Shown here piece after piece: positions 1 through 64,000 of a stretch of DNA of 64,000 bases. Origin of the DNA: Tetradesmus obliquus (lineage: Eukaryota > Chlorophyta > Chlorophyceae > Sphaeropleales > Scenedesmaceae); assembly GCA_030272155.1 (NCBI GenBank), contig CP126191.1, forward strand, positions 766,501 to 830,500, given 5' to 3'. A model generated the notes under the pieces. The model did no database searches and was not told the origin of the DNA. It saw only the letters and a program-made list of their open reading frames with translations. Each line of letters starts with the position of its first letter. Positions within the stretch are counted from its first letter, which is position 1. The position numbers were made by a program, and so were the translations under genes.

Positions 1-76
1 AAGCTGTCCGTGTGAAGCTGAGTGCCACAGCTGCCTGGCGGCTCGTCAGCCGCATTGTGCACAGAACAGTGTACAG

Positions 77-210
77 TGTACAGTGTAGCAGTGAGTGCAG
101 AGCTACCAGCGCCGCTGAATGTTGGCAGTCAAAGTGATGCCTGGAACACAGTGTTTGACTGCCAACACTGAGCGGCGCTGGTAGCTCTGCACTCACTGCT
201 TCACTGTACA
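77..210. repeat. Long fold-back inverted repeat (hairpin)
   Basis: Arms at 77-133 and 154-210 are reverse complements over 57 bases with about three mismatches, separated by a 20-base loop. No coding content is recognised. Such a structure could be a small non-autonomous transposon, a small-RNA precursor or a recent inverted duplication. The sequence shows the fold only; no terminal repeat with target-site duplication was evident. Confidence 0.85.
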
Positions 211-540
211 CTTTACTGTGCAAATGAGCCTGACGCACATGCTGCTGCCGCCGCCAAACCATTCCATCATCTGATTTGTCGTGCCTTAGCCGCTAGCAGC
301 AACACAGCCACGCTGCAGGGATGTCGCTGCATTGCCTCTGATCCTGCAGCCAGCTGGGCGCCACGCCTGCTGCTGTCATGCTTTGCTGTGCCTGAAAATA
401 GTAAGAACAACGGCCCACACTGCATGCCACTGCCAGTTCAAGCTGCTGATTCCTGCAGTCACCTGGGCGCCATGCCTGCCAGAGTTGACCCCACGTGGTT
501 GCTGCCATCGCTGGCCTTCCACGACTTCTTGATCTTCCAG

Positions 541-745
541 GCAAAGGGGTCCGCTGCCTCCTCTTCGCCTGCAGGACAGTGCAGCAGATGCAGAAAGTTC
601 ATAGCAACATTTACGGCGATGTTTCAAGGGCTGTTGGTGGTATTGGATCAGGCGAAGGGGTCCGCTGCCTCCTCCTCGCCTGCAGGACAGTGAAGGAGAT
701 GCAGAAAGTTCACAGCGGCGTTCACGGGGATGTTTACAGTCTGCT
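541..745 (+). repeat. Tandem duplication, two units about 111 bp apart, possibly exonic
   Basis: Units beginning at about 541 and 652 share a stretch of roughly 85 bases. On the plus strand both read as similar peptides (GVRCLLxACRTVxxMQKVH), and the second continues to a stop near 770. This may be the 3' exon of a gene entering from the left, with a partial copy before it, as seen at many exons in this window. No family is recognised and the coding call is weak. The rest of 211-1754 shows no gene I can support. Confidence 0.45.
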
Positions 746-1754
746 GTTTGAAGTCAACCCTGCCAGGTGATACCTGCCATAGCTTGCGCCTTGATGCTGC
801 TGCCACTGTACAGCGTACCTCAGCTAACAAATTGAACTGAATTAACGCCCCTAGCTGAAATCCAACAGTGTGCTGTGCAGCTAGATGCTGGGCACAGGTG
901 CACATGCTTTGCTCCCAACGTGCACTGCCCTCTCTGCCATCTGCTTCGGCCGCTTTGCTGCAAGAGATATTCAAGCTTGCTACATCTTTAGTAGACTTCA
1001 ATTTGGATCTGGCGCTATCAGCTGCACGCCTGATACCTGCTGCTGACTGTGCGGGCATGCAACAGCAGCAGCTGCAGCAGTAACAGCACATGCACGCGAT
1101 CCTCACCAGAAGTGATAACGTCCGGTCCTCCGTAAGCAACTACCGAGCGCCGTGGCACTGTTGGTCCGCTGCAACGCGAGAAAGCCAGCACCTGCTGCTT
1201 TCCAAGAGCCCTATGTGGCCCGTTCATGCGCAGGGGCATCTGAAGGCCGGCCATGTTCAAGGAAGGGTCAGGTATAGTAAATGATTTATTAGCAGTACAA
1301 AAGCGTCCTCACACTAGCAGCGATCAACAGCGGAGCCGTCTCGGCACAACGCCGAGGCCACAGCGGATACGCTGTGCAGCAGCAGCTCAACTTTTGCACA
1401 CAGAAACACTGCAAATCCCTTTGTCAGTCGACCAGCAGGCTAAGTGTGGGCCTAACGTTCGCCTCACTCAAATGGAGTAACACGTCACACTGACAGCTCA
1501 GCTGCTGCTTGAAGTTCAAAGACGGAAGCGAGCACCGAAAATCAGCAGGTCCCAGCCCGTGCACGTCACACCTGCTCAGCTGCTTCAGAAGCATCCATCA
1601 ACTGCCTTAATGGCCGGCCTACAGCAGCTTGTTGGCACTACAACACCTGCTGGTGCTGCAAACCCTACATGCTGCAGCAGCTGGCCATGGCGCCATCACT
1701 CACACACAAGGTGCTGCGCTGATGCTACGACAGCCACCCTCAGCTCTGCAGAGC

Positions 1755-3960
1755 TCACTGCTCCGCTGCTCTGCCTAGCGCTCGTGCTGCAGCTGTGCCT
1801 TGCCTGCCCTGCAGCGCTGCTATGAGCTGCAGCACCTGCTGCTCTGTCTCCTGCATGCTGCAGCCTGTGTCCAGCACAAAGTCTGCCAGCCGGCGCTTCT
1901 CTGCATCAGGTACCTGCAGCAGCAGCAGCAGCAGCAGTAGCAGCAGCAGCAGGTGTCAAGCCCCTTTTCAGCAGGTGTCGTCCTGCAAGCCACCAGCTTT
2001 TCTGTGCTGCACCGCCAGCTGCACTGCAACGCCATCATCAGCACACTGCCAGCTCAACGCATCTCCAGCGCATCACCCCAAATGCCAGCGCATACAGGTC
2101 ATAACAAAGTGCTGGCCCAGTGTTTTTGTGACAGCGACAGAGAATGAGCCCTGCTTGTCGGGCTCATGATCTGAAACGCTCCACTTCAAAACTCGAAATT
2201 TAAACAAAAAGCCGCACCTGCCGGGCGAGAATGGCCTCCAGCTTGTCCGCTGTCATGCCGGGCCGTGCCATCACCCGCTGCCGCTGCTGCTCAGCAGGCG
2301 CGCTGACCACCGCCACTGCATCCAGGCCTTGCTGCGCTTGTGTTTCGAACAGCAGCGGGATGTCAAACAGCAGCAGCGGGCTGCCGGCGGCCGCATGCTG
2401 CAGCATATGAAGCGCCAGCCGCGGCAGCAGGTCGGTGATCACAGGATGGCGTGCGTTAGGTTAGCGGGCAAGCACTCAGCACAGGCTGCAGGCCGTTGGT
2501 TGCCTGAACTATGTTGATGCTTATTCTGATGAACCGCAACAGAGCACCTCGGGGCAAAGGGCAGCTACATGTTGACAGCATTGCCACTCCACAACAGAGC
2601 ATGCCATTGTTACCCGTTGTACCACAGCCCCTCATCTGGCCATGGTCTACCCACTGCAAGAAGCCGCTCATCATCACACTCAACAGTGCTTGCAGGGGAG
2701 CAGGTTGCAAGCTTGCACTGTAGACTGCAGCTGTCCTAAACTCCACACATGCCAGCTGCACAGATGCGGCAAAGCACATGCTGCACACTGCAAGCTGCAG
2801 CAACAGATGAGCTGCTGGACAACATCTGGACTTAGCAACCAAATGCCGATGCACTACGCACAAGTCAGACTGCTGCAGTGCACCTTCACTGCCACGCGTT
2901 CGCTGAACGATCTCGGCATTTTCATGTCTCACCAGCTGTTGTGCAGCGCACAATCACTCACCTCCTGAATGAAATGCTTGCGCTCCTGCTCCACCAGGGG
3001 ATGCACAATGCCTTCCAGCTGCTTCATGGCAGCCTCATCCCCCACCACACACTGTTCCCTCAATGCAGACAGAACAGCGTACAGCCATATGCTCAGGAAC
3101 CACACTTTGGCAACAGCTGCTGCAGCACACTATCACGCACCTCCTGACTGAACTTGGCACGCCCTGCTCTGCTGCACAACCTCAGTGTTAGAGCTGAGAA
3201 GTCCCGCCCACCTCTGCAATAAACTGCTTGCGCTCCTGCTCCACCAATGGGTGCACAATGCCTTCCAGCTGCTTCATCGCAGCCTCATTTCCCACCACAC
3301 ACTTGCTGAGTGCTGCTCTATCAATGGCTCCATCCACCACTGCAGATGGGAAGGCAGCACCCACGGGTGCCACTGCTGCGCCGCCTGCCGAGTACAGCTT
3401 GTGCACCACTTCATCTGCACATAACACTGGCACGCCCTGCAAGCACACAGCAGCGGCAGTTGACAGGTTGAGGTTATGTGTGAGGCCAGTGGCTGGAGTG
3501 GCAACAGGGATGTGTGCACTTTCTCATCTGCATACAGCACAAGCACGCCTTGCATTCGCACACATAGCAGCAGTTGACAGGTTGAGGCAGTATGTGAGGC
3601 CAGCAACTGCAGTGGCGGCAGTGGGCAGCCTGGCACCGTGCAACAGCGCAAGCATGTTGCTGTCTGTGACATGACATGCATGACTACCAGCTCTGTGCTG
3701 CAGCTGCTGGCTGCTATGAACTGTTGCTGCATCACACCCATACTCTCTTGTGGATGCAGCAACCTCTGACATATGCGCTGCAACCGTGCGACATTGAGTG
3801 CTGCACTGCACTTTGTGAATGCAAGCAGCAAGAACAGTTGCCCACACACCTGCTGCTTAAAGAAGGCAGACACCGTACTCTTGCCCATTCCTATCGATCC
3901 AGTAAGGCCACATAGGAATGGAAGCTGCTTGATGCTGCTGCTACTGGTGCTGCTTTCCAT
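1755..3960 (-). CDS. Dephospho-CoA kinase (CoaE family), split by introns
   Basis: Catalyses the last step of coenzyme A synthesis, ATP-dependent phosphorylation of the 3'-hydroxyl of dephospho-CoA. Exon 1 (3960-3850) starts at an ATG and carries the P-loop [12 protein letters not shown]. Exon 2 (3436-3212) has the family stretch [12 protein letters not shown] and ends in [14 protein letters not shown]. Exon 3 (about 2442-2218) has [14 protein letters not shown] and the lid-like region ending EAILARQ. Exon 4 (1913-1755) has [15 protein letters not shown] and the stop. Joins 1-2 and 3-4 are in phase. The 5' side of exon 3 is not: no AG acceptor lies between an in-frame TAA just upstream and position 2442, so that join is unresolved. 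Length, about 240 residues, suits a single-domain enzyme. Partial exon 2 copies flank it in both introns. No transit peptide was placed. Confidence 0.85.
2965..3060 (-). repeat. Downstream partial copy of CoaE exon 2 with donor site
   Basis: In the intron after exon 2 there is a second copy of the exon's last part, reading [19 protein letters not shown] on the minus strand and ending in GAG followed by GTGAGT. The true exon end at 3212 is followed by GTGGGC, so the copy has the closer match to the donor consensus. Use of this donor would extend or alter the mRNA. Confidence 0.8.
3505..3565 (-). repeat. Upstream partial copy of CoaE exon 2 with acceptor-side sequence
   Basis: On the minus strand this stretch reads [12 protein letters not shown], a diverged copy of the start of exon 2 ([12 protein letters not shown]), preceded by intron-like sequence resembling that before exon 2. 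It lies upstream of the real exon, as expected for a junction-spanning tandem duplication. Confidence 0.7.
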
Positions 3961-4565
3961 GCCTGCTGGTGCTGCTGATGCGCGCTGCAGTGAATGCGCC
4001 TGCTGTTGCTGCCTCTGCTGCCGCTGCTGAAGTGCTGCTGAGATGTTGTGCAACTGAAGCTGAAGCTTAGTGTTGTAAGAAAGGCGACAGGTGGGGATGC
4101 AATTGTGGGGAGTGTGGGTGGCGTGTGCGCGTGAGCAGGGCTGGGTGGCAGTTGGCAGGGCCAGCATTACATACAATGCCAAAGCAGCAAGTTCCTCTTG
4201 GGGTCAGTTCAGAACGGATTGTTGCTGTGAAGAGCTCATGACAAAGGGTCTTCAAATGCTGGCTGAGCTGAAGGCTGTGCTGTTGTGAGCATCACTAGAT
4301 GTGTCAGCAGTGAACCGCGCCATGACGCCCCCCTGTCATGTGATGTGTATGTTCAGGCCTGCAGTGCTGAAGGAGGCCCTGGAGGGCTTGGCTACGCACC
4401 AGCCAGCGTAAATGTGTGTTTTGGGTAGATTTACGTGCTTCACATCTTGCAGGACAACATAATGAAACAACCCTTGATTTTGGTTCTGCCTTGGCTCGCT
4501 GCACCGTATGGCACGTAGACAGTAGTCCTCAACACTGTCTCGAAACTGCGTCAGACATTGCTACG

Positions 4566-6883
4566 ATGTCTTTCACGCTGTCCAGCCCCTTCGCTTCGAT
4601 AAGCGGAGAGGCCCTTGAGGAGGTTGAGAACGCAAATCCCGATGTTTTGGGTCAAGAAGAGGAGATCATATTAGATGATTATGCTGGAGCAGACGACAGC
4701 GCATTCGAGGTGCGCTGTGCCTGCTTCACCGGACCTGCAAGCGGTGTTCCGTTTTGCCACGGTAGCTATGGGTCCGCAGTACTCAGACAATGCATGTTCG
4801 CCAGATGTTATACGGATTTATATGTAAGACGCAGCTGTCGCTGTGCACCTCGCACGTGTCAGTTTCAGTTGCCTGGCCTTCACACCAGCAGCAGCAGCAG
4901 CAGCAGTGCAACAGCAGCAGTACTGATTCCAGGCACAGTGCTTGCTGGATTGTTTCAGCAACAGCAGTGGATGAGTCAAAGTCTGGCATCCTAAGCTTGC
5001 TCTTATGTCTGCGCTTTCATGCTGCTGTTCAGCCACGTTTGACATACCGGTGCTGCTGCTATGTTTTTCTGCTGCTCATGGTGACAATCCCGTCTCGCCC
5101 TGCCCACTGAACTCATTTTGAATTCATGTAACAACAAATGTAACAGGTGGAGGACCTGGACCCACTGTCAGCCCTGGAGAAGTACTGCCGCAGCGACTTG
5201 CCAGCTCAGCGGCTGACGTATGCAGCAGTAAGTGCAGCAAACAATCCACCAGCTCAGGCTCAAAAGCAGCACTTGATATCATGCAACATGTCAGCACAGC
5301 AGCTAGCAGCAAGCAGGTGACTTCCAGCAACCAGCTGGCCCTCTACACATCTGCAACTGTGTGCCAACGGCGTACGCTTGCACTCGGCAGCTGCTGCTAT
5401 CCTGAAACAGCACATTGCTGCCTAATGTGTCTGTTGACGCTTATGACACCAGTGCTGCTCCTGCTGCTGCTGCTGCTGCTGCTGCAGGGCATCGGTGCTG
5501 CTGTGGTTGAGCTGGAGTCATCAGCAGTGTCAGGCAGCCTGGTGTGCCTGCTGCGGGAGCTGCTGGGTGATGTGTACGCAGACGTGCGCCTCACCGCACT
5601 GCAGCAGGTGCTGGCAGTAGGTGAGCGTGTTGAATGTCCATACATGGAAAACATTGGGAACGCATGCACTTTGCAGCTGCTGAGCGGCCTCCAGCGTGCT
5701 ATGGCTTATCACAAAGCGCGCTTCAAGCGGCAAGTTGCGCCATGCAGATGCCGACTCACCACCAGACTGATTCGCTGTCGAAGTTGCAATGCAAACTCCT
5801 GCAATACCTGAGCAATATCTGAGTTGACACAGTAGCACCTGCTGAGGATGTGTCCTTCCTCTCTGTTTTTTGCCGTGCAGCACGGCGGCTGCGTGCCCCT
5901 GGCATGACGTTTCAAGGCGACCTGGAGTCACTGTGGGACATGGTGCAGCCGCTGCTGCTTGACGCTGACGTGGAGGTGAGCCGGTGGCAGCAGCAGCAGC
6001 GGCGGCGTCGGCCGCAACAACAGCAGCAGTGGTGGCGGCGGCGGCGGCAGATTTTGCGGCTGCAGCAGCAGCAGCAGCAGTCTGGACACTGGCTGAAGCT
6101 GTTGCCAATTGTTTTTATAACACTGTTTGCAGCAGCAACGCCAACAACAGCAGTAGCAGCAGCAGCAGCAGCAGACCGTTGTTGGAGCACTGTCAACCTA
6201 AAGCTGTCAAGTTGCTTCTTGACGTGTCATGTGTTGCCGCCTGTGCAGAACCAGGAGGCAGCTGCATCCGTGCTTGCTGAGCTCACTCACCTGGTGGCGT
6301 GGGGCAATGCAGTGGCAGCCAGCCAGAAGCTGGTGTGGGCAGTACAGCGCCTGGCGAGGCTGCCTCAAGAATTGGCAACTGAGGGAGCTCTGGCAGCACT
6401 GCGGCTCATCACAGAGGTGTGTTCAGTATCTGATTGATAAGGCTGTAATGCGGCTGTGTCACAGTCTGAGTGTGCAGCAAGTGCAGCAAGCGCAGCGGCT
6501 GCCTTAGGATATGACTGCTGCATTTGCAGTGGCATTGCGTAAGGGGCCTGATGTTGGGTTTGGGGGTGTTTGCTGCATGGGCTGTGGCAGCCAGCCAGAA
6601 GCTGGTGTGGGCAGTACAGCGGCTGGCGAGGCTGCCGCAGGAGCTAGCAACTGAGGGAGCACTGGCAGCACTGCGGCTCATTACAGAAGTGCGTGCTGCA
6701 GCTTCGCATGTGTGTCGACTTGTCGCAAAGCAGCAGGTTGCGGTATCTGCAGCGGCAGTGCGTGTGCGGACGACTGCTGCATGAGCTGCCCACTCAGGGG
6801 GCGCTGGCAGCAGCACACAGGTGCACAGGTGCATGCGCGCCTGTGCCTCACTGTAATGCTGCTGCTGCTGCTGCTCCTGCTGC

Positions 6884-6925
<42 letters not shown>

Positions 6926-9900
6926 AATGTCAGGTGGTGGTGCCGCGGCCGGGCTCCCCGCTGTGCTTTGCTGCCATTGAGCACTTTGCAGTGGCGACGT
7001 TCAAGGACATGGCGGCCTACGAGCGCAGCGCTGACGTGCGGCAGGTGAGGCAGCTGCTTTGCCTGCTGCTGCACTGTTTTGGCAGATAGCAGCAAGATAA
7101 AATTTGCTGTGGTACCTATAAAATCAGGAGCTGCATGCGACTCATGACAAGCTGGTGGCCCTGTGTGATGTGCTGCTGCTGCTGCTGCTGCTGCCTCTTT
7201 GCAGGCTGTTGCGCTGCTGCTGCCGCGCTTTGTGCGCCACATGCCGCCATCAGTGCGAGCCATGGTGCTGCCAGGTGCGTGTGGCATGTCTTCTGCCTTT
7301 CAGGTCCTCCTTTGCGACTTGGATCTCAAAAGATGCCATGTCGTTCAGCCGTGACAGTTTGCACCTTCACTCTTCAGTTGCCTGCTTGCTGGTTTTCGGC
7401 AGAATTTCTGCGCCTCCTACAGAGCACTTGGCGATTTTAGCAGGAGCGCTTTAAAATCGTGAGAGTGTTTTCATACGATGTAGCACCTCACATCTCGCAT
7501 CCCCCACGCTCAAAATGGGTGCAAAACTTTTCTCCCTATTGGCTGCTGGTCTGCAGTTCGCTGCATCTCACCAGCGCACCGCACTGCATATCACCTTACT
7601 GCTGCTCACCCATTGCTGTCGATCCATCAACCCCTTCAATCCCGCAGGTCTGCTCAAAACCCTGGCCTCAGACACGCACTGGAACGTGCGCGCTGAAGTA
7701 CCCGACATGCTGATCAACCTGCTGGCGGTGACTCAGCACAACCAGCAGTCAAACCTCCACAACTCGGTCAACCCTCAAGGCCAGGGTCAAAGTAATGGTC
7801 AAAGTAACAACCCTGGGCAGTTCGGCACAGGGCTTAGCGGGTCGTTTGACCCTTTCAGTGAGACGCCGCAGCAGCAGCCGGGTGAGACCAGCCATACTGC
7901 TGCAGCAGTGGGTGAGGCTGCTGCTGCCGCTGCTGGTGCTGCTGTTGGCGGGTTCACTCTGGAGGAGCGCAAGGCAATCTGGTGAGAGGCACGAAAGACT
8001 GGCAGGGCATGCAGACGAATTATTCAAGTTGCTAGCTGCTTTGGTGATTGTTGAGGTCGGGCTGGGCCATGTTGATGAAGATGATGTGCCAAACGCCAAC
8101 AGATAACCGACATCTGCAATGCATCTGCATGCTGTCGCCAGATTTGCGGCAACCACCACACGTGGCGCTAGCAGCCATCGCCATTTTGATTTTTTCAAAC
8201 ATTACTTCTGATGCACTGCTTCGATGCCTGCAGTGAGGCGGCCGACAAGCTGTGCAAGGACCCCAGCCACTTAGTCAAGGTGCCCGCACTGACTTACAGC
8301 AGCATATACTGCACTGCTCTCTGATGCACCGCTCTCATTTGTACTGCTCTCTATTGTACCGCCTGCAGCGAGGCGGCTGATAAGTTGTGCAGGGACGCCT
8401 TTGTCTCATGTACTGCTCTGTTGTACTGCTCTGTTGTACTGCTCTGTTGTACTGCTCTGTTGTACTGCTCTGTTGTACTGCTTGCGTGCCTGCTGTTTGC
8501 AGCGAGGCGGCGGACAAGCTGTGCAGGGACGCCTCTCACTTAGTCAAGGTGCCTGCGCTGGCCTCACTGGGCCAGCTGCTGCCGCTGCTGCCGGCAGCAG
8601 ACGCAGCAGCAGCCAAGCCGCCGCTACTGGCGCTGCTGGCCAGTACGGCCAAGCCGCCGGCCACCATTGCAGGTGTGAGGGCATGTGATTTTTGTGCACA
8701 GCCTGCCTGCATGCGTTGCTGTGTGGTGAATGTTTGCGTGCATGAAAATAACATGGTTGTGTGTATGCGCATGCGTTGCAACCTATGTTGTGCTTCGCTC
8801 TATTTCATGTGTTTGTATGTCATGGATCATCGAATGTGACTGATCGAACATTGCGGATACATGTAACATCCCAGCCGCCGCTGCTGGCGCTGCTGGCAAG
8901 CACGGCCAAGCCGCCGGTTGTCATTGCAGGTGCGAGATGCTTCATGGCTTGCTTGCCTGCGGCGTCTGCTGTATGGTGCATAGGTTGTGTGTGTACTCAT
9001 GGGTTGTAGCCTGTTGTCACGCAGTGACAGTGAAATGCCCACAAGATGGTGCAGTGAATGCACATGCAGTTCCACCTTCCGCTGTATATGTGACACTGCA
9101 CTTGATGCAAAGGAGTTAGTGCATTTACCCATCGTTGCACACTCGTGTACGCCTGCACTTCTTGCAGGTGTGCGCGTGCCTCCTCAGCTCTGTGCGCCAA
9201 GGCTGTCTGGTAGAGCAGCACCGCCAAGGCAGCGGCGGCAGCAGCAGCGGCGGCCAGGCAGGGCCCGGCAGCAGCAGCAGCGCAAGCAGCAGCAGGAAGA
9301 GCAGCCGCATGATCAGCAGCAGCAGCAGCAGCAGCAAGATGGCGCTTTGAACCATGTACTGGAACAGAGTGAAGGTCTTGCAGAACAGCCAAGCAGCAGC
9401 AGCAGCGCTACGGAAGCTGCAACGCAATCACAAGCAGTAGATGTTGCAGAAGCCGAGGCGTCTGCTGCTACACTTTACAGCAGCCCTGCTGAGGACAGCA
9501 CGGCTGCAGCAGCTGAGCCATCCACCACCAGCAGCAGCAGCAGCAGCAGTGATGTCAGAGGTGCCGCAGACATTGTTACTTCTGTGGAGGCTGCTGAGGC
9601 ACCCAGCGGCAGCAGCAGCAGCAGCAGCATGGCAGACGAATCTGCAACCACAGAGCCTGCAGCGGAAGCAGCAACCACAGCAGAAGAGTCTAGGCCTGCT
9701 GTGTTGACAACAGACGCACCATCAGCAGATGCAGCAGCTGCTGCTGTTGATGATGCGGCTCAGAATTCAGCACAGCAGGTTGAAGCTCCTGTTGACAGGT
9801 TGCAGCAGCAGCAGCAAACTGCAGCGCAGCAGCCGCCTCAGCAGCAAGAGCTGCAGCAGCAGCAAGAGCTGCAGCAGCAGCACTCGCAGCAGCAGCAGCA

Positions 9901-11362
9901 GCAGCAGCGTGCTGTGCATGTTGCGCCACGGGGCACTGCTGCTGCTGAGCTGCCGCTGGCGTGTGCATTCCACCTGGGCAAGGTAAGGCCTTGCTGTGAT
10001 CGAGCAACAGCACAGCAGCAACAGCAAAACACGTGTTGTATGCATTCTGATGAGTGCCTACGCCCTTGTTGACCAGAACCTCTGCTCTGCCAGGCTTGTC
10101 GCATAAACATGTTGAAAACCTCCCATGCGACAAACCGCACTGACATGTACTGCGCAGTGCAGCTGTGTATTACCCGCCAATGATAAGCAAGCAAACACAT
10201 CCACAGAACCCATCTGTTACCGTTTACATTTTCATGCACCTGGATGCTAAAGCCTGTGTTTCAACCCTGCAGGTGGCAAGGCACGTGGGCGGCAGCCACT
10301 GGCCAGTGCTGCAGCATACACAACACTCTGCTAGTGGAAACCTGTCCATCCAGCTGTATGCCACCAACACTTGCATGTCAATAACACCTGCATGTTGCAC
10401 TTCTGCAGGTGGCAAGGCACGTGGGCGGCAGCCACTGGCCAGTGCTGCAGCCCGCCTACATCTCCCTGGCAGCAGCAGCAGTAGCAGGGGACGCTGATGT
10501 GGCCGCTGCGCTGCTGCTGGGCTTCCCTGACCTGGCAGCAGCACTGGGGCCGGGGCCCACGCGTGCTGTGCTGGTGCCTGTGATGCTGGAGCTGCTGCAC
10601 GGGCAGCTGGTAAGTGGTTTGTTACGGCTGATGTTACTTTGAGTTGCATGTCCTGTAACAGAGCATGCAAGTCTGTTGGTGCCGGTGATGCTGGAGCTGC
10701 TGCACCGCCAGCTGGCGAGTCGCATGTTGTGGCCTTTGGATTGTTGACTAAGCAGGAGGTGCAAGTTTGCCGGTGCGCTGCTGCTGGGCTTCCCTGACCT
10801 GGCAGCAGCACTGGGGCCGGGGCCCACGCGTGCTGTGCTGGTGCTGGTCATGCTGGAGCTGCTGCACGGACAGCTGGTGAGTTTCTGTGTAACGTCATTT
10901 GTGTGTTAGAACACAGTGGGTATTTTGGCAGGTGCTGGTGCCAGTGTTGCTGGAGCTGCTGCACGGACAGCTGGTGAGTTGGGTGTCATGTCATTTGTGT
11001 GTTATTACGCACGTTGGTCTATGTGGTGTGTTGGAGGTATTGGAGGCAGCGTCAGCTGCAGTGCCACCAGTCAGCTGGAGTGATATCAATATGACAGCAT
11101 GCTGGTGCTGTAATTTTTCCTGACTTAACAAGTACCGCTGCTGCTACCGCTGCTGCTGCTGCTGCTGTTTTTACCTTTGTAGGAGCTGCTGGTCCCTGTG
11201 CTGCCAATGATGCTGTACGACGTGCCTCTGCTGTGCTTTGGTGACTGAAAGAGTGCTGCTGCTGCTGCTGCTGCTGCTGTATCTACCTGGTCAGGAGCTG
11301 CTGTCCCCTGTTCTGTCAGTGATGCTGTACGACATGCCGCTGCTGTGCTCTGCTGACTGAAA

Positions 11363-11401
<39 letters not shown>

Positions 11402-13501
11402 TTTGCTTGTCAGGAGCTGCTGGCCCCTGTGCTGTCAGTGATGCTGTACGACATCACAGCAGCGCTGCCGGGTGACCTGCGCATCTGCCTGCTGCAGCTG
11501 CTGCCCAGCCTCGCCATTCAGCCAGGTGCGGCATAGCTTGATGATGCTATTATCATATGCATATTACGCAATCGTTGCAAGACCTTCATGGGGCATCAGC
11601 AACTGCAGTTGAGATGGCTGCCCAGCCTCGCCATACAACCAGGTGCGGCAAAGTTTACTGACGACTGCAAGAGATCTGAAATTGCTGTAGTTGTGACTGA
11701 GTGTGCATGAGGTGGCGGCGGTGGCAGCAATTGCGAGAGCTATACGATATTGCAGAGTGTGTGTTGCTGATTTAAGCTGAAAGTGGATTCCTGGTGTGGT
11801 GTGGATCACAAAGTGCGCCATCGTGCATCGCGTTATACACACGTACTTTAATCTGGTTTCCATGCAATTGCTTTACTCAATTTGGTTGAATGGCTGTTTG
11901 CTGCAGACCGGGAAGTGGCTGGGGACTGGCGGGCGCGCATGGCAGTAGCGCAGCACCTACCAGCAGTAGCACGCGTGCTGACGCCACCCCAAGTGGCCTA
12001 CTGCGTCTGGCCGCTGCTGCTGACGCTCGCCAAGGACCCTGTGGCAGCAGTGCGTGCTGCAGCAGCGGCACAAGTGGGGCCGCTGCTGCTGCAGCTGCCC
12101 GACACAGACACGCCTGCAGAGGAGTGTGCTGCGGCGGCAGCGGCTGCTGCTGCTGCCGCAGATGCGGCTAGCACAAGCAGCGCGGAAGATAATGCAGCAG
12201 CTGTAGCAGCTTCCAGGGGCAGTGCTGACTGTCCCACCAGTACAGCAGCAGCAGCAGCAGCAGGAGTGGCTCCTGCTGGCGAAACAGCAGCAGCTGCAGT
12301 TGGCAGCTCAACACAGGCTGGCAACCATCTGCAGCAGCCTGAGAATGAGCAGCAGCAGCAGCAGCAGCAGCAGGCAGCTCCAGGGCTTGGGGCTGAATTG
12401 TATCCCCATTACCTGCAGCAGCAGCAGCAGCCTGACCCAAGCAGCAGCACAGCTGCAGCAGACACTGCTGCAGCAGCGTTCAACAGCTCACCACCCCTGG
12501 ACACGCACCAGCAGGAGCTCGACTTGCAGGAGGAGCAGCAGCAGCAGCAAGAGCAGCAGCAGGGTCTGCCGCCTCAGTCAAAACCAGCGAAGCAGCCGCA
12601 GCGTCAGCGCAGGGGCAGGCTGGCAAAGATGAAGAAGGGGCTGCTGAGTGGGCTGCAGAGCCTGCAGCAGCACTTGCAGGACGGCCTGCAGCAAGGGGTG
12701 AGTTTGACCAGCTTTGACCAATGTTTGACCAAGTTTCAAGAATAATCAGGTAGCACATTATGGGTACTATTCACAGGTGACATGAATGCTTGCAGGCGGC
12801 TGTGGCTTGATACTGGTATGTCAATACAGCATGTTTGAGCAGCGACAGTCTCCAGGCGCATAGGCGGCTTGACATGACCTTGCCGTGACATGTGCTGACA
12901 TGCCAACCTGCTGCATGACCAGTGAACCTTGTTATTACATGTTATTTTGTCACTGTTTTTTGACCGCAGGTCGACATGGTCAAGGAGTCAGGCGGCCTGC
13001 AGCGTCAACCTACTGCATGTCCATTTGGCTGTGTCATAACATGTTATTTTGTCACTGTTGTTGACCGCAGGTTGACATGGTCAAAGAGTCAGGCGGCCTG
13101 CAGCGGGCACTGAGTGAAGTGGACAGCCAGCTGCAGTGGCTGCAGCAGCAGCCCACTGGCACCATGCTGCGAAACATCGGGCAGAAAATATCTTCTGCAG
13201 CAGCCGGCAGCAGCAATGCAGCAGCATCGGGCATGTCCGCTGCAGCTGGGACTGGCGCGAGCAGCGCTGCTGCTGTGTGCCCGAATGCGTACTACTCGCT
13301 CGGGCAGTTGGAGGGGCAGCTAGGGTCGTTAAATGCTATGGAGGCGATTGTAGATCCCTGCAAGTATCTGCCGACTCCCTCGTGGCCTGCGCTAGCAGTT
13401 GACTTGGCAGCGCTTGCTAAAGGCAGCAGCAGCACGGAGCGCCAGGCGTTTGTGGCAGCAGCGGGCAGCATCCTAGCAGCACACAAGCAGCGCACAGCGG
13501 C

Positions 13502-13534
<33 letters not shown>

Positions 13535-14978
13535 AGACCACCAACAGGTTCTAAGCCTACAGCAGCAGCAGTCAGCAGCCAAGCCTGATGCTACTGCTGA
13601 GCAGCAGCAGCAGCAGCCAGAGGAGCAGCAGACCATGCAGCTGGACCAGCTGCTAGCTGAGCTGCAGTCACTAGCTGCTGATCCTGTGCCTGGGGTGAGG
13701 TGTGGTGTTGCAGCTGTAGCTGGTAGCTTGCTGGGTACTAGCGGCAATACAAATCGCAGCAGCATCAACAACCACAGCCACAGCAGCAGCAATCCTGCTG
13801 GTGGTGTTGGTATGGCTGCTGCCAGCAGTAGTGCGTGCGGCGGCAGTGCTGCTGCTGCAGGCGCCGGTGCTGGAGTAGGTGCTGTTGATGATGTCAGTAC
13901 TGAGGATACTGAGATCTTGGGAGAGGCTGACAAAGTGATGAACAGCAGCAGCAGCAGCAGCAGCAACGGCGGCAGCAGCGTGCTCAGCAGCAACTGCACA
14001 GACGCTGCGCCAAAGCACGGCAATGGCAGCGGTGTTGCGGGTGACGGCTGCATGAGTAGCAACATCAACGGGTCCGCCGCAGCAGCTGCAGCTGTTGCTG
14101 CACCCATTGCAACAGCACTCGCTGCGCAAGCAGCAGCAGAAGCTGCCGCGGCTGCCGCTGCCGCCGCCGGCGCTGCTGCTTCTGCTGCTGCTGCTGCTGC
14201 TGATAATGATGATGATGATGCAGGCACCTCGAGTTCATCCACGCCAGCTGCCAGCAATGGCAGCAGCAACACCAGCAGCATTGGCGGCAACAGCGTTGCC
14301 AAAGACAGCAACAGCGCAGCCGGATGTGAGGCGGCTGCTGCTTCTGCTGCTTCACTGGCTTCTCCAAGCAGTTCCCTTGAACAAGAAGCAGCTGCAGCCG
14401 GCCCTCCTGGTCCTGCAGGTGCAATTTGCAGCGACGCAGGCGCTGCATTGCAGCCAGTTGATGCTGCAGATGCAGCTGCAAGTGCAAGTGCACATGAGCA
14501 GGAAGCCGCGAGCTTGCAGGAAACTCCCAGCTTGCAGGAAACACCCAGCTTGCAGGAACAGCCTGCGGCGACCGTGGCAGCAGCAGACGAGCTGCCAGGC
14601 GCTGCTGTTGCTGATGCGGTTGCAGAGGCAGCATGTGCAGCAGATCAGGCCCCAGCTGGTGATTCTGGCGCAGCAGCAGCTGCCTGCAGCGCTGTAGCAG
14701 CAGCAAGCAAGGCAGCAAAAGCACATGCCGCTGAGCTGGACACAAATGGCGCAAGCTCTGACACTGCTGGTGTTGCAGCTGCCTCCTGCAGCCAGGAGGC
14801 TGACTCAGCAGCAGCAGCAGCAGCGGCTGCTGCTGCATCAGAAGCAGCAGCAGCTAATTTAGCTAAGGCCGCAGCTGCATCTGGCCTGTCAGAGGGGATT
14901 GCTTCTGTGCTGCAGCAGTGCCTGCTGCAGCTTCAGCAGGACCCCTGTGGCGCAGTGAAAGATCTTGCTGCTGTGTGA
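4566..14978 (+). CDS. HEAT-repeat protein, PP4 regulatory subunit 1-like, 14 exons
   Basis: Probable regulatory/scaffold subunit of protein phosphatase 4, built of HEAT repeats. Exons: 4566-4709, 5147-5227, 5488-5620, 5881-5975, 6249-6416, 6934-7044, 7205-7274, 7648-7981, 8503-8672, 9168-9982, 10409-10609, 11414-11525, 11907-12697, 13071-14978; all joins are in phase, giving about 1,710 residues. The acidic N-terminus (residues 30-48) followed by DPLSALEKYCRSDLPAQRL resembles the PPP4R1 start. HEAT-like helices follow, including LLKTLASDTHWNVRAEVP and GDWRARMAVAQHLPAVARVL. Exon 10 and the last two exons add long Gln, Ser and Ala tracts, making it much longer than animal PPP4R1 (about 950 residues). 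HEAT proteins resemble one another, so the PP4 assignment is inference; another PP2A-type scaffold is possible. At least seven exons have flanking partial copies. Confidence 0.75.
6580..6691 (+). repeat. Downstream partial copy of HEAT gene exon 5 with donor
   Basis: Repeats the last ~110 bases of the exon ending at 6416, with the same peptide (ASQKLVWAVQRLARLPQELA) and a donor-like GTGCGT after it. Only synonymous or near-silent differences are seen over most of its length. Confidence 0.9.
8225..8400 (+). repeat. Two upstream partial copies of HEAT gene exon 9 with acceptors
   Basis: At about 8226 and 8362 the sequence CTGCAG is followed by a copy of the exon start (EAADKLCxD), the first running into the shared LVKVPAL part and the second breaking off sooner. 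The full exon starts at 8503 after a third equivalent acceptor. Confidence 0.9.
8410..8481. repeat. 13-bp minisatellite, about 5-6 units
   Basis: The unit TACTGCTCTGTTG repeats head to tail just before the exon 9 acceptor; related degenerate units occur from about 8310. Confidence 0.9.
8873..8931 (+). repeat. Downstream partial copy of HEAT gene exon 9 with donor
   Basis: Repeats the end of the exon (PPLLALLASTAKPPVVIA) and ends in CAG followed by GTGCGA. The true exon end is at 8672. Confidence 0.9.
10273..10313 (+). repeat. Upstream partial copy of HEAT gene exon 11 with acceptor
   Basis: CTGCAG followed by 41 bases identical to the start of exon 11 (VARHVGGSHWPVLQ), then unrelated intron. 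The real exon starts at 10409. Confidence 0.9.
10670..10976 (+). repeat. Three downstream partial copies of HEAT gene exon 11
   Basis: Copies of different lengths end near 10713, 10876 and 10973, each carrying the exon end (VMLELLHGQL or a close variant). The longest, from about 10770, repeats about 107 bases including LLLGFPDLAAALGPGPTRAV. Two of the three are followed by GTGAGT; the first is followed by GCGAGT. Confidence 0.9.
11178..11355 (+). repeat. Two upstream partial copies of HEAT gene exon 12 with acceptors
   Basis: Starts at about 11182 and 11295, each an AG followed by the exon's first ~45 bases (ELLxPVLxxMLYD), then diverging, with (CTG)n tracts before the next acceptor. The real exon starts at 11414. 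A short downstream copy of its end (LPSLAIQPG) also occurs at about 11617-11641. Confidence 0.85.
12958..13005 (+). repeat. Upstream partial copy of HEAT gene exon 14 with acceptor
   Basis: The intron end TTGACCGCAG plus the first 36-37 exon bases (VDMVKESGGLQR) are repeated about 103 bp before the true exon start at 13071. Confidence 0.9.
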
Positions 14979-15941
14979 ACTATGGGCACTGCAGCTTTTG
15001 TGGAGACTGAACTACCTGCTTGCTATTTGGTGCTTGCTCTTTGGTCTTGCTATATGGTTGATGCATGCGGTTAGTCTTATGTTTACAGGTTCAGATTATG
15101 TGGCGGAAACAGGACCTACAGCTGGTTTTGTGTGAATGGCCCAGCTGTAGTGATGTTTTCAAATCAGGAGGTGCTGCAGTGCAGCGCTGTTCAGCCATGT
15201 TCGATGTGCTGTACGTCGACTGTGAGGGCGGTACCGCTCTTGCCACTGGTGAAAAGTGGGAATTTTGCCAGTTATTGCCGTGAACGTGTCAGTTTGTCAT
15301 GCCTTGAGTCACAGCGTAGTGAAGGTGTGGCAGGAGGCTTTATACAACGATAAGGGGCCCGCCGGGGTGGGGGATTGTGCATGACTGGGTTCTTGACAAG
15401 GACTGATGAGCATTTGATGTGGCTGCGTTTGGCACGTGAAGACGTGCATGTACGATATTTTGGCATGGTTAAGCGTAACTTGTGCATGTGTTGTGTTTGT
15501 TGTTTTCCGTCTGAAGCATGCCTGCCCCCGCTGGCACTGCTCAAATTTGTGCAGGCAGTTGCGGCAGTTGAGCTGAAGAGCTACAGCTGTTTTCAGCAGG
15601 CAGCCAATGTGTGCCTATGTTACGCACCGAAGGGTGCTTCATGCGCTTTCAGGTACATCGTGACCCGCCTATGCGTTGAAAGATAAAGGTACCGGGGAAA
15701 CTCATCTTCTGGATCCGTGTTACAGATACGATTTTTCATAGGGTTTTCCAAAGTGGACACATGCGCGCAGTACCATTTGATTCCGCTGCAAAATCACTCG
15801 TCTTCGCAGCATAATGCTCTTTAGAGACTGTCTGCAACACTTTGGCATTTGCCGCGCTTTCACTGCCCGGAAGTTGCTTCACGAACAAAACGACATTGGC
15901 TGAGCTGCGTCACTGCTAAAGCTGCTCATAGTTGGTTTCAG
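14979..15941. other. Gap between HEAT and armadillo genes
   Basis: No gene is supported here. It should hold the 3' end of the HEAT gene transcript and the promoter and first exon of the armadillo gene. An ATG at about 15518 with a Pro/Ala-rich start is a possible first exon, but I could not join it in phase. Confidence 0.4.
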
Positions 15942-18459
15942 CTTACCAGCAACTGTTTGGAAGCTTTGCACGGAGTGCAGTGACAGGCGTCGGTGTCATA
16001 GGTTCCCCAGCAGCAGGGAGTGCATCGGCCGGCCACCGCACCCCTTGCGACATGCCAACGCCAGAGGATGAATCCGATGCCAAAGCTGTGGCTCGACAGC
16101 CATCTCCCAGTGAGCTTGCAGCGCAGCGGATTTTGGTGCTGCTGCAATCTGCACATGAGGAGAACCAAGTCACAGCAGCACATGAGGTACGCACTCAGTA
16201 ACAGGCAGGTGATTGCTGGGTCATGCTATTGAACTCGCCGGCACAACAGATTGCAGCATCTTATAACTGATAGCAACTTGTTGATAGCCTGCAGGCATCT
16301 GTGACTGTACGTACTGCCAATGTGTCAGCACTGTGCTGGCACTGCATGTACAGCAAGAGCACCACATGACGTGCCACAGCACCACAGCAGTAGGCAGACA
16401 CATCGTTGTGCCCAACAGTTTGCTCAGTGACTGGAAAGTACCTTCACATTGCAGTTGCTGTTGCCTGCTTGTACAGTTTCAGCAGCTGGCCAAGGCAGAT
16501 GTTGCAGTCGCCCTGGCTGCTGATGTGCTGCACCACTTCGTGGCAATGCTAAGGACAGAGCAGATGTAAGAATTGCAGCGAAGGCCAGATCCTGCATGGC
16601 CGAAAGATGATGCTACTGTGTGTTGCCAGCTGCACTTGACGCAACATGCTCAAGCTTGTGCAGGCGCTGCACTGCAACATGACAGGCAGCACTGCAGACC
16701 TGTCCTGCAAGCAAGTGTGGCAGTGGTTGCATGCATGCGATTGAGGGAATGAGGCAGCATGGATGCATGGTCAAACACCAGCCTGGTCAACGCTGCCTGC
16801 GCATGTCCTGCAACCCTGCAGGCCGCTGCAAGCCGCAGCTGCAGCTGCCCTGGCAGGCCTGTGCACCTATTGCAGCGGCAGGGATGCTGCACGCTTGAGT
16901 GGCGCCCTGCAGCAGCTGGTGCATGTGGTGCAGGAGCAGCAGAAGGACCCGGGCTGCAGTGCTGCTGAGCACGCTGCAAAGGCGCTGATGAACGCAGCAG
17001 CGTGTGATGCAGCAAAGGTGAGGCATATGGAAGGTGTCCTGCAAGCAGGTGGTTTACCATGCGATAGGGTGCATGCTTGGACAGTCGCTGCACTGCTGAC
17101 AATCCGCCAGCCTGTATGCTAGTGAATGCTTTTGCCATATACTGCTCACCATGGTAGTGCCAATGTCTCAGCCTGTAAAGAGGCATATGTCAATACAAGC
17201 TTCATGTAAAGCCAGAACTGAGTACTGTTCCGCCTGCCACATTTCCTGATTTCAGGCAACCATTCACAGGGCGGGCGGCGTCCCAAGCCTGATGCAGCTG
17301 CTGCGCTGTGGCAGCGACCTGGGCGTGCTGCCCTTTGCAGGAAAGCCCTGCCCTGCTGCTGTGTATGCAGTGGGCGCGCTGCTCAACATGGTGCTGGTGA
17401 AGCAGATACAGGCGACACTGGTCAAGGTGCGCAGCAGCACCCTGCACTGTGGACTCTCATGCCACAAAGCCCAAGCAGCACACAGGCATGCACGCCATTG
17501 GAACACAGGCTAGGCTAGAGTCATCAGGCACTTGCAGCATACACAGCACTTCAAGCAAAGCACATCCAAGAACCCCGCCCAGCCTGGCTTGCTGGGTATT
17601 TAAGATGGCTGCTGTGTCTCCGCCTGCTGTCAACCCTGAACAGCTGGATGGCATGGCGCTGCTAGAAGATGTAGCAGCACAGCACGGTGGCAATGTGCTA
17701 GGCGCCCGCGCACGCTCTGCAGTCAGCCTGCTGCAGTTGCAGCTGACCGCCAGCCACTTCCAGGCGCCAGAGGGTGTACAGAGCAAGGCAGATGCAGATG
17801 CACAAGTTGAGGCAGCAGCAGAGCTTGCGGGGGGCACAGCCAGCAGCAGCACACCATCACAGCCAGACACGCCGTTGGCAACGCCCAAGCAATGTGCAGC
17901 ACTGCCAGCAGCACCACCAGCGGCTGCTGCCACGCAGCCGCTGGCAGCAGCGTTTGGTGCATCGTTTGCAGCAGCATTTGCAGGGGCAGGCCTAGTGCCA
18001 GCAGACGAGCGTAGCTCAGCAGGTGGTGCAGGCATGCAGGCCCAGCAGGGCAGGAGCACGCAGCCTGAAGTGCTGGCAGTGACAGGTGGCAGCAGGATGG
18101 TGACGTTTGACATCCCCACAGCAGCAGCAACACCAGAGCAGCCAGCAGACACCTTCAGCCCTTTGAGTGGTGCAGCAGAAGCAGCAGCAGCAGCAGTCAA
18201 CGTCAGCCCCGACAAGATCAAGCAGAGCAACAGCAGGGGTCCAGTGCCAGCAGCAGCAAAGAAGCCAGCAGCCCCACCGACAGCACCACACAGCGAAGCT
18301 GGTGCAAAGGCACGCGCACAGCGGGCAGTGGGCAAGGCAGCTGGTGTTGGCCCCAAGGGTCTGGCAGCAAGCAAGGCTGACCACGAGCCGGCAGCGCAGC
18401 AGCCAGGCAAGACAACAGGCGCAAGTGTGACTGTGGGCCGCGTGTGCTTTCCCGCATGA
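15942..18459 (+). CDS. Armadillo-repeat protein, 5' end unresolved
   Basis: Exons: 15942-16186, about 16477-16565, 16822-17017, 17256-17426, and a last exon from about 17605 to the stop at 18459; internal joins are in phase. The middle is a set of armadillo/HEAT-like helices, best seen in ATIHRAGGVPSLMQLLRCG followed by AAVYAVGALLNMVL, the usual ARM repeat pattern with Gly-Gly-Val-Pro before helix 3. The C-terminal ~250 residues are Ala/Gln/Pro/Ser-rich low complexity with KPAAPPTAPH-like stretches and no clear domain. The incoming exon needs two bases from an unseen upstream exon, so the start codon is missing. ARM proteins serve as binding scaffolds; the partner cannot be told. A TGTAA polyadenylation-like motif, typical of green algae, lies about 40 bases past the stop. 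Confidence 0.65.
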
Positions 18460-18821
18460 CTCCAGCCAGCCATTGTGAAGCAGCATCGAATGTGTATGCT
18501 GTAAATCAGGCTGTTTTTTTTCGTAAATGTTGGTGATCAGCACCCATTTGCCTGGAGAGAGCGGGCATGGCGCATGCCCCGGGGGTGTTTGTGACCTGTT
18601 ATGACTTGTAACCCACTCCTGCAACTCTTTGCCACCTGAAAATAACTGCCCACACAATCAAGCATGCGTGTGTTCATTGCATACAGAAAGCTTGCAGCAA
18701 CTGTAGCTGATGAGCCTTATGTGCCCAACCACCATCTGTGTCTGCACAGCTGCTAACCTCTCAACGGCTTCAACACTGCATGAGCACAGCAGAGCAGGCA
18801 CAGTCAGGCTGAAGCGCTACA
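18460..18821. promoter_or_regulatory. Spacer: 3' end of ARM gene and promoter side of dihydropyrimidinase
   Basis: Contains the TGTAA-type signal at about 18500 and otherwise no recognised motif. The two plus-strand genes are only about 360 bp apart, stop to ATG. Confidence 0.35.
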
Positions 18822-21196
18822 ATGGACAAATGTAGTCTGTTTATGACGATTCTTGTGCTTCTGGGTAGTCGGAACGCCTGCTGCGTAACAGCCACGGTCA
18901 TTCTAATCAAGGCAAGTGCACGTTTGGTGTCTATCGCTGTGCCGCGAACAACAGTTTCTGATGCTGTTTGGTTTGGTCAACCAATGTTGTTTGTCGGTTT
19001 TCCACGATTGCAAGCCTGTAAGCTGCGGGTTTTCGGAGGTCTCACTTGACAAACCCCAGTTCAGTCTGATGCACGTGGATCAATCGTCGTCACCATTGTC
19101 TGCTCGGTTAGCTGTTTTAGCCTCTAAGCAACTGAGAAAGGGACATGCAGTCACGTGAGCTGCTGCAGCAACGTGGTGCACCTTTGCTGCTGCTGCTGCT
19201 GCTGCTGCTGCTCTGCAGGGCGGAGAGGTGGTGAATCATGACTTGCAAATGAAAGCTGATGTGCTCATCAAGGATGGTCTAACAGCAGAAGTTGCACCAA
19301 ACATCAAGGTGACTCAGCAGCAGCACCGTATCGTCGCGTTGCAGAGCACAGTGTGTTGCTATCACAGTTGTGCTTGCAACATCCGCACATGAACACACTA
19401 AGGTGACTACGAGCAGCGCTGGTGGCAAGCCATTTCGAGGCTAGGGACCAAAAGAGAGAGCTATGCAACTGGGTTACTCAGGTCTTGAGCAAACAGCAGC
19501 TGGCGCATTGTAGCTGCATGAAGTTTCTCGCCTGCGGTTGCTGCAGCGCAAGGAGTGACATTGTTACAGCATGCTTGCACCCGCAGCAAGGTACAGAAGT
19601 AAGACGCAGTAAGCATAGGTAAAATAGCCTAATGCTTGCTTGCTTTTCACAAGCCGGGTGTATGCTTGCCCCACTGCAGGCGCCAGCAGGTGCCAAGTTG
19701 GTTGATGATTTGCCCTAACCATTTCTGCCCTCTGACCAGCCGGGGGTCTGTGTGCTACACTGCAGGCGCCAGCAGGTGCCAAGGTGATTGATGCATCTGG
19801 CAGCTACGTCATGCCTGGGGGCATCGACCCGCACACACACCTGGCCATGCCATTCATGGGCCAGGTGGCATGCGACGACTTCTACAGGTGAGAGCGCAAC
19901 TCAAACAGCATTCATAAGTTGTAATCTACACTCCAGCAAAATGACTGATTTGTGTGCGCTGCCACAGTGCTGGGAATCCACTGACTGATGGTTGCTACTG
20001 CATCCTCCGGCGCATAACGCAGCAGCAATGTGCACCCCAGAAAACACCTTGTCACTGCCGCACAGTGCCATATGTACGTCTGAAGGCTTGCATTTCAATC
20101 AACTGGATACAGTCATGGCTTTCCATCCTATTTCCTCACCTGTTGCAGCGGCCAGGCGGCGACACTGGCAGGCGGCACCACCATGCATTCTCACTGCTAT
20201 GCAGCCCTTGTAGACACTCGCTTTATGTCAGCCTTGTTTCATTTGAACCTAACAGATCCTATTTCCTCACCTGTTGCAGCGGTCAGGCGGCGGCACTGGC
20301 AGGCGGCACCACCATGCGCTTACATTGCTATGCAGCCCTTGTATCACGTTGGGCTTTCATGATTCTTATCAATAATCAATCTGCATCCTTTCTTGATGCA
20401 GCGGCCAGGCAGCGGCACTGGCAGGCGGCACCACCATGCACATCGACTTTGCGCTGCCGGTAAACCACAACCTGCTGGCAGGGTTCAAGGAGTGGCAGGC
20501 TAAAGCGCAGCTAGCATGTGCTGATTTTGGCTTTCACATGGCAGTCACAAAGTGGAATTCTCAAGTAGCTGAAGACATGGGCAAGTTGGTGCAGCAGGGC
20601 ATCAACTCCTTCAAGTTCTTCATGGCGTACAAGGTGAGGGCTGTTTTGCTACCCCTAGGGTTTTGCTCGCCCTGCGGTGGCAGATTTGGGCGGACTTGAG
20701 CAGGTAAGTGTGTAGGGGATGGGCGCGTTAACAGCTGTGTGTGCAGCAAGCTTACAGAACTGCAAGCTCAGGCCAGCAGACAGAGTTTGTGAACTAGCCA
20801 GCACTTTGTGCACGAAAAGGGATGGCCAGGTTGCTGAGGACATGGGCAAGTTGGTGCAGCAGGGCATCAACTCCTTCAAGTTCTTCATGGCGTACAAGGT
20901 GGGGGCTGTTTTGCTAGGGTTTGCTTGTCCTGCGGCGGCAGGTTTTGGCGGATGTGAGCAGCTAAGGGTTGTCGTGCTGGACAGGGTGACCAGCTGTGTT
21001 TTCATCAGGCTCACACAGCTGTGAGATCAGCAAAGCAGTCAGAGTTGTCGAGTGACCAGACATTCCGCGCATGCAAGGTTGGCACACAGGCTGTGGCTAA
21101 GTTGTCTGTGACGATCACTTCTACTGGACATTTGGCGAGCTCTGCAGCAGCTTAGAACCCTGGCTCAGCACAGCAAGTGTGACTGAGGATTTGCCA

Positions 21197-21237
<41 letters not shown>

Positions 21238-21352
21238 CCGTCCTGCAACAGGGTGCGCTGATGGTGAATGACGAGGAGCTGCTGCAGGGCTTCGTGCGCT
21301 GCAGGCAGCTGGGAGCACTGCCCCAGGTGAGCACTGCTGCACAAAACACAGC

Positions 21353-21388
<36 letters not shown>

Positions 21389-23519
21389 ATGACAGCAGCA
21401 GTGGCTGCAGTGCGTTGTCATTGCATATACCAGCCGTTGCTGGCTGAACACCGCAAGTGCTGGGCCTGTCTGTTCAACTTCTGTTCAACGTGAGGTCATA
21501 CTTCCTGCACTCGCCAGCATATCCTTTCATTGCGCTTGCAATTGCTGCAGGTGCATGCAGAGAACGGTGAGGCAGTTGCGCTGGGGCAGCAGCTGGTCTT
21601 TGAGGCAGGCATCACAGGCCCTGAGGGCCACGCCTTGTCACGGCCAGCTGTGCTGGAGGGAGAGGCCACTGGGCGGGCCATTCGGCTGGCAAGCTTTGTG
21701 GGGGTGCCATTGTATGTGGTTCATGTGATGAGCATCGATGCGATGGAGGAGGTGGGTGGGGCTGGGGTGGTGGGCTGGCTGCAGCGATTGTGTAAGGTTG
21801 TAGTTGGAAATGGAGCCAGGGTAAGGGACCTAGGAAGTGGCCGTTGCAGTTGAGAGCCTGTGCAGGTCTATCAGCGCTACAGCTGAGTTGCATGGCAGTT
21901 GATCGGCGGCCGAACATCACACATATGCTGTCCGACAGCGGACAGCGCCGAGGTAGTGAATTGTGCTTCAACACCCTCTGCATCCACCGCACAAAACAAA
22001 TCAATTTACCCCATTACTGCCGCAGGTTGCGCGCGCCCGCAAAGCAGGCCTGCCCATTATCGGCAAGCCTGTGGCTTCGGGCCTCGCCTTGGACGAGTCT
22101 GCCATGTGGGACGCAAACTGTGTGATCAGCAGCCTTGCCCATGCTGCAACAACCTGCGCTGAGGCAGTGCGGCTGCGCTGCAACAACCTGCCTGCGGCCT
22201 CAGGCTTTCAACAACCTGCTGCCCCCCCACTGCACAGTCAACAATCACAACTCCCTGTTCCCTGACTCACGAATCCTGCAGGTTGCGCGGGCCCGCAAAG
22301 CAGGCCTGCCCATTGTCGGCGAGCCTGTGGCTTCAGGCCTCGCCCTAGACGAGTCTGCCATGTGGGACGCAAACTTTACAAAAGCAGCGGCAGCAGTCAT
22401 GAGCCCGCCCATCCGCAGCAAGCAGCATGGTGTTGCGCTCAAGAAGGCGCTTGCAGGAGGCCTGCTACAGCTTGTGGCGACAGACCATGCGGTGTTCAAC
22501 AGCAGCCAGAAGGCTGTGGGGCGGGGAGATTTCAGGGTGATACCGAATGGGGTGAATGGCCTTGAGGAGCGCATGCACGTGGTGTGGCAAGAGATGGTCG
22601 TGTCAGGTGAGGAAAAGGAACATTTGCAGGATGTTAGCAGGATGCTGTTTGCAACTTTGTACTGCGTGTTTGCCGTGGAGGAGCGCATGCACGTGGTGTG
22701 GCAGCAGATGGTGGTGTCAGGTGAGGGCGGCAGCTTGCAGGATGTCAGCAGGGATCATGTGTGCAACCATCGACTGTGTGCTCTTGAGCTTTGCATGCAA
22801 GCGGTGTATCACAAAGTGACCGCTGCATGCCTGCGATGTGGTAGGACGTGTGGCCAGGTGACGATGCCGCTGCTGCCCATGCTGCTGCTGCAGGCCTCAT
22901 AACGCCCCGCGACTTCGTGCGCATCACCAGCACAGCAGCAGCGCAGATCTTCAATGTATACCCCCGCAAGGGCCGCATTGCGCCTGGCTCTGATGCTGAC
23001 GTCATCGTGCTGGATCCAAGAGTGAAGCACACCATCAGCGCGGCAACACACCATTCACGCATTGACACAAATGTATATGAAGGTACGAGGCGTGCAGCTG
23101 CTGGGATAGTGTAGCTGCTGGGGTAGTGTACTGGGATAGCCTGCTGCAGTGCATGCTTGGTGATGCCACAGCACCTCGCACATGTTCATCCTCGCAAGGG
23201 CCGCATGGCTCCTGGCTTTGATGCTTACGCCACTGTTGCTGCTGCTGCTGCTGTTGCAGGCAAGCAGATCCAAGGCAAAGTGACAGTCACCATCAGCAGG
23301 GGCAGGCTGGTGTGGTTTGATAGCAAGCTGAATGTAGAGCCTGGCAGTGGCCGCTTCATCCCGCTGCCAACACACGGACCTTTGTTTGATGGCATAGACA
23401 AGGCCGGCGCAGATACTGCTGCTCGGCTGGTGAAGGCGTTTGCAGCAGAGAATGGGGCCACGCCAGTTGTGCGGGAGGATGCTGGGGGCAGTGGCAAGGC
23501 AAGCAAAGATGAGTTGTGA
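18822..23519 (+). CDS. PYD2: Dihydropyrimidinase with C-terminal KDEL, 9 exons
   Basis: Opens the ring of dihydrouracil and dihydrothymine in reductive pyrimidine breakdown. Exons: 18822-18911, 19219-19308, 19766-19887, 20402-20633, 21252-21326, 21551-21751, 22282-22606, 22894-23082, 23260-23519; all in phase, about 527 residues. Zinc-site residues of the family are present: PHTH, the lysine of NSFKFFMAYK that is carbamylated, His in QVHAEN, His in VHVMS and Asp in TDHAVF. GITGPEGH and YPRKGRIAPGSDAD are typical. Intron 1 appears to be GC-AG (AAG|GCAAGT). The protein ends SKDEL, an ER-retrieval signal, and the N-terminal 30 residues contain a hydrophobic run (MTILVLL), though no convincing signal peptide is proven. 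Arabidopsis PYD2 is reported in the secretory system, which fits. Exons 3, 4, 7 and probably 8 have flanking partial copies. Confidence 0.93.
19672..19705 (+). repeat. Upstream partial copy of dihydropyrimidinase exon 3 with acceptor
   Basis: CACTGCAG and the first ~22 bases of exon 3 (APAGAK) occur about 90 bp before the true acceptor at 19765. Confidence 0.8.
20140..20330 (+). repeat. Two upstream partial copies of dihydropyrimidinase exon 4
   Basis: At about 20150 and 20281, intron end plus exon start (GQAAALAGGTTM) are repeated with flanking sequence, spaced about 130 and 120 bp, before the real exon at 20402. Intron sequence TTTCCTCACCTGTTGCAG is shared by the two copies. Confidence 0.9.
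20815..20960 (+). repeat. Downstream partial copy of dihydropyrimidinase exon 4 with donor
   Basis: Repeats the exon end (VAEDMGKLVQQGINSFKFFM) followed by AAG|GTGGGG, and shares the next ~50 intron bases with the true junction at 20633, so the copied unit clearly spans the exon-intron border. It includes the catalytic lysine codon. Confidence 0.92.
22027..22120 (+). repeat. Upstream partial copy of dihydropyrimidinase exon 7 with acceptor
   Basis: Ninety-odd bases after CGCAG encode ARARKAGLPIIGKPVASG, matching the real exon starting at 22282 with a few substitutions. The copy then diverges. Confidence 0.92.
22674..22725 (+). repeat. Downstream partial copy of dihydropyrimidinase exon 7 with donor
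   Basis: Repeats EERMHVVWQxMVVSG with the donor GTGAGG. A weaker, diverged copy of part of exon 8 (PRKGRMAPGFDA) lies at about 23190-23230. Confidence 0.88.
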
Positions 23520-24224
23520 TCTGCTTGTGACTAGTCTGATGCCAACCTGGCTGTACATGTAGGGTGCACGTGATATGGTATGGCTTGCAGAAAGGAACTC
23601 CATGTATTTGGCGGTGAGGCAGGCATCGCAGCTGCATCAGTAAGCTTGTACAAGCATGTGTGTTGACAGCCTGAGGCGGGGCAGCCGCTGTTACGCTGGA
23701 CAGGACTTAGTTCGTGTCACATCGCCAGTGCCCAGGAAATACTGTTTATCTGAGGTCCCTGTGCGGCCACAACTGTCCATCCTGCTATGCTGTGTCGTGT
23801 CTTATCTGTACTGCAGCGGCACTGCACGCTTGTACTGCTGCATTCTGCATGTCCGGTGCTGGCTTATAGGCTGGCTATCAACTTGTCAACAACATAACCG
23901 TTTGATGATCAAATGATTTACTGCTCGTGGAGTTCTCATGCATCAAAGGGTCTGCACATGCACATGCAAGAACTCACTGTGCAACGCACTGCGACACAAG
24001 GGACCCGCTGCGGGTTGACGGGGTTCACGATCCGGGATCGACATCCATTTCGAGTTATGTGGTAATACAGTTGTTGCACCCAAGGCGGTGCTGGGGAACG
24101 ATGTTCAGGCAGTGACCCCGCGTGACACACGTAGGCTGGTCCGTTCCATCGCTGCAATCGCCTCAAGCACCTCACCAACATCTCAATTGCTGAATATGAA
24201 TAATAAAATTACATAATTTTCAAC
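23520..24224. other. Intergenic stretch
   Basis: No gene, repeat or motif recognised. The only open frames are short and lack family features. Confidence 0.4.
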
Positions 24225-25499
24225 ATGTACACGTTCCCTGGACCAGCAGCTCTCTGCAGTCGCCTTCAGGCTGGCCAGCCACTCCCTCCAAGGCAGCTGC
24301 CGCTGTCAAACCTTCATAATTTCCGGCGACTTCGCCACATTAAAGGTCAACCCCAGCAAAACACACGCAACTGGCATTGTGGCACCAGTACCACCCCACC
24401 ACGCAGCTGGCACAGTGAACGCAGCAGCGCTGCTAGCAGCACACAGTGCTGCAGTGCGCTGCACAAAGTTACAGAAGCCCCCCACAACACCACCAACCAC
24501 TCAACCATTGGGGGACATCAACTACTTGAAGATGACTCAGAAGTTCTGTTAGCAGGCCCTGCAGCAGCAGCCGGCCGTCTGCCAGACGTGTTGGTGGCCA
24601 CGTTCCCTGCTCGCTTCAGCACCATGACCAGCGCCAGGAAAGGTGAGCCAGCACTGCCAAGTGTCCACAACTGCAGCAATTAATGTTGATGTGATGATGA
24701 TATGATAATAATTAATCTGGTCTCCTGTTGTTTTGTGCCTTTTTCACAGCTTCCTGCAAGCACACAGGCAGTACCAGAAGACTGCTTTGCACAGCTGCTG
24801 CTGGGGAGGCCGAGCCTGGGCTTCACTTTTGACAATCAATTTGCCCGCTGCCCGGAACCTTGACAGCAGCATGAGCAGGAGAACAAACAAGCTGTAAGCA
24901 GGTGCGCCACCATCGTTCGCTCTACAATCGACTGACATCAGATGCTGGGTCTGCTGTCACTGCCTGCAGTGTGCCGCAAGTGGACAGTGCTGGTAGACAG
25001 CAAGCTTGGCAACTGTGCCACAGATGTGGCAGCAGGGCAGCTGCTGCAGCTGCTGGACGCCCGAATCCCACACCCAAGCAGCAAGCAACGCACAGCGCTG
25101 GGCGCCACCGGCAGACCAACTAGCAGTGCAGCAGGACAACAGCAGCAGCAGCAGCCATGGCAACAGCTGCAGGTGCTGCATCTTGATGAACATTTGGCGG
25201 TTGTGGTGAAGCCATTTGGGCTGCACATCTATGGCAGGGGCACGGGGCACCTCAAGCACTGGCTGAGCCAGGCCATTCCTGCAAGCAGCGCAGGTGCGAA
25301 TCAGCGTCAGGCACTCCGTGCCCATGCAGCACTTGAGAGCGTGTGTGACCAAGTGTGTGTGTTGGGTTGGCAAAACAGGAAACAGCATGGCAGCGGCTGT
25401 TGCAAGGAAGCTGGCAGTTGACAGGTCCCTGCAGCCATGACCCAACTTTGCTCAATTCTTCAGCATCTACACCATTTCGCACATGTGCACGCCTCCTCG

Positions 25500-25561
<62 letters not shown>

Positions 25562-26532
25562 TGGCAGCGTGCTTGACGTTGCCTGCTGCCGTTTCTGTGC
25601 CGTTCCTGTGCTGTGCAGTTGATGCGCTGCCAGCCGCCTGCCCTGTGCACAGGTTGGATGCGCTCACTGGCGGGCTGGCGCTGTGTGCGCGCACGCTCAC
25701 TGCAGCGCAGCGGCTGACACAGGCATTTGAAGACAGGTAGGCTGTGACAAGAGGCTTGGCCTGAACGATGATGATACAAGACATTTGTGGTTTGAAAAGA
25801 AAGCAAGAAACGTGGCTGTTTGGTGGTGCATGTGTTGTGTGTGGTGCCCAATCACCAGAGCACATGCATCACCATTTGCCGCATCCAGAGGGAAGCTGCA
25901 CCCCTTGACCACACCTTCTGGTGTTCACGGCGCTATATACTGCAGTTGCTTCTGCAGGTTGCTGTTCTTGCATGATGCTGACTTGTGCTGTGTCATGCTT
26001 ATGCAGGCAAGTGAAGAAACAATATGTGGCGCTGCTGGCAGGCCGCTACCAACCCAGCAGCAGCACCACAGCTACCGCAGCACAATCAGCAGCAGCTGTG
26101 CCAGCAGCAGACAACACTGACAACCCATCCGTGCGCTATGACAGCAGCAGCGGCATCACCACAATCAACCCTTGCGTCGCCGGCAAGCCTGCTAGCACTG
26201 CGCTGCGTGTGCTGAGTCAAACACCATCCCTCAAGTTTGACTGGATAACAACAGCTCAGCTGTGCCCCACTACAGGCCGCAAGCACCAGCTGCGGCAGCA
26301 CATGTCTGCCCTGGGTCACCCCATACTCGGCGATCCATTGTATAACCAGTTTGCAGGAAACGGCGTCAAGCTTGCAGGAAAGGGCATGTGGCTGTGGGCG
26401 CAGCGGCTGGAGTTTGACCATCCGTTGACTGGGCGGCTGCTGCAGATAGGGACTGAGGAGCCAGCGCGGTTTGAGAAGGTTCGGCAGCATGAGGCGCAGC
26501 GCCATGCCAAGTTTGCAGTGCCGGAGGTTTGA
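24225..26532 (+). CDS. RluA-family RNA pseudouridine synthase with S4-like N-terminal part
   Basis: Converts uridine to pseudouridine in RNA. Exons: 24225-24642, 24970-25293, 25619-25736, 26007-26532; all in phase, about 461 residues from the first ATG. The catalytic-Asp motif is HRLDALTGGL in exon 3 (family HRLDxxTSGL). Exon 4 carries RKHQLRQH and GHPILGDPLY, the other conserved blocks. The junction of exons 1 and 2 (RLPDVLVATFPARF followed by a VLVD strand) looks like an S4 RNA-binding fold, usual before the catalytic domain. The first ~115 residues are low-complexity and could be a transit peptide or a wrong start; organelle targeting is possible but not shown. The intron before exon 3 has a (CTG) tract of about 19 units. 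No exon-fragment copies were seen. Confidence 0.88.
25501..25559. repeat. (CTG)n microsatellite, about 19 units, intronic
   Basis: An almost perfect CTG tract in sense orientation inside the third intron of the pseudouridine synthase gene, about 60 bp before the acceptor. Confidence 0.95.
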
Positions 26533-27624
26533 CCAAGCTGATGAGCGTGCTGCGGCTGCTGCGGGATTGTTTTGGCTGCGGTGTTTTGACCGTAGACCAG
26601 CAGAGACAGCATAGCAGCATCTTTGAGTTCTCTCTTAATTGTACAGCAGGGGCCTGCAATAGTTGGACGTTACCTGATAGCATCAATGTGACGCATCTTG
26701 ACTCGAATTCTGGATTCAAGCAGTGTGGAATGATTCCTGCCAGGCTGGGTTGCTTTGCTACACAACTTGTTCACATGAGGCAAGTGCTTGGCCCAATTAC
26801 ATAGTGTTGGCCAAGTGCAGATGCTCTTTGTGCACAACGTCGCCAAATGGAAGCGTGCTCAGCTGCTGCCTCTTGCAGTATTGCCAAGTGTGCTAGATGT
26901 GCACTGCCACGCTGTGTGGGCCATGGGCTGGCAGTACATGTGTGCACATCACATCTCGTTTGTTTTGGCATAGCCTGTAGAATTCACTCGATATACTTGC
27001 GATGACTTTGCTCAGATGTGGGAACCTGCTGCTTCTGCTGTGGATGCCATGGTGTCACTGCCGTGGTGACCTAGCTGGTGCAAAATGCTACAACACCCAG
27101 TGCATATGATGCGAAAGGCATTGCCTGCGCCGTCGACACAATTGCGTTGTAGTCAGATAGGATATGCTAATGGAGCATCAATAGGATCGTAGCAGTGACC
27201 GATGTAGGACTTCTTGGCATCTGTCAGGTACTGACAGCAGCTTTGCAGTACAGGGTCGCGTTGACTAGCGAATGTGCATCCATGCATGGCACACGTACAT
27301 TAAGAATGTCCTAAAAGCGGCCAATGCACAGGTGATCGCGAACAAGACCAGCCAGGCAGGCAGAGAAGGTTTAGTTCACGCACCGCAAAGCATAAGGACT
27401 TCCGAACAGCCTGCATCCCAGTCGATCGCTCTGAACAGTCAAACATAAAGCTGTTTGTAAGCCACAATTCATCCGGCGGCGCTCACAGAGAGAGCACCAG
27501 CAAAAACCTAGGCACAGGTTCTAGGCGCTCGATCAGAGGCGTATTTACGTCCTGCGGCCAGCATTGCTCCTCACCTTCCTCTAAGCACTCACCAAGGTCA
27601 CTTCCAACACAAACTCCTGCCAAA
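26533..27624. promoter_or_regulatory. Intergenic region and ferredoxin promoter
   Basis: No coding sequence recognised over about 1.1 kb. The distal part upstream of the ferredoxin ATG must hold its promoter and 5' UTR. No TATA or light-response element can be claimed with confidence. Confidence 0.4.
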
Positions 27625-28984
27625 ATGATGCTCGCACGCAAGTTCCAGGCTCAGGCCAAGCCCACCAGGGCCACCCGCGCCAGCAGGAGCACCGTGAAGG
27701 TGTCTGCCTACAAGGTGACCCTGAAGACCCCCTCCGGCACACAGACCATTGAGTGCCCAGAGGACACCTACATCCTGGTGAGTGGCTAGGTGCTCCACAA
27801 TCGCAGCCACCCACCCCGTGCGGGACAGCCAACGTCGTGCAGCATGCACATTGGCGAGCTTCGCATTGGATGTTGTAAGCTAATTGAGCGAATTGGGAGG
27901 CGCCTGTGACCTTCTGCCTGGTGCTTCTGGAATCCTTACGCTGGATGCGTGGCTGCCTTGCAGGACGCTGCTGAGGAGGCTGGCCTGGACCTGCCCTACT
28001 CTTGCCGCGCTGGTGAGTAGCCACGATCAGCGACCAGCAATTGCTGCAGCAGGCGGTGCAAATGGGGGCCTGCACCAGTGGGATCGACTTCAGCCAACCA
28101 GGCAGCGCCTAGGCGTATGCACCACCTTCAGGGAATTCAGCAGCCGCAATTGGGGCATCATTTACTTGAAATGTCAATGTCATACGGCAGGCAGCTGTAT
28201 CGTGCAGGCAGTGCTAGTACCTGTCAGCGAGCGGGCGAGGTCAGCGTTGCACAGCCAGCAGTCTCGCAGCATTGCAGCGGCAGCCAACGGCTATAACATT
28301 CGAAAGTGAATCATTTGCGTAATCATGCAGCTGAAACAGCCACCTTTGTACTGAGTGGCAGCTCCTGGGACACCACAGCAGCAAGAAGTACTGCATTACT
28401 GCCAGGTGTATGTTGACCATTCAATACAATCAAGTCCAGGATTTTCTGTAGATCAAGAATGTTATTCGCCAGCTGAATAGACAGCACAGCAGCAGCAGCT
28501 TATGACACACCCAGCTGGCAAACACACCACAGCAGGGCAGACAGCAGCAGCAAGGCATTCAGGTGCTCCCCATGGTAGCAGCAGTAGTGGTCGGTTTCCA
28601 TCCTGCTGGGTGCATCTTCATACTAATGCACAGCTTGCAGATGGTGCAGCACGGTTGTTGTCTTGTTGCAGCAGTAAGAGCGCAGTCCACTGGCCTGGGC
28701 AGTTCTCTGCAACGCTTGCAGGAAACCGCCTCTCCCCTTCCCTTCCACCATCGCACCCGCCACAGCACCGTGCCTGACAACTTCTCTGCCTGGTTCTATC
28801 GCTGCTGCTGACCCCAGGTGCTTGCTCCAGCTGCGCCGGCAAGGTTGAGGCCGGTACCGTTGACCAGAGCGACCAGAGCTTCCTGGATGACTCCCAGATG
28901 GGCAACGGCTTCGTGCTGACCTGCGTGGCCTACCCCACCAGCGATGTGACCATTACCACCCACCAGGAGGAGGCCCTGTACTAA
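27625..28984 (+). CDS. PETF: Plant-type [2Fe-2S] ferredoxin, chloroplast precursor
   Basis: Carries electrons from photosystem I to FNR and other stromal enzymes. Exons 27625-27777, 27964-28012 and 28818-28984 join in phase to 122 residues. Residues 1 to about 28 are basic and Ser/Thr/Ala-rich with no acidic residue, a short algal transit peptide; the mature part starts near [10 protein letters not shown]. Cluster ligands are Cys65, Cys70, Cys73 and Cys103, spaced C-X4-C-X2-C-X29-C exactly as in plant-type ferredoxins, with [16 protein letters not shown] around them. The C-terminus THQEEALY is typical. Two ATG codons stand in tandem; the first was taken. It lacks triplet tracts in its coding sequence and has no exon-fragment copies, unlike its neighbours. 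Paralogue identity (PETF versus other FDX) cannot be settled here. Confidence 0.96.
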
Positions 28985-30777
28985 GCAGTTCTTCTTAAGA
29001 ACAGCTTAGTGCTTGGTGCTTGCCTCAAGCAGTGCTGCTGCTCTGCCTCAAGACAGCTTGCTGCGATGCTGTAGCCTCTTTGAGTGCAAGAGGTGTGATG
29101 CGGCAGGAACAGGAGCAGTTTTGATGTGTGTGTTTGTGTGCTAGGGGTATCTGCAGGAGACGATTGCTGCTCGAGTTGTGTGTGTGAGCACTGACTGGTG
29201 CAGAGAGAAGAAACTGGGTAGCATGCAGCAGGATTTCGCCACCACAAGTTTTCTGGGTGCGGCTGTGACAGTTCGCAGCAGCGGCCCTATGGGCAGTGCA
29301 GGGTTCGCGGCAGTTATGAAAATGGCTGCCGCCGCACCTCACCTGCCGCAGCGAAGTGATGTGGGGCAACAGTTGGTGCTTTAGCCGCGCAACGCCATAC
29401 GCATATTGTGTGTTATTCTGCAGCTGGCTGCCTGTCCCCACAGCAGGCATGCCACGGCAGATTTTGTTTGCTATGCTTACGACTGTTGCTGCTGGGTGTA
29501 TTACCTGGTAACACCTCATTATACCAAGTTTTGCGCCCATGGGTGAAGACGTTGGGAGTTCTCTGTCATGTGAACTGCAGCTACTTGTGTGCCCACATTG
29601 CGTATTTAGTGCCACAGTGTATGCAGCAGCCATGAAATAAGCTGAGAATCAGATAGGCTGCTGGCCAAATCAGTTGCAGAAGCTAAATTGAGTCAGCGTG
29701 CAGCGAGTTTGCGATTGCAACTTGAAAGCGAACACATTTGCAGTGCAGACAGTAACTCTGCCATCAGACATGGCAACTGTCTACCTGTCAATGACAAATG
29801 TGACAGCACAAGCAGTTCAAGCGCCACAAATACTCGATCGAGCACATCAAACACTGTTGACAAAGTTCCACTATGTTCACAGCCACATATCCAGTCGAGC
29901 TGATGCGGATGCACTGTACGAGGCAAACCTTGTTCTCTGCTGCTGTCGTTTGCTGAGCTTCAGCAAAGGGCCCAGCACGTAGCAGCGTAAAGTCTTGAAG
30001 ATCTAATCTAATTCATTAAAGGAGTTTTCATCGTGCCTGCGTCAAGCGCCAAGGGACTGCAATGAGGGCTCCACGCAGGAGGAACGCTTCGGGTTACCCA
30101 AGCCCAGCAACAAAGCGCAAACAGAAGCCACTGATGAATAGTTTCAAGCGCAGGTGGGGGATCTGGATGCACTTTCCAGATCATGCTGTGTTTTGTAGGG
30201 GCAGGCCATGGCGGGTGTGTCCGTGGGTGTGAGCAGAAAACTCGCTCACACCAGCCGCATTAAGCCTCGAAACACTGCTCAACAACTCTTCACAGCAATT
30301 AGAAGACAATTACGTGCTGCAAAGACTGCTTAGGCAGCAACACAGCATATGCGTATCTGGTGCCTTGCCTGCGGGCAGCAATGCTGTTGCTGACATTGCA
30401 TTGGTGATGCTGTGGCTTAGCATCTCAGCATATCAGCCGCTTCAGAGCATAAGTAAGTACATGCAACGATTACTGTAATCAATGGAAACCTGGCAAGACT
30501 TGCAGACAATCACACCTCTGTGTACTTTGTTGCTGGCCTGACAAATCATGCACTCAGTCTGCAGTGTTGCATGTATGAGGCACCGGTACGGCAGCACATT
30601 GCAGCTGAAGGCCAGCTATCCCTCGGCCTCCACTTAACTCCACTGGGCTGTTCTGTTTCTCCAGAGCAACATCAATCATTTATGTGCCCAACCACCCTAG
30701 CAGGTGCAGTGCAGTGGATGTCGACATAAGCGTAGTTTCCTTGCACAAAACTGCTGCGTTTCCCTCTGTGCTTGCAG
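28985..30777. other. Intergenic region before the RBR ligase
   Basis: About 1.8 kb with no recognised gene. It should contain the ferredoxin 3' UTR and the unseen first exon and promoter of the RBR gene. Short open frames at 29688-29982 overlap in two frames and show no motif. Confidence 0.4.
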
Positions 30778-33700
30778 GATTCCAGTTGCACCCGACAGCA
30801 CCTCCTCCGTCACTACACGTACACGCGCTGCACGTGCTGCCGCAGTTGCAGCACCCACAGCTGCTAATGTTGATGCAGCAGCACCTCCCGCAGCAGACGC
30901 AGGAGCAGGCTTGACCAATCACACAGCAGCACCCCAGCAGCGCCTTGCAGGAGCCACCACAAGGTCCAGGGCTGCAGCAGGAGGCAGCAGCAGCATCTCT
31001 GCTGCAGCAGCACTCTCAGTGGGCGGCAGCAGCAGGCGCAGCAGCAGCCAGGACGCTGCCGCTGCTGCTGCAGCTGCAGGCGCAGCTGGTGACAAGGGCA
31101 GCAGGGGCGGCAGCAGCAGCAAGCAGGCTGTGAAGACGCTCAGCTGCGGCATCTGCCTGGATGACGTCAGCAGCAGCAGCATGTACCGCCTGGGTGAGCT
31201 GCAGCATGCATCCAGTAAAGCCAGCAGTGAGATCAACTGCACAACTCCTGCCGTGTTGCCCTCTTCCACAGCAGCAACATAAACCTTTGCCGCTGCATAC
31301 ACTTAGTCAACCTTTTCAATGGCGTCTCACACAGGCACTGCCCCTGCAGCTGCATGGCTGTCCTGTAAGCATGCTGCGAGACCCACAAACCATGTCCGAG
31401 CTGCACACCTACTTGCACAATGTAAAAGGACGACGGACAAACCATGTCTGAGCCGCACACCTACGTATCTGTTGCGTTGTCGTGTGTGTCGCTGCATGCA
31501 GGCTACTGCAGGCTACCGCCACAGTTGCTGCAGGGCCTGCCTGGCCTCCTACCTCAACGCCCGCTTGCAGGACCAGCAGCTGCAGCTACAGTACTTACTC
31601 ATTTCAGTGTGTGCTGCTGCATGCAGGTTGCCGGCACAGCTTCTGCAAGGGCTGCCTGGCCTCCTACCTCAAGGCCCACTTGCAGGACAACCAGCTGCAG
31701 CTACAGTACTTACTCATCTCATTCTGTGCTGCTGTTGCAGGTTGCCGCCACAGCTTTTGCAAGGCCTGCCTGTCCTCCTACCTCAACGCCCGCTTGCAGG
31801 ACCAGCAGCTGCAGCTACAGTACTTACTCATTTCAGTGTGTGCTGCTGCATGCAGGTTGCCGGCACAGCTTCTGCAAGGGCTGCCTGGCCTCCTACCTCA
31901 AGGCCCACTTGCAGGACAACCAGCTGCAGCTACAGTACTTACTCATCTCATTCTGTGCTGCTGCTTGCAGGTTGCCGCCACAGCTTCTGCAGGGCCTGCC
32001 TGGCAGCCTACCTCAAGGCCCGCTTGCAGGACAAGCAGCTGCAGCTACAGTACTTACTCATGTCATTGTGTGTCGCTGCTTGCAGGCTGCCGCCACAGCT
32101 TCTGCAAGGCCTGCCTGGCCGCTTACCTCAAGGCCCGCTTGCAGGACCGGCAGCTGCAGCTACAGTACTCACTCATTTCATTGTGTGCTGCTGCATGCAG
32201 GCTGCCGCCACAGCTTCTGCAGGGCCTGCCTGGCAGCCTACCTCAAGGCCCGCTTGCAGGACAACCAGCTGCCTGCTGCCTGCCCCAGCGCTGGCTGCAG
32301 GAGGCCCGTGAGCCAGGTGAAGGCAGCGGCGCTGCTGGCTGGCACGCCTCGCCTGTGCAGCAAGTTCCTGCAGGTGAGCAGGTTGCAGGCATTCAACGTT
32401 TATTTGTGATATCAAGGCGCGTGTGCCATAAACATGCTGCTGGAGCTAGGCTGAGGCAGCGGCGCTGCTGGCTGGCACGCCTTGCGTGCGCAACATATTC
32501 CTGCAGGTGAGCAGGTTGCAGGATTCCTGTTGAAACTTATCATCAGCGCTGGCTGCATGAGGCCCGTGAGCCAGGCTGAGGCAGCGGCGCTGCTGGCTGG
32601 CACGCCTCGACTGCGAGACAAGTTCCTGCAGGTGAGCAGGTTGCAGGCATTCAACGTTTATTTGTGATATCAAGGCGCGTGTGCCATAAACATGCTGCTG
32701 GAGCTAGGCTGAGGCAGCGGCGCTGCTGGCTGGCACGCCTTGCGTGCGCAACATGTTCCTGCAGGTGAGCAGGTTGCAGGATTCCTGTTAAAACTTATCA
32801 TCAGTGCTGGCTGCATGAGGCCCGTGAGCCAGGCTGAGGCAGCGGCGCTGCTGGCTGGCACGCCCCGCCTGCGCAACAAATTCCTGCAGGTGAGCAGGTT
32901 GCAGGCTTTCAACGTTTATTTGTGATATCAAGGCGCGTGTGCCATAAAGATGCTGCTGGAGCTAGGCTGAGGCAGCGGCGCTGCTGGCTGGCACGCCTTG
33001 CGTGCGCAACATATCCTGCAGGTGAGCAGGTTGCAGGATTCCTGTTAAAACTCATCATCAGCGCTGGCTGCATGAGGCCCGTGAGCCAGGCTGAGGCAGC
33101 GGCGCTGCTGGCTGGCACGCCCCGCCTGCGCAACAAATTCCTGCAGGTGAGCAGTTTTGGATGTAAGCTTTGGTACTGTTTGTGTCCTCAGCCTCGAGGC
33201 TCATGGGCCAGGGAGATGCTGCGGCGCTGCTGTCTGGCACGCCCCGGCTGCGCAACAAGTTCCTGCAGGTGAGCGGGGTGTGTTGTGGACTTGTAATGTT
33301 TGTGTCGTGAGATTTGGTGAGCCAGGCTGAGGCAACGCTGCTGCTGGCTGGCACGCCCCGCCTGCGCAACAAGTTCCTGCAGGTGAGCGGGGTGTGTTTT
33401 TGAGTTTCTGCTATCTGTGCCATGGCAAGTTGTGAGCCAGGAGGATGCTGTGGCCCTGCTGGCCGGCACGCCCCGCCTGCGCAACAAGTTCTTGCAGGTG
33501 AGCGGGGTGTGTTGTAGGGTTGCTATTACCTATGCCGTCAGCTTGAAGGCCCCTGCATTGAGCTGTGGGCTGTGGCTCTTGCGTGGTTTAGCATTGCAGT
33601 GTACAGCAGTTACTGCCTGCTTGAACCCAGCAAACTACATACTTACAGGGCACGGGTATGCTGTCAGGATAGCAGTGGATGATGGCGTTCGTGTCGCACC

Positions 33701-35101
33701 TGCATTGTCCATGCTATGCAGGCCACAAGAGAGGCATCCGCCATAGCCAGGGGCACCGCCATCTACTGCCCCCACAGCAGCTGCAGCAAGCTGGTCAAAG
33801 TGACACGCCTCACACCAGCAGCAGCAAGGGGGCTGAGTGCCGCTCAGGCGGCCGCCAAGCAGCAGCAGCTGGCTCGCGTGCAGTGCAGCCACTGCAGCCA
33901 TGAGTGCTGTACGAGGTGGGTGGGCTGCTGGTTTGTCATTACATTTGTGCGATGTCATTGCGTTGATTTTGTCATTGTTGTTTGACCAGGTACTGTGCGG
34001 GCAGCATCAGCTGGTACCTGTCTGGCATTTGAACAGTAGTTTTGCCCTGGACGGCGCACATACTCTATCTCAGAATCAGCATCGTTATGCTAGGTATGTT
34101 GCTGAATGTTGTGTTGCACACAAGCCTTTACCACCTCCTGCTGCTGCTGCATTTGCACTTTGCATGTTTTGCAGCTGCCGCTGCGCCTGGCACGCTGGCC
34201 TCAGCTGCGCGTCCTACCAGGCGCTTCCTGCAAGCGAGAAGGGCGAGGCTGACCTGGCGCCTCAACAATCAAATAAAAACCCCTTGATCCTACCATACTC
34301 AGCATGTTGCTGCATCTTGTGCTTCTGCCTGAACACATGCCCAACTGCTGCTGCTGCTGCTCTCGTATGCCTGCACTGCTCGCAGCTGTCGCTGCGCCTG
34401 GCACGCGGGCCTCAGCTGCGGCGCCTTCCAGGCGCTTCCTGCAAGCGAAAGGGGCGAGGCTGACCTGGCGCTGTTCCAGCTGGGCAGCAGCCAGCACTGG
34501 AGGCGCTGCCCCACGTGCAGGTGGGTGCGGGTGATGGGGTTTTGTTGGTTTGAATGTTAGGGTGAGGGTGACCTGGCGCTGTTTCAGCTCAGCAGCAGCC
34601 AGCACTGGAGGCGCTGCCCCACGTGCAGGTGGGTGCAGATTGTGGGGCTGGTTGAGTTCGGTTGTTTTCAACGGCTAACACAGGTTACAGCAGTGCATGG
34701 CATGTCTGATGGCAGCCTAAGTGCGCTGGCAAGGGAAAGCCTATACAGACGGATGCTGCTGTCCTGCAGACACAGCTGCAAAATGTTGCTGCGGCATGAA
34801 ACAGCTGCAGCTGCTGTGCCCTTGGTTGTTTGCAGGACAGTATGCCGGGGGTGGGGCGGTAAGCAGACATTGCTTTTTCAAAAACCACGAGCACTGCTTG
34901 TCGCACTGCGTATCGCACTTGTGTCGATTCTTGTTCATTGCGCCTCATTTGTTTCTCGGCAGGGCAATGGTGGAGCGCATCGAGGGCTGCAACTACATGA
35001 TGTGCCGCTGCGGGGAGCCCTTCTGCTACGCGTGCGGCGCCCCCATCAACACATGCTACAACTCCGACTGCGCTGCGGCTGCAGCAGCTGTCTATGACTA
35101 A
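30778..35101 (+). CDS. RBR-type (RING-IBR-RING) E3 ubiquitin ligase, 5' end unresolved
   Basis: Transfers ubiquitin from an E2 through its own RING2 cysteine to a substrate. Exons: 30778-31193, 32201-32373, 33722-33915, 34386-34520, 34963-35101, all in phase, about 352 residues; a first exon with the ATG is missing. An Ala/Ser-rich leader precedes RING1 (CGICLDD, then GCRHSFCRACL). The IBR follows (YCPHSSCSKLV, QCSHCSHECC, CRCAWHAGLSC). RING2 is CPTC, then EGCNYMMCRCGEPFCYAC. The cysteine of GCN is the expected catalytic residue by comparison with ariadne/HHARI and parkin. The C-terminus after RING2 is short (~25 residues) and has no Ariadne domain, so this is a minimal RBR. Exon 2's start, exon 2's end, exon 4 and the last exon are all surrounded by partial copies. 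Confidence 0.9.
31512..32200 (+). repeat. Array of six acceptor-plus-exon-start copies before RBR exon 2
   Basis: Units start at 31512, 31627, 31741, 31856, 31971 and 32086, and the true exon at 32201, so the period is 114-115 bp. Each unit has the intron end with a TACTTACTCAT-like branch region, a T/G-rich tract, a CAG acceptor, and the first ~70 exon bases coding G(C/Y)RHSFCxxCLxxYLxAxL. Unit 1 is the most diverged (it has TAC for the Cys). Only the last copy continues into the rest of the RING. As 115 is not a multiple of three, all three forward frames read open through the array, which makes false long ORFs. Confidence 0.97.
32374..33505 (+). repeat. Array of nine exon-end-plus-donor copies after RBR exon 2
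   Basis: Copies of the exon end (AAALLAGTPRLRNKFLQ) with CAG|GTGAGC follow the true junction at 32373, ending near 32507, 32632, 32765, 32889, 33020, 33147, 33269, 33383 and 33497. The first part is a higher-order repeat: blocks ending at 32373, 32632 and 32889 alternate with a second type, giving a ~258-bp period. The last three share a GTGAGCGGGGTGTG donor flank. Copies vary at a few codons (for instance TLRVRNI-like and PRLRNK). Confidence 0.95.
34175..34265 (+). repeat. Upstream partial copy of RBR exon 4 with acceptor
   Basis: TTTTGCAG followed by about 88 bases (CRCAWHAGLSCASYQALPAS) that match the real exon starting at 34386, then divergence after GEADLA. It contains several IBR zinc ligands, so use of this acceptor instead would change the protein after them. 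Confidence 0.92.
34560..34632 (+). repeat. Downstream partial copy of RBR exon 4 with donor
   Basis: Repeats GDLALFQLSSSQHWRRCPTC and the donor AG|GTGGGTG, about 108 bp after the true exon end at 34520. Confidence 0.92.
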
Positions 35102-35199
35102 GGATGTTGCACTAGCCATGTGGTGTACGAGCTGTAGCATGTTCTGTGACATGAATCCAGCTGCATGTCTGGTGTGACAGCTGCGTATGTTTTGAGTAT

Positions 35200-35625
35200 G
35201 CGGCGTGCGGCGCCCCCATCAACACCTGCCACAAGACCGGCTGTGCGGCGGCTGCGGCGGCTGCGTATGACTAGCTGTGTTGCACTAGCCATGTGGTGTG
35301 CGAGCTGTAGCATATTGTGTAACATGAATTCAGCTGCATGACTGGTGTGGCATTTGCATATGTTTGACTATGTATGCGACGTGCAACGCCGGCATCAGCG
35401 CCTGCCACAGCTCTGGCTGCGCAGCGGCGGCAGCGGCTGTTTACGCATAGGTGCTGCACTAGCGATGCCGTGTGTGAGCCTTATCATATCCTGTGACATG
35501 AATCCAGCTGCATGACTGGTGTGGCAGCTGCGTATATGTGGGTATGCGGCGTTGCAGCATCGGCATCGACGCCTGCTACAGATCCGGCTGCCCGGTGGCT
35601 GCAGCAGCTGTGTACAAGTGGCTTG
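35200..35625 (+). repeat. Three extra copies of the RBR C-terminal coding end and 3' flank
   Basis: After the stop at 35101, segments at about 35203-35273, 35388-35448 and 35556-35620 repeat the tail of the last exon (CGAPINTC... ending Ala-rich then YD or YA), the first two with their own stop. Between them the 3' flank, including a CTAGCCATGTGGTG-like stretch and ATGAATCCAGCTGCATG, is repeated with a period of roughly 170-185 bp. Divergence increases with distance from the gene. Confidence 0.9.
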
Positions 35626-35858
35626 TGAGTTGTATAGGGAGCAAGCCGTACACATAGCCTGCACAGGTTATAACATGTCCGGTGCTACAGCTGGCTGTTG
35701 CCTGTCAATGTGCTGGCAGGGCTGCACGGAGGTGGGGCTGCTGCAGGCGCAGGGCCAGTTGTACAGTGATGTAAAATGACACTTTTAGGCATGGTAAGTG
35801 CACAACTGCGCACCTGCAAGCAATGCTGGACCAGGTGATGTGTTGTCTGGCAGCTCCT

Positions 35859-35964
35859 GGATGGCCAGGTTGATCTATCTGGATGGCCAGGTAGATCTAT
35901 CTGGACGGCCAGGTAGATCTATCTGGATGGCCAGGTAAATCTTTCTGGATGGCCAGGTTGATCT
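35859..35964. repeat. 22-bp minisatellite, five units
   Basis: Units start at 35859, 35881, 35903, 35925 and 35947 with consensus GGATGGCCAGGTAGATCTAT plus CT. One to three changes per unit; the last is incomplete. Confidence 0.97.
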
Positions 35965-37501
35965 AAAGCACTATTCTTTGGCCCCTGAGTGGCGCTTCCC
36001 GTCGTCCGTTGTTGATTGGCGCATGCAAGTTGGTGCGAAGTTCTGGTTGCCGCATGATGTGTCTTCGCTAGCAGTACACTGGTGGATGTTGTGTGGCTGC
36101 CCAGCTGAACTTGATATGGGCTAGTTGTTAGTGTTACAAGAGCCGAGGTTTGCAGGGCTGGGCTTTCAAGATCATAATGCCGAATATTGTGTTAGCAGTT
36201 GGGTCAGTCACTCATCCATCACTTTATAATGCGTTGTGCATGGTGGATGCTGGATGCCTGGTACAGTGCGCTGCATAGGGTTGAGTCGACGCATGTCAGC
36301 AGGATGATTGCCGTGTGGAGGAGAGGTTCAGCAGCTGCCTGAGTTGCTGCAGTTGTTGCTGTTGCTGAAGCAACTGCTAGTTGTTATGACTACCGGTCGC
36401 ATGTTTGTTGGAGATACGGAGTAGGGTGAGTTGCGCAGTAGCAGTGCCTGGCTGGTGGCAAGGGTTGATGCTGTTGTGGCTGTTGAAGCCACGATGTTGT
36501 CTGAACACGATGTTGTTGAAGCCACGATGTTGCCTGCAAGTTGAGGTGCAGGGTGCTGCCGGTTTGTTGGTGCCATTGAGTTTTTCTGCCATTCACCGCA
36601 GCACTGGCAGTAGCTGCAGGGGTGCCACTCATGATGAGTAGCATCACCTGTTGTTTCACGAATGTGTAGTTGTTGAGCTGGTAGAATATGTTGCTGCTTG
36701 CTGGGCTGACAGGGCGTGCTGCAGTCTCAGACCGCCAGGCTGGCGGAACATAACGGCATGACGGTGTGATTGTGCCAATGCGGTGCCAATGTTGGCTTGA
36801 TGGGTAACATGATGATGATGGTGTGATCGTGCCAATTGTAAACCCTTGAGTTGGACATGTCTGCAGCGTCTTTAATGTTTTACGCGAATGTGAGCGGCTC
36901 AATTGTGTTGCATCACTGCAGGGTTTTGGTGGCCAGCTGGCCACCTGCAGGCAGCTGCCTGTTGCACTGTCGCATTGTGAAAACGAACAGCGGCTGCACC
37001 CTGTCACAAGTTGGCTGTTACAAGAAACCAACCCCGCACGTGTTGCAACTTCGACGGCAGTATTCCAACATTTGTTACATGTATTGATGCCCAGGCGTCT
37101 CTGTAAGCATTGAACGTCAACAGGTTGACCTGTTTACAACGTTGTAACAAACCCGGGACAGCATGACAAAACCACCATCGCTGACAAATCTTTCAGTGCG
37201 CTCAGCAAGCATCCAAGTCACCCTGTCAATTATCACCAAGTCAAGGCCTTCTAGAAGGTCTGCAGATCTGCAGTAGCCACTGCACTGCGCATTCCCTGCT
37301 CATGCACAATCGAGTGTGCTAGAAACTCTACTCCTAGATGTCAACCCCTCAAGTATACCAGCCTTGAACCAACGTGCTGCATGCTACTACAAGTAGTACA
37401 GAGGCCGAAGCGGCGGCCATGCAAAGCAGCGGACAAGTTGTTGTCTGCTCCACACCGATCGTTGCTCGCACACCAGGCCTTGATTGACGCGGTTGAGCTC
37501 A
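35965..37501. other. Intergenic region between convergent genes
   Basis: No gene supported. It lies between the 3' ends of the RBR gene (plus) and the protease-LRR gene (minus). A short duplicated motif (TTGAAGCCACGATGTTG) occurs twice at 36484-36535. The ~210-residue minus frame at 36390-37031 shows no family feature and is not called. Confidence 0.4.
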
Positions 37502-40500
37502 TCAAGGCGGCCCCACCATGCAGTCCCTGTTAGCTGCGCTGGACACCTCCACCCTGACGCGTCCGCTGCTCAGGATCCCAGACTGCTGGATGCTGCTGGC
37601 CAGAGCAGCAGGATCCATGCAGGGGTTGTCACCCAGCAGCAGCAGCTGAAGGCTGTGGGCGGGGGCCCCCAGGCGGCCCCACAGCAGCGGCAGCACACCC
37701 GACAGCATGTTGGATGATAGGTCCATGCTGCGCAGCTGCGTGAGGCCCACCCAGATCTCTGGCAGAGTGCCTGAAAGCAGCAGCAGCAGCAGCAGCAGCA
37801 GCGGCAGCAGCAGCAGCAGCAGCAGCAGCACACCAGACAGCATGAGAATTGACTGCAGGAAAAGTGACAAGAGCATGAGCAGCGGCAGTGGCAGAAGCAG
37901 CCTTGCTAGTAACAGTGTGGCAGGCAAGAATGCTGAGCAGTGAGCAACGACAGTACTGCTTAACCAACTTGGTGACTTCACACCGTTGGTCGCACTGAGC
38001 GACCTGCACAAGCTACGCTGAATTGGTCAGAGGTGTGGCAGGGAGAGCACCCACCTGTGATGTTGTTGCCGGCCAGGTCCAGCGCCAAGTATTCTGAGCA
38101 GTGTGCACCAGCAGCAGTGCCCAACCAAATCACCAACACTGTAAGTCACCCAGCTTGAACAGCAAGCGTCAGGCACAGTCAACAAAGTCGTGCCACCTCG
38201 AGCTCCCACCTGATATGTTGTTGCCGGCCAGGTCCAAGGCTTGCAGCTGTGACAGCCGCGCAAAGCTGTCAGGCAGCGAGCCGCTCAGGGCTGTGGCGCG
38301 CAGGCGCAACTCCTGCTCAAGTCACACGTGGCAGCATGAGTGAGAAGCATGTTATCGCATTCTTGAAGGTGCTGTGTGTTGCAAGTATGCTTTGAAATAA
38401 GCAGGTGTCCCAATCGTCATGCTGCTGCTGTAGTTGCAATGGCTTACAACTGGCTGTTGCTTTCAACCATTTAAGGTATCCTTTCACACTTCAAACAGCA
38501 AGGCTGGTGTGAGTTCAAGGTACCTTGTCAAGCAAATCTGCTTGTGCTTTTTTAAGGTAAGGACAGCTGGACAATGCATTGCAGATGTGACTGCCAACAA
38601 CAACCAATTCAGCTGACATGCTTCAAGAGCACGATAATGCAGCCCTCCAGCTGTTGCAATCCCGCCACGTATCAGCATTGCTGCAAAACAGCACGACTTT
38701 GTGCAATACAGTCGCTGCTAGAGTCCCCGCCAAGCGCTCACTGCTGCGTCACTAGCAGCCCTACATATTTTTGCTTACTCAAAAAGCAATGTGAACCACC
38801 ACCCACCTGCAGCTTGCTCAGCATCATCAGCTGTTGCGGCAACCGCCCGCCGAGGCTGTTGCCTGACAGCTCCAGCACCCGCAAGCTGCCTAGCATCTCG
38901 ATACCGCTGATGCTGCCGTTCAACTTATTCCCTGCAAGCCGCAGCTCCTGCACCTGCGTGAGGCCCGTTGTCATGCCTGGCCTGCTGCTGGCTGCTGTTG
39001 CCGCCTGCTCTAGCGCATGCACAACTGTTGGCGACAGCGCTGGTAGAGTGGCCTCCGCATGTGTCAACGTCAATGTCGAAGCCGCAGCTGCCGTCATGAT
39101 GGACTGTCGGGCTTTCATGCTTGCTTGAGCGTCAAGCAGCAGGGCTCGGGCTTCTGCTTTGCGTGCTGCGCTGTCAAACCATGCAGCAGGGATGCTGCCG
39201 GTGAGCTGCGCATTGCTCAAGTCCAGCACCTGCAGCCATGCAGCACAAGAAAGAGGCTTACGTAAATTTCGATGAACGCCATGACATGTTGTTTGACCTG
39301 TCAGTCGTGATGTGCACAGTGCAAGTCATGCAAACAGAATCTTGTCATACCAAATTCGCTCTGTTTTGCAACATATGGCAAACGTCAGGCAAGTCTTTGA
39401 CTGGCGCACAACTATGGCTCCATGCAATGTCTTGGAGATGCTCGGCGAGCAGCTGACGCTTATATAGCCACATGTTGCATGAAAGGGTGAATGAATCGCA
39501 TTGAGCTACATCACCTGCAGGCTCTGCAGCAGGCCCCAGCTACCAGGCAGCTGCCCGCTGATGCTGCTGTTGGCGGCACGGAACTCCCGCAGCTGCTGCA
39601 GCGCGGCATACGCAGCCGGCAGCGTGCCACTGACACCGCAGCCGGACACGTCCAGCGTTTGCAGGAAGCTCAAAGCAGCCAGTGCAGCAGGCAGGCTGCC
39701 GGCAAGGCCAGGGTTGCTGCTGAGATCTAGGTGCCTCAGGTTGGCTAGATTTGACAGCTCTGCCGGCAGCGCTCCAGCAATGCTAGAGCCTGATAGACTG
39801 AGTGACTGCAGGGGGGCGTGGCATGACAGGCAGAGGGGGTAAGCAAGCACGTAGTACTATGCGTTGACATGCATGCGCCATATGGCCAAGAGCGTGTCAT
39901 TTCAACCCTTGAACAGCTGAAAGTCAGCAGGCCACACACAGTTCACTCAACTGCACAGACAAACAAACATTTCGACCTTGAGCAATGATCTGTGCGCAAC
40001 AACCACAACCGTTGCCATGGCAAATTCTTCGTCTTCTCAGCGAGCCTGCCTGCGCCTGCCCCTGTAGCGGATGGGCTGCGCAGTCCATATGTGCACACCC
40101 ACAAATGTGCCATTAATTGCCAAGCAGCATGCATGCTGCAGCAGAGGCTCACCTGCAAAGCTGGCAGCTGCTGCATCACTTCCAGCACACCCGCAAATGC
40201 GCCATTGATTGCCAAGCCGTCAAAGTCCAGGCCAGACACTTGATTTGACTGGTCGCAAGTCACCCGTGCCCATTTCCGACACCAGTAAGGAGACAGTCCT
40301 GGGGGTGCACCTGCGCAGAACATCAAATGCATATGGCGGCGGTGTTGACTTGAGTATGATTGTGCGCAGCAACGCGTGTGTAACCTTGATTTGGTGGTGT
40401 TGTGTAGTGTGCTCCATGGCAGCAGAGCCGGGGGATTTCGAAGGCACAAGCAATTGTACTTTCACAGCGGTATGCCGCCATGTACAAGAAGATTGCCGTC

Positions 40501-43500
40501 CAGCGTGCATCTGCAACTCCACATGGCTGGGAGTGCATAGTTCTGCACAAGCCTCCGCCATGTTCGTGACTGTGCAGCTGCATTGTAGGCTGACTCAGCG
40601 CACACCTTGGAAAGCAGCTACCACTCAGTAGTGCATAGCCTGCAAGTCTAGGCTAATGTATCGAACAACAGCAATGGCAACACCAGAGCAGGGCACACAT
40701 GCGTTCCTAAAGCACAATATACCTACAAGAGCCACAGTGCCGCCGTCTCCCATGGTTGGTGACGGTGCTTGATGATGAGTTGCAACATAAGTCAGGGTTT
40801 GCGATACAGTCAGTAGTGACCACTACATTGCGGTGGCTACAATTTTGTTGTCAATGACATTTCCGACGCCACAACATGTAGCAGCGCTGACCACAAACTT
40901 GCATGATACAGTAACCCCACACATGTGTCGATTTGGTTTGAACAACAACAGTCACCTTCCGTTGGATCGGGCGTGAAGTCGCTTGGGTCCTCCTGCCAGC
41001 TTTGTAGCGCAGTGCCCTCCCTGTCGATCACCCCTTTCAGTGCCTTCAGAGCTAGCAACTCTGTGTTGTTTCTGGAGCACCGGGCAAACCGCAGCGGCCG
41101 CACCGTGTTTACCAACTGGTCTGGCACACACCCGGTGACGTTTGTGCCATCCAAGTTGATCTCTTTCGCGGCCAGTGTGGACCACGCGCCTGGTATGGTG
41201 CCTGACAGCCCCCTATTATCCTGTAAACGGAGGTATCGCAGGGACTTGGACCAAGTGGCTGAGCCGTAGCTTGCAGGAAGCGTGCCGGTAATGCCGTTCC
41301 ACTGCAAGTCCAGAAACTTGAGCGACTTCATCCCCACCCAGTTTGGCAGGGGACCATTGACTCCCGCGTTAAATCTGATAGCCAGCTCCTCAATCGTATC
41401 CCAAGAGCTCCACTCTTCTGGCAGTCGGCAGCATAAGTTCATCCCTGTCAGGCTGAAGATCTTCAAAGAGGATGGTGCAACTGCAGCTAACTCAGTAGGG
41501 AAGGGCTGCTGCGGGCCTTCATCTCCACCCGCCATAAATGACCGTAAGTAAGGCGTTTGTGGTAGCAACTTAATGAGTTCTGGGGTAGCGACGTTCAAGG
41601 TGACGGTGAAAATCTCTGTGATGTAGAACGCGCCATTGATGGACTCAAACTTCACAGTGAACTGCAGGTCCCCGCCTGAGCCTTGGTACGGGTCTGTGAA
41701 GGCGAACGTTGGTGTTTCCTCGAGCTTGCCCTCGCCATAGAAGCCTGACAGAGTTGGATACATCTCCAGAGTCTGGTTGATGTACAACTGCCATAACGAA
41801 CCGTTCCAAGAAGGACCCGGGTAAAACATAGTTGACAACAGGTCCATCGCCTTCCGCTGCTGCGCCTCGATTTCAAGCCGTTGGGTGGGGCAGAAGCCAG
41901 TGATCTGTGTGCCGGATATAATGGTCCAGGAATCAAGGGCATCTCTCTTCTCCAGAGGAAGCGGTACGCAACCAGACAAGCTGCATGAGCAGCCAGAGAA
42001 TAAGCAAAACCTGTTGAAACCAATCCTATGTGGCGCAAGCTTCAGCTGATGGATACATGTCATTTGCAAATAATGGGCCTCGCAACGGCATGTGTCTTGC
42101 TCCACTCAACGACATATGTGGGAGCCCCATTTAGGGACCGACAAGCGGCGTGTATCCATTTACAACCTCTTGAATACCTGATCACTTGACTCACCGTCAT
42201 CTGAGATCTGAGCTGAATAGTAGGAGACGTGGAGGCGCTTGAAGTATCCTCATCGCCACACACGCCCATGTCCTTAACTTACGCGGGTGTTAAGTGTGAA
42301 CACACCAGGCATAGCTCATTTATTCGAATAAGTTCATTCATTCATACATTCTGTCATCTGAGTTGGAACCGCCATCGCTCAGAGCAGTGGAGTCCGCGGC
42401 ACAATATGTGGGCGTTCAACGCACGGTTGATAGCTCACACACAAATCTGCATCAGACTCTGTGGCGGTCTCACAATACTTGTATGCTACATTGTCATTGC
42501 ACACAAGGCTTGACAACTATGCCAAACACTGAAATGTAACCTACTTGGAATTGCCATACAGCTGCAGAAAGTTGAGCCGTTTATATTCTGACCAGGATAA
42601 TGGCACCTGCAGCAAGAGTCACCAGTGTCATATAACACGCACGTTGTGCCACATAGCGCGGTTGACTTTGCTCAAGCCACGGGACAGTGTGACCCAAAGG
42701 AAGGACAAGGAGGTGCATGCATGCCATCAATAATTGATGTTGATCATGAGCACTGTCACAAGTTGTGCAACTTGAAATGAGCCTGATACATTGTATGACT
42801 TGTCAAGTCATTAGCCATCAACGCAGCCAAGCCAACCTGCCCTTCCAGCTTGTTGTTTGATATGTCCAACTTGAGTAGCTTGGAGAACCTCGGCCAACCC
42901 AACGGCAGACTGCCTGCAAGCAACATACACATTTCGAGTTAGGGCTGATGACAACATTGCTATGGGCTCAGACTGCAACATGTTTATCCCTATTCCAGAG
43001 TAGACGGAGAGCGCAGGAGGGACAGAAGGCGTCACAGCGACAGCGACCTGGACCGCGGCCCTGCGGCGCGGCGCCCTATGCACAAGGCGCGGCGCAGCGC
43101 GGCGGCGCCATATTGCGCCGCCTGCAACTGGCGTTGTTTGGCTGAGCTGAAGCCGGTTAGGCTCTTCCTTCGTGCCGCGTGCTTGTTGTTGTATGTGGCA
43201 GGTAACTTTGGCAATGATTTGACAAATGTTCGTGTGAGCCTGACAATGTTCGTGTGAGCCTGAAACATGTGGGGATACAAATTTCAAGTTGTGACCGCGC
43301 AGTCTGCATGCAGCCTTGGCAGTCTGCTTGCCAAGCGTCCCGGCCGCCAGAGTGCGATTCTGTCAATCAACAAGTACAATGCACGATCACACCTTTTGCT
43401 ATGTATCGTGCTACAGTATGCCTTGGCAGACCGGGTGTGATTGGGTGTGGCTCGTACCGGGTGTCATCACACATGCTATGCTTTTACTATGCCTAGAATC

Positions 43501-46500
43501 GTCCTATTTACATGTCATGACAGAGCCCTGCACCATTACTCACACTTGCCTAGGCTTACCTGTGAGAGCGTTTTGGCTTAGATCCAAAGTTTCAAGAGAT
43601 CGCTGTAAAGGGCTGGACCCGTCATGCCCATCGAAGGATGGCAAGCCACCACTCAGTTTGTTGTCACGTACAACCAGGGTTGTCAAAGGCAAGCGGGCAA
43701 GTGCCGTAGGTATGATCCCCAAAAACTTGTTCTGGTGCAGCATCAACACTTTCAGCTTTGTCCATCTTCCCACGCTGCGCGGCAGGGTGCCTTCCAAAGC
43801 ATTATTCACCAGGTACAACTGCTTTAGTTGTGGCATCTGCTGTGGCCATCCAACTGGCAGTGGCCCAAGTATGCCGCAACCTGGGGGCATTGGGGGGTGG
43901 TAGACATCTAATCCTGACAACCGTGGCGGTTGAACAACACCCACAAGTAATATGAGTAGATTGGGCCACTGCCATGCTGTTGGAAGGGTGGTGCGGGGCA
44001 AGCACGTATATCTGATAGAAAGGATCTTCAAGTCGGTGAGGCCTGCCAACTGTAGCGGCAAAGAGCCACCCGCAGAGTCCTTCAAGGGCACGCGTACGAA
44101 GATGTCGGCTGCTTGCAGAAATCTCAAAGTCAAAAAAGCGTCTATGGTTGGCGCGTCAAACGACTCAACTATTATGGGGCTTTGGAGGTCTTCAGATGTG
44201 ATTTGGGATAAGATTGCGCCACATGCATCCGTTGTTGTGTTGTTGAGGAAGCATAGCAACCGCTCGAGAGAATAGTAGCTCGTTGACCAGATGTATTTGA
44301 CATACTTGTCGCCGTTGCAGCCAATTTGCATCCATGGTGCTGACGGGATCACTTGGTAACAGTAGTCGATGTCCTCCTTGATCACGCCAAGACGCTTCAT
44401 AGCACGTGGCTGCATCCACAAACATAGATGTATGTATGATTCACGCAGCATATCACTGTATAAACATGTCTTGCCAGAGTCTGTGAAAGTATGTCATATA
44501 GCATACACAGCTACATGCAAACTGCAAAGTCTGTGTCAATAGCTTGGGGGGCTGGAGTTGGTAATATGCGGTCGCCATCATGCAATATGTTGTTTGGTGT
44601 ACGGCAGCACATGTGCCTGCTCATCATCATCATGTTACCAAGCAAGACATAGCAGACGTGCACACGGTGCAGCTCCAACAGTGTCTTACCTGAGAATCTC
44701 GTGGGTCCTTGAAGTATGGGTGTGTGATGTTGCAGACAACCACCGTGTTGTTCTTGCTACCCATGAGTGTTTCTGGCACTGCAATGTTGGCGTAGTGCAG
44801 CGCACAACCCACAGTGCCGTTGCCGTATCGAAAGCAGGAGCTTGCGCCCGTGCGTGAGTCACACGTGGTGTTTCTCTGCACTCCCGCGCTATCATAGTGC
44901 CAACATCTGATGTAGGGCTGGTATGGAGCCTGGTTCCTTGCCTTGAACACGTCATCAGCCACCTCGAGCATCTTGTCAAGCACCTCAACGTCAGTGTTGT
45001 CAACAAGCTTGTATGTCACGTTTTCGTAGCTCCAAGGGCTGCCGTCCGTCAACTTTGGGCCGATCTGTTGCTGTAGCATCTGCTGCTTCAGCACAAGATC
45101 CTCGATTGTCAACCCAAGCCCGTCAACAACAGCAGCAACTGTGTCACGGCCCTGCATGTTGTACTTGAAGCAAGACACACCCAAGTCCACCCTGTCATTT
45201 TTGGGGTTGATGAACTCAACCGGCAGGCGGCGCTTGTAGCCGTAAAACTGATGAAGGCCGAAACGGTCGTCTTTCGACCCGGGCATTGGCGCACAAGTAA
45301 CGCCATACCTACATGCAACAAGGACGAAGGATTTGGGTTCCGCAGAGCATCCAAGCATGTGTGTGCAGTCTACGATAACAACAATTATGTTGCAAGTGAC
45401 TTTCTGCTGATGTATCCTTGATTGTGCATGTTCAATTACACAACACCATCACCCAACTGTGCAAATAAAGCCATTACAATGTATGCTGGCTATTCTAAGC
45501 ACTGACAGGCTTGGCGACAAACAGTGGCGCAGACATAGCAGGCAAGCTGACTCATGATGGAGATTATTGCACGCAAAGTCGAACAGTAGTGACACTAGTG
45601 TAGTTTGCGCAACTGACGTCTGTGCAGGAGTGCCGACGCCTGGTATCCGTCGATGGACAGCACATGCACGCACACAAAATGCAAGTCAAGGCTCAGTGGT
45701 CAAGGAAAGGAAGAGGGATCACATGTATCACACGTTACATGACGACAACATGCAGCAACCATTATCAAGAGTACAACCTCAACCAATGCAAATGTTAAAG
45801 CATGTGCCATCCCACTGCCAAATTATGAGTGGACATTCACATGAGGAGCGTTGCTGTGGTAACTCACCTGCAACACCCATTTGAATCTTTTTTTTGAAAG
45901 GATTAGCAGAAGAAACAGCAGCAGCAACAGCAACAGCAACAACCGATGTCAGCAACATCAGTGCAACAAGCTATTTGTTCTGAAAACCCCATTTTTCAAA
46001 CAAAAAGTGACACCACCACCACCACCACCACCACCGCCGCCACCATGGTGGCAATGGCGAGCACCAGCAACAACAACAAGACACGTGTTGTCTGGTCATG
46101 AGCGGCGCTCTGCATGTTGGTGCATGCATGGCTGCTGCGGCAGCTGACGTGTGATGGCCTTGCTTTGGGCTGACCCATGCATAAAAATCTGCCGTGTCAT
46201 TATATTGCAGCAACTCAGCTCGCATGGGATCGGGGTTGTGGCATCAATGATGGCAAGGCGCATGCAGGCAGGACTCGTCAAAACGGCAGCTTCCAGCTCA
46301 AGCACCAGGCGGAAAGGGCAACTGCAGCTGGCAGCACTCATCTGGCAGCAGGCATCACTCAAATGCAGTCACTGCAGGGGCTGAGATTAGTGGCAGAGGA
46401 AGGCCGTACCTTGAAAAGTCCGTCCGCGGTAACACCCTTGCTCCGAGTGTTGCTGGCGTCCTTGCCAGAGCCCCAACTGTTGAGCAGCGTCCACGTGAAG

Positions 46501-47380
46501 TTGTCATTGTCTGCACGCACAACCAAATGCCACTTTGAAGTTCAGCTCCACAGGTGTGCCGGTGGATGCATGAAGGTCTTGATGCAACGTCTGGCAGGCA
46601 CCGACTGCTACACTGAAACTTTCATTGCAGTGCAAGCACATGTGTACTGTACAGTGCAGGATCTAACAAGCTCAAGGATAACATAACCCAAATATATATA
46701 TATCAAACAGCCACATATGCACAAGGTGAGACCCAGCCCCTGACCAACTTGAATGCGTGGCTTGATATCGCAGCAAAGCAGCTCACCATAACCGACAATC
46801 ACAGCTGCATGGCCATCTGCGCAGTGAGGCAGCAGCAAGGATGAGAAACGTGTTTGCCAATGAAAGCATGACAAAGCCATGTGGCTGTAGGCGAGCGAGG
46901 CTGCTTGCTTCAGATGCATGTGCACAACAACAAACCACCCGGGCCAGCAGGCAGTGCATGCACATACATGAGACATTGACTGGCACACACAAGCATGGCG
47001 GTATCCACAAGCGCAGCACTGTAAGAACACATACAGAGTGGTTTGGCTGTCTTGTTGAACCTGTAGGCTGGCCAGTCTTCCCCAGGCACCAGCTTAGCCT
47101 TCTTGTTGACTTGGACGTTGAAGTCATCATAGATGGTGATCCTGCACAGCAAGTTTTATACACAACACTCTGCTCAGCAATGTCTGCCGATGGAAACATG
47201 GCAGGCCCTGTAGTGCAGGCTACCAGACGCCTTCAAGGCATATATATGGCGATGCACCGGCGGCGCCACAGCAGGTGCTGCCGCTCGGTAATATCAAACA
47301 CCTGCAGGGAGCAGCAGCTTACATACATGCGTGCAAATCTTTGTAATGATGTATGTAAAAAATTTGGATTGGCGGCCGCC

Positions 47381-47415
<35 letters not shown>

Positions 47416-47517
47416 GACAGAACCAGAACCAGCACCAGCTTTGAGGTTGCTGCACATCTTCACAAGAAACAACACACATACAGCCTGATAAACTTTCAGC
47501 AGCAGCAGCGCTGATGG

Positions 47518-47555
<38 letters not shown>

Positions 47556-49591
47556 ACACATCCAGAACCAGCACCGCAGCATTGAGCACGTTTGCTGCGC
47601 ATCTTCACAAGGAACAACATACCTAAAGCCCGAGAAACCATTCGACGTATCTTTATGCATGTGTGACGCAGTTTTCGCGAAGCGCAGCATGTGCTCCGGT
47701 TGTCTGGGCAGTGCAAAGATGCCAGCAGTGCAGGTGACAGCCGGTGCGGTTGTGACAACGCTTTGCCAAACCAGCACTGTCCAAAAGCAAACCAGCAGCA
47801 CCAGCAGCCGCTAACGTGATGTACATCATGATGTTGGTGATGGGGTTGTCATGTCACCTGGTCACAACTGCCCCATGGTTGCGGATCCAGCGCTGGATCT
47901 CCCAAAAGGTGCTCAGCGACGTGTAGCTGCACTTGAGCCACGGCTGCTGCCGGCTGGTAGCGTTGCGGCAGGCCTGCTGCGCTGCGCGGCACACCGGCAG
48001 CCATGAGTTGACGTTGGGCTCGCTGGCGGGATCTGCAAGCTTGGGTGCTGCTTTGCGGGTGCAGCTGCTGGGGCGGATGAGCTCAGGAGCCTTGTCAATC
48101 TGCAACAGACAGAGTGTGGTGTGATGTATAACACATGTGGTTTTGCAGAGTGCTTTTGCCTAGCAGTGCAGGTGGTCACACGGGCCGCTGCTGAATGGTG
48201 CAAAAATGCAATGTCGAGCTAGCGGACGTTTGGGATTTGTTGCGCAACATTGCGGCACGCGGTGCAAACTGGCAGCTGCGCAGTCTGCAGTCTGGCTGCA
48301 GTCTGGCTGCATTGTGTCTGGTCAATTCCCTGCTGTGCAGACCTGGGCTGATTGATGGCTAGACCGGGCAAGCCCTGCTAAGGTGGCCAGGTAAACCACG
48401 CCCATTAGCTGGCCACTTAGCTGGCCCTAGTCAGTGCCTAGCTGGGCTATCTGAGCCCTTTCGACCCCAAATAATATTTTACAAGTCTCTAGTCCTGCGC
48501 ATCAGAGACAGGCAAGGCCTGCTTAAGCCTATGCTCTTCTGTACCTAACTTAGAAAAGGACAAGGTAATTCCTTGCTAGCGTTTGCAAGGGTTGGCGGAA
48601 GACTGGCCTTCTGCTGGCAGAGATCCCGCAGCGCGCTGCAGTCTGTCATTTTTGCTGCTACTGACCTGCACATAGAGCCACCGCCCCAAGGATGGTGGAA
48701 GTGCACACACATCACATGTTGCTGCCAGGTACTGTATCTGTGCGGGGCTCACCACCTCATGCAGGTTGGGCTGTATCTCGTAGCCGGTGCTGCAGCTGCG
48801 GCCGCCATCCGTGCAGTAGTACATGCTGGCTGCATTTACCTTGCCAGCAGTAGCCCGAAGTTTAGGCAGGCAGATACGTCAGGAAAGGGAGGAGACCAGC
48901 AAAGCATTGTAGATAACCGAATCTGCTGCGCAACACAGCAAAATGGAGCAACTGATGGGGCTGAGCATGGCAAAGATGTTTCATTGCTGCCAGCTCTCTG
49001 CCAACCGCCTGCTGCCGAAATGCAATGCTTGCTTGAAGACTGCTGATCGTGACCTGCATGCAGCAGCCCAAACATCACACACAATGACAACCAAGCAACA
49101 CTCAGTCACCGCCGCAGGCAGCAGCTGTGCTGCTGAGCCGCTGCACCCAAACAGCTGCAGCGGCTGAACCCATGCGATCTTGCTTCGCAGCAGCTTAGAG
49201 ATGCATCGAACGTGTCTGTCTGCAGCAGGCCAGTTGCTGCAAAGCGTGTGCTATATTGTTCTGCTTACGGTTGGGCATGCACCTGCCTACAATGTGCCTT
49301 CATTGCAGCAGCGAACCAACTCTGCTGCTTCTGACTGAGTGCTGCTGCTATCAGAATGGATTGCCGCGTGTCACACCCACCTCCCACGAGTCAACATCCG
49401 CCTCCAATGCAACAGCAGCTGCCATCTGCATGGCTGTCGCAACGCTCTGTGACACGCACGTCGAGCAACCTTTCTGCGGCAGCAGGAAGCAGCATACATG
49501 AGCAAGTACAGCGACTGGTAATTGCCTTCGTTTTGCTCTTGTTGGTGGGCTGCCACGTCAAGCAGTAGCAGCAGCAGTTTCAGCAGCAGTA

Positions 49592-49628
<37 letters not shown>

Positions 49629-50184
49629 CAACAGCAGCAGTAGCAGCAGCAGCAGCGCTGCATTGTGGACAGGCGCGTGTTGGCAGCAGTGCACCGCTGC
49701 ACACCCTGCACTAACACCATGGGGCTACACCCTACAGCAGCAGCACCTCACAGCAGCATCACTCCCTGCTGTGATCACTACTCTCCACAATCAAAGCAGC
49801 AATGCACTTGTAGTCCGCACCTGGTCGCGTGGCTTGCTGGGCACAAAGTTGTTGCAATCAGCTTGCAGCAGGGTGTCACCCGAACGCCGCTGCGTCCAGC
49901 CGTACTTGTGCTGGCAGCTAGGGAAGCTCTTCGCTGCTGCTGCAAGGTAGTATATCCCCCTCTGCATCTGCTGCAGCTGATCTACATCTGTAAAAGCAGA
50001 GGCTCCCAGCCTGCCAGAGCCGCCCCTGCCGCCCCTGCCCCTGCCTCCAGTGGTGGCAATGTTGAGAGAGTCCTCAAAGTAATCCAGCTGCATTGCTGTT
50101 GCTGCCTCGCCTGCACCCAGCTGCTCTGAGCTGACGTCTAAGCCTTGGCAAGCAGCAATGCAGATGCCAAGTGCTGGGCAGTCA

Positions 50185-50217
<33 letters not shown>

Positions 50218-50297
50218 GGCGGGCATGCTTGCCATGGCAGAAGCGCTGCCGCTGCTAGCAGCGCAGCGGCCAGGCGCCAGCGGCCACATCGGCTCAT
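37502..50297 (-). CDS. Secreted papain-like protease domain (likely inactive) plus leucine-rich repeats
   Basis: The ATG at 50297 starts a signal peptide (basic, then LAAALLAAAALLPW). Exon 1 is 50297-49821. Papain-like segments follow: about 49321-49291 (SWFAAAMKAH), 48829-48733 (VVSPAQIQ), 48099-47858, 47141-47035, 46816-46787 (GHAAVIVGYG), 46510-46410 (LLNSWGSG). Catalytic His and Asn are visible; the Cys position before Trp is Ser (AGT, 49321-49319). A Cys-rich part is at 45308-44690. LRR exons are 44409-43560, 42913-42837, 41980-40956 (ending in an LRRNT-like LLALKALKGV...LQSW), 40298-40153, 39805-39515, 39229-38807, 38312-38210 and 37770-37502. Neither a membrane span nor a kinase follows. 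Joins are in phase except 48733-48099, 46410-45308 and 42837-41980, where exons may be missing, or 45358 may start a separate LRR gene. An extracellular recognition or binding role is inferred. Confidence 0.68.
38050..38105 (-). repeat. Downstream partial copy of an LRR exon end with donor
   Basis: On the minus strand it reads LALDLAGNNIT followed by G|GTGGGTG, copying the end of the exon at 38312-38210 (ALDLAGNNIS). It sits in the intron after that exon, the same geometry as the copies in the plus-strand genes. Confidence 0.88.
42225..42350 (+). repeat. Dispersed repeat, copy 1 (inverted relative to 57980-58105)
   Basis: About 120 bases with shared blocks (GTGTTCACACTTAACACCCG on the other strand, CGTAAGTTAAGGA, GTGTGTGGCGATGAGGATAC) match the reverse complement at 57980-58105. 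A GAATGAATGAATGA-like short repeat ends the match. It lies in a large intron or gap of the protease-LRR gene. Origin, perhaps the tail of a retroelement, is a guess. Confidence 0.8.
45868..45886 (-). other. Candidate 19-nt microexon
   Basis: A pyrimidine-rich stretch with a CTAATCC branch-like motif, an A-run ending in AG, then 19 bases and CAG|GTGAGT on the minus strand. Splice signals are good, but adding it does not restore the phase between 46410 and 45308, so it is not included in the model. Confidence 0.3.
47390..47625. repeat. Tandem duplication of about 147 bp with (CAG)n tracts, intronic
   Basis: Stretches at about 47392-47475 and 47539-47622 both hold a CAG run, a CAGAACCAGCACC segment and a CATCTTCACAAGRAACAACA segment. 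They lie within the intron between 47858 and 47141 of the protease-LRR gene. Confidence 0.8.
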
Positions 50298-53106
50298 TCA
50301 ATGAGAGCAGGAGCAGAAAAAGTTCAGGATCTGCAATCCAACCAAATTCATAGGTTTATCCGGCAAATCACAGTCAGCGAACAGGGTCTGTGGCTGGGTG
50401 CCCTTGAGAGTTCTGCAGCAGTAGCTGTTGGTCAAGGCGTGACTGAGTGAAGACCCGGTGCGTGCACAGGTGGAGCGTGGCGCGACTGGTGCAGTATCGA
50501 TATTTTTGTAATTTGATGCACCTTTTTTGGCACAAGCAACGGACAGTTAAGCACACAAGAAGGTGTCAGAACTTCACAGTAGGCGCAACAGGCAGCAGGG
50601 CACTATCACCTGTGCGTCTTACAAGAGGTCACCCAAAGCCACCAACGTTTATAGTTGTTTCGCGGCAATTAAACCGCCTGAAACCACCTCGGAGGAGCTC
50701 TGCAGGACATTGTACGCAGTAGGTATCGTCTTGAATGAAAGTCAGGCGCATTGGCTGATCTGGAACCTTTCAGGTGTTCAGCTTATCGCAACAGAACCCA
50801 ACAGCGTATAGTGTTAAAAACGTGGGCTGTGGCTTGAGATGTGCCCCTCGGCGTGCAGTTCACCAACGTGACACATAAGTTCTGCGACAGAACGGGTGCC
50901 GCGCCAGCACCACCCTGACATGTAATGCCTGCTTAAACTTATTTCGATGCAGTTTGACTGTTCAAGATCACCAGTAGCCTCAACCCTCCTGCGAGCGACG
51001 GAGCGTGTTTCGTAATGCGGGCGGTGGCTGCTCGCACTATGACACCTTCGGCAGCTCAGCTTGGCAGCTGCCAACTTCGCACCTACCTGCATTCATGCTG
51101 CAGTTTGGCAAGCACTGTGCCTCGGCTGTCTAGATTACAACCTGTGTAAGCTGTGAGTGAGGCAGCAGATGTGGTGAAGCAGCGTTTAGGTTGCCTGCGG
51201 GTGCCGTCATGGCACGGCGCCGTGCCATGGCCATGCCATGATGGTAGCCTCCACATGTGTACACAAGTGGCAAGCAGTCGACCAGCAGCAGCAGTTCACT
51301 GCAGACCAGCAGCAGCCATGCATGGGCTGTGTCCTGCTCAGCAGCAGTTCACAAGCTAAAGTGATGATTACTATCCATGTGTTATGTGCACGAAAGCACT
51401 TGGTCCACGTTGGGCTTTTGCAGACAGGGTTGAGACGGTCAAGACATGCCCTCCCGGAGTGAAGTGACTTGAGTGCCAGATGAGCCTGAAATGGGAGCTG
51501 TGGGGATCTGCTTACGTCCTTGTAACAGATTTGAAGCCGTGCTGATGCAGAAACGTTATTACTCGCTCGCCAATGCAAAGCCACTTGCATATGTAGCTGT
51601 ACCTCAAATGCAGAATCCCAACCCCTCAGCTTAGCGACGCTGACGTTGTCACATATGTTGCAACACAGGTGCTGGTGCACCAGCACGTCTTATGACGACG
51701 TGGGCGAGTACTACCACCTCAAACTGGTAACCGAGTGTACACCTCAAACTGGTAACCGAGTGTACACCGAGAGACATTAACACCACCATAAATCTGGAGT
51801 TGCGCGCCCACCATCTAGCATCTAGCCTACTTGGGTCATCTGCACTTGGTGTCCTGGTCCTGCAACCCTGAGTTTGCAGCCATGCCAAGCTCTCGTTGGT
51901 TGTGCCAGCAGCCGGTTCCAGGCAGCCAATGCTCAGGGTAGGCTTTGCTTGTTGAATGCTTTGATGCACTCTTTCCTGGTCACACAGGGCAGCACCATCG
52001 TCTTGTCTACAATGTGGTAAAAATGCTGCAAGAAAAGGCAGCACGAACACCCATGAGGCAACACCAGTCGTTAGACATTGTCAAGAAAGCGGCCGACCTA
52101 CAGTGACTTCGGCAATTCCTTATAAGTAATTACATTATTGCGGCCGTTCAAGATGAGCTGAAGTAGGAGTATGAACGAAATGCAGGCTAGTAGCATGCAT
52201 TCTGCACAACATGAGGGCTCCACCGAATTATTTCCACAAGGCTGCCTTAGAAATGCTGTGTTGCCGTTGCATGACAGCTGAGTCTGCACCAATATAGCAT
52301 TGAACTATGTTGACTTCAGCAGAATGCAGATGTACAACAGTGCGCATATGCAAATGCATGCAGCTGCATATGCAGTGTCACTTCAGGTGCCACTCACAAT
52401 AACATCAGATGATTGCAATGTGCCATGCAGCTGATCAGTCTTATGTGGGTGACATGCAGCCACAGCTACTACACAGCAGAAATCATAAAGTGCTTATCAG
52501 CTCACCCCAGGTGACTGCAGATTGACGGAAAACTGCCGTATTCTTGCTGTGGCAATTCAGACTACGTTGTTCACAAGCGTAGGGTACTGAATGCTGCTTC
52601 CAGCAAGACATATATATCATCGATGATGCATCATGGAAGTCGCACAGCACCGATGCCATACGTCATCCATGCATCATCCATGCACACAACAAACAAACAC
52701 GCAGAGGTCGCATTTGTTAGTCATAACAGATCGGAATGTTGGTTATGCCGACATGCAGCTATGGCATGCAGCTCAGCTGGGTGGCGTATGCTACAGGGTG
52801 CCACCCGGGGCCCTTGCGGCTTCTCTGGTGTTTCAGTCAAGCATGGGGTGCGCATGCACGTGCCCAGTGCAGCAGAATGAACCATTGTGCACATGCACCA
52901 TCTGTGTCAATGCAGTGGAGTGGGCGCTTGAATTTTTCACGGTAGCGGCTCTAGCAAGAAACTAGGCTAGCTGTGCTGTTGCCCAAGCTCGGTGCATGGC
53001 TTCTGTGCCGCGGACAGCGAAAACTGCTTCTGCCAACCCAGCAGCAATCATATTGCACATGTATATGTTTTGACAAAGCATATGCTGTGCATGCCTGTCA
53101 GCTTAC
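50298..53106. other. Region between the two secreted-protein genes
   Basis: No exon could be assigned with confidence. It must contain the promoter of the protease-LRR gene near 50.3 kb and probably the last exons of the fasciclin gene. A perfect 25-bp tandem repeat is present at 51716-51765. The stretch at 51091-51175 resembles 58378-58458 in direct orientation, so it is a dispersed repeat. Confidence 0.45.
51716..51765. repeat. Perfect 25-bp tandem duplication
   Basis: Two identical adjacent 25-base units, ACCTCAAACTGGTAACCGAG plus TGTAC. Confidence 0.95.
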
Positions 53107-53459
53107 GTGAAGCAGGGTGATAGCCCATCATCCCCGCAACAGCTACTGGTCGCCGAATAGGAGTGTGTGTAAGATGTGTCGTTGCGCATCTGGCCGAGGA
53201 AGCTGCGCCGTGTGCGTGGTGCAGGGAAGCCTCCACTCCGCTTGCTGTCAAAGCTCTGCAGAAATACACAATAGAGCCACAGCACATCGTGCAGCAGGCA
53301 CAAGGTCAAGCAGCGCATGCGCATGCAACCCATGCTGTTGACATGCACAGGCTGTACATTGCATGTTGTACAATGCATGCTTCAGAAGCTGCTGGCATCC
53401 ATGTGACATTGAGATGCATGGCCAAGCAACAAGAATCACAACCAGTGGCTGACATGTAG

Positions 53460-53496
<37 letters not shown>

Positions 53497-56400
53497 ACCA
53501 CCACCACCACCGACTACACCTTGGCTCACCATGAGCAGGTTGCTGGCTTTTGGCACGCGGGCACTCCCAGCAGACACGAAGTGATTCTGCACGATTGGTT
53601 CCCACACTTCTGGGTCTATCTCCTGTGGGAGGCCTTTGATGAATGCCTGCACATGTGTGATACATTGTGGCAAGTAAGGTGCCTTGATATATCTGGGGTT
53701 CACAAGCTTGCCTAGCTCCGGGGTAGCTCATCGTTGCTAGTTTCGCAACATTACTGCTGCAACGTCCCGGTTAAGGCAGAACGTCCCGGTTGTTGCAGAA
53801 TGACAAACACATACCGCTGAGATGTGGTGACTAGATAAACTAGCAGCCCATGCTGACGTCATTGTTGACCCCGCACAACAATGCTACAAGGCTCACAAAA
53901 TGTTGCAGCAGCCTCCTAAGGGCAGGCTGCATATGCCGTTTTGGCGCGTCTGCCTCACCGTATCACTAGGCAGAATGAAAGTGCCAGCGTAGCGTTCAAT
54001 CCCATGTGTGCCGCTTGCCAGCGCCCTCTTTGTCCTCTTATCAACATCCACCAAATCGTCAAACGCAGAAGGACGCGCGTTGCTGCCGCTGTTGCTGGTG
54101 CCGTCACGCCTGCTGCCTTGTAAACCGCTGACACCTGCTGAAGGTTCATATGTGATGTTGCTGCACCCCACACTGCTCTGCCAGCAGGGGACGCACGAGT
54201 CGCTGTCAGATTGTGGCATGTCTTCATATGCTTGCCCTCCGTATGCATCATCGCTGATCCATATGCAACTGTCGGACCACATCGTTGTCAGGTTCAACGC
54301 TGCCATGAGCCTCTTTATGTTGCTGCATGTGCACAACGTGGAGTCAGCAAGGCATGAACAATTCAAGCATGGGTTGGCCTCATTGACACTCAATACGGGG
54401 TCAGCACACAACAACTAGGCTGCCATTTGGCTACTGAATCTTGACAAAAATATGCATGCGTGTTGTGGCACTGACATGCGGCATCTGTGAAGCTGCCGCG
54501 TGGAAGGCTTTTCTTGCCTAGGTAGGGCACGCGTGCTGCGCAACTTCAGTCCGAAGGGGTGACATCAGCCTACCTCAGTTCCGGGCGTGAATACATATCA
54601 TTCATGGACGCGTACAAGTCATCAGGCCGCAACACCTGCAGTACAATGCGCATGTAGCACAACGGTTGCGGGGACTGCGGCAAAGTGCATTGCCACTTGG
54701 CATTCAGATCATCTGCCGCAGTGCACGTGGTGATGCGACACTTCATGCAGCGAGCCCTACCCTGCCGTGGTTTGCACTAAACGGTCGTGACTCACGACAG
54801 CCTGAATTACGCTGATGCATAGGGAGCACAAACACAGCTCTGCAGAGGTGCATATGCGTGTGTGTGGGTGACCGCACTCACCGCATCAACAATGTGGATC
54901 AACCCGCCTCCAAGCACGGCATTGTCCCTCGACACAATCTTAACCACCCACGATCGCTGCTCAGGCGTAACAAACACCGCAGTGGCACCGGGAGTCATCT
55001 TCAGCATGTGTCGGCGGATGAGTGATCCGCTAGGCTCCCGGAGGTGGTTGGTACCCACCGTGATGCCTGCTGCCGGCAGAGTTTTTGTCGAGACGGCGCT
55101 GTAGCGCGACAACAGAACGCGCATCGCATTTTGCAATCAATCATTGACGGTCAAAGGTAGCTTCGCCAATGCTCTGCGACAAGCGCAGTTTCTTGCTACA
55201 AGCACTTCCAACAATGCGGCATGCAACTCTGGCGATGCGTATGTGACAGTAACCGATGGTGCCTCGCCACCTCTTGTGCCCAACGTAAACAAAACTATAA
55301 TCATAGCTTATAAGCTCTGTATGTTGTGCCACATTGCTGCTACTGCTGCAGCTACTGGATAGGTGTATATAATTGCTGTTGTTGCCACATCAGCAGCTCA
55401 GTTTGGCCAGCCAGGCAATGCTCTTCAAGAGTATTCCTGTGGCCCTTACTGCTAGTACAGATTGATGTGTGGGCTGCTTCTTGACAATGCTTGTTTTGCA
55501 CGCATCAGGTTTTGCTCACCGAGGCAGCATGTGGTACTTCATCAGTGACCTCCAGAAAAGCGTGTCTGATCTGCCACCCAATGGGTCCGGGGTGGGTATG
55601 TAGTTGACTCGGTCCACATACAGCTTCCATGCCTGTTGACCCACGTACAACGCCCGGCAGCAGTGGTTGTTGACGGAACAAAGCATTATTGCAAGCAAGC
55701 ACTTTCCTGCATGCGTGGTTTTCCTATCAATGCACAATGAACTTGTTCATTGTGGTTAATCAGCAGTAGGCTGATTCCCAGATAGCCGTTCCTAGGCTCA
55801 GCTGTGGGTGCAGTGACTGTCACTAACAGTCATTGCTGCACTCTCCCCATGCACATAGGCAACATGCAACGGGTTTACCGTTGTGTTTGCTGTTGTTACC
55901 ACAACAGTGCTACAAACGCTTTTGAAATGCGTCGTGCTTCTGCAATAACATGTGATGCAACCGCGTGCTGGATAGTATGCTTGTGTTGCAGCAAATGTGC
56001 CAGCTGCAGTTCCTGCGTGCACGCTGTGCACCTGTACCGTACAACTCACGTTCACAGATATTGCTTTAGCGACAACAAAAAAATCATCTGCTTAGAGTAC
56101 GCCTGACGAATGGCCGATGCACTATGCCAGGCTGAGGGTTGTGATGCATACTACTGCACAGCCTTGATAGGTCATCTGTTCGAAAGTCTCAGAGCAGTAG
56201 CGTAGCTTACAATGATGATCATCAACATCAGTTGCTGCCGTACTGCTCACCAGCACCTAGTCAGGGTCGTGTGCTGCTGCTGTTGCTGTTGCTACCACTG
56301 TTGCTGCTGCTGCTGCCACTGATGCTGCTGCCATTGCTGCTGCTGCTACTGCTGCTACTGTTGGTCATGCTGCTCTCACCGCGTTGGTTGGCAGCAGCAG

Positions 56401-57032
56401 CGTGCCCTTGAAAGGACGTCTGAGCATGGCATCAAGCCCCACGTCAATCAGCAGATCAGCGCTGCGTCTGAGGTCTGGTTCCATGGTGAAGTCCCATGCT
56501 GTGGTTGCTGCTGCAGGGCTCGGTGAGGGTGTAACTGCAGGGCTCTCAGGCGGCGGATAGTACTGCAGTGCAGCAGCTGCAGGAGTGGCTCTGGGTGCAA
56601 TATCGGCTGCTGTTGCCAGTCCTGCACACCATCGACCCGACACAAGGTGCCGTGGTCGACGACTTAAGGACATACAACACTATTTTGCTTCGTGCCGCTG
56701 GGCTGACCCTCATGATCACAATGTACTCATAAGTACCAGTAGAACAGCATACACCTTATGTGCCGGCACTGCATTGTTTCCTCTCAATGTACATGTACCA
56801 AATCCAAGTGTGGGTAACAGTACACCTTTCAAGTTTGACAGATTGAAAGGTGCACTGCCATGGAAGTGCCATGGAAGTGCACTTCCAGCTCAGCTGCAGT
56901 GCAGCTGGAGCAGCTGCACCCACCTGTCAGCACCAGACACGCAAGCAGCACGGCAATTGCCTCCTGCACTGGTGCAGCATGCTGGTTGAAGTTAAGCTTC
57001 AAAGATATATGACATCTGCCGCTTCGATGCAT
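53107..57032 (-). CDS. Secreted fasciclin (FAS1) domain protein, 3' end unresolved
   Basis: FAS1 domains mediate adhesion in extracellular matrix and cell-wall glycoproteins. Exons, all in phase: 57032-56924, 56621-56380, 55632-55520, 55098-54882, 54635-54574, 54388-53959, 53646-53530, 53255-53107. Exon 1 and the start of exon 2 form a signal peptide (AIAVLLACLVLTGLATA). FAS1 domain 1 runs from PFKGTLLLPTNA through LMKYHMLPR to GGGLIHIVDAVL, matching the family blocks (FAPTN, LxYHVLPG, HVID). A second begins at YAGTFILPSDTAFIKGLP, with EPIVQNHFV as its H2-like block; its closing block was not found, so exons downstream of 53107 are missing. Between the domains is a Cys-rich, glycosylation-prone linker (NCSC, NLTT, NITY). 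A Pro/Ser/Ala-rich stretch precedes domain 1, as in hydroxyproline-rich wall proteins. A wall or adhesion role is inferred. Confidence 0.78.
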
Positions 57033-57979
57033 CGCTGGAGCAAGAGAAGGTTATAATCCCTATCCCTGCTGTAGCCCTGCAGGACGATTGAGGCGCCACC
57101 AGCAGTTGATTGCTGGTTAAATCGGTCTCTCTGCTAGCAAAACGAGGATTTTAGGAGGCGCATGCAAGCCGGACGTGCTTGCGTGCTGCTAGTGTGCGTT
57201 GGTCGCACGAGGACCTTGGTCGCAGGTGACCCTGCCAGCCATGAAACTTCACATGTTCAAACCTCGATATGCTGTTGCCAAGACTGCAGAGCCAGGTAAG
57301 GCACAACCCATGCCACTACTACGGCTCGGTCAGCGGGCTAGGGGGCGTAACCCACGCCCGATTTAAGACGCAGTCGGTGCCTGGTGCGTGTCACTTGCAG
57401 CACGCAAGCACACATATATATCTTGATTCTGGCATTACTTCCTGAAGCTCGATCAAAACGACGCTCACCTCGTCTGCCTGTCTGCACAGCTGTCCCACGG
57501 GTGTTTCAGACGCTGCACTCGCTATTTGGTTGGCTTAAAACACTGATATACTGTTGCAGCAACATCAGCGCCGTTCAGCTGCTGTCGGCCTGTTGCTGCG
57601 TCTGTCGTGAAGTTCCGATTTCTTACTGTGAAAGCAATTGTGAGTTGCTCGGGCTCTGCTGCTGCACAAAAACTTAAAGGAGCGTCAGATTTCTTTTGGA
57701 TACCTCGCACAGCGATGCATGTGCTCAGACGCTCTTCCACACCCTGCTGCTGCTGCTGCAACGTCTTGGGAGCTCACAGCCCTACAAAACCCTTCCAAAC
57801 AAGTTCAAACTTCTGCTCAAGTCGTCGTGCAGTTGAATTCGTAAGTAGGCGGATCGAGATGTGCGGAAGAGCGCACGCCGGAGCAGGCGTCTGGTGCGCT
57901 GGGGACGTATGTCCCTTGACGGCTTGAGTCTAAACAAGCCCCTGTACAATCCACCCTATCTTCTTCTTCTTCTTCTTCA
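57033..57979. promoter_or_regulatory. Upstream region of the fasciclin gene
   Basis: No gene supported. Expected to contain the promoter and 5' UTR of the minus-strand fasciclin gene. A (TTC)n tract lies at about 57960-57979. Confidence 0.35.
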
Positions 57980-58105
57980 GTTGAATTCAGGAATGAATGA
58001 ATGAATGAGCTACGCGTGGTGTGTTCACACTTAACACCCGCGTAAGTTAAGGAAGGGGACGTGTGTGGCGATGAGGATACCTCATGCGCCTCCACGCCTC
58101 CTACC
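57980..58105 (-). repeat. Dispersed repeat, copy 2
   Basis: Reverse-complement relative of 42225-42350, including the GAATGAATGAATGAATGA run at its left end. It directly adjoins the inverted pseudogene fragment of the protease exon. Confidence 0.8.
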
Positions 58106-58129
58106 ATGCCTACCGTACCCGAGGGTCCG

Positions 58130-58375
58130 GCAGGAATTCAGGATGGAAATGTATGGGTTGGGGCGCTGGCGCCTTGTGCTTGCGCTGCTGGCAGCAGCAG
58201 TGCTGCTGCCTTGGCATGTGAGCCCGCCCAGCACTCGGCGTAAGGCCTTGCCGTGAGCTCAGAGCAGCTGGGTGCAGGTGAAGCAGCAACAGCAACGCAG
58301 CTGGAGTACTTTGAGGACTCCCTTAACATTGCGACCACTGGAGGCAGGGGCAGGGGCGGCAGGGGAGGCTCCGGA
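58130..58375 (+). pseudogene. Inverted, broken copy of the protease-LRR gene's first exon
   Basis: Plus-strand frames read GRWRLVLALLAAAVLLPW, then after a deletion and frame change SSEQLGAGEAATATQLEYFE and DSLNIATTGGRGRGGRGGSG. Both pieces match exon 1 at 50297-50035 on the minus strand. The Ser tract and NDCPALGIC part between them are missing and a TGA interrupts the first frame, so this is a pseudogene fragment about 8 kb from its parent in opposite orientation. Confidence 0.85.
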
Positions 58376-58377
58376 CT

Positions 58378-58458
58378 TCATGCTGCACTTTGGCAAGCAC
58401 CAAGGGCCTCAAGTGTTCAACTTACAACCTTTGTAAGCTGTGGCTAAGGCAGCAGCTT
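58378..58458. repeat. Dispersed repeat related to 51091-51175
   Basis: Both stretches share TTCATGCTGCA, TTTGGCAAGCA, TTACAACCT, TGTAAGCTGTG and AGGCAGCAG in the same order and orientation. Confidence 0.65.
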
Positions 58459-58485
58459 GAGGAGCTGATAACACGGTCCTGTGCA

Positions 58486-58530
58486 GATCATTGCTACCGT
58501 AGCAGTGGCACTGCTACGGTAGCAATGATC
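58486..58530. repeat. Perfect 45-base palindrome
   Basis: Two 22-base arms (GATCATTGCTACCGTAGCAG plus TG) that are exact reverse complements around a single central base. It is followed at 58530-58579 by a direct duplication of CGGACTGCTGCCTCCTCACA. Confidence 0.97.
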
Positions 58531-58921
58531 GGACTGCTGCCTCCTCACAAGCAGTCGGACTGCTGCCTCCTCACAATTCTGCTGTTATGGTGTAACCAGT
58601 CTTTTGGCGCTCAGGGCAATCTGCCCCCAAGAACTCATCATCATGTTACCCATCACACCATAGCATCAACGCCATCGGCCCCGCGCCCCAATGGAGCGGC
58701 AACAGAAGGGACTACCCCATCATGTTTGCAAGCATTACGCACACCCCAAGCCTTTTCAAAAAAATCATCAATGCAACCTAACAGAACCCCAAGCATCATC
58801 CGACACAAACCGCTTCACCTTCACCTCAGCATCTGTAACAGACAACAAGTTACGCAATCTTGCAGCGCAACCAGACAAAGAACTCTGCCTTCACCATGCT
58901 GCTCAATGCCACGATACACTC

Positions 58922-58952
<31 letters not shown>

Positions 58953-58979
58953 GCTGATGCTACTGTGCTGTTGTTGGTG

Positions 58980-59073
58980 CTATTGCTGTTGTTCCAAGAC
59001 CTGCCACGCCTCTGGCGTGCAGCAGTGCTGCTGTTGCGCTGGCTGTTGCTGTGGCTGAATACCTGACGGCAAC

Positions 59074-59122
<49 letters not shown>

Positions 59123-59664
59123 CCAGCCTGTGCCAGTAGACCTGCTTGTGGCCCTTGCTGGTGTACTCCTGCACCATCTGCCCCACGAAATGGACACAGG
59201 CAACACGGCATGCATGTAAAATGACGAATTCCAGACACAGCCAGGATCCAAAGGACGCTGGTCATGCACAGCTGCGCAACTTCAAGCAATGCTGAGCCAG
59301 AAGACCCCCGCCAAAGTCTCCTGGCACTCCGAGTGGGGCTGTTCATGTAGGCACGGCTGCCCGGCACCATAGCATCATGCGCAGAGAGCATGTACATAGC
59401 TCACAGGTACATCATACAGGACTTGCGGCGCATGACATATGAACTGAGTGCTCAGACAGGCGCAGAGAGCAAACAAAACAGACAGCCAACGACATGTTGC
59501 CTGCTGCTCTGCAGCTACCTTACATGTTGAACCAAGTCCCTGTACCCAGATTATGCTCACCTGTTCTGCTTGCAACAACTCTAGTCCCCTAGCAAGCACG
59601 AAAGTGTTTGCATTGTCATCTTGCCGGACAACTTCGTACAACTGCTTGTGCAGCTCCCCTCCAT
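58980..59664 (-). CDS. Unrecognised protein, two exons, incomplete
   Basis: Exon 59664-59561 reads GGELHKQLYEVVRQDDNANT and continues to LELLQAEQ, with an acceptor before and AG|GTGAGC after. It joins in phase to 59177, which begins MVQEYTSKGHKQVYWHRLD, then a Ser run coded by an AGC tract, and ends at a stop at 58980. The charged, non-repetitive helix-like text makes coding plausible. No family is recognised, the first exon is not seen, and the Ser tract onward could be non-coding. Confidence 0.4.
59079..59120. repeat. (CTG)n microsatellite, about 14 units
   Basis: Pure CTG tract; on the minus strand it would code the Ser run of the unrecognised two-exon protein. Confidence 0.95.
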
Positions 59665-60343
59665 CTGCACAGCTATGCTTGCACCTTATTCCTGGCAGCT
59701 GCGCACGCGGATATGCTACTGCTATCAAGCTACGCATACTGATGCCAGCATGCGTTACTCAACAGCAATGGTGTTTTGGTACTGCAGCCTTTTGCCTGTC
59801 AGATTTGTACAGCAGTGCTGCAATGCAGGAACGCTAGAGCAAGCAGGCATGACATGGAAACCAGAGCAGATTTCAAGGTCATATAAATGACCTTATTGCA
59901 TATCTGTGGTACTGTTCGCATGGTTGCTGTGCAGTCAACCGTCTTGAGGCCCTCAGGCTACTAGGTAGGGTGCTGCAATGAATTGCAATGAATTGCAGCA
60001 ACGGCGCTGGCAGTTTTTGTTTCCGGCCGAGTACAGGTACGCAGCAGTGGATGTTGCGCTCTCAAAGTTCAATTTGGAGGCTGTTTAGTACTAGCTGCAT
60101 GCTGCGCCGTGCAGTTCAAGACTGCAAACCACTGCCGTGCTGTGCATGTCATGTGGTTCAACTGACAATGCCGCCTGTTCGCCTTCCAGCCGGCTGAGCT
60201 GTAGCATACAGGGATGTCTCTGAATATACTCCGAGCTTGTATACATGTCAGCTTCCGTCTCACGGTCACACACATGGCGCTCCTGTTCAAATAGTGACCA
60301 CAGTAATGAGTAGCAGGCAGTATTTACACCCTTGATCTTGCAG
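59665..60343. other. Intergenic region between divergent genes
   Basis: Lies between the minus-strand unknown gene and the plus-strand SUZ12-like gene. It should hold the first exon of the latter. No motif or repeat recognised. Confidence 0.35.
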
Positions 60344-61797
60344 AAGATGAGCATAAGTTCCTTTTGTCTTTTATGAACCGGAGGATAAGCCCCATGGCGG
60401 ACCAGGTGGCGAACCAGGGTGAAGCCTTTGCGCCCTTTCTGGCAGCAATAGCTCACTACAAGGCGGTGTTTGGAGAAGGAAACGCCAAATCCGTAAGCCT
60501 TTAGCACTCTGTTCGTTTAATCACGGCCAGCTGCCGCTTGGTGCTGCAAGCACTCAAATGAACCTGCTGCTGCTGTGCAGAAGCTTTGGCTGAACAGGAC
60601 ACACGCTCTTACGCACCGGCCAGAGAGTGCAAGGGCCAGGCAAAGGCGGTAAGCTTTTGTTTTTATCACTGCCTTCAGTGCTGTGCCCAAACTGCTGCCT
60701 GGCACAAACACAGCATGGTGGGATTCAGGCCAACACAAGCAGCTGCTTGGTCTTTGGCAAGCAAAGGCTACCTGGCTTTTGAACACGTCTGATTGACCTG
60801 CAAGTCAGCTGCCTTCTTAGTTCACGCTCTAACAGTTATCCTGCTGTACACCTGTGGCAGTGGCGGCCCTTGCCTGCAGCACATCATTCTGGCTGCTTCT
60901 GGCTACACCCAACACCCTCGCCACATTCTCCTGCAAACTCCTGCTTGTTTCTCCTGCAGGCTCTCTGACCTCTGCCTCAAGGGCCAGCAGGTGCCTGGCG
61001 CAGCAGGTGTCCTGCAAGTGACGCTGTGCAGCTGCAGCCCAGCTGCCTTTCCTGCAGCCCCCCACACGCCCGCGCCCCCAGACCCTGCCCAAGCAGCAGC
61101 AGCAGCAGCATCAAACCCCAGCGCTTCCGACGCAAGCACAGCAACAGGCCACACAGCAGCAGCAACAGATGAGGCAGCAGGGCCTGGCAACAGCAGCAGT
61201 AGCCAGCAACTGGCAGCCAGCAACCATGGCTATGGGCTGCTGTCGCTGGTGGCTGTGCTGGCCGATGGTGTGCCGGTTCCTGCAGCTGATGACAGCCAGG
61301 AGCCTGGCCTGGTGAGCATATGTTATGTGCATGTATGTGCAGCAAACATGATGCATGACTGATCAACGTTTCATCAGGTTTGTGAGCGCGATATTGTGTT
61401 CAGCAGTGCAGCAATGTGCAGCGGCAGCCGCAGCAGCAAGCTCCTAGCCAAGTTGCACTGCGTCAGCCAGCTGCCATGCAATGACATGTGTGCCTTGGCT
61501 CCTGGAGAGCATGGGTGGCGTGCGTGGCTGCCAGGCCGCGGCCATCACACAGCACACTGACTGTGGGCATTCAGCATCACCGCACACAGCCAGGCACGAC
61601 TGCATAGTGCACATTGGCGCAAGCGCACCTGTATGCATGCGTGCTTCGTGTGCATCCTTGGTGTGCAACTTGTGTGTGTGTGTGTGTTGCTGTCAAAGGG
61701 ATTGCCTGTGGATGTTTGATCTGACACCACAGCACAACCGCTGGCTGCCGCAGGAGTTCAAGCCGCGAGCAGCTGCCCTGCTGCACACGCCCATCAC

Positions 61798-61836
<39 letters not shown>

Positions 61837-61930
61837 GGATGCTGCGGATGCGAGCCATCCAGCAGCCAAGAAGCAGCGCGCTGGCAGCCAGAGCAGCAAA
61901 CAACCTCAGCAGGCTGTGGACGCAGCACAA

Positions 61931-61962
<32 letters not shown>

Positions 61963-62352
61963 CGGCTTGCTGCTGCCACCGGGTGGGCTTCAGGGTATGG
62001 TCAATCCCCACCTGCTGCTGATGATGAACGAGCTTGCTCCTGCTGCTGGCGTGCTGGGCGGCCCTGCTGCTGCTGCTGCTGCTGCTGCTGTACAAGGCAC
62101 AAGCAGTGCGCAAGATCCAGCAGCAGCAGCAGCAGCAGCAGCAGTTGGCGGTAAGCGCAAGCGGCCAGCAGCAGGTGCTGCAGCCGCCGATGGCAGCAGC
62201 AGCAGCAGCAGCAGGCCTGTTGCTGTTCCTGCAGGCCGCCACATCATAAGTACCCTGGAAGGGGGCAGGTGGTTTGGGCTGTGGCCTACGCAGCGCAGCA
62301 AAACAGTGCTGCCCAGCTCCACCTGCGACAGCAGCAGCGGCAACAGCAGCCC

Positions 62353-62386
<34 letters not shown>

Positions 62387-62475
62387 CTGTGGCCAGATGG
62401 CATACTGCCTGTCATGTGGGCAGCCCTGCCGCTGCTGCCAAATGCTGCTGTTCAAGGCGATCCCCAGAGCAGCAC

Positions 62476-62510
<35 letters not shown>

Positions 62511-62808
62511 GGCAGCGACAGCCGGCAGGTGGTGGGTTAGGTCCAGCAGTGCAGGGCTTGTGCTGTGCAGCTGGTGGCACCATCAGCCTGCTGCCTGCTG
62601 CTGCACAGACTGCCACCTGGTGGGTGCGCAGCGAGCCAGCTGCTGGGGCCCCAGCAGCAGCAGCCCCCCCTGCAGCAGCAGCAGCAGCCCCAGCAGCAGC
62701 AGCAGCTGCTGTTGCTGCTGGTGGTCCAGCAACTTCGCAAACCAGCGGCAGCAGCCACGGCCTGCAGCGGCAGCAGCAGCAGCAGCAGGACCCACTGCAA
62801 GCACAACC

Positions 62809-62843
<35 letters not shown>

Positions 62844-64000
62844 GTGGTGGTGAGGAGCGCAGTGAGACGTACCTGCACGTGGTGCCCTGCCCGCCTGATG
62901 TGCCCTCCCCTGAGCTGTTCACATGGCAGGAGGTGACACTGGCGCTGAAGCTGCAACTAGTACTGCCACGGCAGCAGCAGCAGCAGCAGGACATGCCTGT
63001 CGAAGGCGCTGGCGCTGCCGCTGCTGCTGCAGCAGCAGCAGGAGGGTCAGCAGCAGCAGCATTGGACGAGCCGTTCTCGCGCCGCTCCTTCAACATGGAT
63101 CTGTTGTATGGCCCTGGGGCCCCTGGATCATCTGCTGCTGCTGCTGCTGCGCAGCCGCAGCCTCCGCGCAGCAGGCACAGCAGCAAGAGCTCGCGCAGCC
63201 GGGCCCCACCAGCAGCAGCAGCAGCAGCAGGGGATGTGCTGAAGCTGAGCGTGCAGCTGCAGGGGCGCTGCCCGCTGTGCTGCCAGATGTTTGGCAGTGT
63301 GGCGGCGCTGGCGGCGCACATGGCCTGCAGCCATGACAAGCTGGGCTGCTGCTGCCCTGATGCTAACAGCATACAGGTGCGACACTTGGCTTCTGCGGTT
63401 GAAGTTCTGTTGCGTTAAGCTGATTATGGTTGGGTGTTTGTAGATGTGCAAGCAATGCAGGTGTTGGCAGTAGGGGACATGTCTGGTCCCGGCGCACATG
63501 GCCTGCAGCCATGATAAGCTGGGCTGCTGCTGCCCTGATGCTGGCAGCATCCAGGTGCGGCACTTCGTTTGGTTGGAGTCCTTTGGCTGTAAGGGAGAGT
63601 GGATGTGTTGTGTGACATGGTGCAGGCAGCAATCAGGTGCGGCCTGTAGCCTGTGTGATGTGACGCCACAAAAGAGACAATGTACCACATAATGGAGGTG
63701 TTTGTTGTGGTGCTGGTGGTACGTGCTGGGTTCAAGTTGTGGTTGGGTTCTTGGTGCATGTGCCGGATACGCGGGTGTTCGCAGTAGGAGACATTTGTCT
63801 TGACCTGGCCGTATGGTGCTGCAGTTAAACACATCATTGATTTGGTCATGCAGCTCTTCCCCTTAGATCCGAATGGTGAAGAGCAAGCATCATATTGTGC
63901 TGCTGCTGATGTTTGTCTGCTGCTGCTGCTGCTGCTGCTGCTGCAGGTGTGGGTGGACGGCAACGCTGAGCAGCAGCAGCAGCAGCAGCCAAACAGGCGG
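60344..64000 (+). CDS. SUZ12/EMF2-like Polycomb (PRC2) subunit, cut at both ends
   Basis: SUZ12 is the scaffold of the complex that methylates histone H3 Lys27. Exons: 60344-60492, 60581-60648, 60960-61311, 61378-61514 (weak donor), 61699-63376, 63947 to the window end; all in phase. The N-terminal exons read EDEHKFLLSF and LWLNRTHALTHRPESARARQ, matching the SUZ12 DHELFLQAF and FLxRTLxYxxxRNSR blocks. DCLWMFDL resembles the EMF2 CLWSKIPL segment. A zinc finger at about 63270-63335 has spacing C-X2-C-X12-H-X4-H, identical to SUZ12/EMF2. The large exon 61699-63376 is stuffed with Gln, Ala and Ser tracts. The diagnostic C-terminal VEFS box would lie beyond the window and the first exon is not seen, so the identity rests on the N-terminal blocks and zinc finger. 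Confidence 0.75.
63484..63556 (+). repeat. Downstream partial copy of the SUZ12-like zinc-finger exon end with donor
   Basis: Repeats AHMACSHDKLGCCCPDAGSI and CAG|GTGCGG, about 180 bp after the true exon end at 63376. It includes both zinc-binding histidine codons but not the cysteines. Confidence 0.93.

Follow-up and report, generated by a model that had tools for sequence, protein, structure and literature searches.

Partial exon copies at splice junctions of Tetradesmus obliquus as possible scars of unfinished repair from a diverged homologue

Introduction

How do exons of Tetradesmus obliquus come to be flanked by partial copies of themselves that span the splice junction? The question was raised by a 64-kb stretch of the genome assembly (the window), for which a first-pass annotation had listed such copies in six genes and suggested that they may be survivors of a high rate of tandem duplication with one breakpoint in an exon and one in an intron. 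Here the copies were counted in the window and beyond it, and the divergence of their exon and intron parts was compared.

Methods

The sample of 314 kb consisted of the Tetradesmus obliquus window and 25 other 10-kb stretches of the assembly (L-numbered). Local matches, defined as lying within 1.5 kb of each other, were taken from self-alignment at a score of at least 50 bits. The large repeat of L020 (4.8 kb onward) was left out of all pair counts, and the satellite of L026 (6.1-7.8 kb) was left out of the pN/pS tercile, spacing and exon-versus-intron divergence comparisons. Primary pairs were classed as isolated (65 pairs, alike mostly in exon and splice site) or full-unit (54 pairs). Exons were called with our own gene finder, trained on long ORFs only and run strand by strand without RNA, by which the LRR-like genes of the minus strand were poorly predicted. 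In some pairs introns were miscalled as exon (e.g. 31507-32157), diluting the codon counts, a problem that the curated array test avoids. Planted tandem duplications, 14% diverged, were recovered in 187 of 197 cases at 80-400 bp, 15 of 25 at 60 bp and 0 of 18 at 40 bp, so the 93-155 bp spacing peak reported below is no detection effect above about 80 bp.

Results

Affected exon boundaries in the window

By self-alignment and sequence reading, partial copies, one or more each, were found at about 21 exon boundaries, distributed over six genes on the two strands, which bears out the earlier count of at least eighteen. Two lie in a CoaE-type gene (minus strand; identified from Pfam PF01121): an exon-end (donor) fragment at 2959-3053 downstream of the exon copy at 3209-3303 (spacing 250), and an exon-start fragment at 3513-3616 upstream of the exon copy at 3400-3502, with a fragment acceptor (3549) that reads AA, not AG.

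Eight belong to a gene at 4.5-15 kb (plus strand). Its exon end and donor at 6309-6422 recur at 6581-6694 (spacing 272), with 10 synonymous and 0 amino-acid differences in the exon and intron parts that are not detectably alike. Exon-start fragments at 8234 and 8369 lie upstream of the exon start at 8503 (8226-8560), and the exon end and donor at 8610-8679 are followed by a fragment at 8867-8936 (spacing 257). The exon-start fragment 10267-10315 equals 10403-10451 over 49 bases (100%; spacing 136), the intron flanks not being detectably alike. The exon end at 10569-10623 is accompanied by three exon-end fragments with donors after 10714, 10876 and 10973 (10569-11004), the first of which is indeed the one GC donor reported at first pass. 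Exon-start fragments at 11183 and 11295 stand upstream of the exon start at 11414 (11181-11454), the exon end at 11500-11539 is repeated at 11617-11656 (spacing 117), and an exon-start fragment with a homologous intron part (12904-13004) lies upstream of 13006-13105 (spacing 102).

Five more lie in the gene at 19-23.5 kb (plus strand): an exon-start fragment upstream of the exon starting near 19766-19776 (19649-19793, spacing 86), exon-start fragments at 20149 and 20280 upstream of the exon start at 20402 (20125-20465), the exon end 20562-20633 plus intron with its fragment at 20827-21046 (spacing 265), an exon-start fragment at 22022-22119 upstream of 22278-22375 (94%, spacing 256; intron flanks not detectably alike), and an exon end and donor with its fragment (22564-22780, spacing 114). 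As an exception to the rule, an exon-internal stretch without a junction is copied into the next intron (fragment 23182-23232, within 22954-23232). No Pfam match was found for exon 22282-22605 or for the part searched of the gene at 4.5-15 kb, and the genes were left unnamed.

Four boundaries belong to an RBR-type gene (30.8-35.6 kb, plus strand; RING and IBR Pfam matches). Six acceptor and exon-start fragments form a 115-bp tandem array upstream of its functional exon start at 32201 (31507-32272), and the exon end (donor after 32373) is followed by nine exon-end and donor fragments in units of 115-133 with 258-bp dimers (32286-33536). Further on lie an exon-start fragment upstream of the exon start near 34386 (34096-34471, spacing 208), an exon end and donor with its fragment (34452-34647, spacing 108) and the last-exon end, repeated 3.4 times with a period of 173 (35030-35615). 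One boundary each was found in a minus-strand gene at 38 kb that we read as LRR-like (exon-end fragment downstream of the donor at 38210; 38045-38236, spacing 155) and in a gene at 60-64 kb (plus strand; exon end and donor 63312-63419, fragment 63490-63593, spacing 178).

The normal mRNA can still be made with the last acceptor or the first donor, as had been proposed: the RBR-type model spliced at 32201 and 32373 matches RING and IBR. In L013, the single-copy model of an oligopeptidase B, a name resting on PF00326 and on the names of database matches, aligns in full length with its best database match (P0001, 64%).

Abundance, spacing and locality

Self-alignment of the 314-kb sample gave 119 primary pairs that are local and direct, or about one in every 2.6 kb; 283 local matches within 1.5 kb were direct, against 9 inverted. 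The window contributes 48 local direct matches and 26 primary pairs. The remaining 93 primary pairs lie in the 250 kb outside it, where 3 of the 25 stretches are without any pair; the window is therefore not special, and the pattern extends beyond it. By extrapolation, partial exon copies would be present at tens of thousands of loci genome-wide.

Spacing falls at 93-155 bp in 76 of the 119 primary pairs (mode 105-135 bp) and at 225-275 bp in 14; no primary spacing exceeds 443 bp, although the search reached 1.5 kb. Isolated and full-unit pairs have a similar size class (93-155 bp in 37/65 and 39/54), although their medians of 138 and 125.5 differ somewhat (KS P 0.026), which counts against one size class for both. 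Spacings modulo 3 are evenly spread by eye, and read-through (in-frame use) of the fragments was rejected on that basis. When two fragment-bearing queries were run against the assembly, all matches were local to their own locus; a third gave five local matches including itself, its many other matches being to simple repeats and to a short repeat, dispersed and unrelated. With these three queries, no diverged homologue of the fragments was found elsewhere in the assembly.

Geometry at splice junctions

Isolated pairs of the whole sample provide 33 boundary instances, of which two (19776 and L026 8451) are probably misplaced inside the exon. Acceptor fragments lie upstream in 15 of 16 and donor fragments downstream in 17 of 17; L025 8889/9151, which looks like a whole-exon copy, holds both the acceptor exception and one of the 17 donor instances. 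Fragments read individually otherwise end inside the exon. The first-pass rule that all 5' fragments lie upstream with an acceptor and all 3' fragments downstream with a donor thus describes the isolated pairs well, but its "all" is too strong given the AA of the fragment at 3549 and the junctionless fragment at 23182-23232. Among full-unit pairs, 9 of 43 readable boundary instances point the opposite way, owing to multi-copy arrays in which an array member was taken for the exon by the gene finder. The splice dinucleotide is still functional in all 33 isolated fragments (16 AG; 17 GT or GC) and was lost in four fragments of full-unit instances (3549, L012 5042, L013 4088 and L019 2555).

Placement is not random relative to junctions, again as first noted. 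Among 18 primary pairs of three curated genes, 15 have a junction in the exon copy, where random placement expects one in a fraction of 0.22-0.45; two match fragment against fragment, one is exon-internal, and none is intron-born.

Divergence in isolated pairs

The explanation closest to the first-pass annotation is plain tandem duplication at a high rate in one lineage, in which random 100-270 bp units would be copied, exon-disrupting ones purged and the fragments neutral from birth. It accounts for the direct orientation and the junction geometry, and two breakpoints, one in exon and one in intron, suit the arrays, but it fails for the 65 isolated pairs. At exon identities of about 90% or more, similarity in the remaining unit can be detected for 4 of 29 isolated pairs and not for the other 25, whereas neutral simulation expects detection in 80-94% and recovers 91% at 20% intron divergence and 80% at 25%. 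Exon identity in isolated pairs is 0.81-0.96, and intron identity falls from 0.55-0.61 at 6-10 bases to 0.36-0.51 at greater distance. The possibility that these intron flanks are unrelated was rejected, since unrelated sites, taken as the null, reach an identity of 0.26-0.32. Some of the pairs at least therefore have homologous introns, though these are far more diverged than the exons; the residual similarity is what plain duplication would leave, while the contrast of intron and exon is a pattern as between diverged homologues.

Differences in all isolated pairs are synonymous to amino-acid 171:112, with 118 of 283 expected to be synonymous; the 31 pairs whose other copy was not called an exon (117:88, P 7.6e-6) are too synonymous for a neutral copy. 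Synonymous divergence is independent of amino-acid decay, standing at 0.234/0.262/0.234 across amino-acid divergence terciles of 0.014/0.052/0.114, of which the high end is perhaps flattened because short matches reach 50 bits only if fairly alike. Synonymous counts are not over-dispersed (chi2/df 0.67, P 0.91) and amino-acid counts are (1.68, P 0.011). Some isolated pairs are compatible with neutral decay (L025 2447, 3:8; L024 4767, 4:9). In 22 full-unit pairs whose other copy was not called an exon, pS likewise stays at 0.25-0.27 whatever the pN tercile, and over-dispersion is mild (P 0.028), so the isolated and full-unit classes are not sharply distinct. Against a diverged homologue as the source, a synonymous divergence of 0.24 would be exceptionally high between alleles of a single species. 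Together with the strongly diverged introns, the synonymous excess, the flat pS of isolated pairs and the lack of an intron-born pair in the three curated genes speak against plain duplication as the whole account, which we regard as unlikely.

Arrays and full-unit pairs

Plain duplication fares better here, as introns are homologous in the arrays (e.g. 31507-32272) and the other full-unit pairs. In ten arrays with 43 fragments, fragment-private changes fall 26/20/23 by codon position (21 synonymous, 45 not), and those of the functional copies 2/1/6. This neutral decay is expected of unused decoys and fits the first-pass mechanism. A point against the repair model proposed below is that amino-acid changes separate the functional exon of the RBR array from the fragments there.

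The chief artefact candidate is an assembly in which at least two diverged haplotypes were merged, with switches in exons leaving short overlaps of some 120 bases unmerged. In its favour are the narrow size class, which has another mode near 250, the resemblance of the pairs to diverged haplotypes and the failure of the three queries to find a second haplotype in the assembly. Haplotype joins would not, however, make the arrays, which run to ten copies, are diverged by degrees, include dimers, stops and frameshifts, and decay neutrally; moreover, 21 sequences checked hold no N, and contigs are 3-11 Mb. We judge an artefact improbable.

Doubtful to a further degree is selection on the fragments as alternative exon parts or splice-site decoys. 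The dinucleotide kept in 33/33 isolated fragments, the exon parts less diverged than the flanking intron and the synonymous bias of isolated pairs are in its favour, but array private changes are codon-neutral with stops and frameshifts present, fragments read by eye have no consistent second splice site, exon identity shows no steady fall with distance from the splice site, and no splicing route was seen that yields an intact protein from a fragment. Splicing at AG or GT inside copies showed no consistent motif (few cases, by eye). Exon-limited gene conversion, in which the functional exon would overwrite the exon parts of old tandem copies again and again and leave their introns to drift apart, fits array fragments with exon parts 0.106 diverged against introns 0.247 diverged plus many gaps, and an exon divergence that does not rise with intron divergence, but is very improbable, as a current-exon source should leave neutral, not synonymous-rich, differences and pS should vary with pN. 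The repair model proposed below does not require array exon parts to be less diverged than intron edges.

Patches within larger copies were also seen: L024 6123/6362 and L026 529/912 are duplicates 95-97% identical with exon patches differing almost only synonymously. In L026, an exon start in a gene with a Pfam tRNA-synt_1 match, by our reading of isoleucyl type, has five upstream copies with several intron edges, the older ones differing almost only at third positions (shared stretch). About four sequence versions were counted there, ill-suited to a simple two-parent hybrid.

Discussion

What has to be explained is the geometry, the size class, the direct orientation, the locality, the retained splice sites, the diverged introns and the neutral array changes. 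On the best reading, to which we give slightly less than even odds, the isolated fragments were born different and did not diverge after neutral duplication. The partial copies may be scars of homology-directed break repair begun in an exon and left unfinished, a reading that we favour while stopping short of confidence in it. After a double-strand break in or near an exon, one end would invade the homologue's exon, and synthesis would proceed outward, beyond the edge of the exon and its splice site, making a unit of some 120 bases that reaches into the homologue's intron. This lengthened end would then be joined to the other broken end and not annealed, leaving exon edge and splice site twice in direct order. 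A sister or near-identical homologue as template would give an ordinary tandem duplication with matching intron; with a diverged homologue, the match would be good in exon and splice site but poor in the intron. The preference for exons would arise because they are alike enough between diverged homologues for invasion, and the heterologous intron would be what hinders annealing. The fragments would afterwards be unused and decay neutrally. Inferred in this scheme are the double-strand break, the invasion, the joining of the ends and the existence of the diverged homologue. More tentatively still, exon-anchored repair between deeply diverged homologues could be continuously writing partial exon copies, with several extinct or unsampled haplotypes fossilised in them and intron heterology turning normal repair into tandem duplication.

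Two loci with HTH_61 and POLQ_helical matches near DNA_pol_A matches are of POLQ type, the POLQ_helical match on C9 being below cut-off and that on C4 having a stop inside the read frame; exon-wise profile searches, which can miss genes, gave no further HTH_61 or POLQ_helical locus, and HELQ may be absent. In worms without HELQ (C. elegans helq-1), failed SDSA is joined by polymerase theta into tandem duplications with sizes from about 100 bp, a median of about 1 kb and a sister template (PMC8654963). Like those, the present copies are local, direct and tandem, of a stretch that would be made during synthesis, and the proposed route shares strand invasion, synthesis and end joining. Unlike those of the worm mutants, they have a mode near 120 bp and are anchored at exon edges, and many seem to have been diverged from the outset; nor is this genome known to be that of a mutant. 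In size they agree at the lower end of the worm range (mode 105-135 bp), but primary spacings here stop at 443 bp.

Intron gain by tandem duplication is described for potato RdRp, where, as in the exon-start fragments here, the duplicated stretch spans the junction of intron and exon (PMC4974935), and for cases in Drosophila (PMC2891723). The potato case concerns one gene and a new intron, whereas here the loci would number tens of thousands by extrapolation and isolated-pair similarity is mostly confined to exon and splice site. Introners are near-identical introns dispersed over many genes, whereas two fragment queries here match their own locus only. Gao and Lynch reportedly described internal gene duplication with duplicated exons and created introns, which as here is within-gene tandem duplication involving splice sites. 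Tandem mutually exclusive exons also present several similar exon-like copies adjoining one another, but they are complete exons with acceptor and donor, whereas nearly all copies read here are partial and have one splice site. No account of genome-wide exon-edge copies was found in the openly accessible literature and listings.

Should plain duplication be the whole story, this genome would still be unusual: local duplications of about 120 bp recur once in some 2.6 kb, for the most part at the edges of exons, and would mislead automatic gene annotation. If repair from a diverged homologue is the true origin, short tandem duplications from failed strand annealing, as in repair mutants and tumours, would be tied to ordinary genome evolution, and sequence divergence between homologues would be predicted to raise their rate. 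Each fragment should then match the native exon and intron edge of some other haplotype, and the continual supply of decoy splice sites, and of raw material for new introns, would be explained.

Partial exon copies in the window and across the genome

Partial exon copies in this genome are local and direct, have a set size and are anchored at exon edges. Self-alignment of the window (C1:766501-830500; genome of 104.66 Mb in 17 contigs), with simple repeats masked first, returned 48 local direct matches, and reading these against the exons placed partial copies at about 21 boundaries, spread over six genes on the two strands, where the first-pass annotation had counted at least 18. The clearest case is an RBR-type ubiquitin ligase gene with RING and IBR matches, in which six copies of the acceptor and exon start (period 115) lie upstream of position 32201, where the exon begins, and the donor after 32373 is followed downstream by nine copies of the exon end and donor. 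A spliced model of this gene built from the last acceptor and first donor gave a normal RBR protein by its RING/IBR matches, as expected from the earlier suggestion that the distal acceptor or first donor preserves the normal mRNA.

Sampling outside the window took in twenty 10-kb stretches at set positions plus five more, for 314 kb in total when the window is included. Primary pairs, defined as those without an overlapping shorter-period match accounting for them, numbered 119 (the part of L020 bearing a large repeat was left out), which extrapolates to about 40,000 genome-wide. At least one was present in 22 of the 25 outside stretches and none in three, so the suspected wider habit extends beyond the window. 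Spacing was 93-155 bp in 76/119 pairs and 225-275 bp in 14/119; detection of planted duplications was even across 80-400 bp (187/197 recovered) and dropped to 15/25 at 60 bp and 0/18 at 40 bp. Direct local matches outnumbered inverted ones by 283 to 9.

Other repeats were also recorded. CAG/CTG runs, both exonic and intronic, are very common throughout the window and produce stretches of poly-Q, poly-A and poly-S; a 13-bp minisatellite (TGTACTGCTCTGT, 5.7 exact copies) sits amid exon-start fragments at 8409-8482; and hairpins occur at 44-235 (79% alike; inner arms 71-133/154-216 94% complementary) and 58486-58530 (98% alike). By our own reading of translations, the window encodes a ferredoxin-like protein and holds intron-rich genes, features that point to a photosynthetic eukaryote. 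L013:9280-9660, read on the reverse strand, ends in a short motif (9280-9321) that is dispersed at dozens of genome places, one at window 58068-58107 (within 58019-58107); by eye, a related inverted stretch lies about 16 kb off at 42228-42300, and the two stretches are perhaps mobile-element ends. L026:6162-7722 is a 245-bp satellite-like array of 98% identity, and L020:4889-10000 holds long repeats of near-identical sequence (reaching 1.4 kb at 100%) inside one ORF that, to us, reads like a retroelement.

Position relative to splice junctions

Isolated pairs, in which similarity covers no more than 85% of the unit and mainly exon and splice site, made up 65/119; in full-unit pairs the intron part is alike too. 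Among 33 boundary instances in isolated pairs, fragments (partial copies with one splice site) lay upstream for 15/16 acceptors and downstream for 17/17 donors, the sole exception and one donor instance coming from an apparent whole-exon copy. The annotated rule, that all 5' fragments lie upstream and all 3' fragments downstream, is thus nearly exact here and fails in 9/43 readable full-unit instances by our count, all within arrays, where it is uncertain which copy is the functional one.

In three hand-modelled genes, the exon copy contained the junction in 15/18 primary pairs, the others being two of fragment versus fragment and one exon-internal; no purely intronic birth was found among the 18. 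Random placement predicts one junction in 0.30, 0.45 and 0.22 of cases and intron only in 0.33, 0.39 and 0.67. Some shortage of purely intronic copies is to be expected, since they diverge about twice as fast, though hardly total absence; both the junction excess and the missing intronic births count against random placement with neutral survival alone, as first proposed. One exon-internal duplication that survived is in L023:2653-2940, an in-frame 150-base duplication within one called exon with seven differences, every one at third positions.

Divergence of intron and exon parts

Splice sites were kept in isolated pairs: the dinucleotide was 0.97-1.00 identical and nearby exon positions 0.81-0.96, with AG in 16/16 acceptor fragments and GT in 15/17 and GC in 2/17 donor fragments (one GC opposite GC in the exon copy), although two boundary calls (19776 and L026 8451) appear misplaced inside the exon. 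In full-unit pairs, four fragments had lost the dinucleotide. Intron identity in isolated pairs was 0.55-0.61 at 6-10 bases and 0.36-0.51 farther out, against 0.26-0.32 at those positions for unrelated splice sites of this genome; these introns are therefore not unrelated, but are strongly diverged, far beyond the exons. The rest of the unit was detectably alike in 14/65 isolated pairs and in 4/29 of those whose exon parts were about 90% identical or better (all four CAG/CTG-repeat-rich by eye), whereas 80-94% of neutral introns simulated at 15-25% divergence were recognisable.

Exon-part differences across all isolated pairs were 171 synonymous to 112 amino-acid, where a neutral fragment set against a constrained exon predicts 118/283 synonymous (P 2e-10). 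With pairs whose second copy was also a gene-finder exon removed, 31 remained, at 117:88 (P 7.6e-6). In these, synonymous divergence (pS) did not track amino-acid divergence (pN): pS was 0.234, 0.262 and 0.234 across terciles of pN 0.014, 0.052 and 0.114, and although short matches are detectable only if fairly alike, so that pS and pN trade off at the upper end, this bias cannot produce pS 0.23 at pN 0.014. Synonymous counts lacked over-dispersion (chi2/df 0.67, P 0.91) and amino-acid counts showed it (chi2/df 1.68, P 0.011). Copies would show this pattern if they already differed synonymously by a set amount when joined and then decayed for different times; isolated fragments were apparently not born identical to the exon.

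The 22 full-unit pairs whose second copy was not a called exon behaved likewise, with pS 0.25-0.27 in every tercile and mild over-dispersion (P 0.028), so isolated and full-unit pairs do not form sharply distinct classes; their spacings differed a little, with medians of 138 and 125.5 (KS P 0.026). A 373-base duplicate in L024 has 96.5% identity, with one exon carrying five synonymous differences clustered in about 25 bases. In the L026 tRNA-synt_1 gene, one exon start has five upstream copies with several intron edges before them. By our reading, the four older ones differ from the functional exon by 7-8 synonymous and 0-1 amino-acid differences over the shared stretch, and in one of them the inner end holds additional amino-acid changes; two are mutually close, and the others are roughly as distant mutually as from the functional exon.

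Fate of fragments in arrays

In ten multi-copy arrays (43 fragments, one off-target row excluded from the codon count), fragment-private changes were neutral: the first, second and third codon positions had 26, 20 and 23 of them (21 synonymous, 45 non-synonymous), compared with 2, 1 and 6 in functional copies. A stop or frameshift is present in some fragments, so array fragments, once born, evolve as non-coding DNA. Their exon parts were 0.106 diverged and their intron edges 0.247, a difference that could stem from conversion or from an older mosaic origin and that speaks against the repair origin proposed below. So does the chance that similar overlaps were left where the assembly merged haplotypes, though arrays of graded divergence argue for a real process.

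Origin of the partial copies

The partial copies are most likely exon breaks repaired from a diverged homologue; we infer repair, halt and end joining alike. After an exon break, repair would copy from the homologue, copying would halt after about 120 bases, and end joining would close the halted repair. On such a template the extended end would meet poorly matching intron and fail without any mutant. In a study of worm HELQ (PMC8654963), the template is the sister, and polymerase theta links extended ends that fail to anneal; the resulting tandem duplications range from about 100 bp to 10 kb. The template proposed here is instead a diverged homologue, and no mutant is required. In two polymerase-theta-like loci (C4:2768702-2778993 and C9:2090769-2101913), HTH_61 and POLQ_helical matches share a strand with DNA_pol_A matches no more than about 12 kb away, one POLQ_helical match being under the cut-off and the other's frame containing a stop. 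An exon-by-exon genome profile search found no further HTH_61 or POLQ_helical locus as a HELQ candidate; this combination is suggestive only.

Against a diverged homologue, three queries found none in the assembly, 0.24 is a high synonymous divergence for a single species, about four L026 versions exceed a two-parent hybrid, and amino-acid changes separate the functional exon of the RBR array from its fragments.

Boundary-crossing tandem duplication is already known from single genes, with published cases of one that spans an intron-exon boundary in potato RdRp (PMC4974935) and of duplications of exonic sequence in Drosophila (PMC2891723). No description of genome-wide exon-edge copies in a 120-bp size class, diverged at birth, was found in the openly accessible literature, and with respect to the literature searched this genome-wide form appears new.
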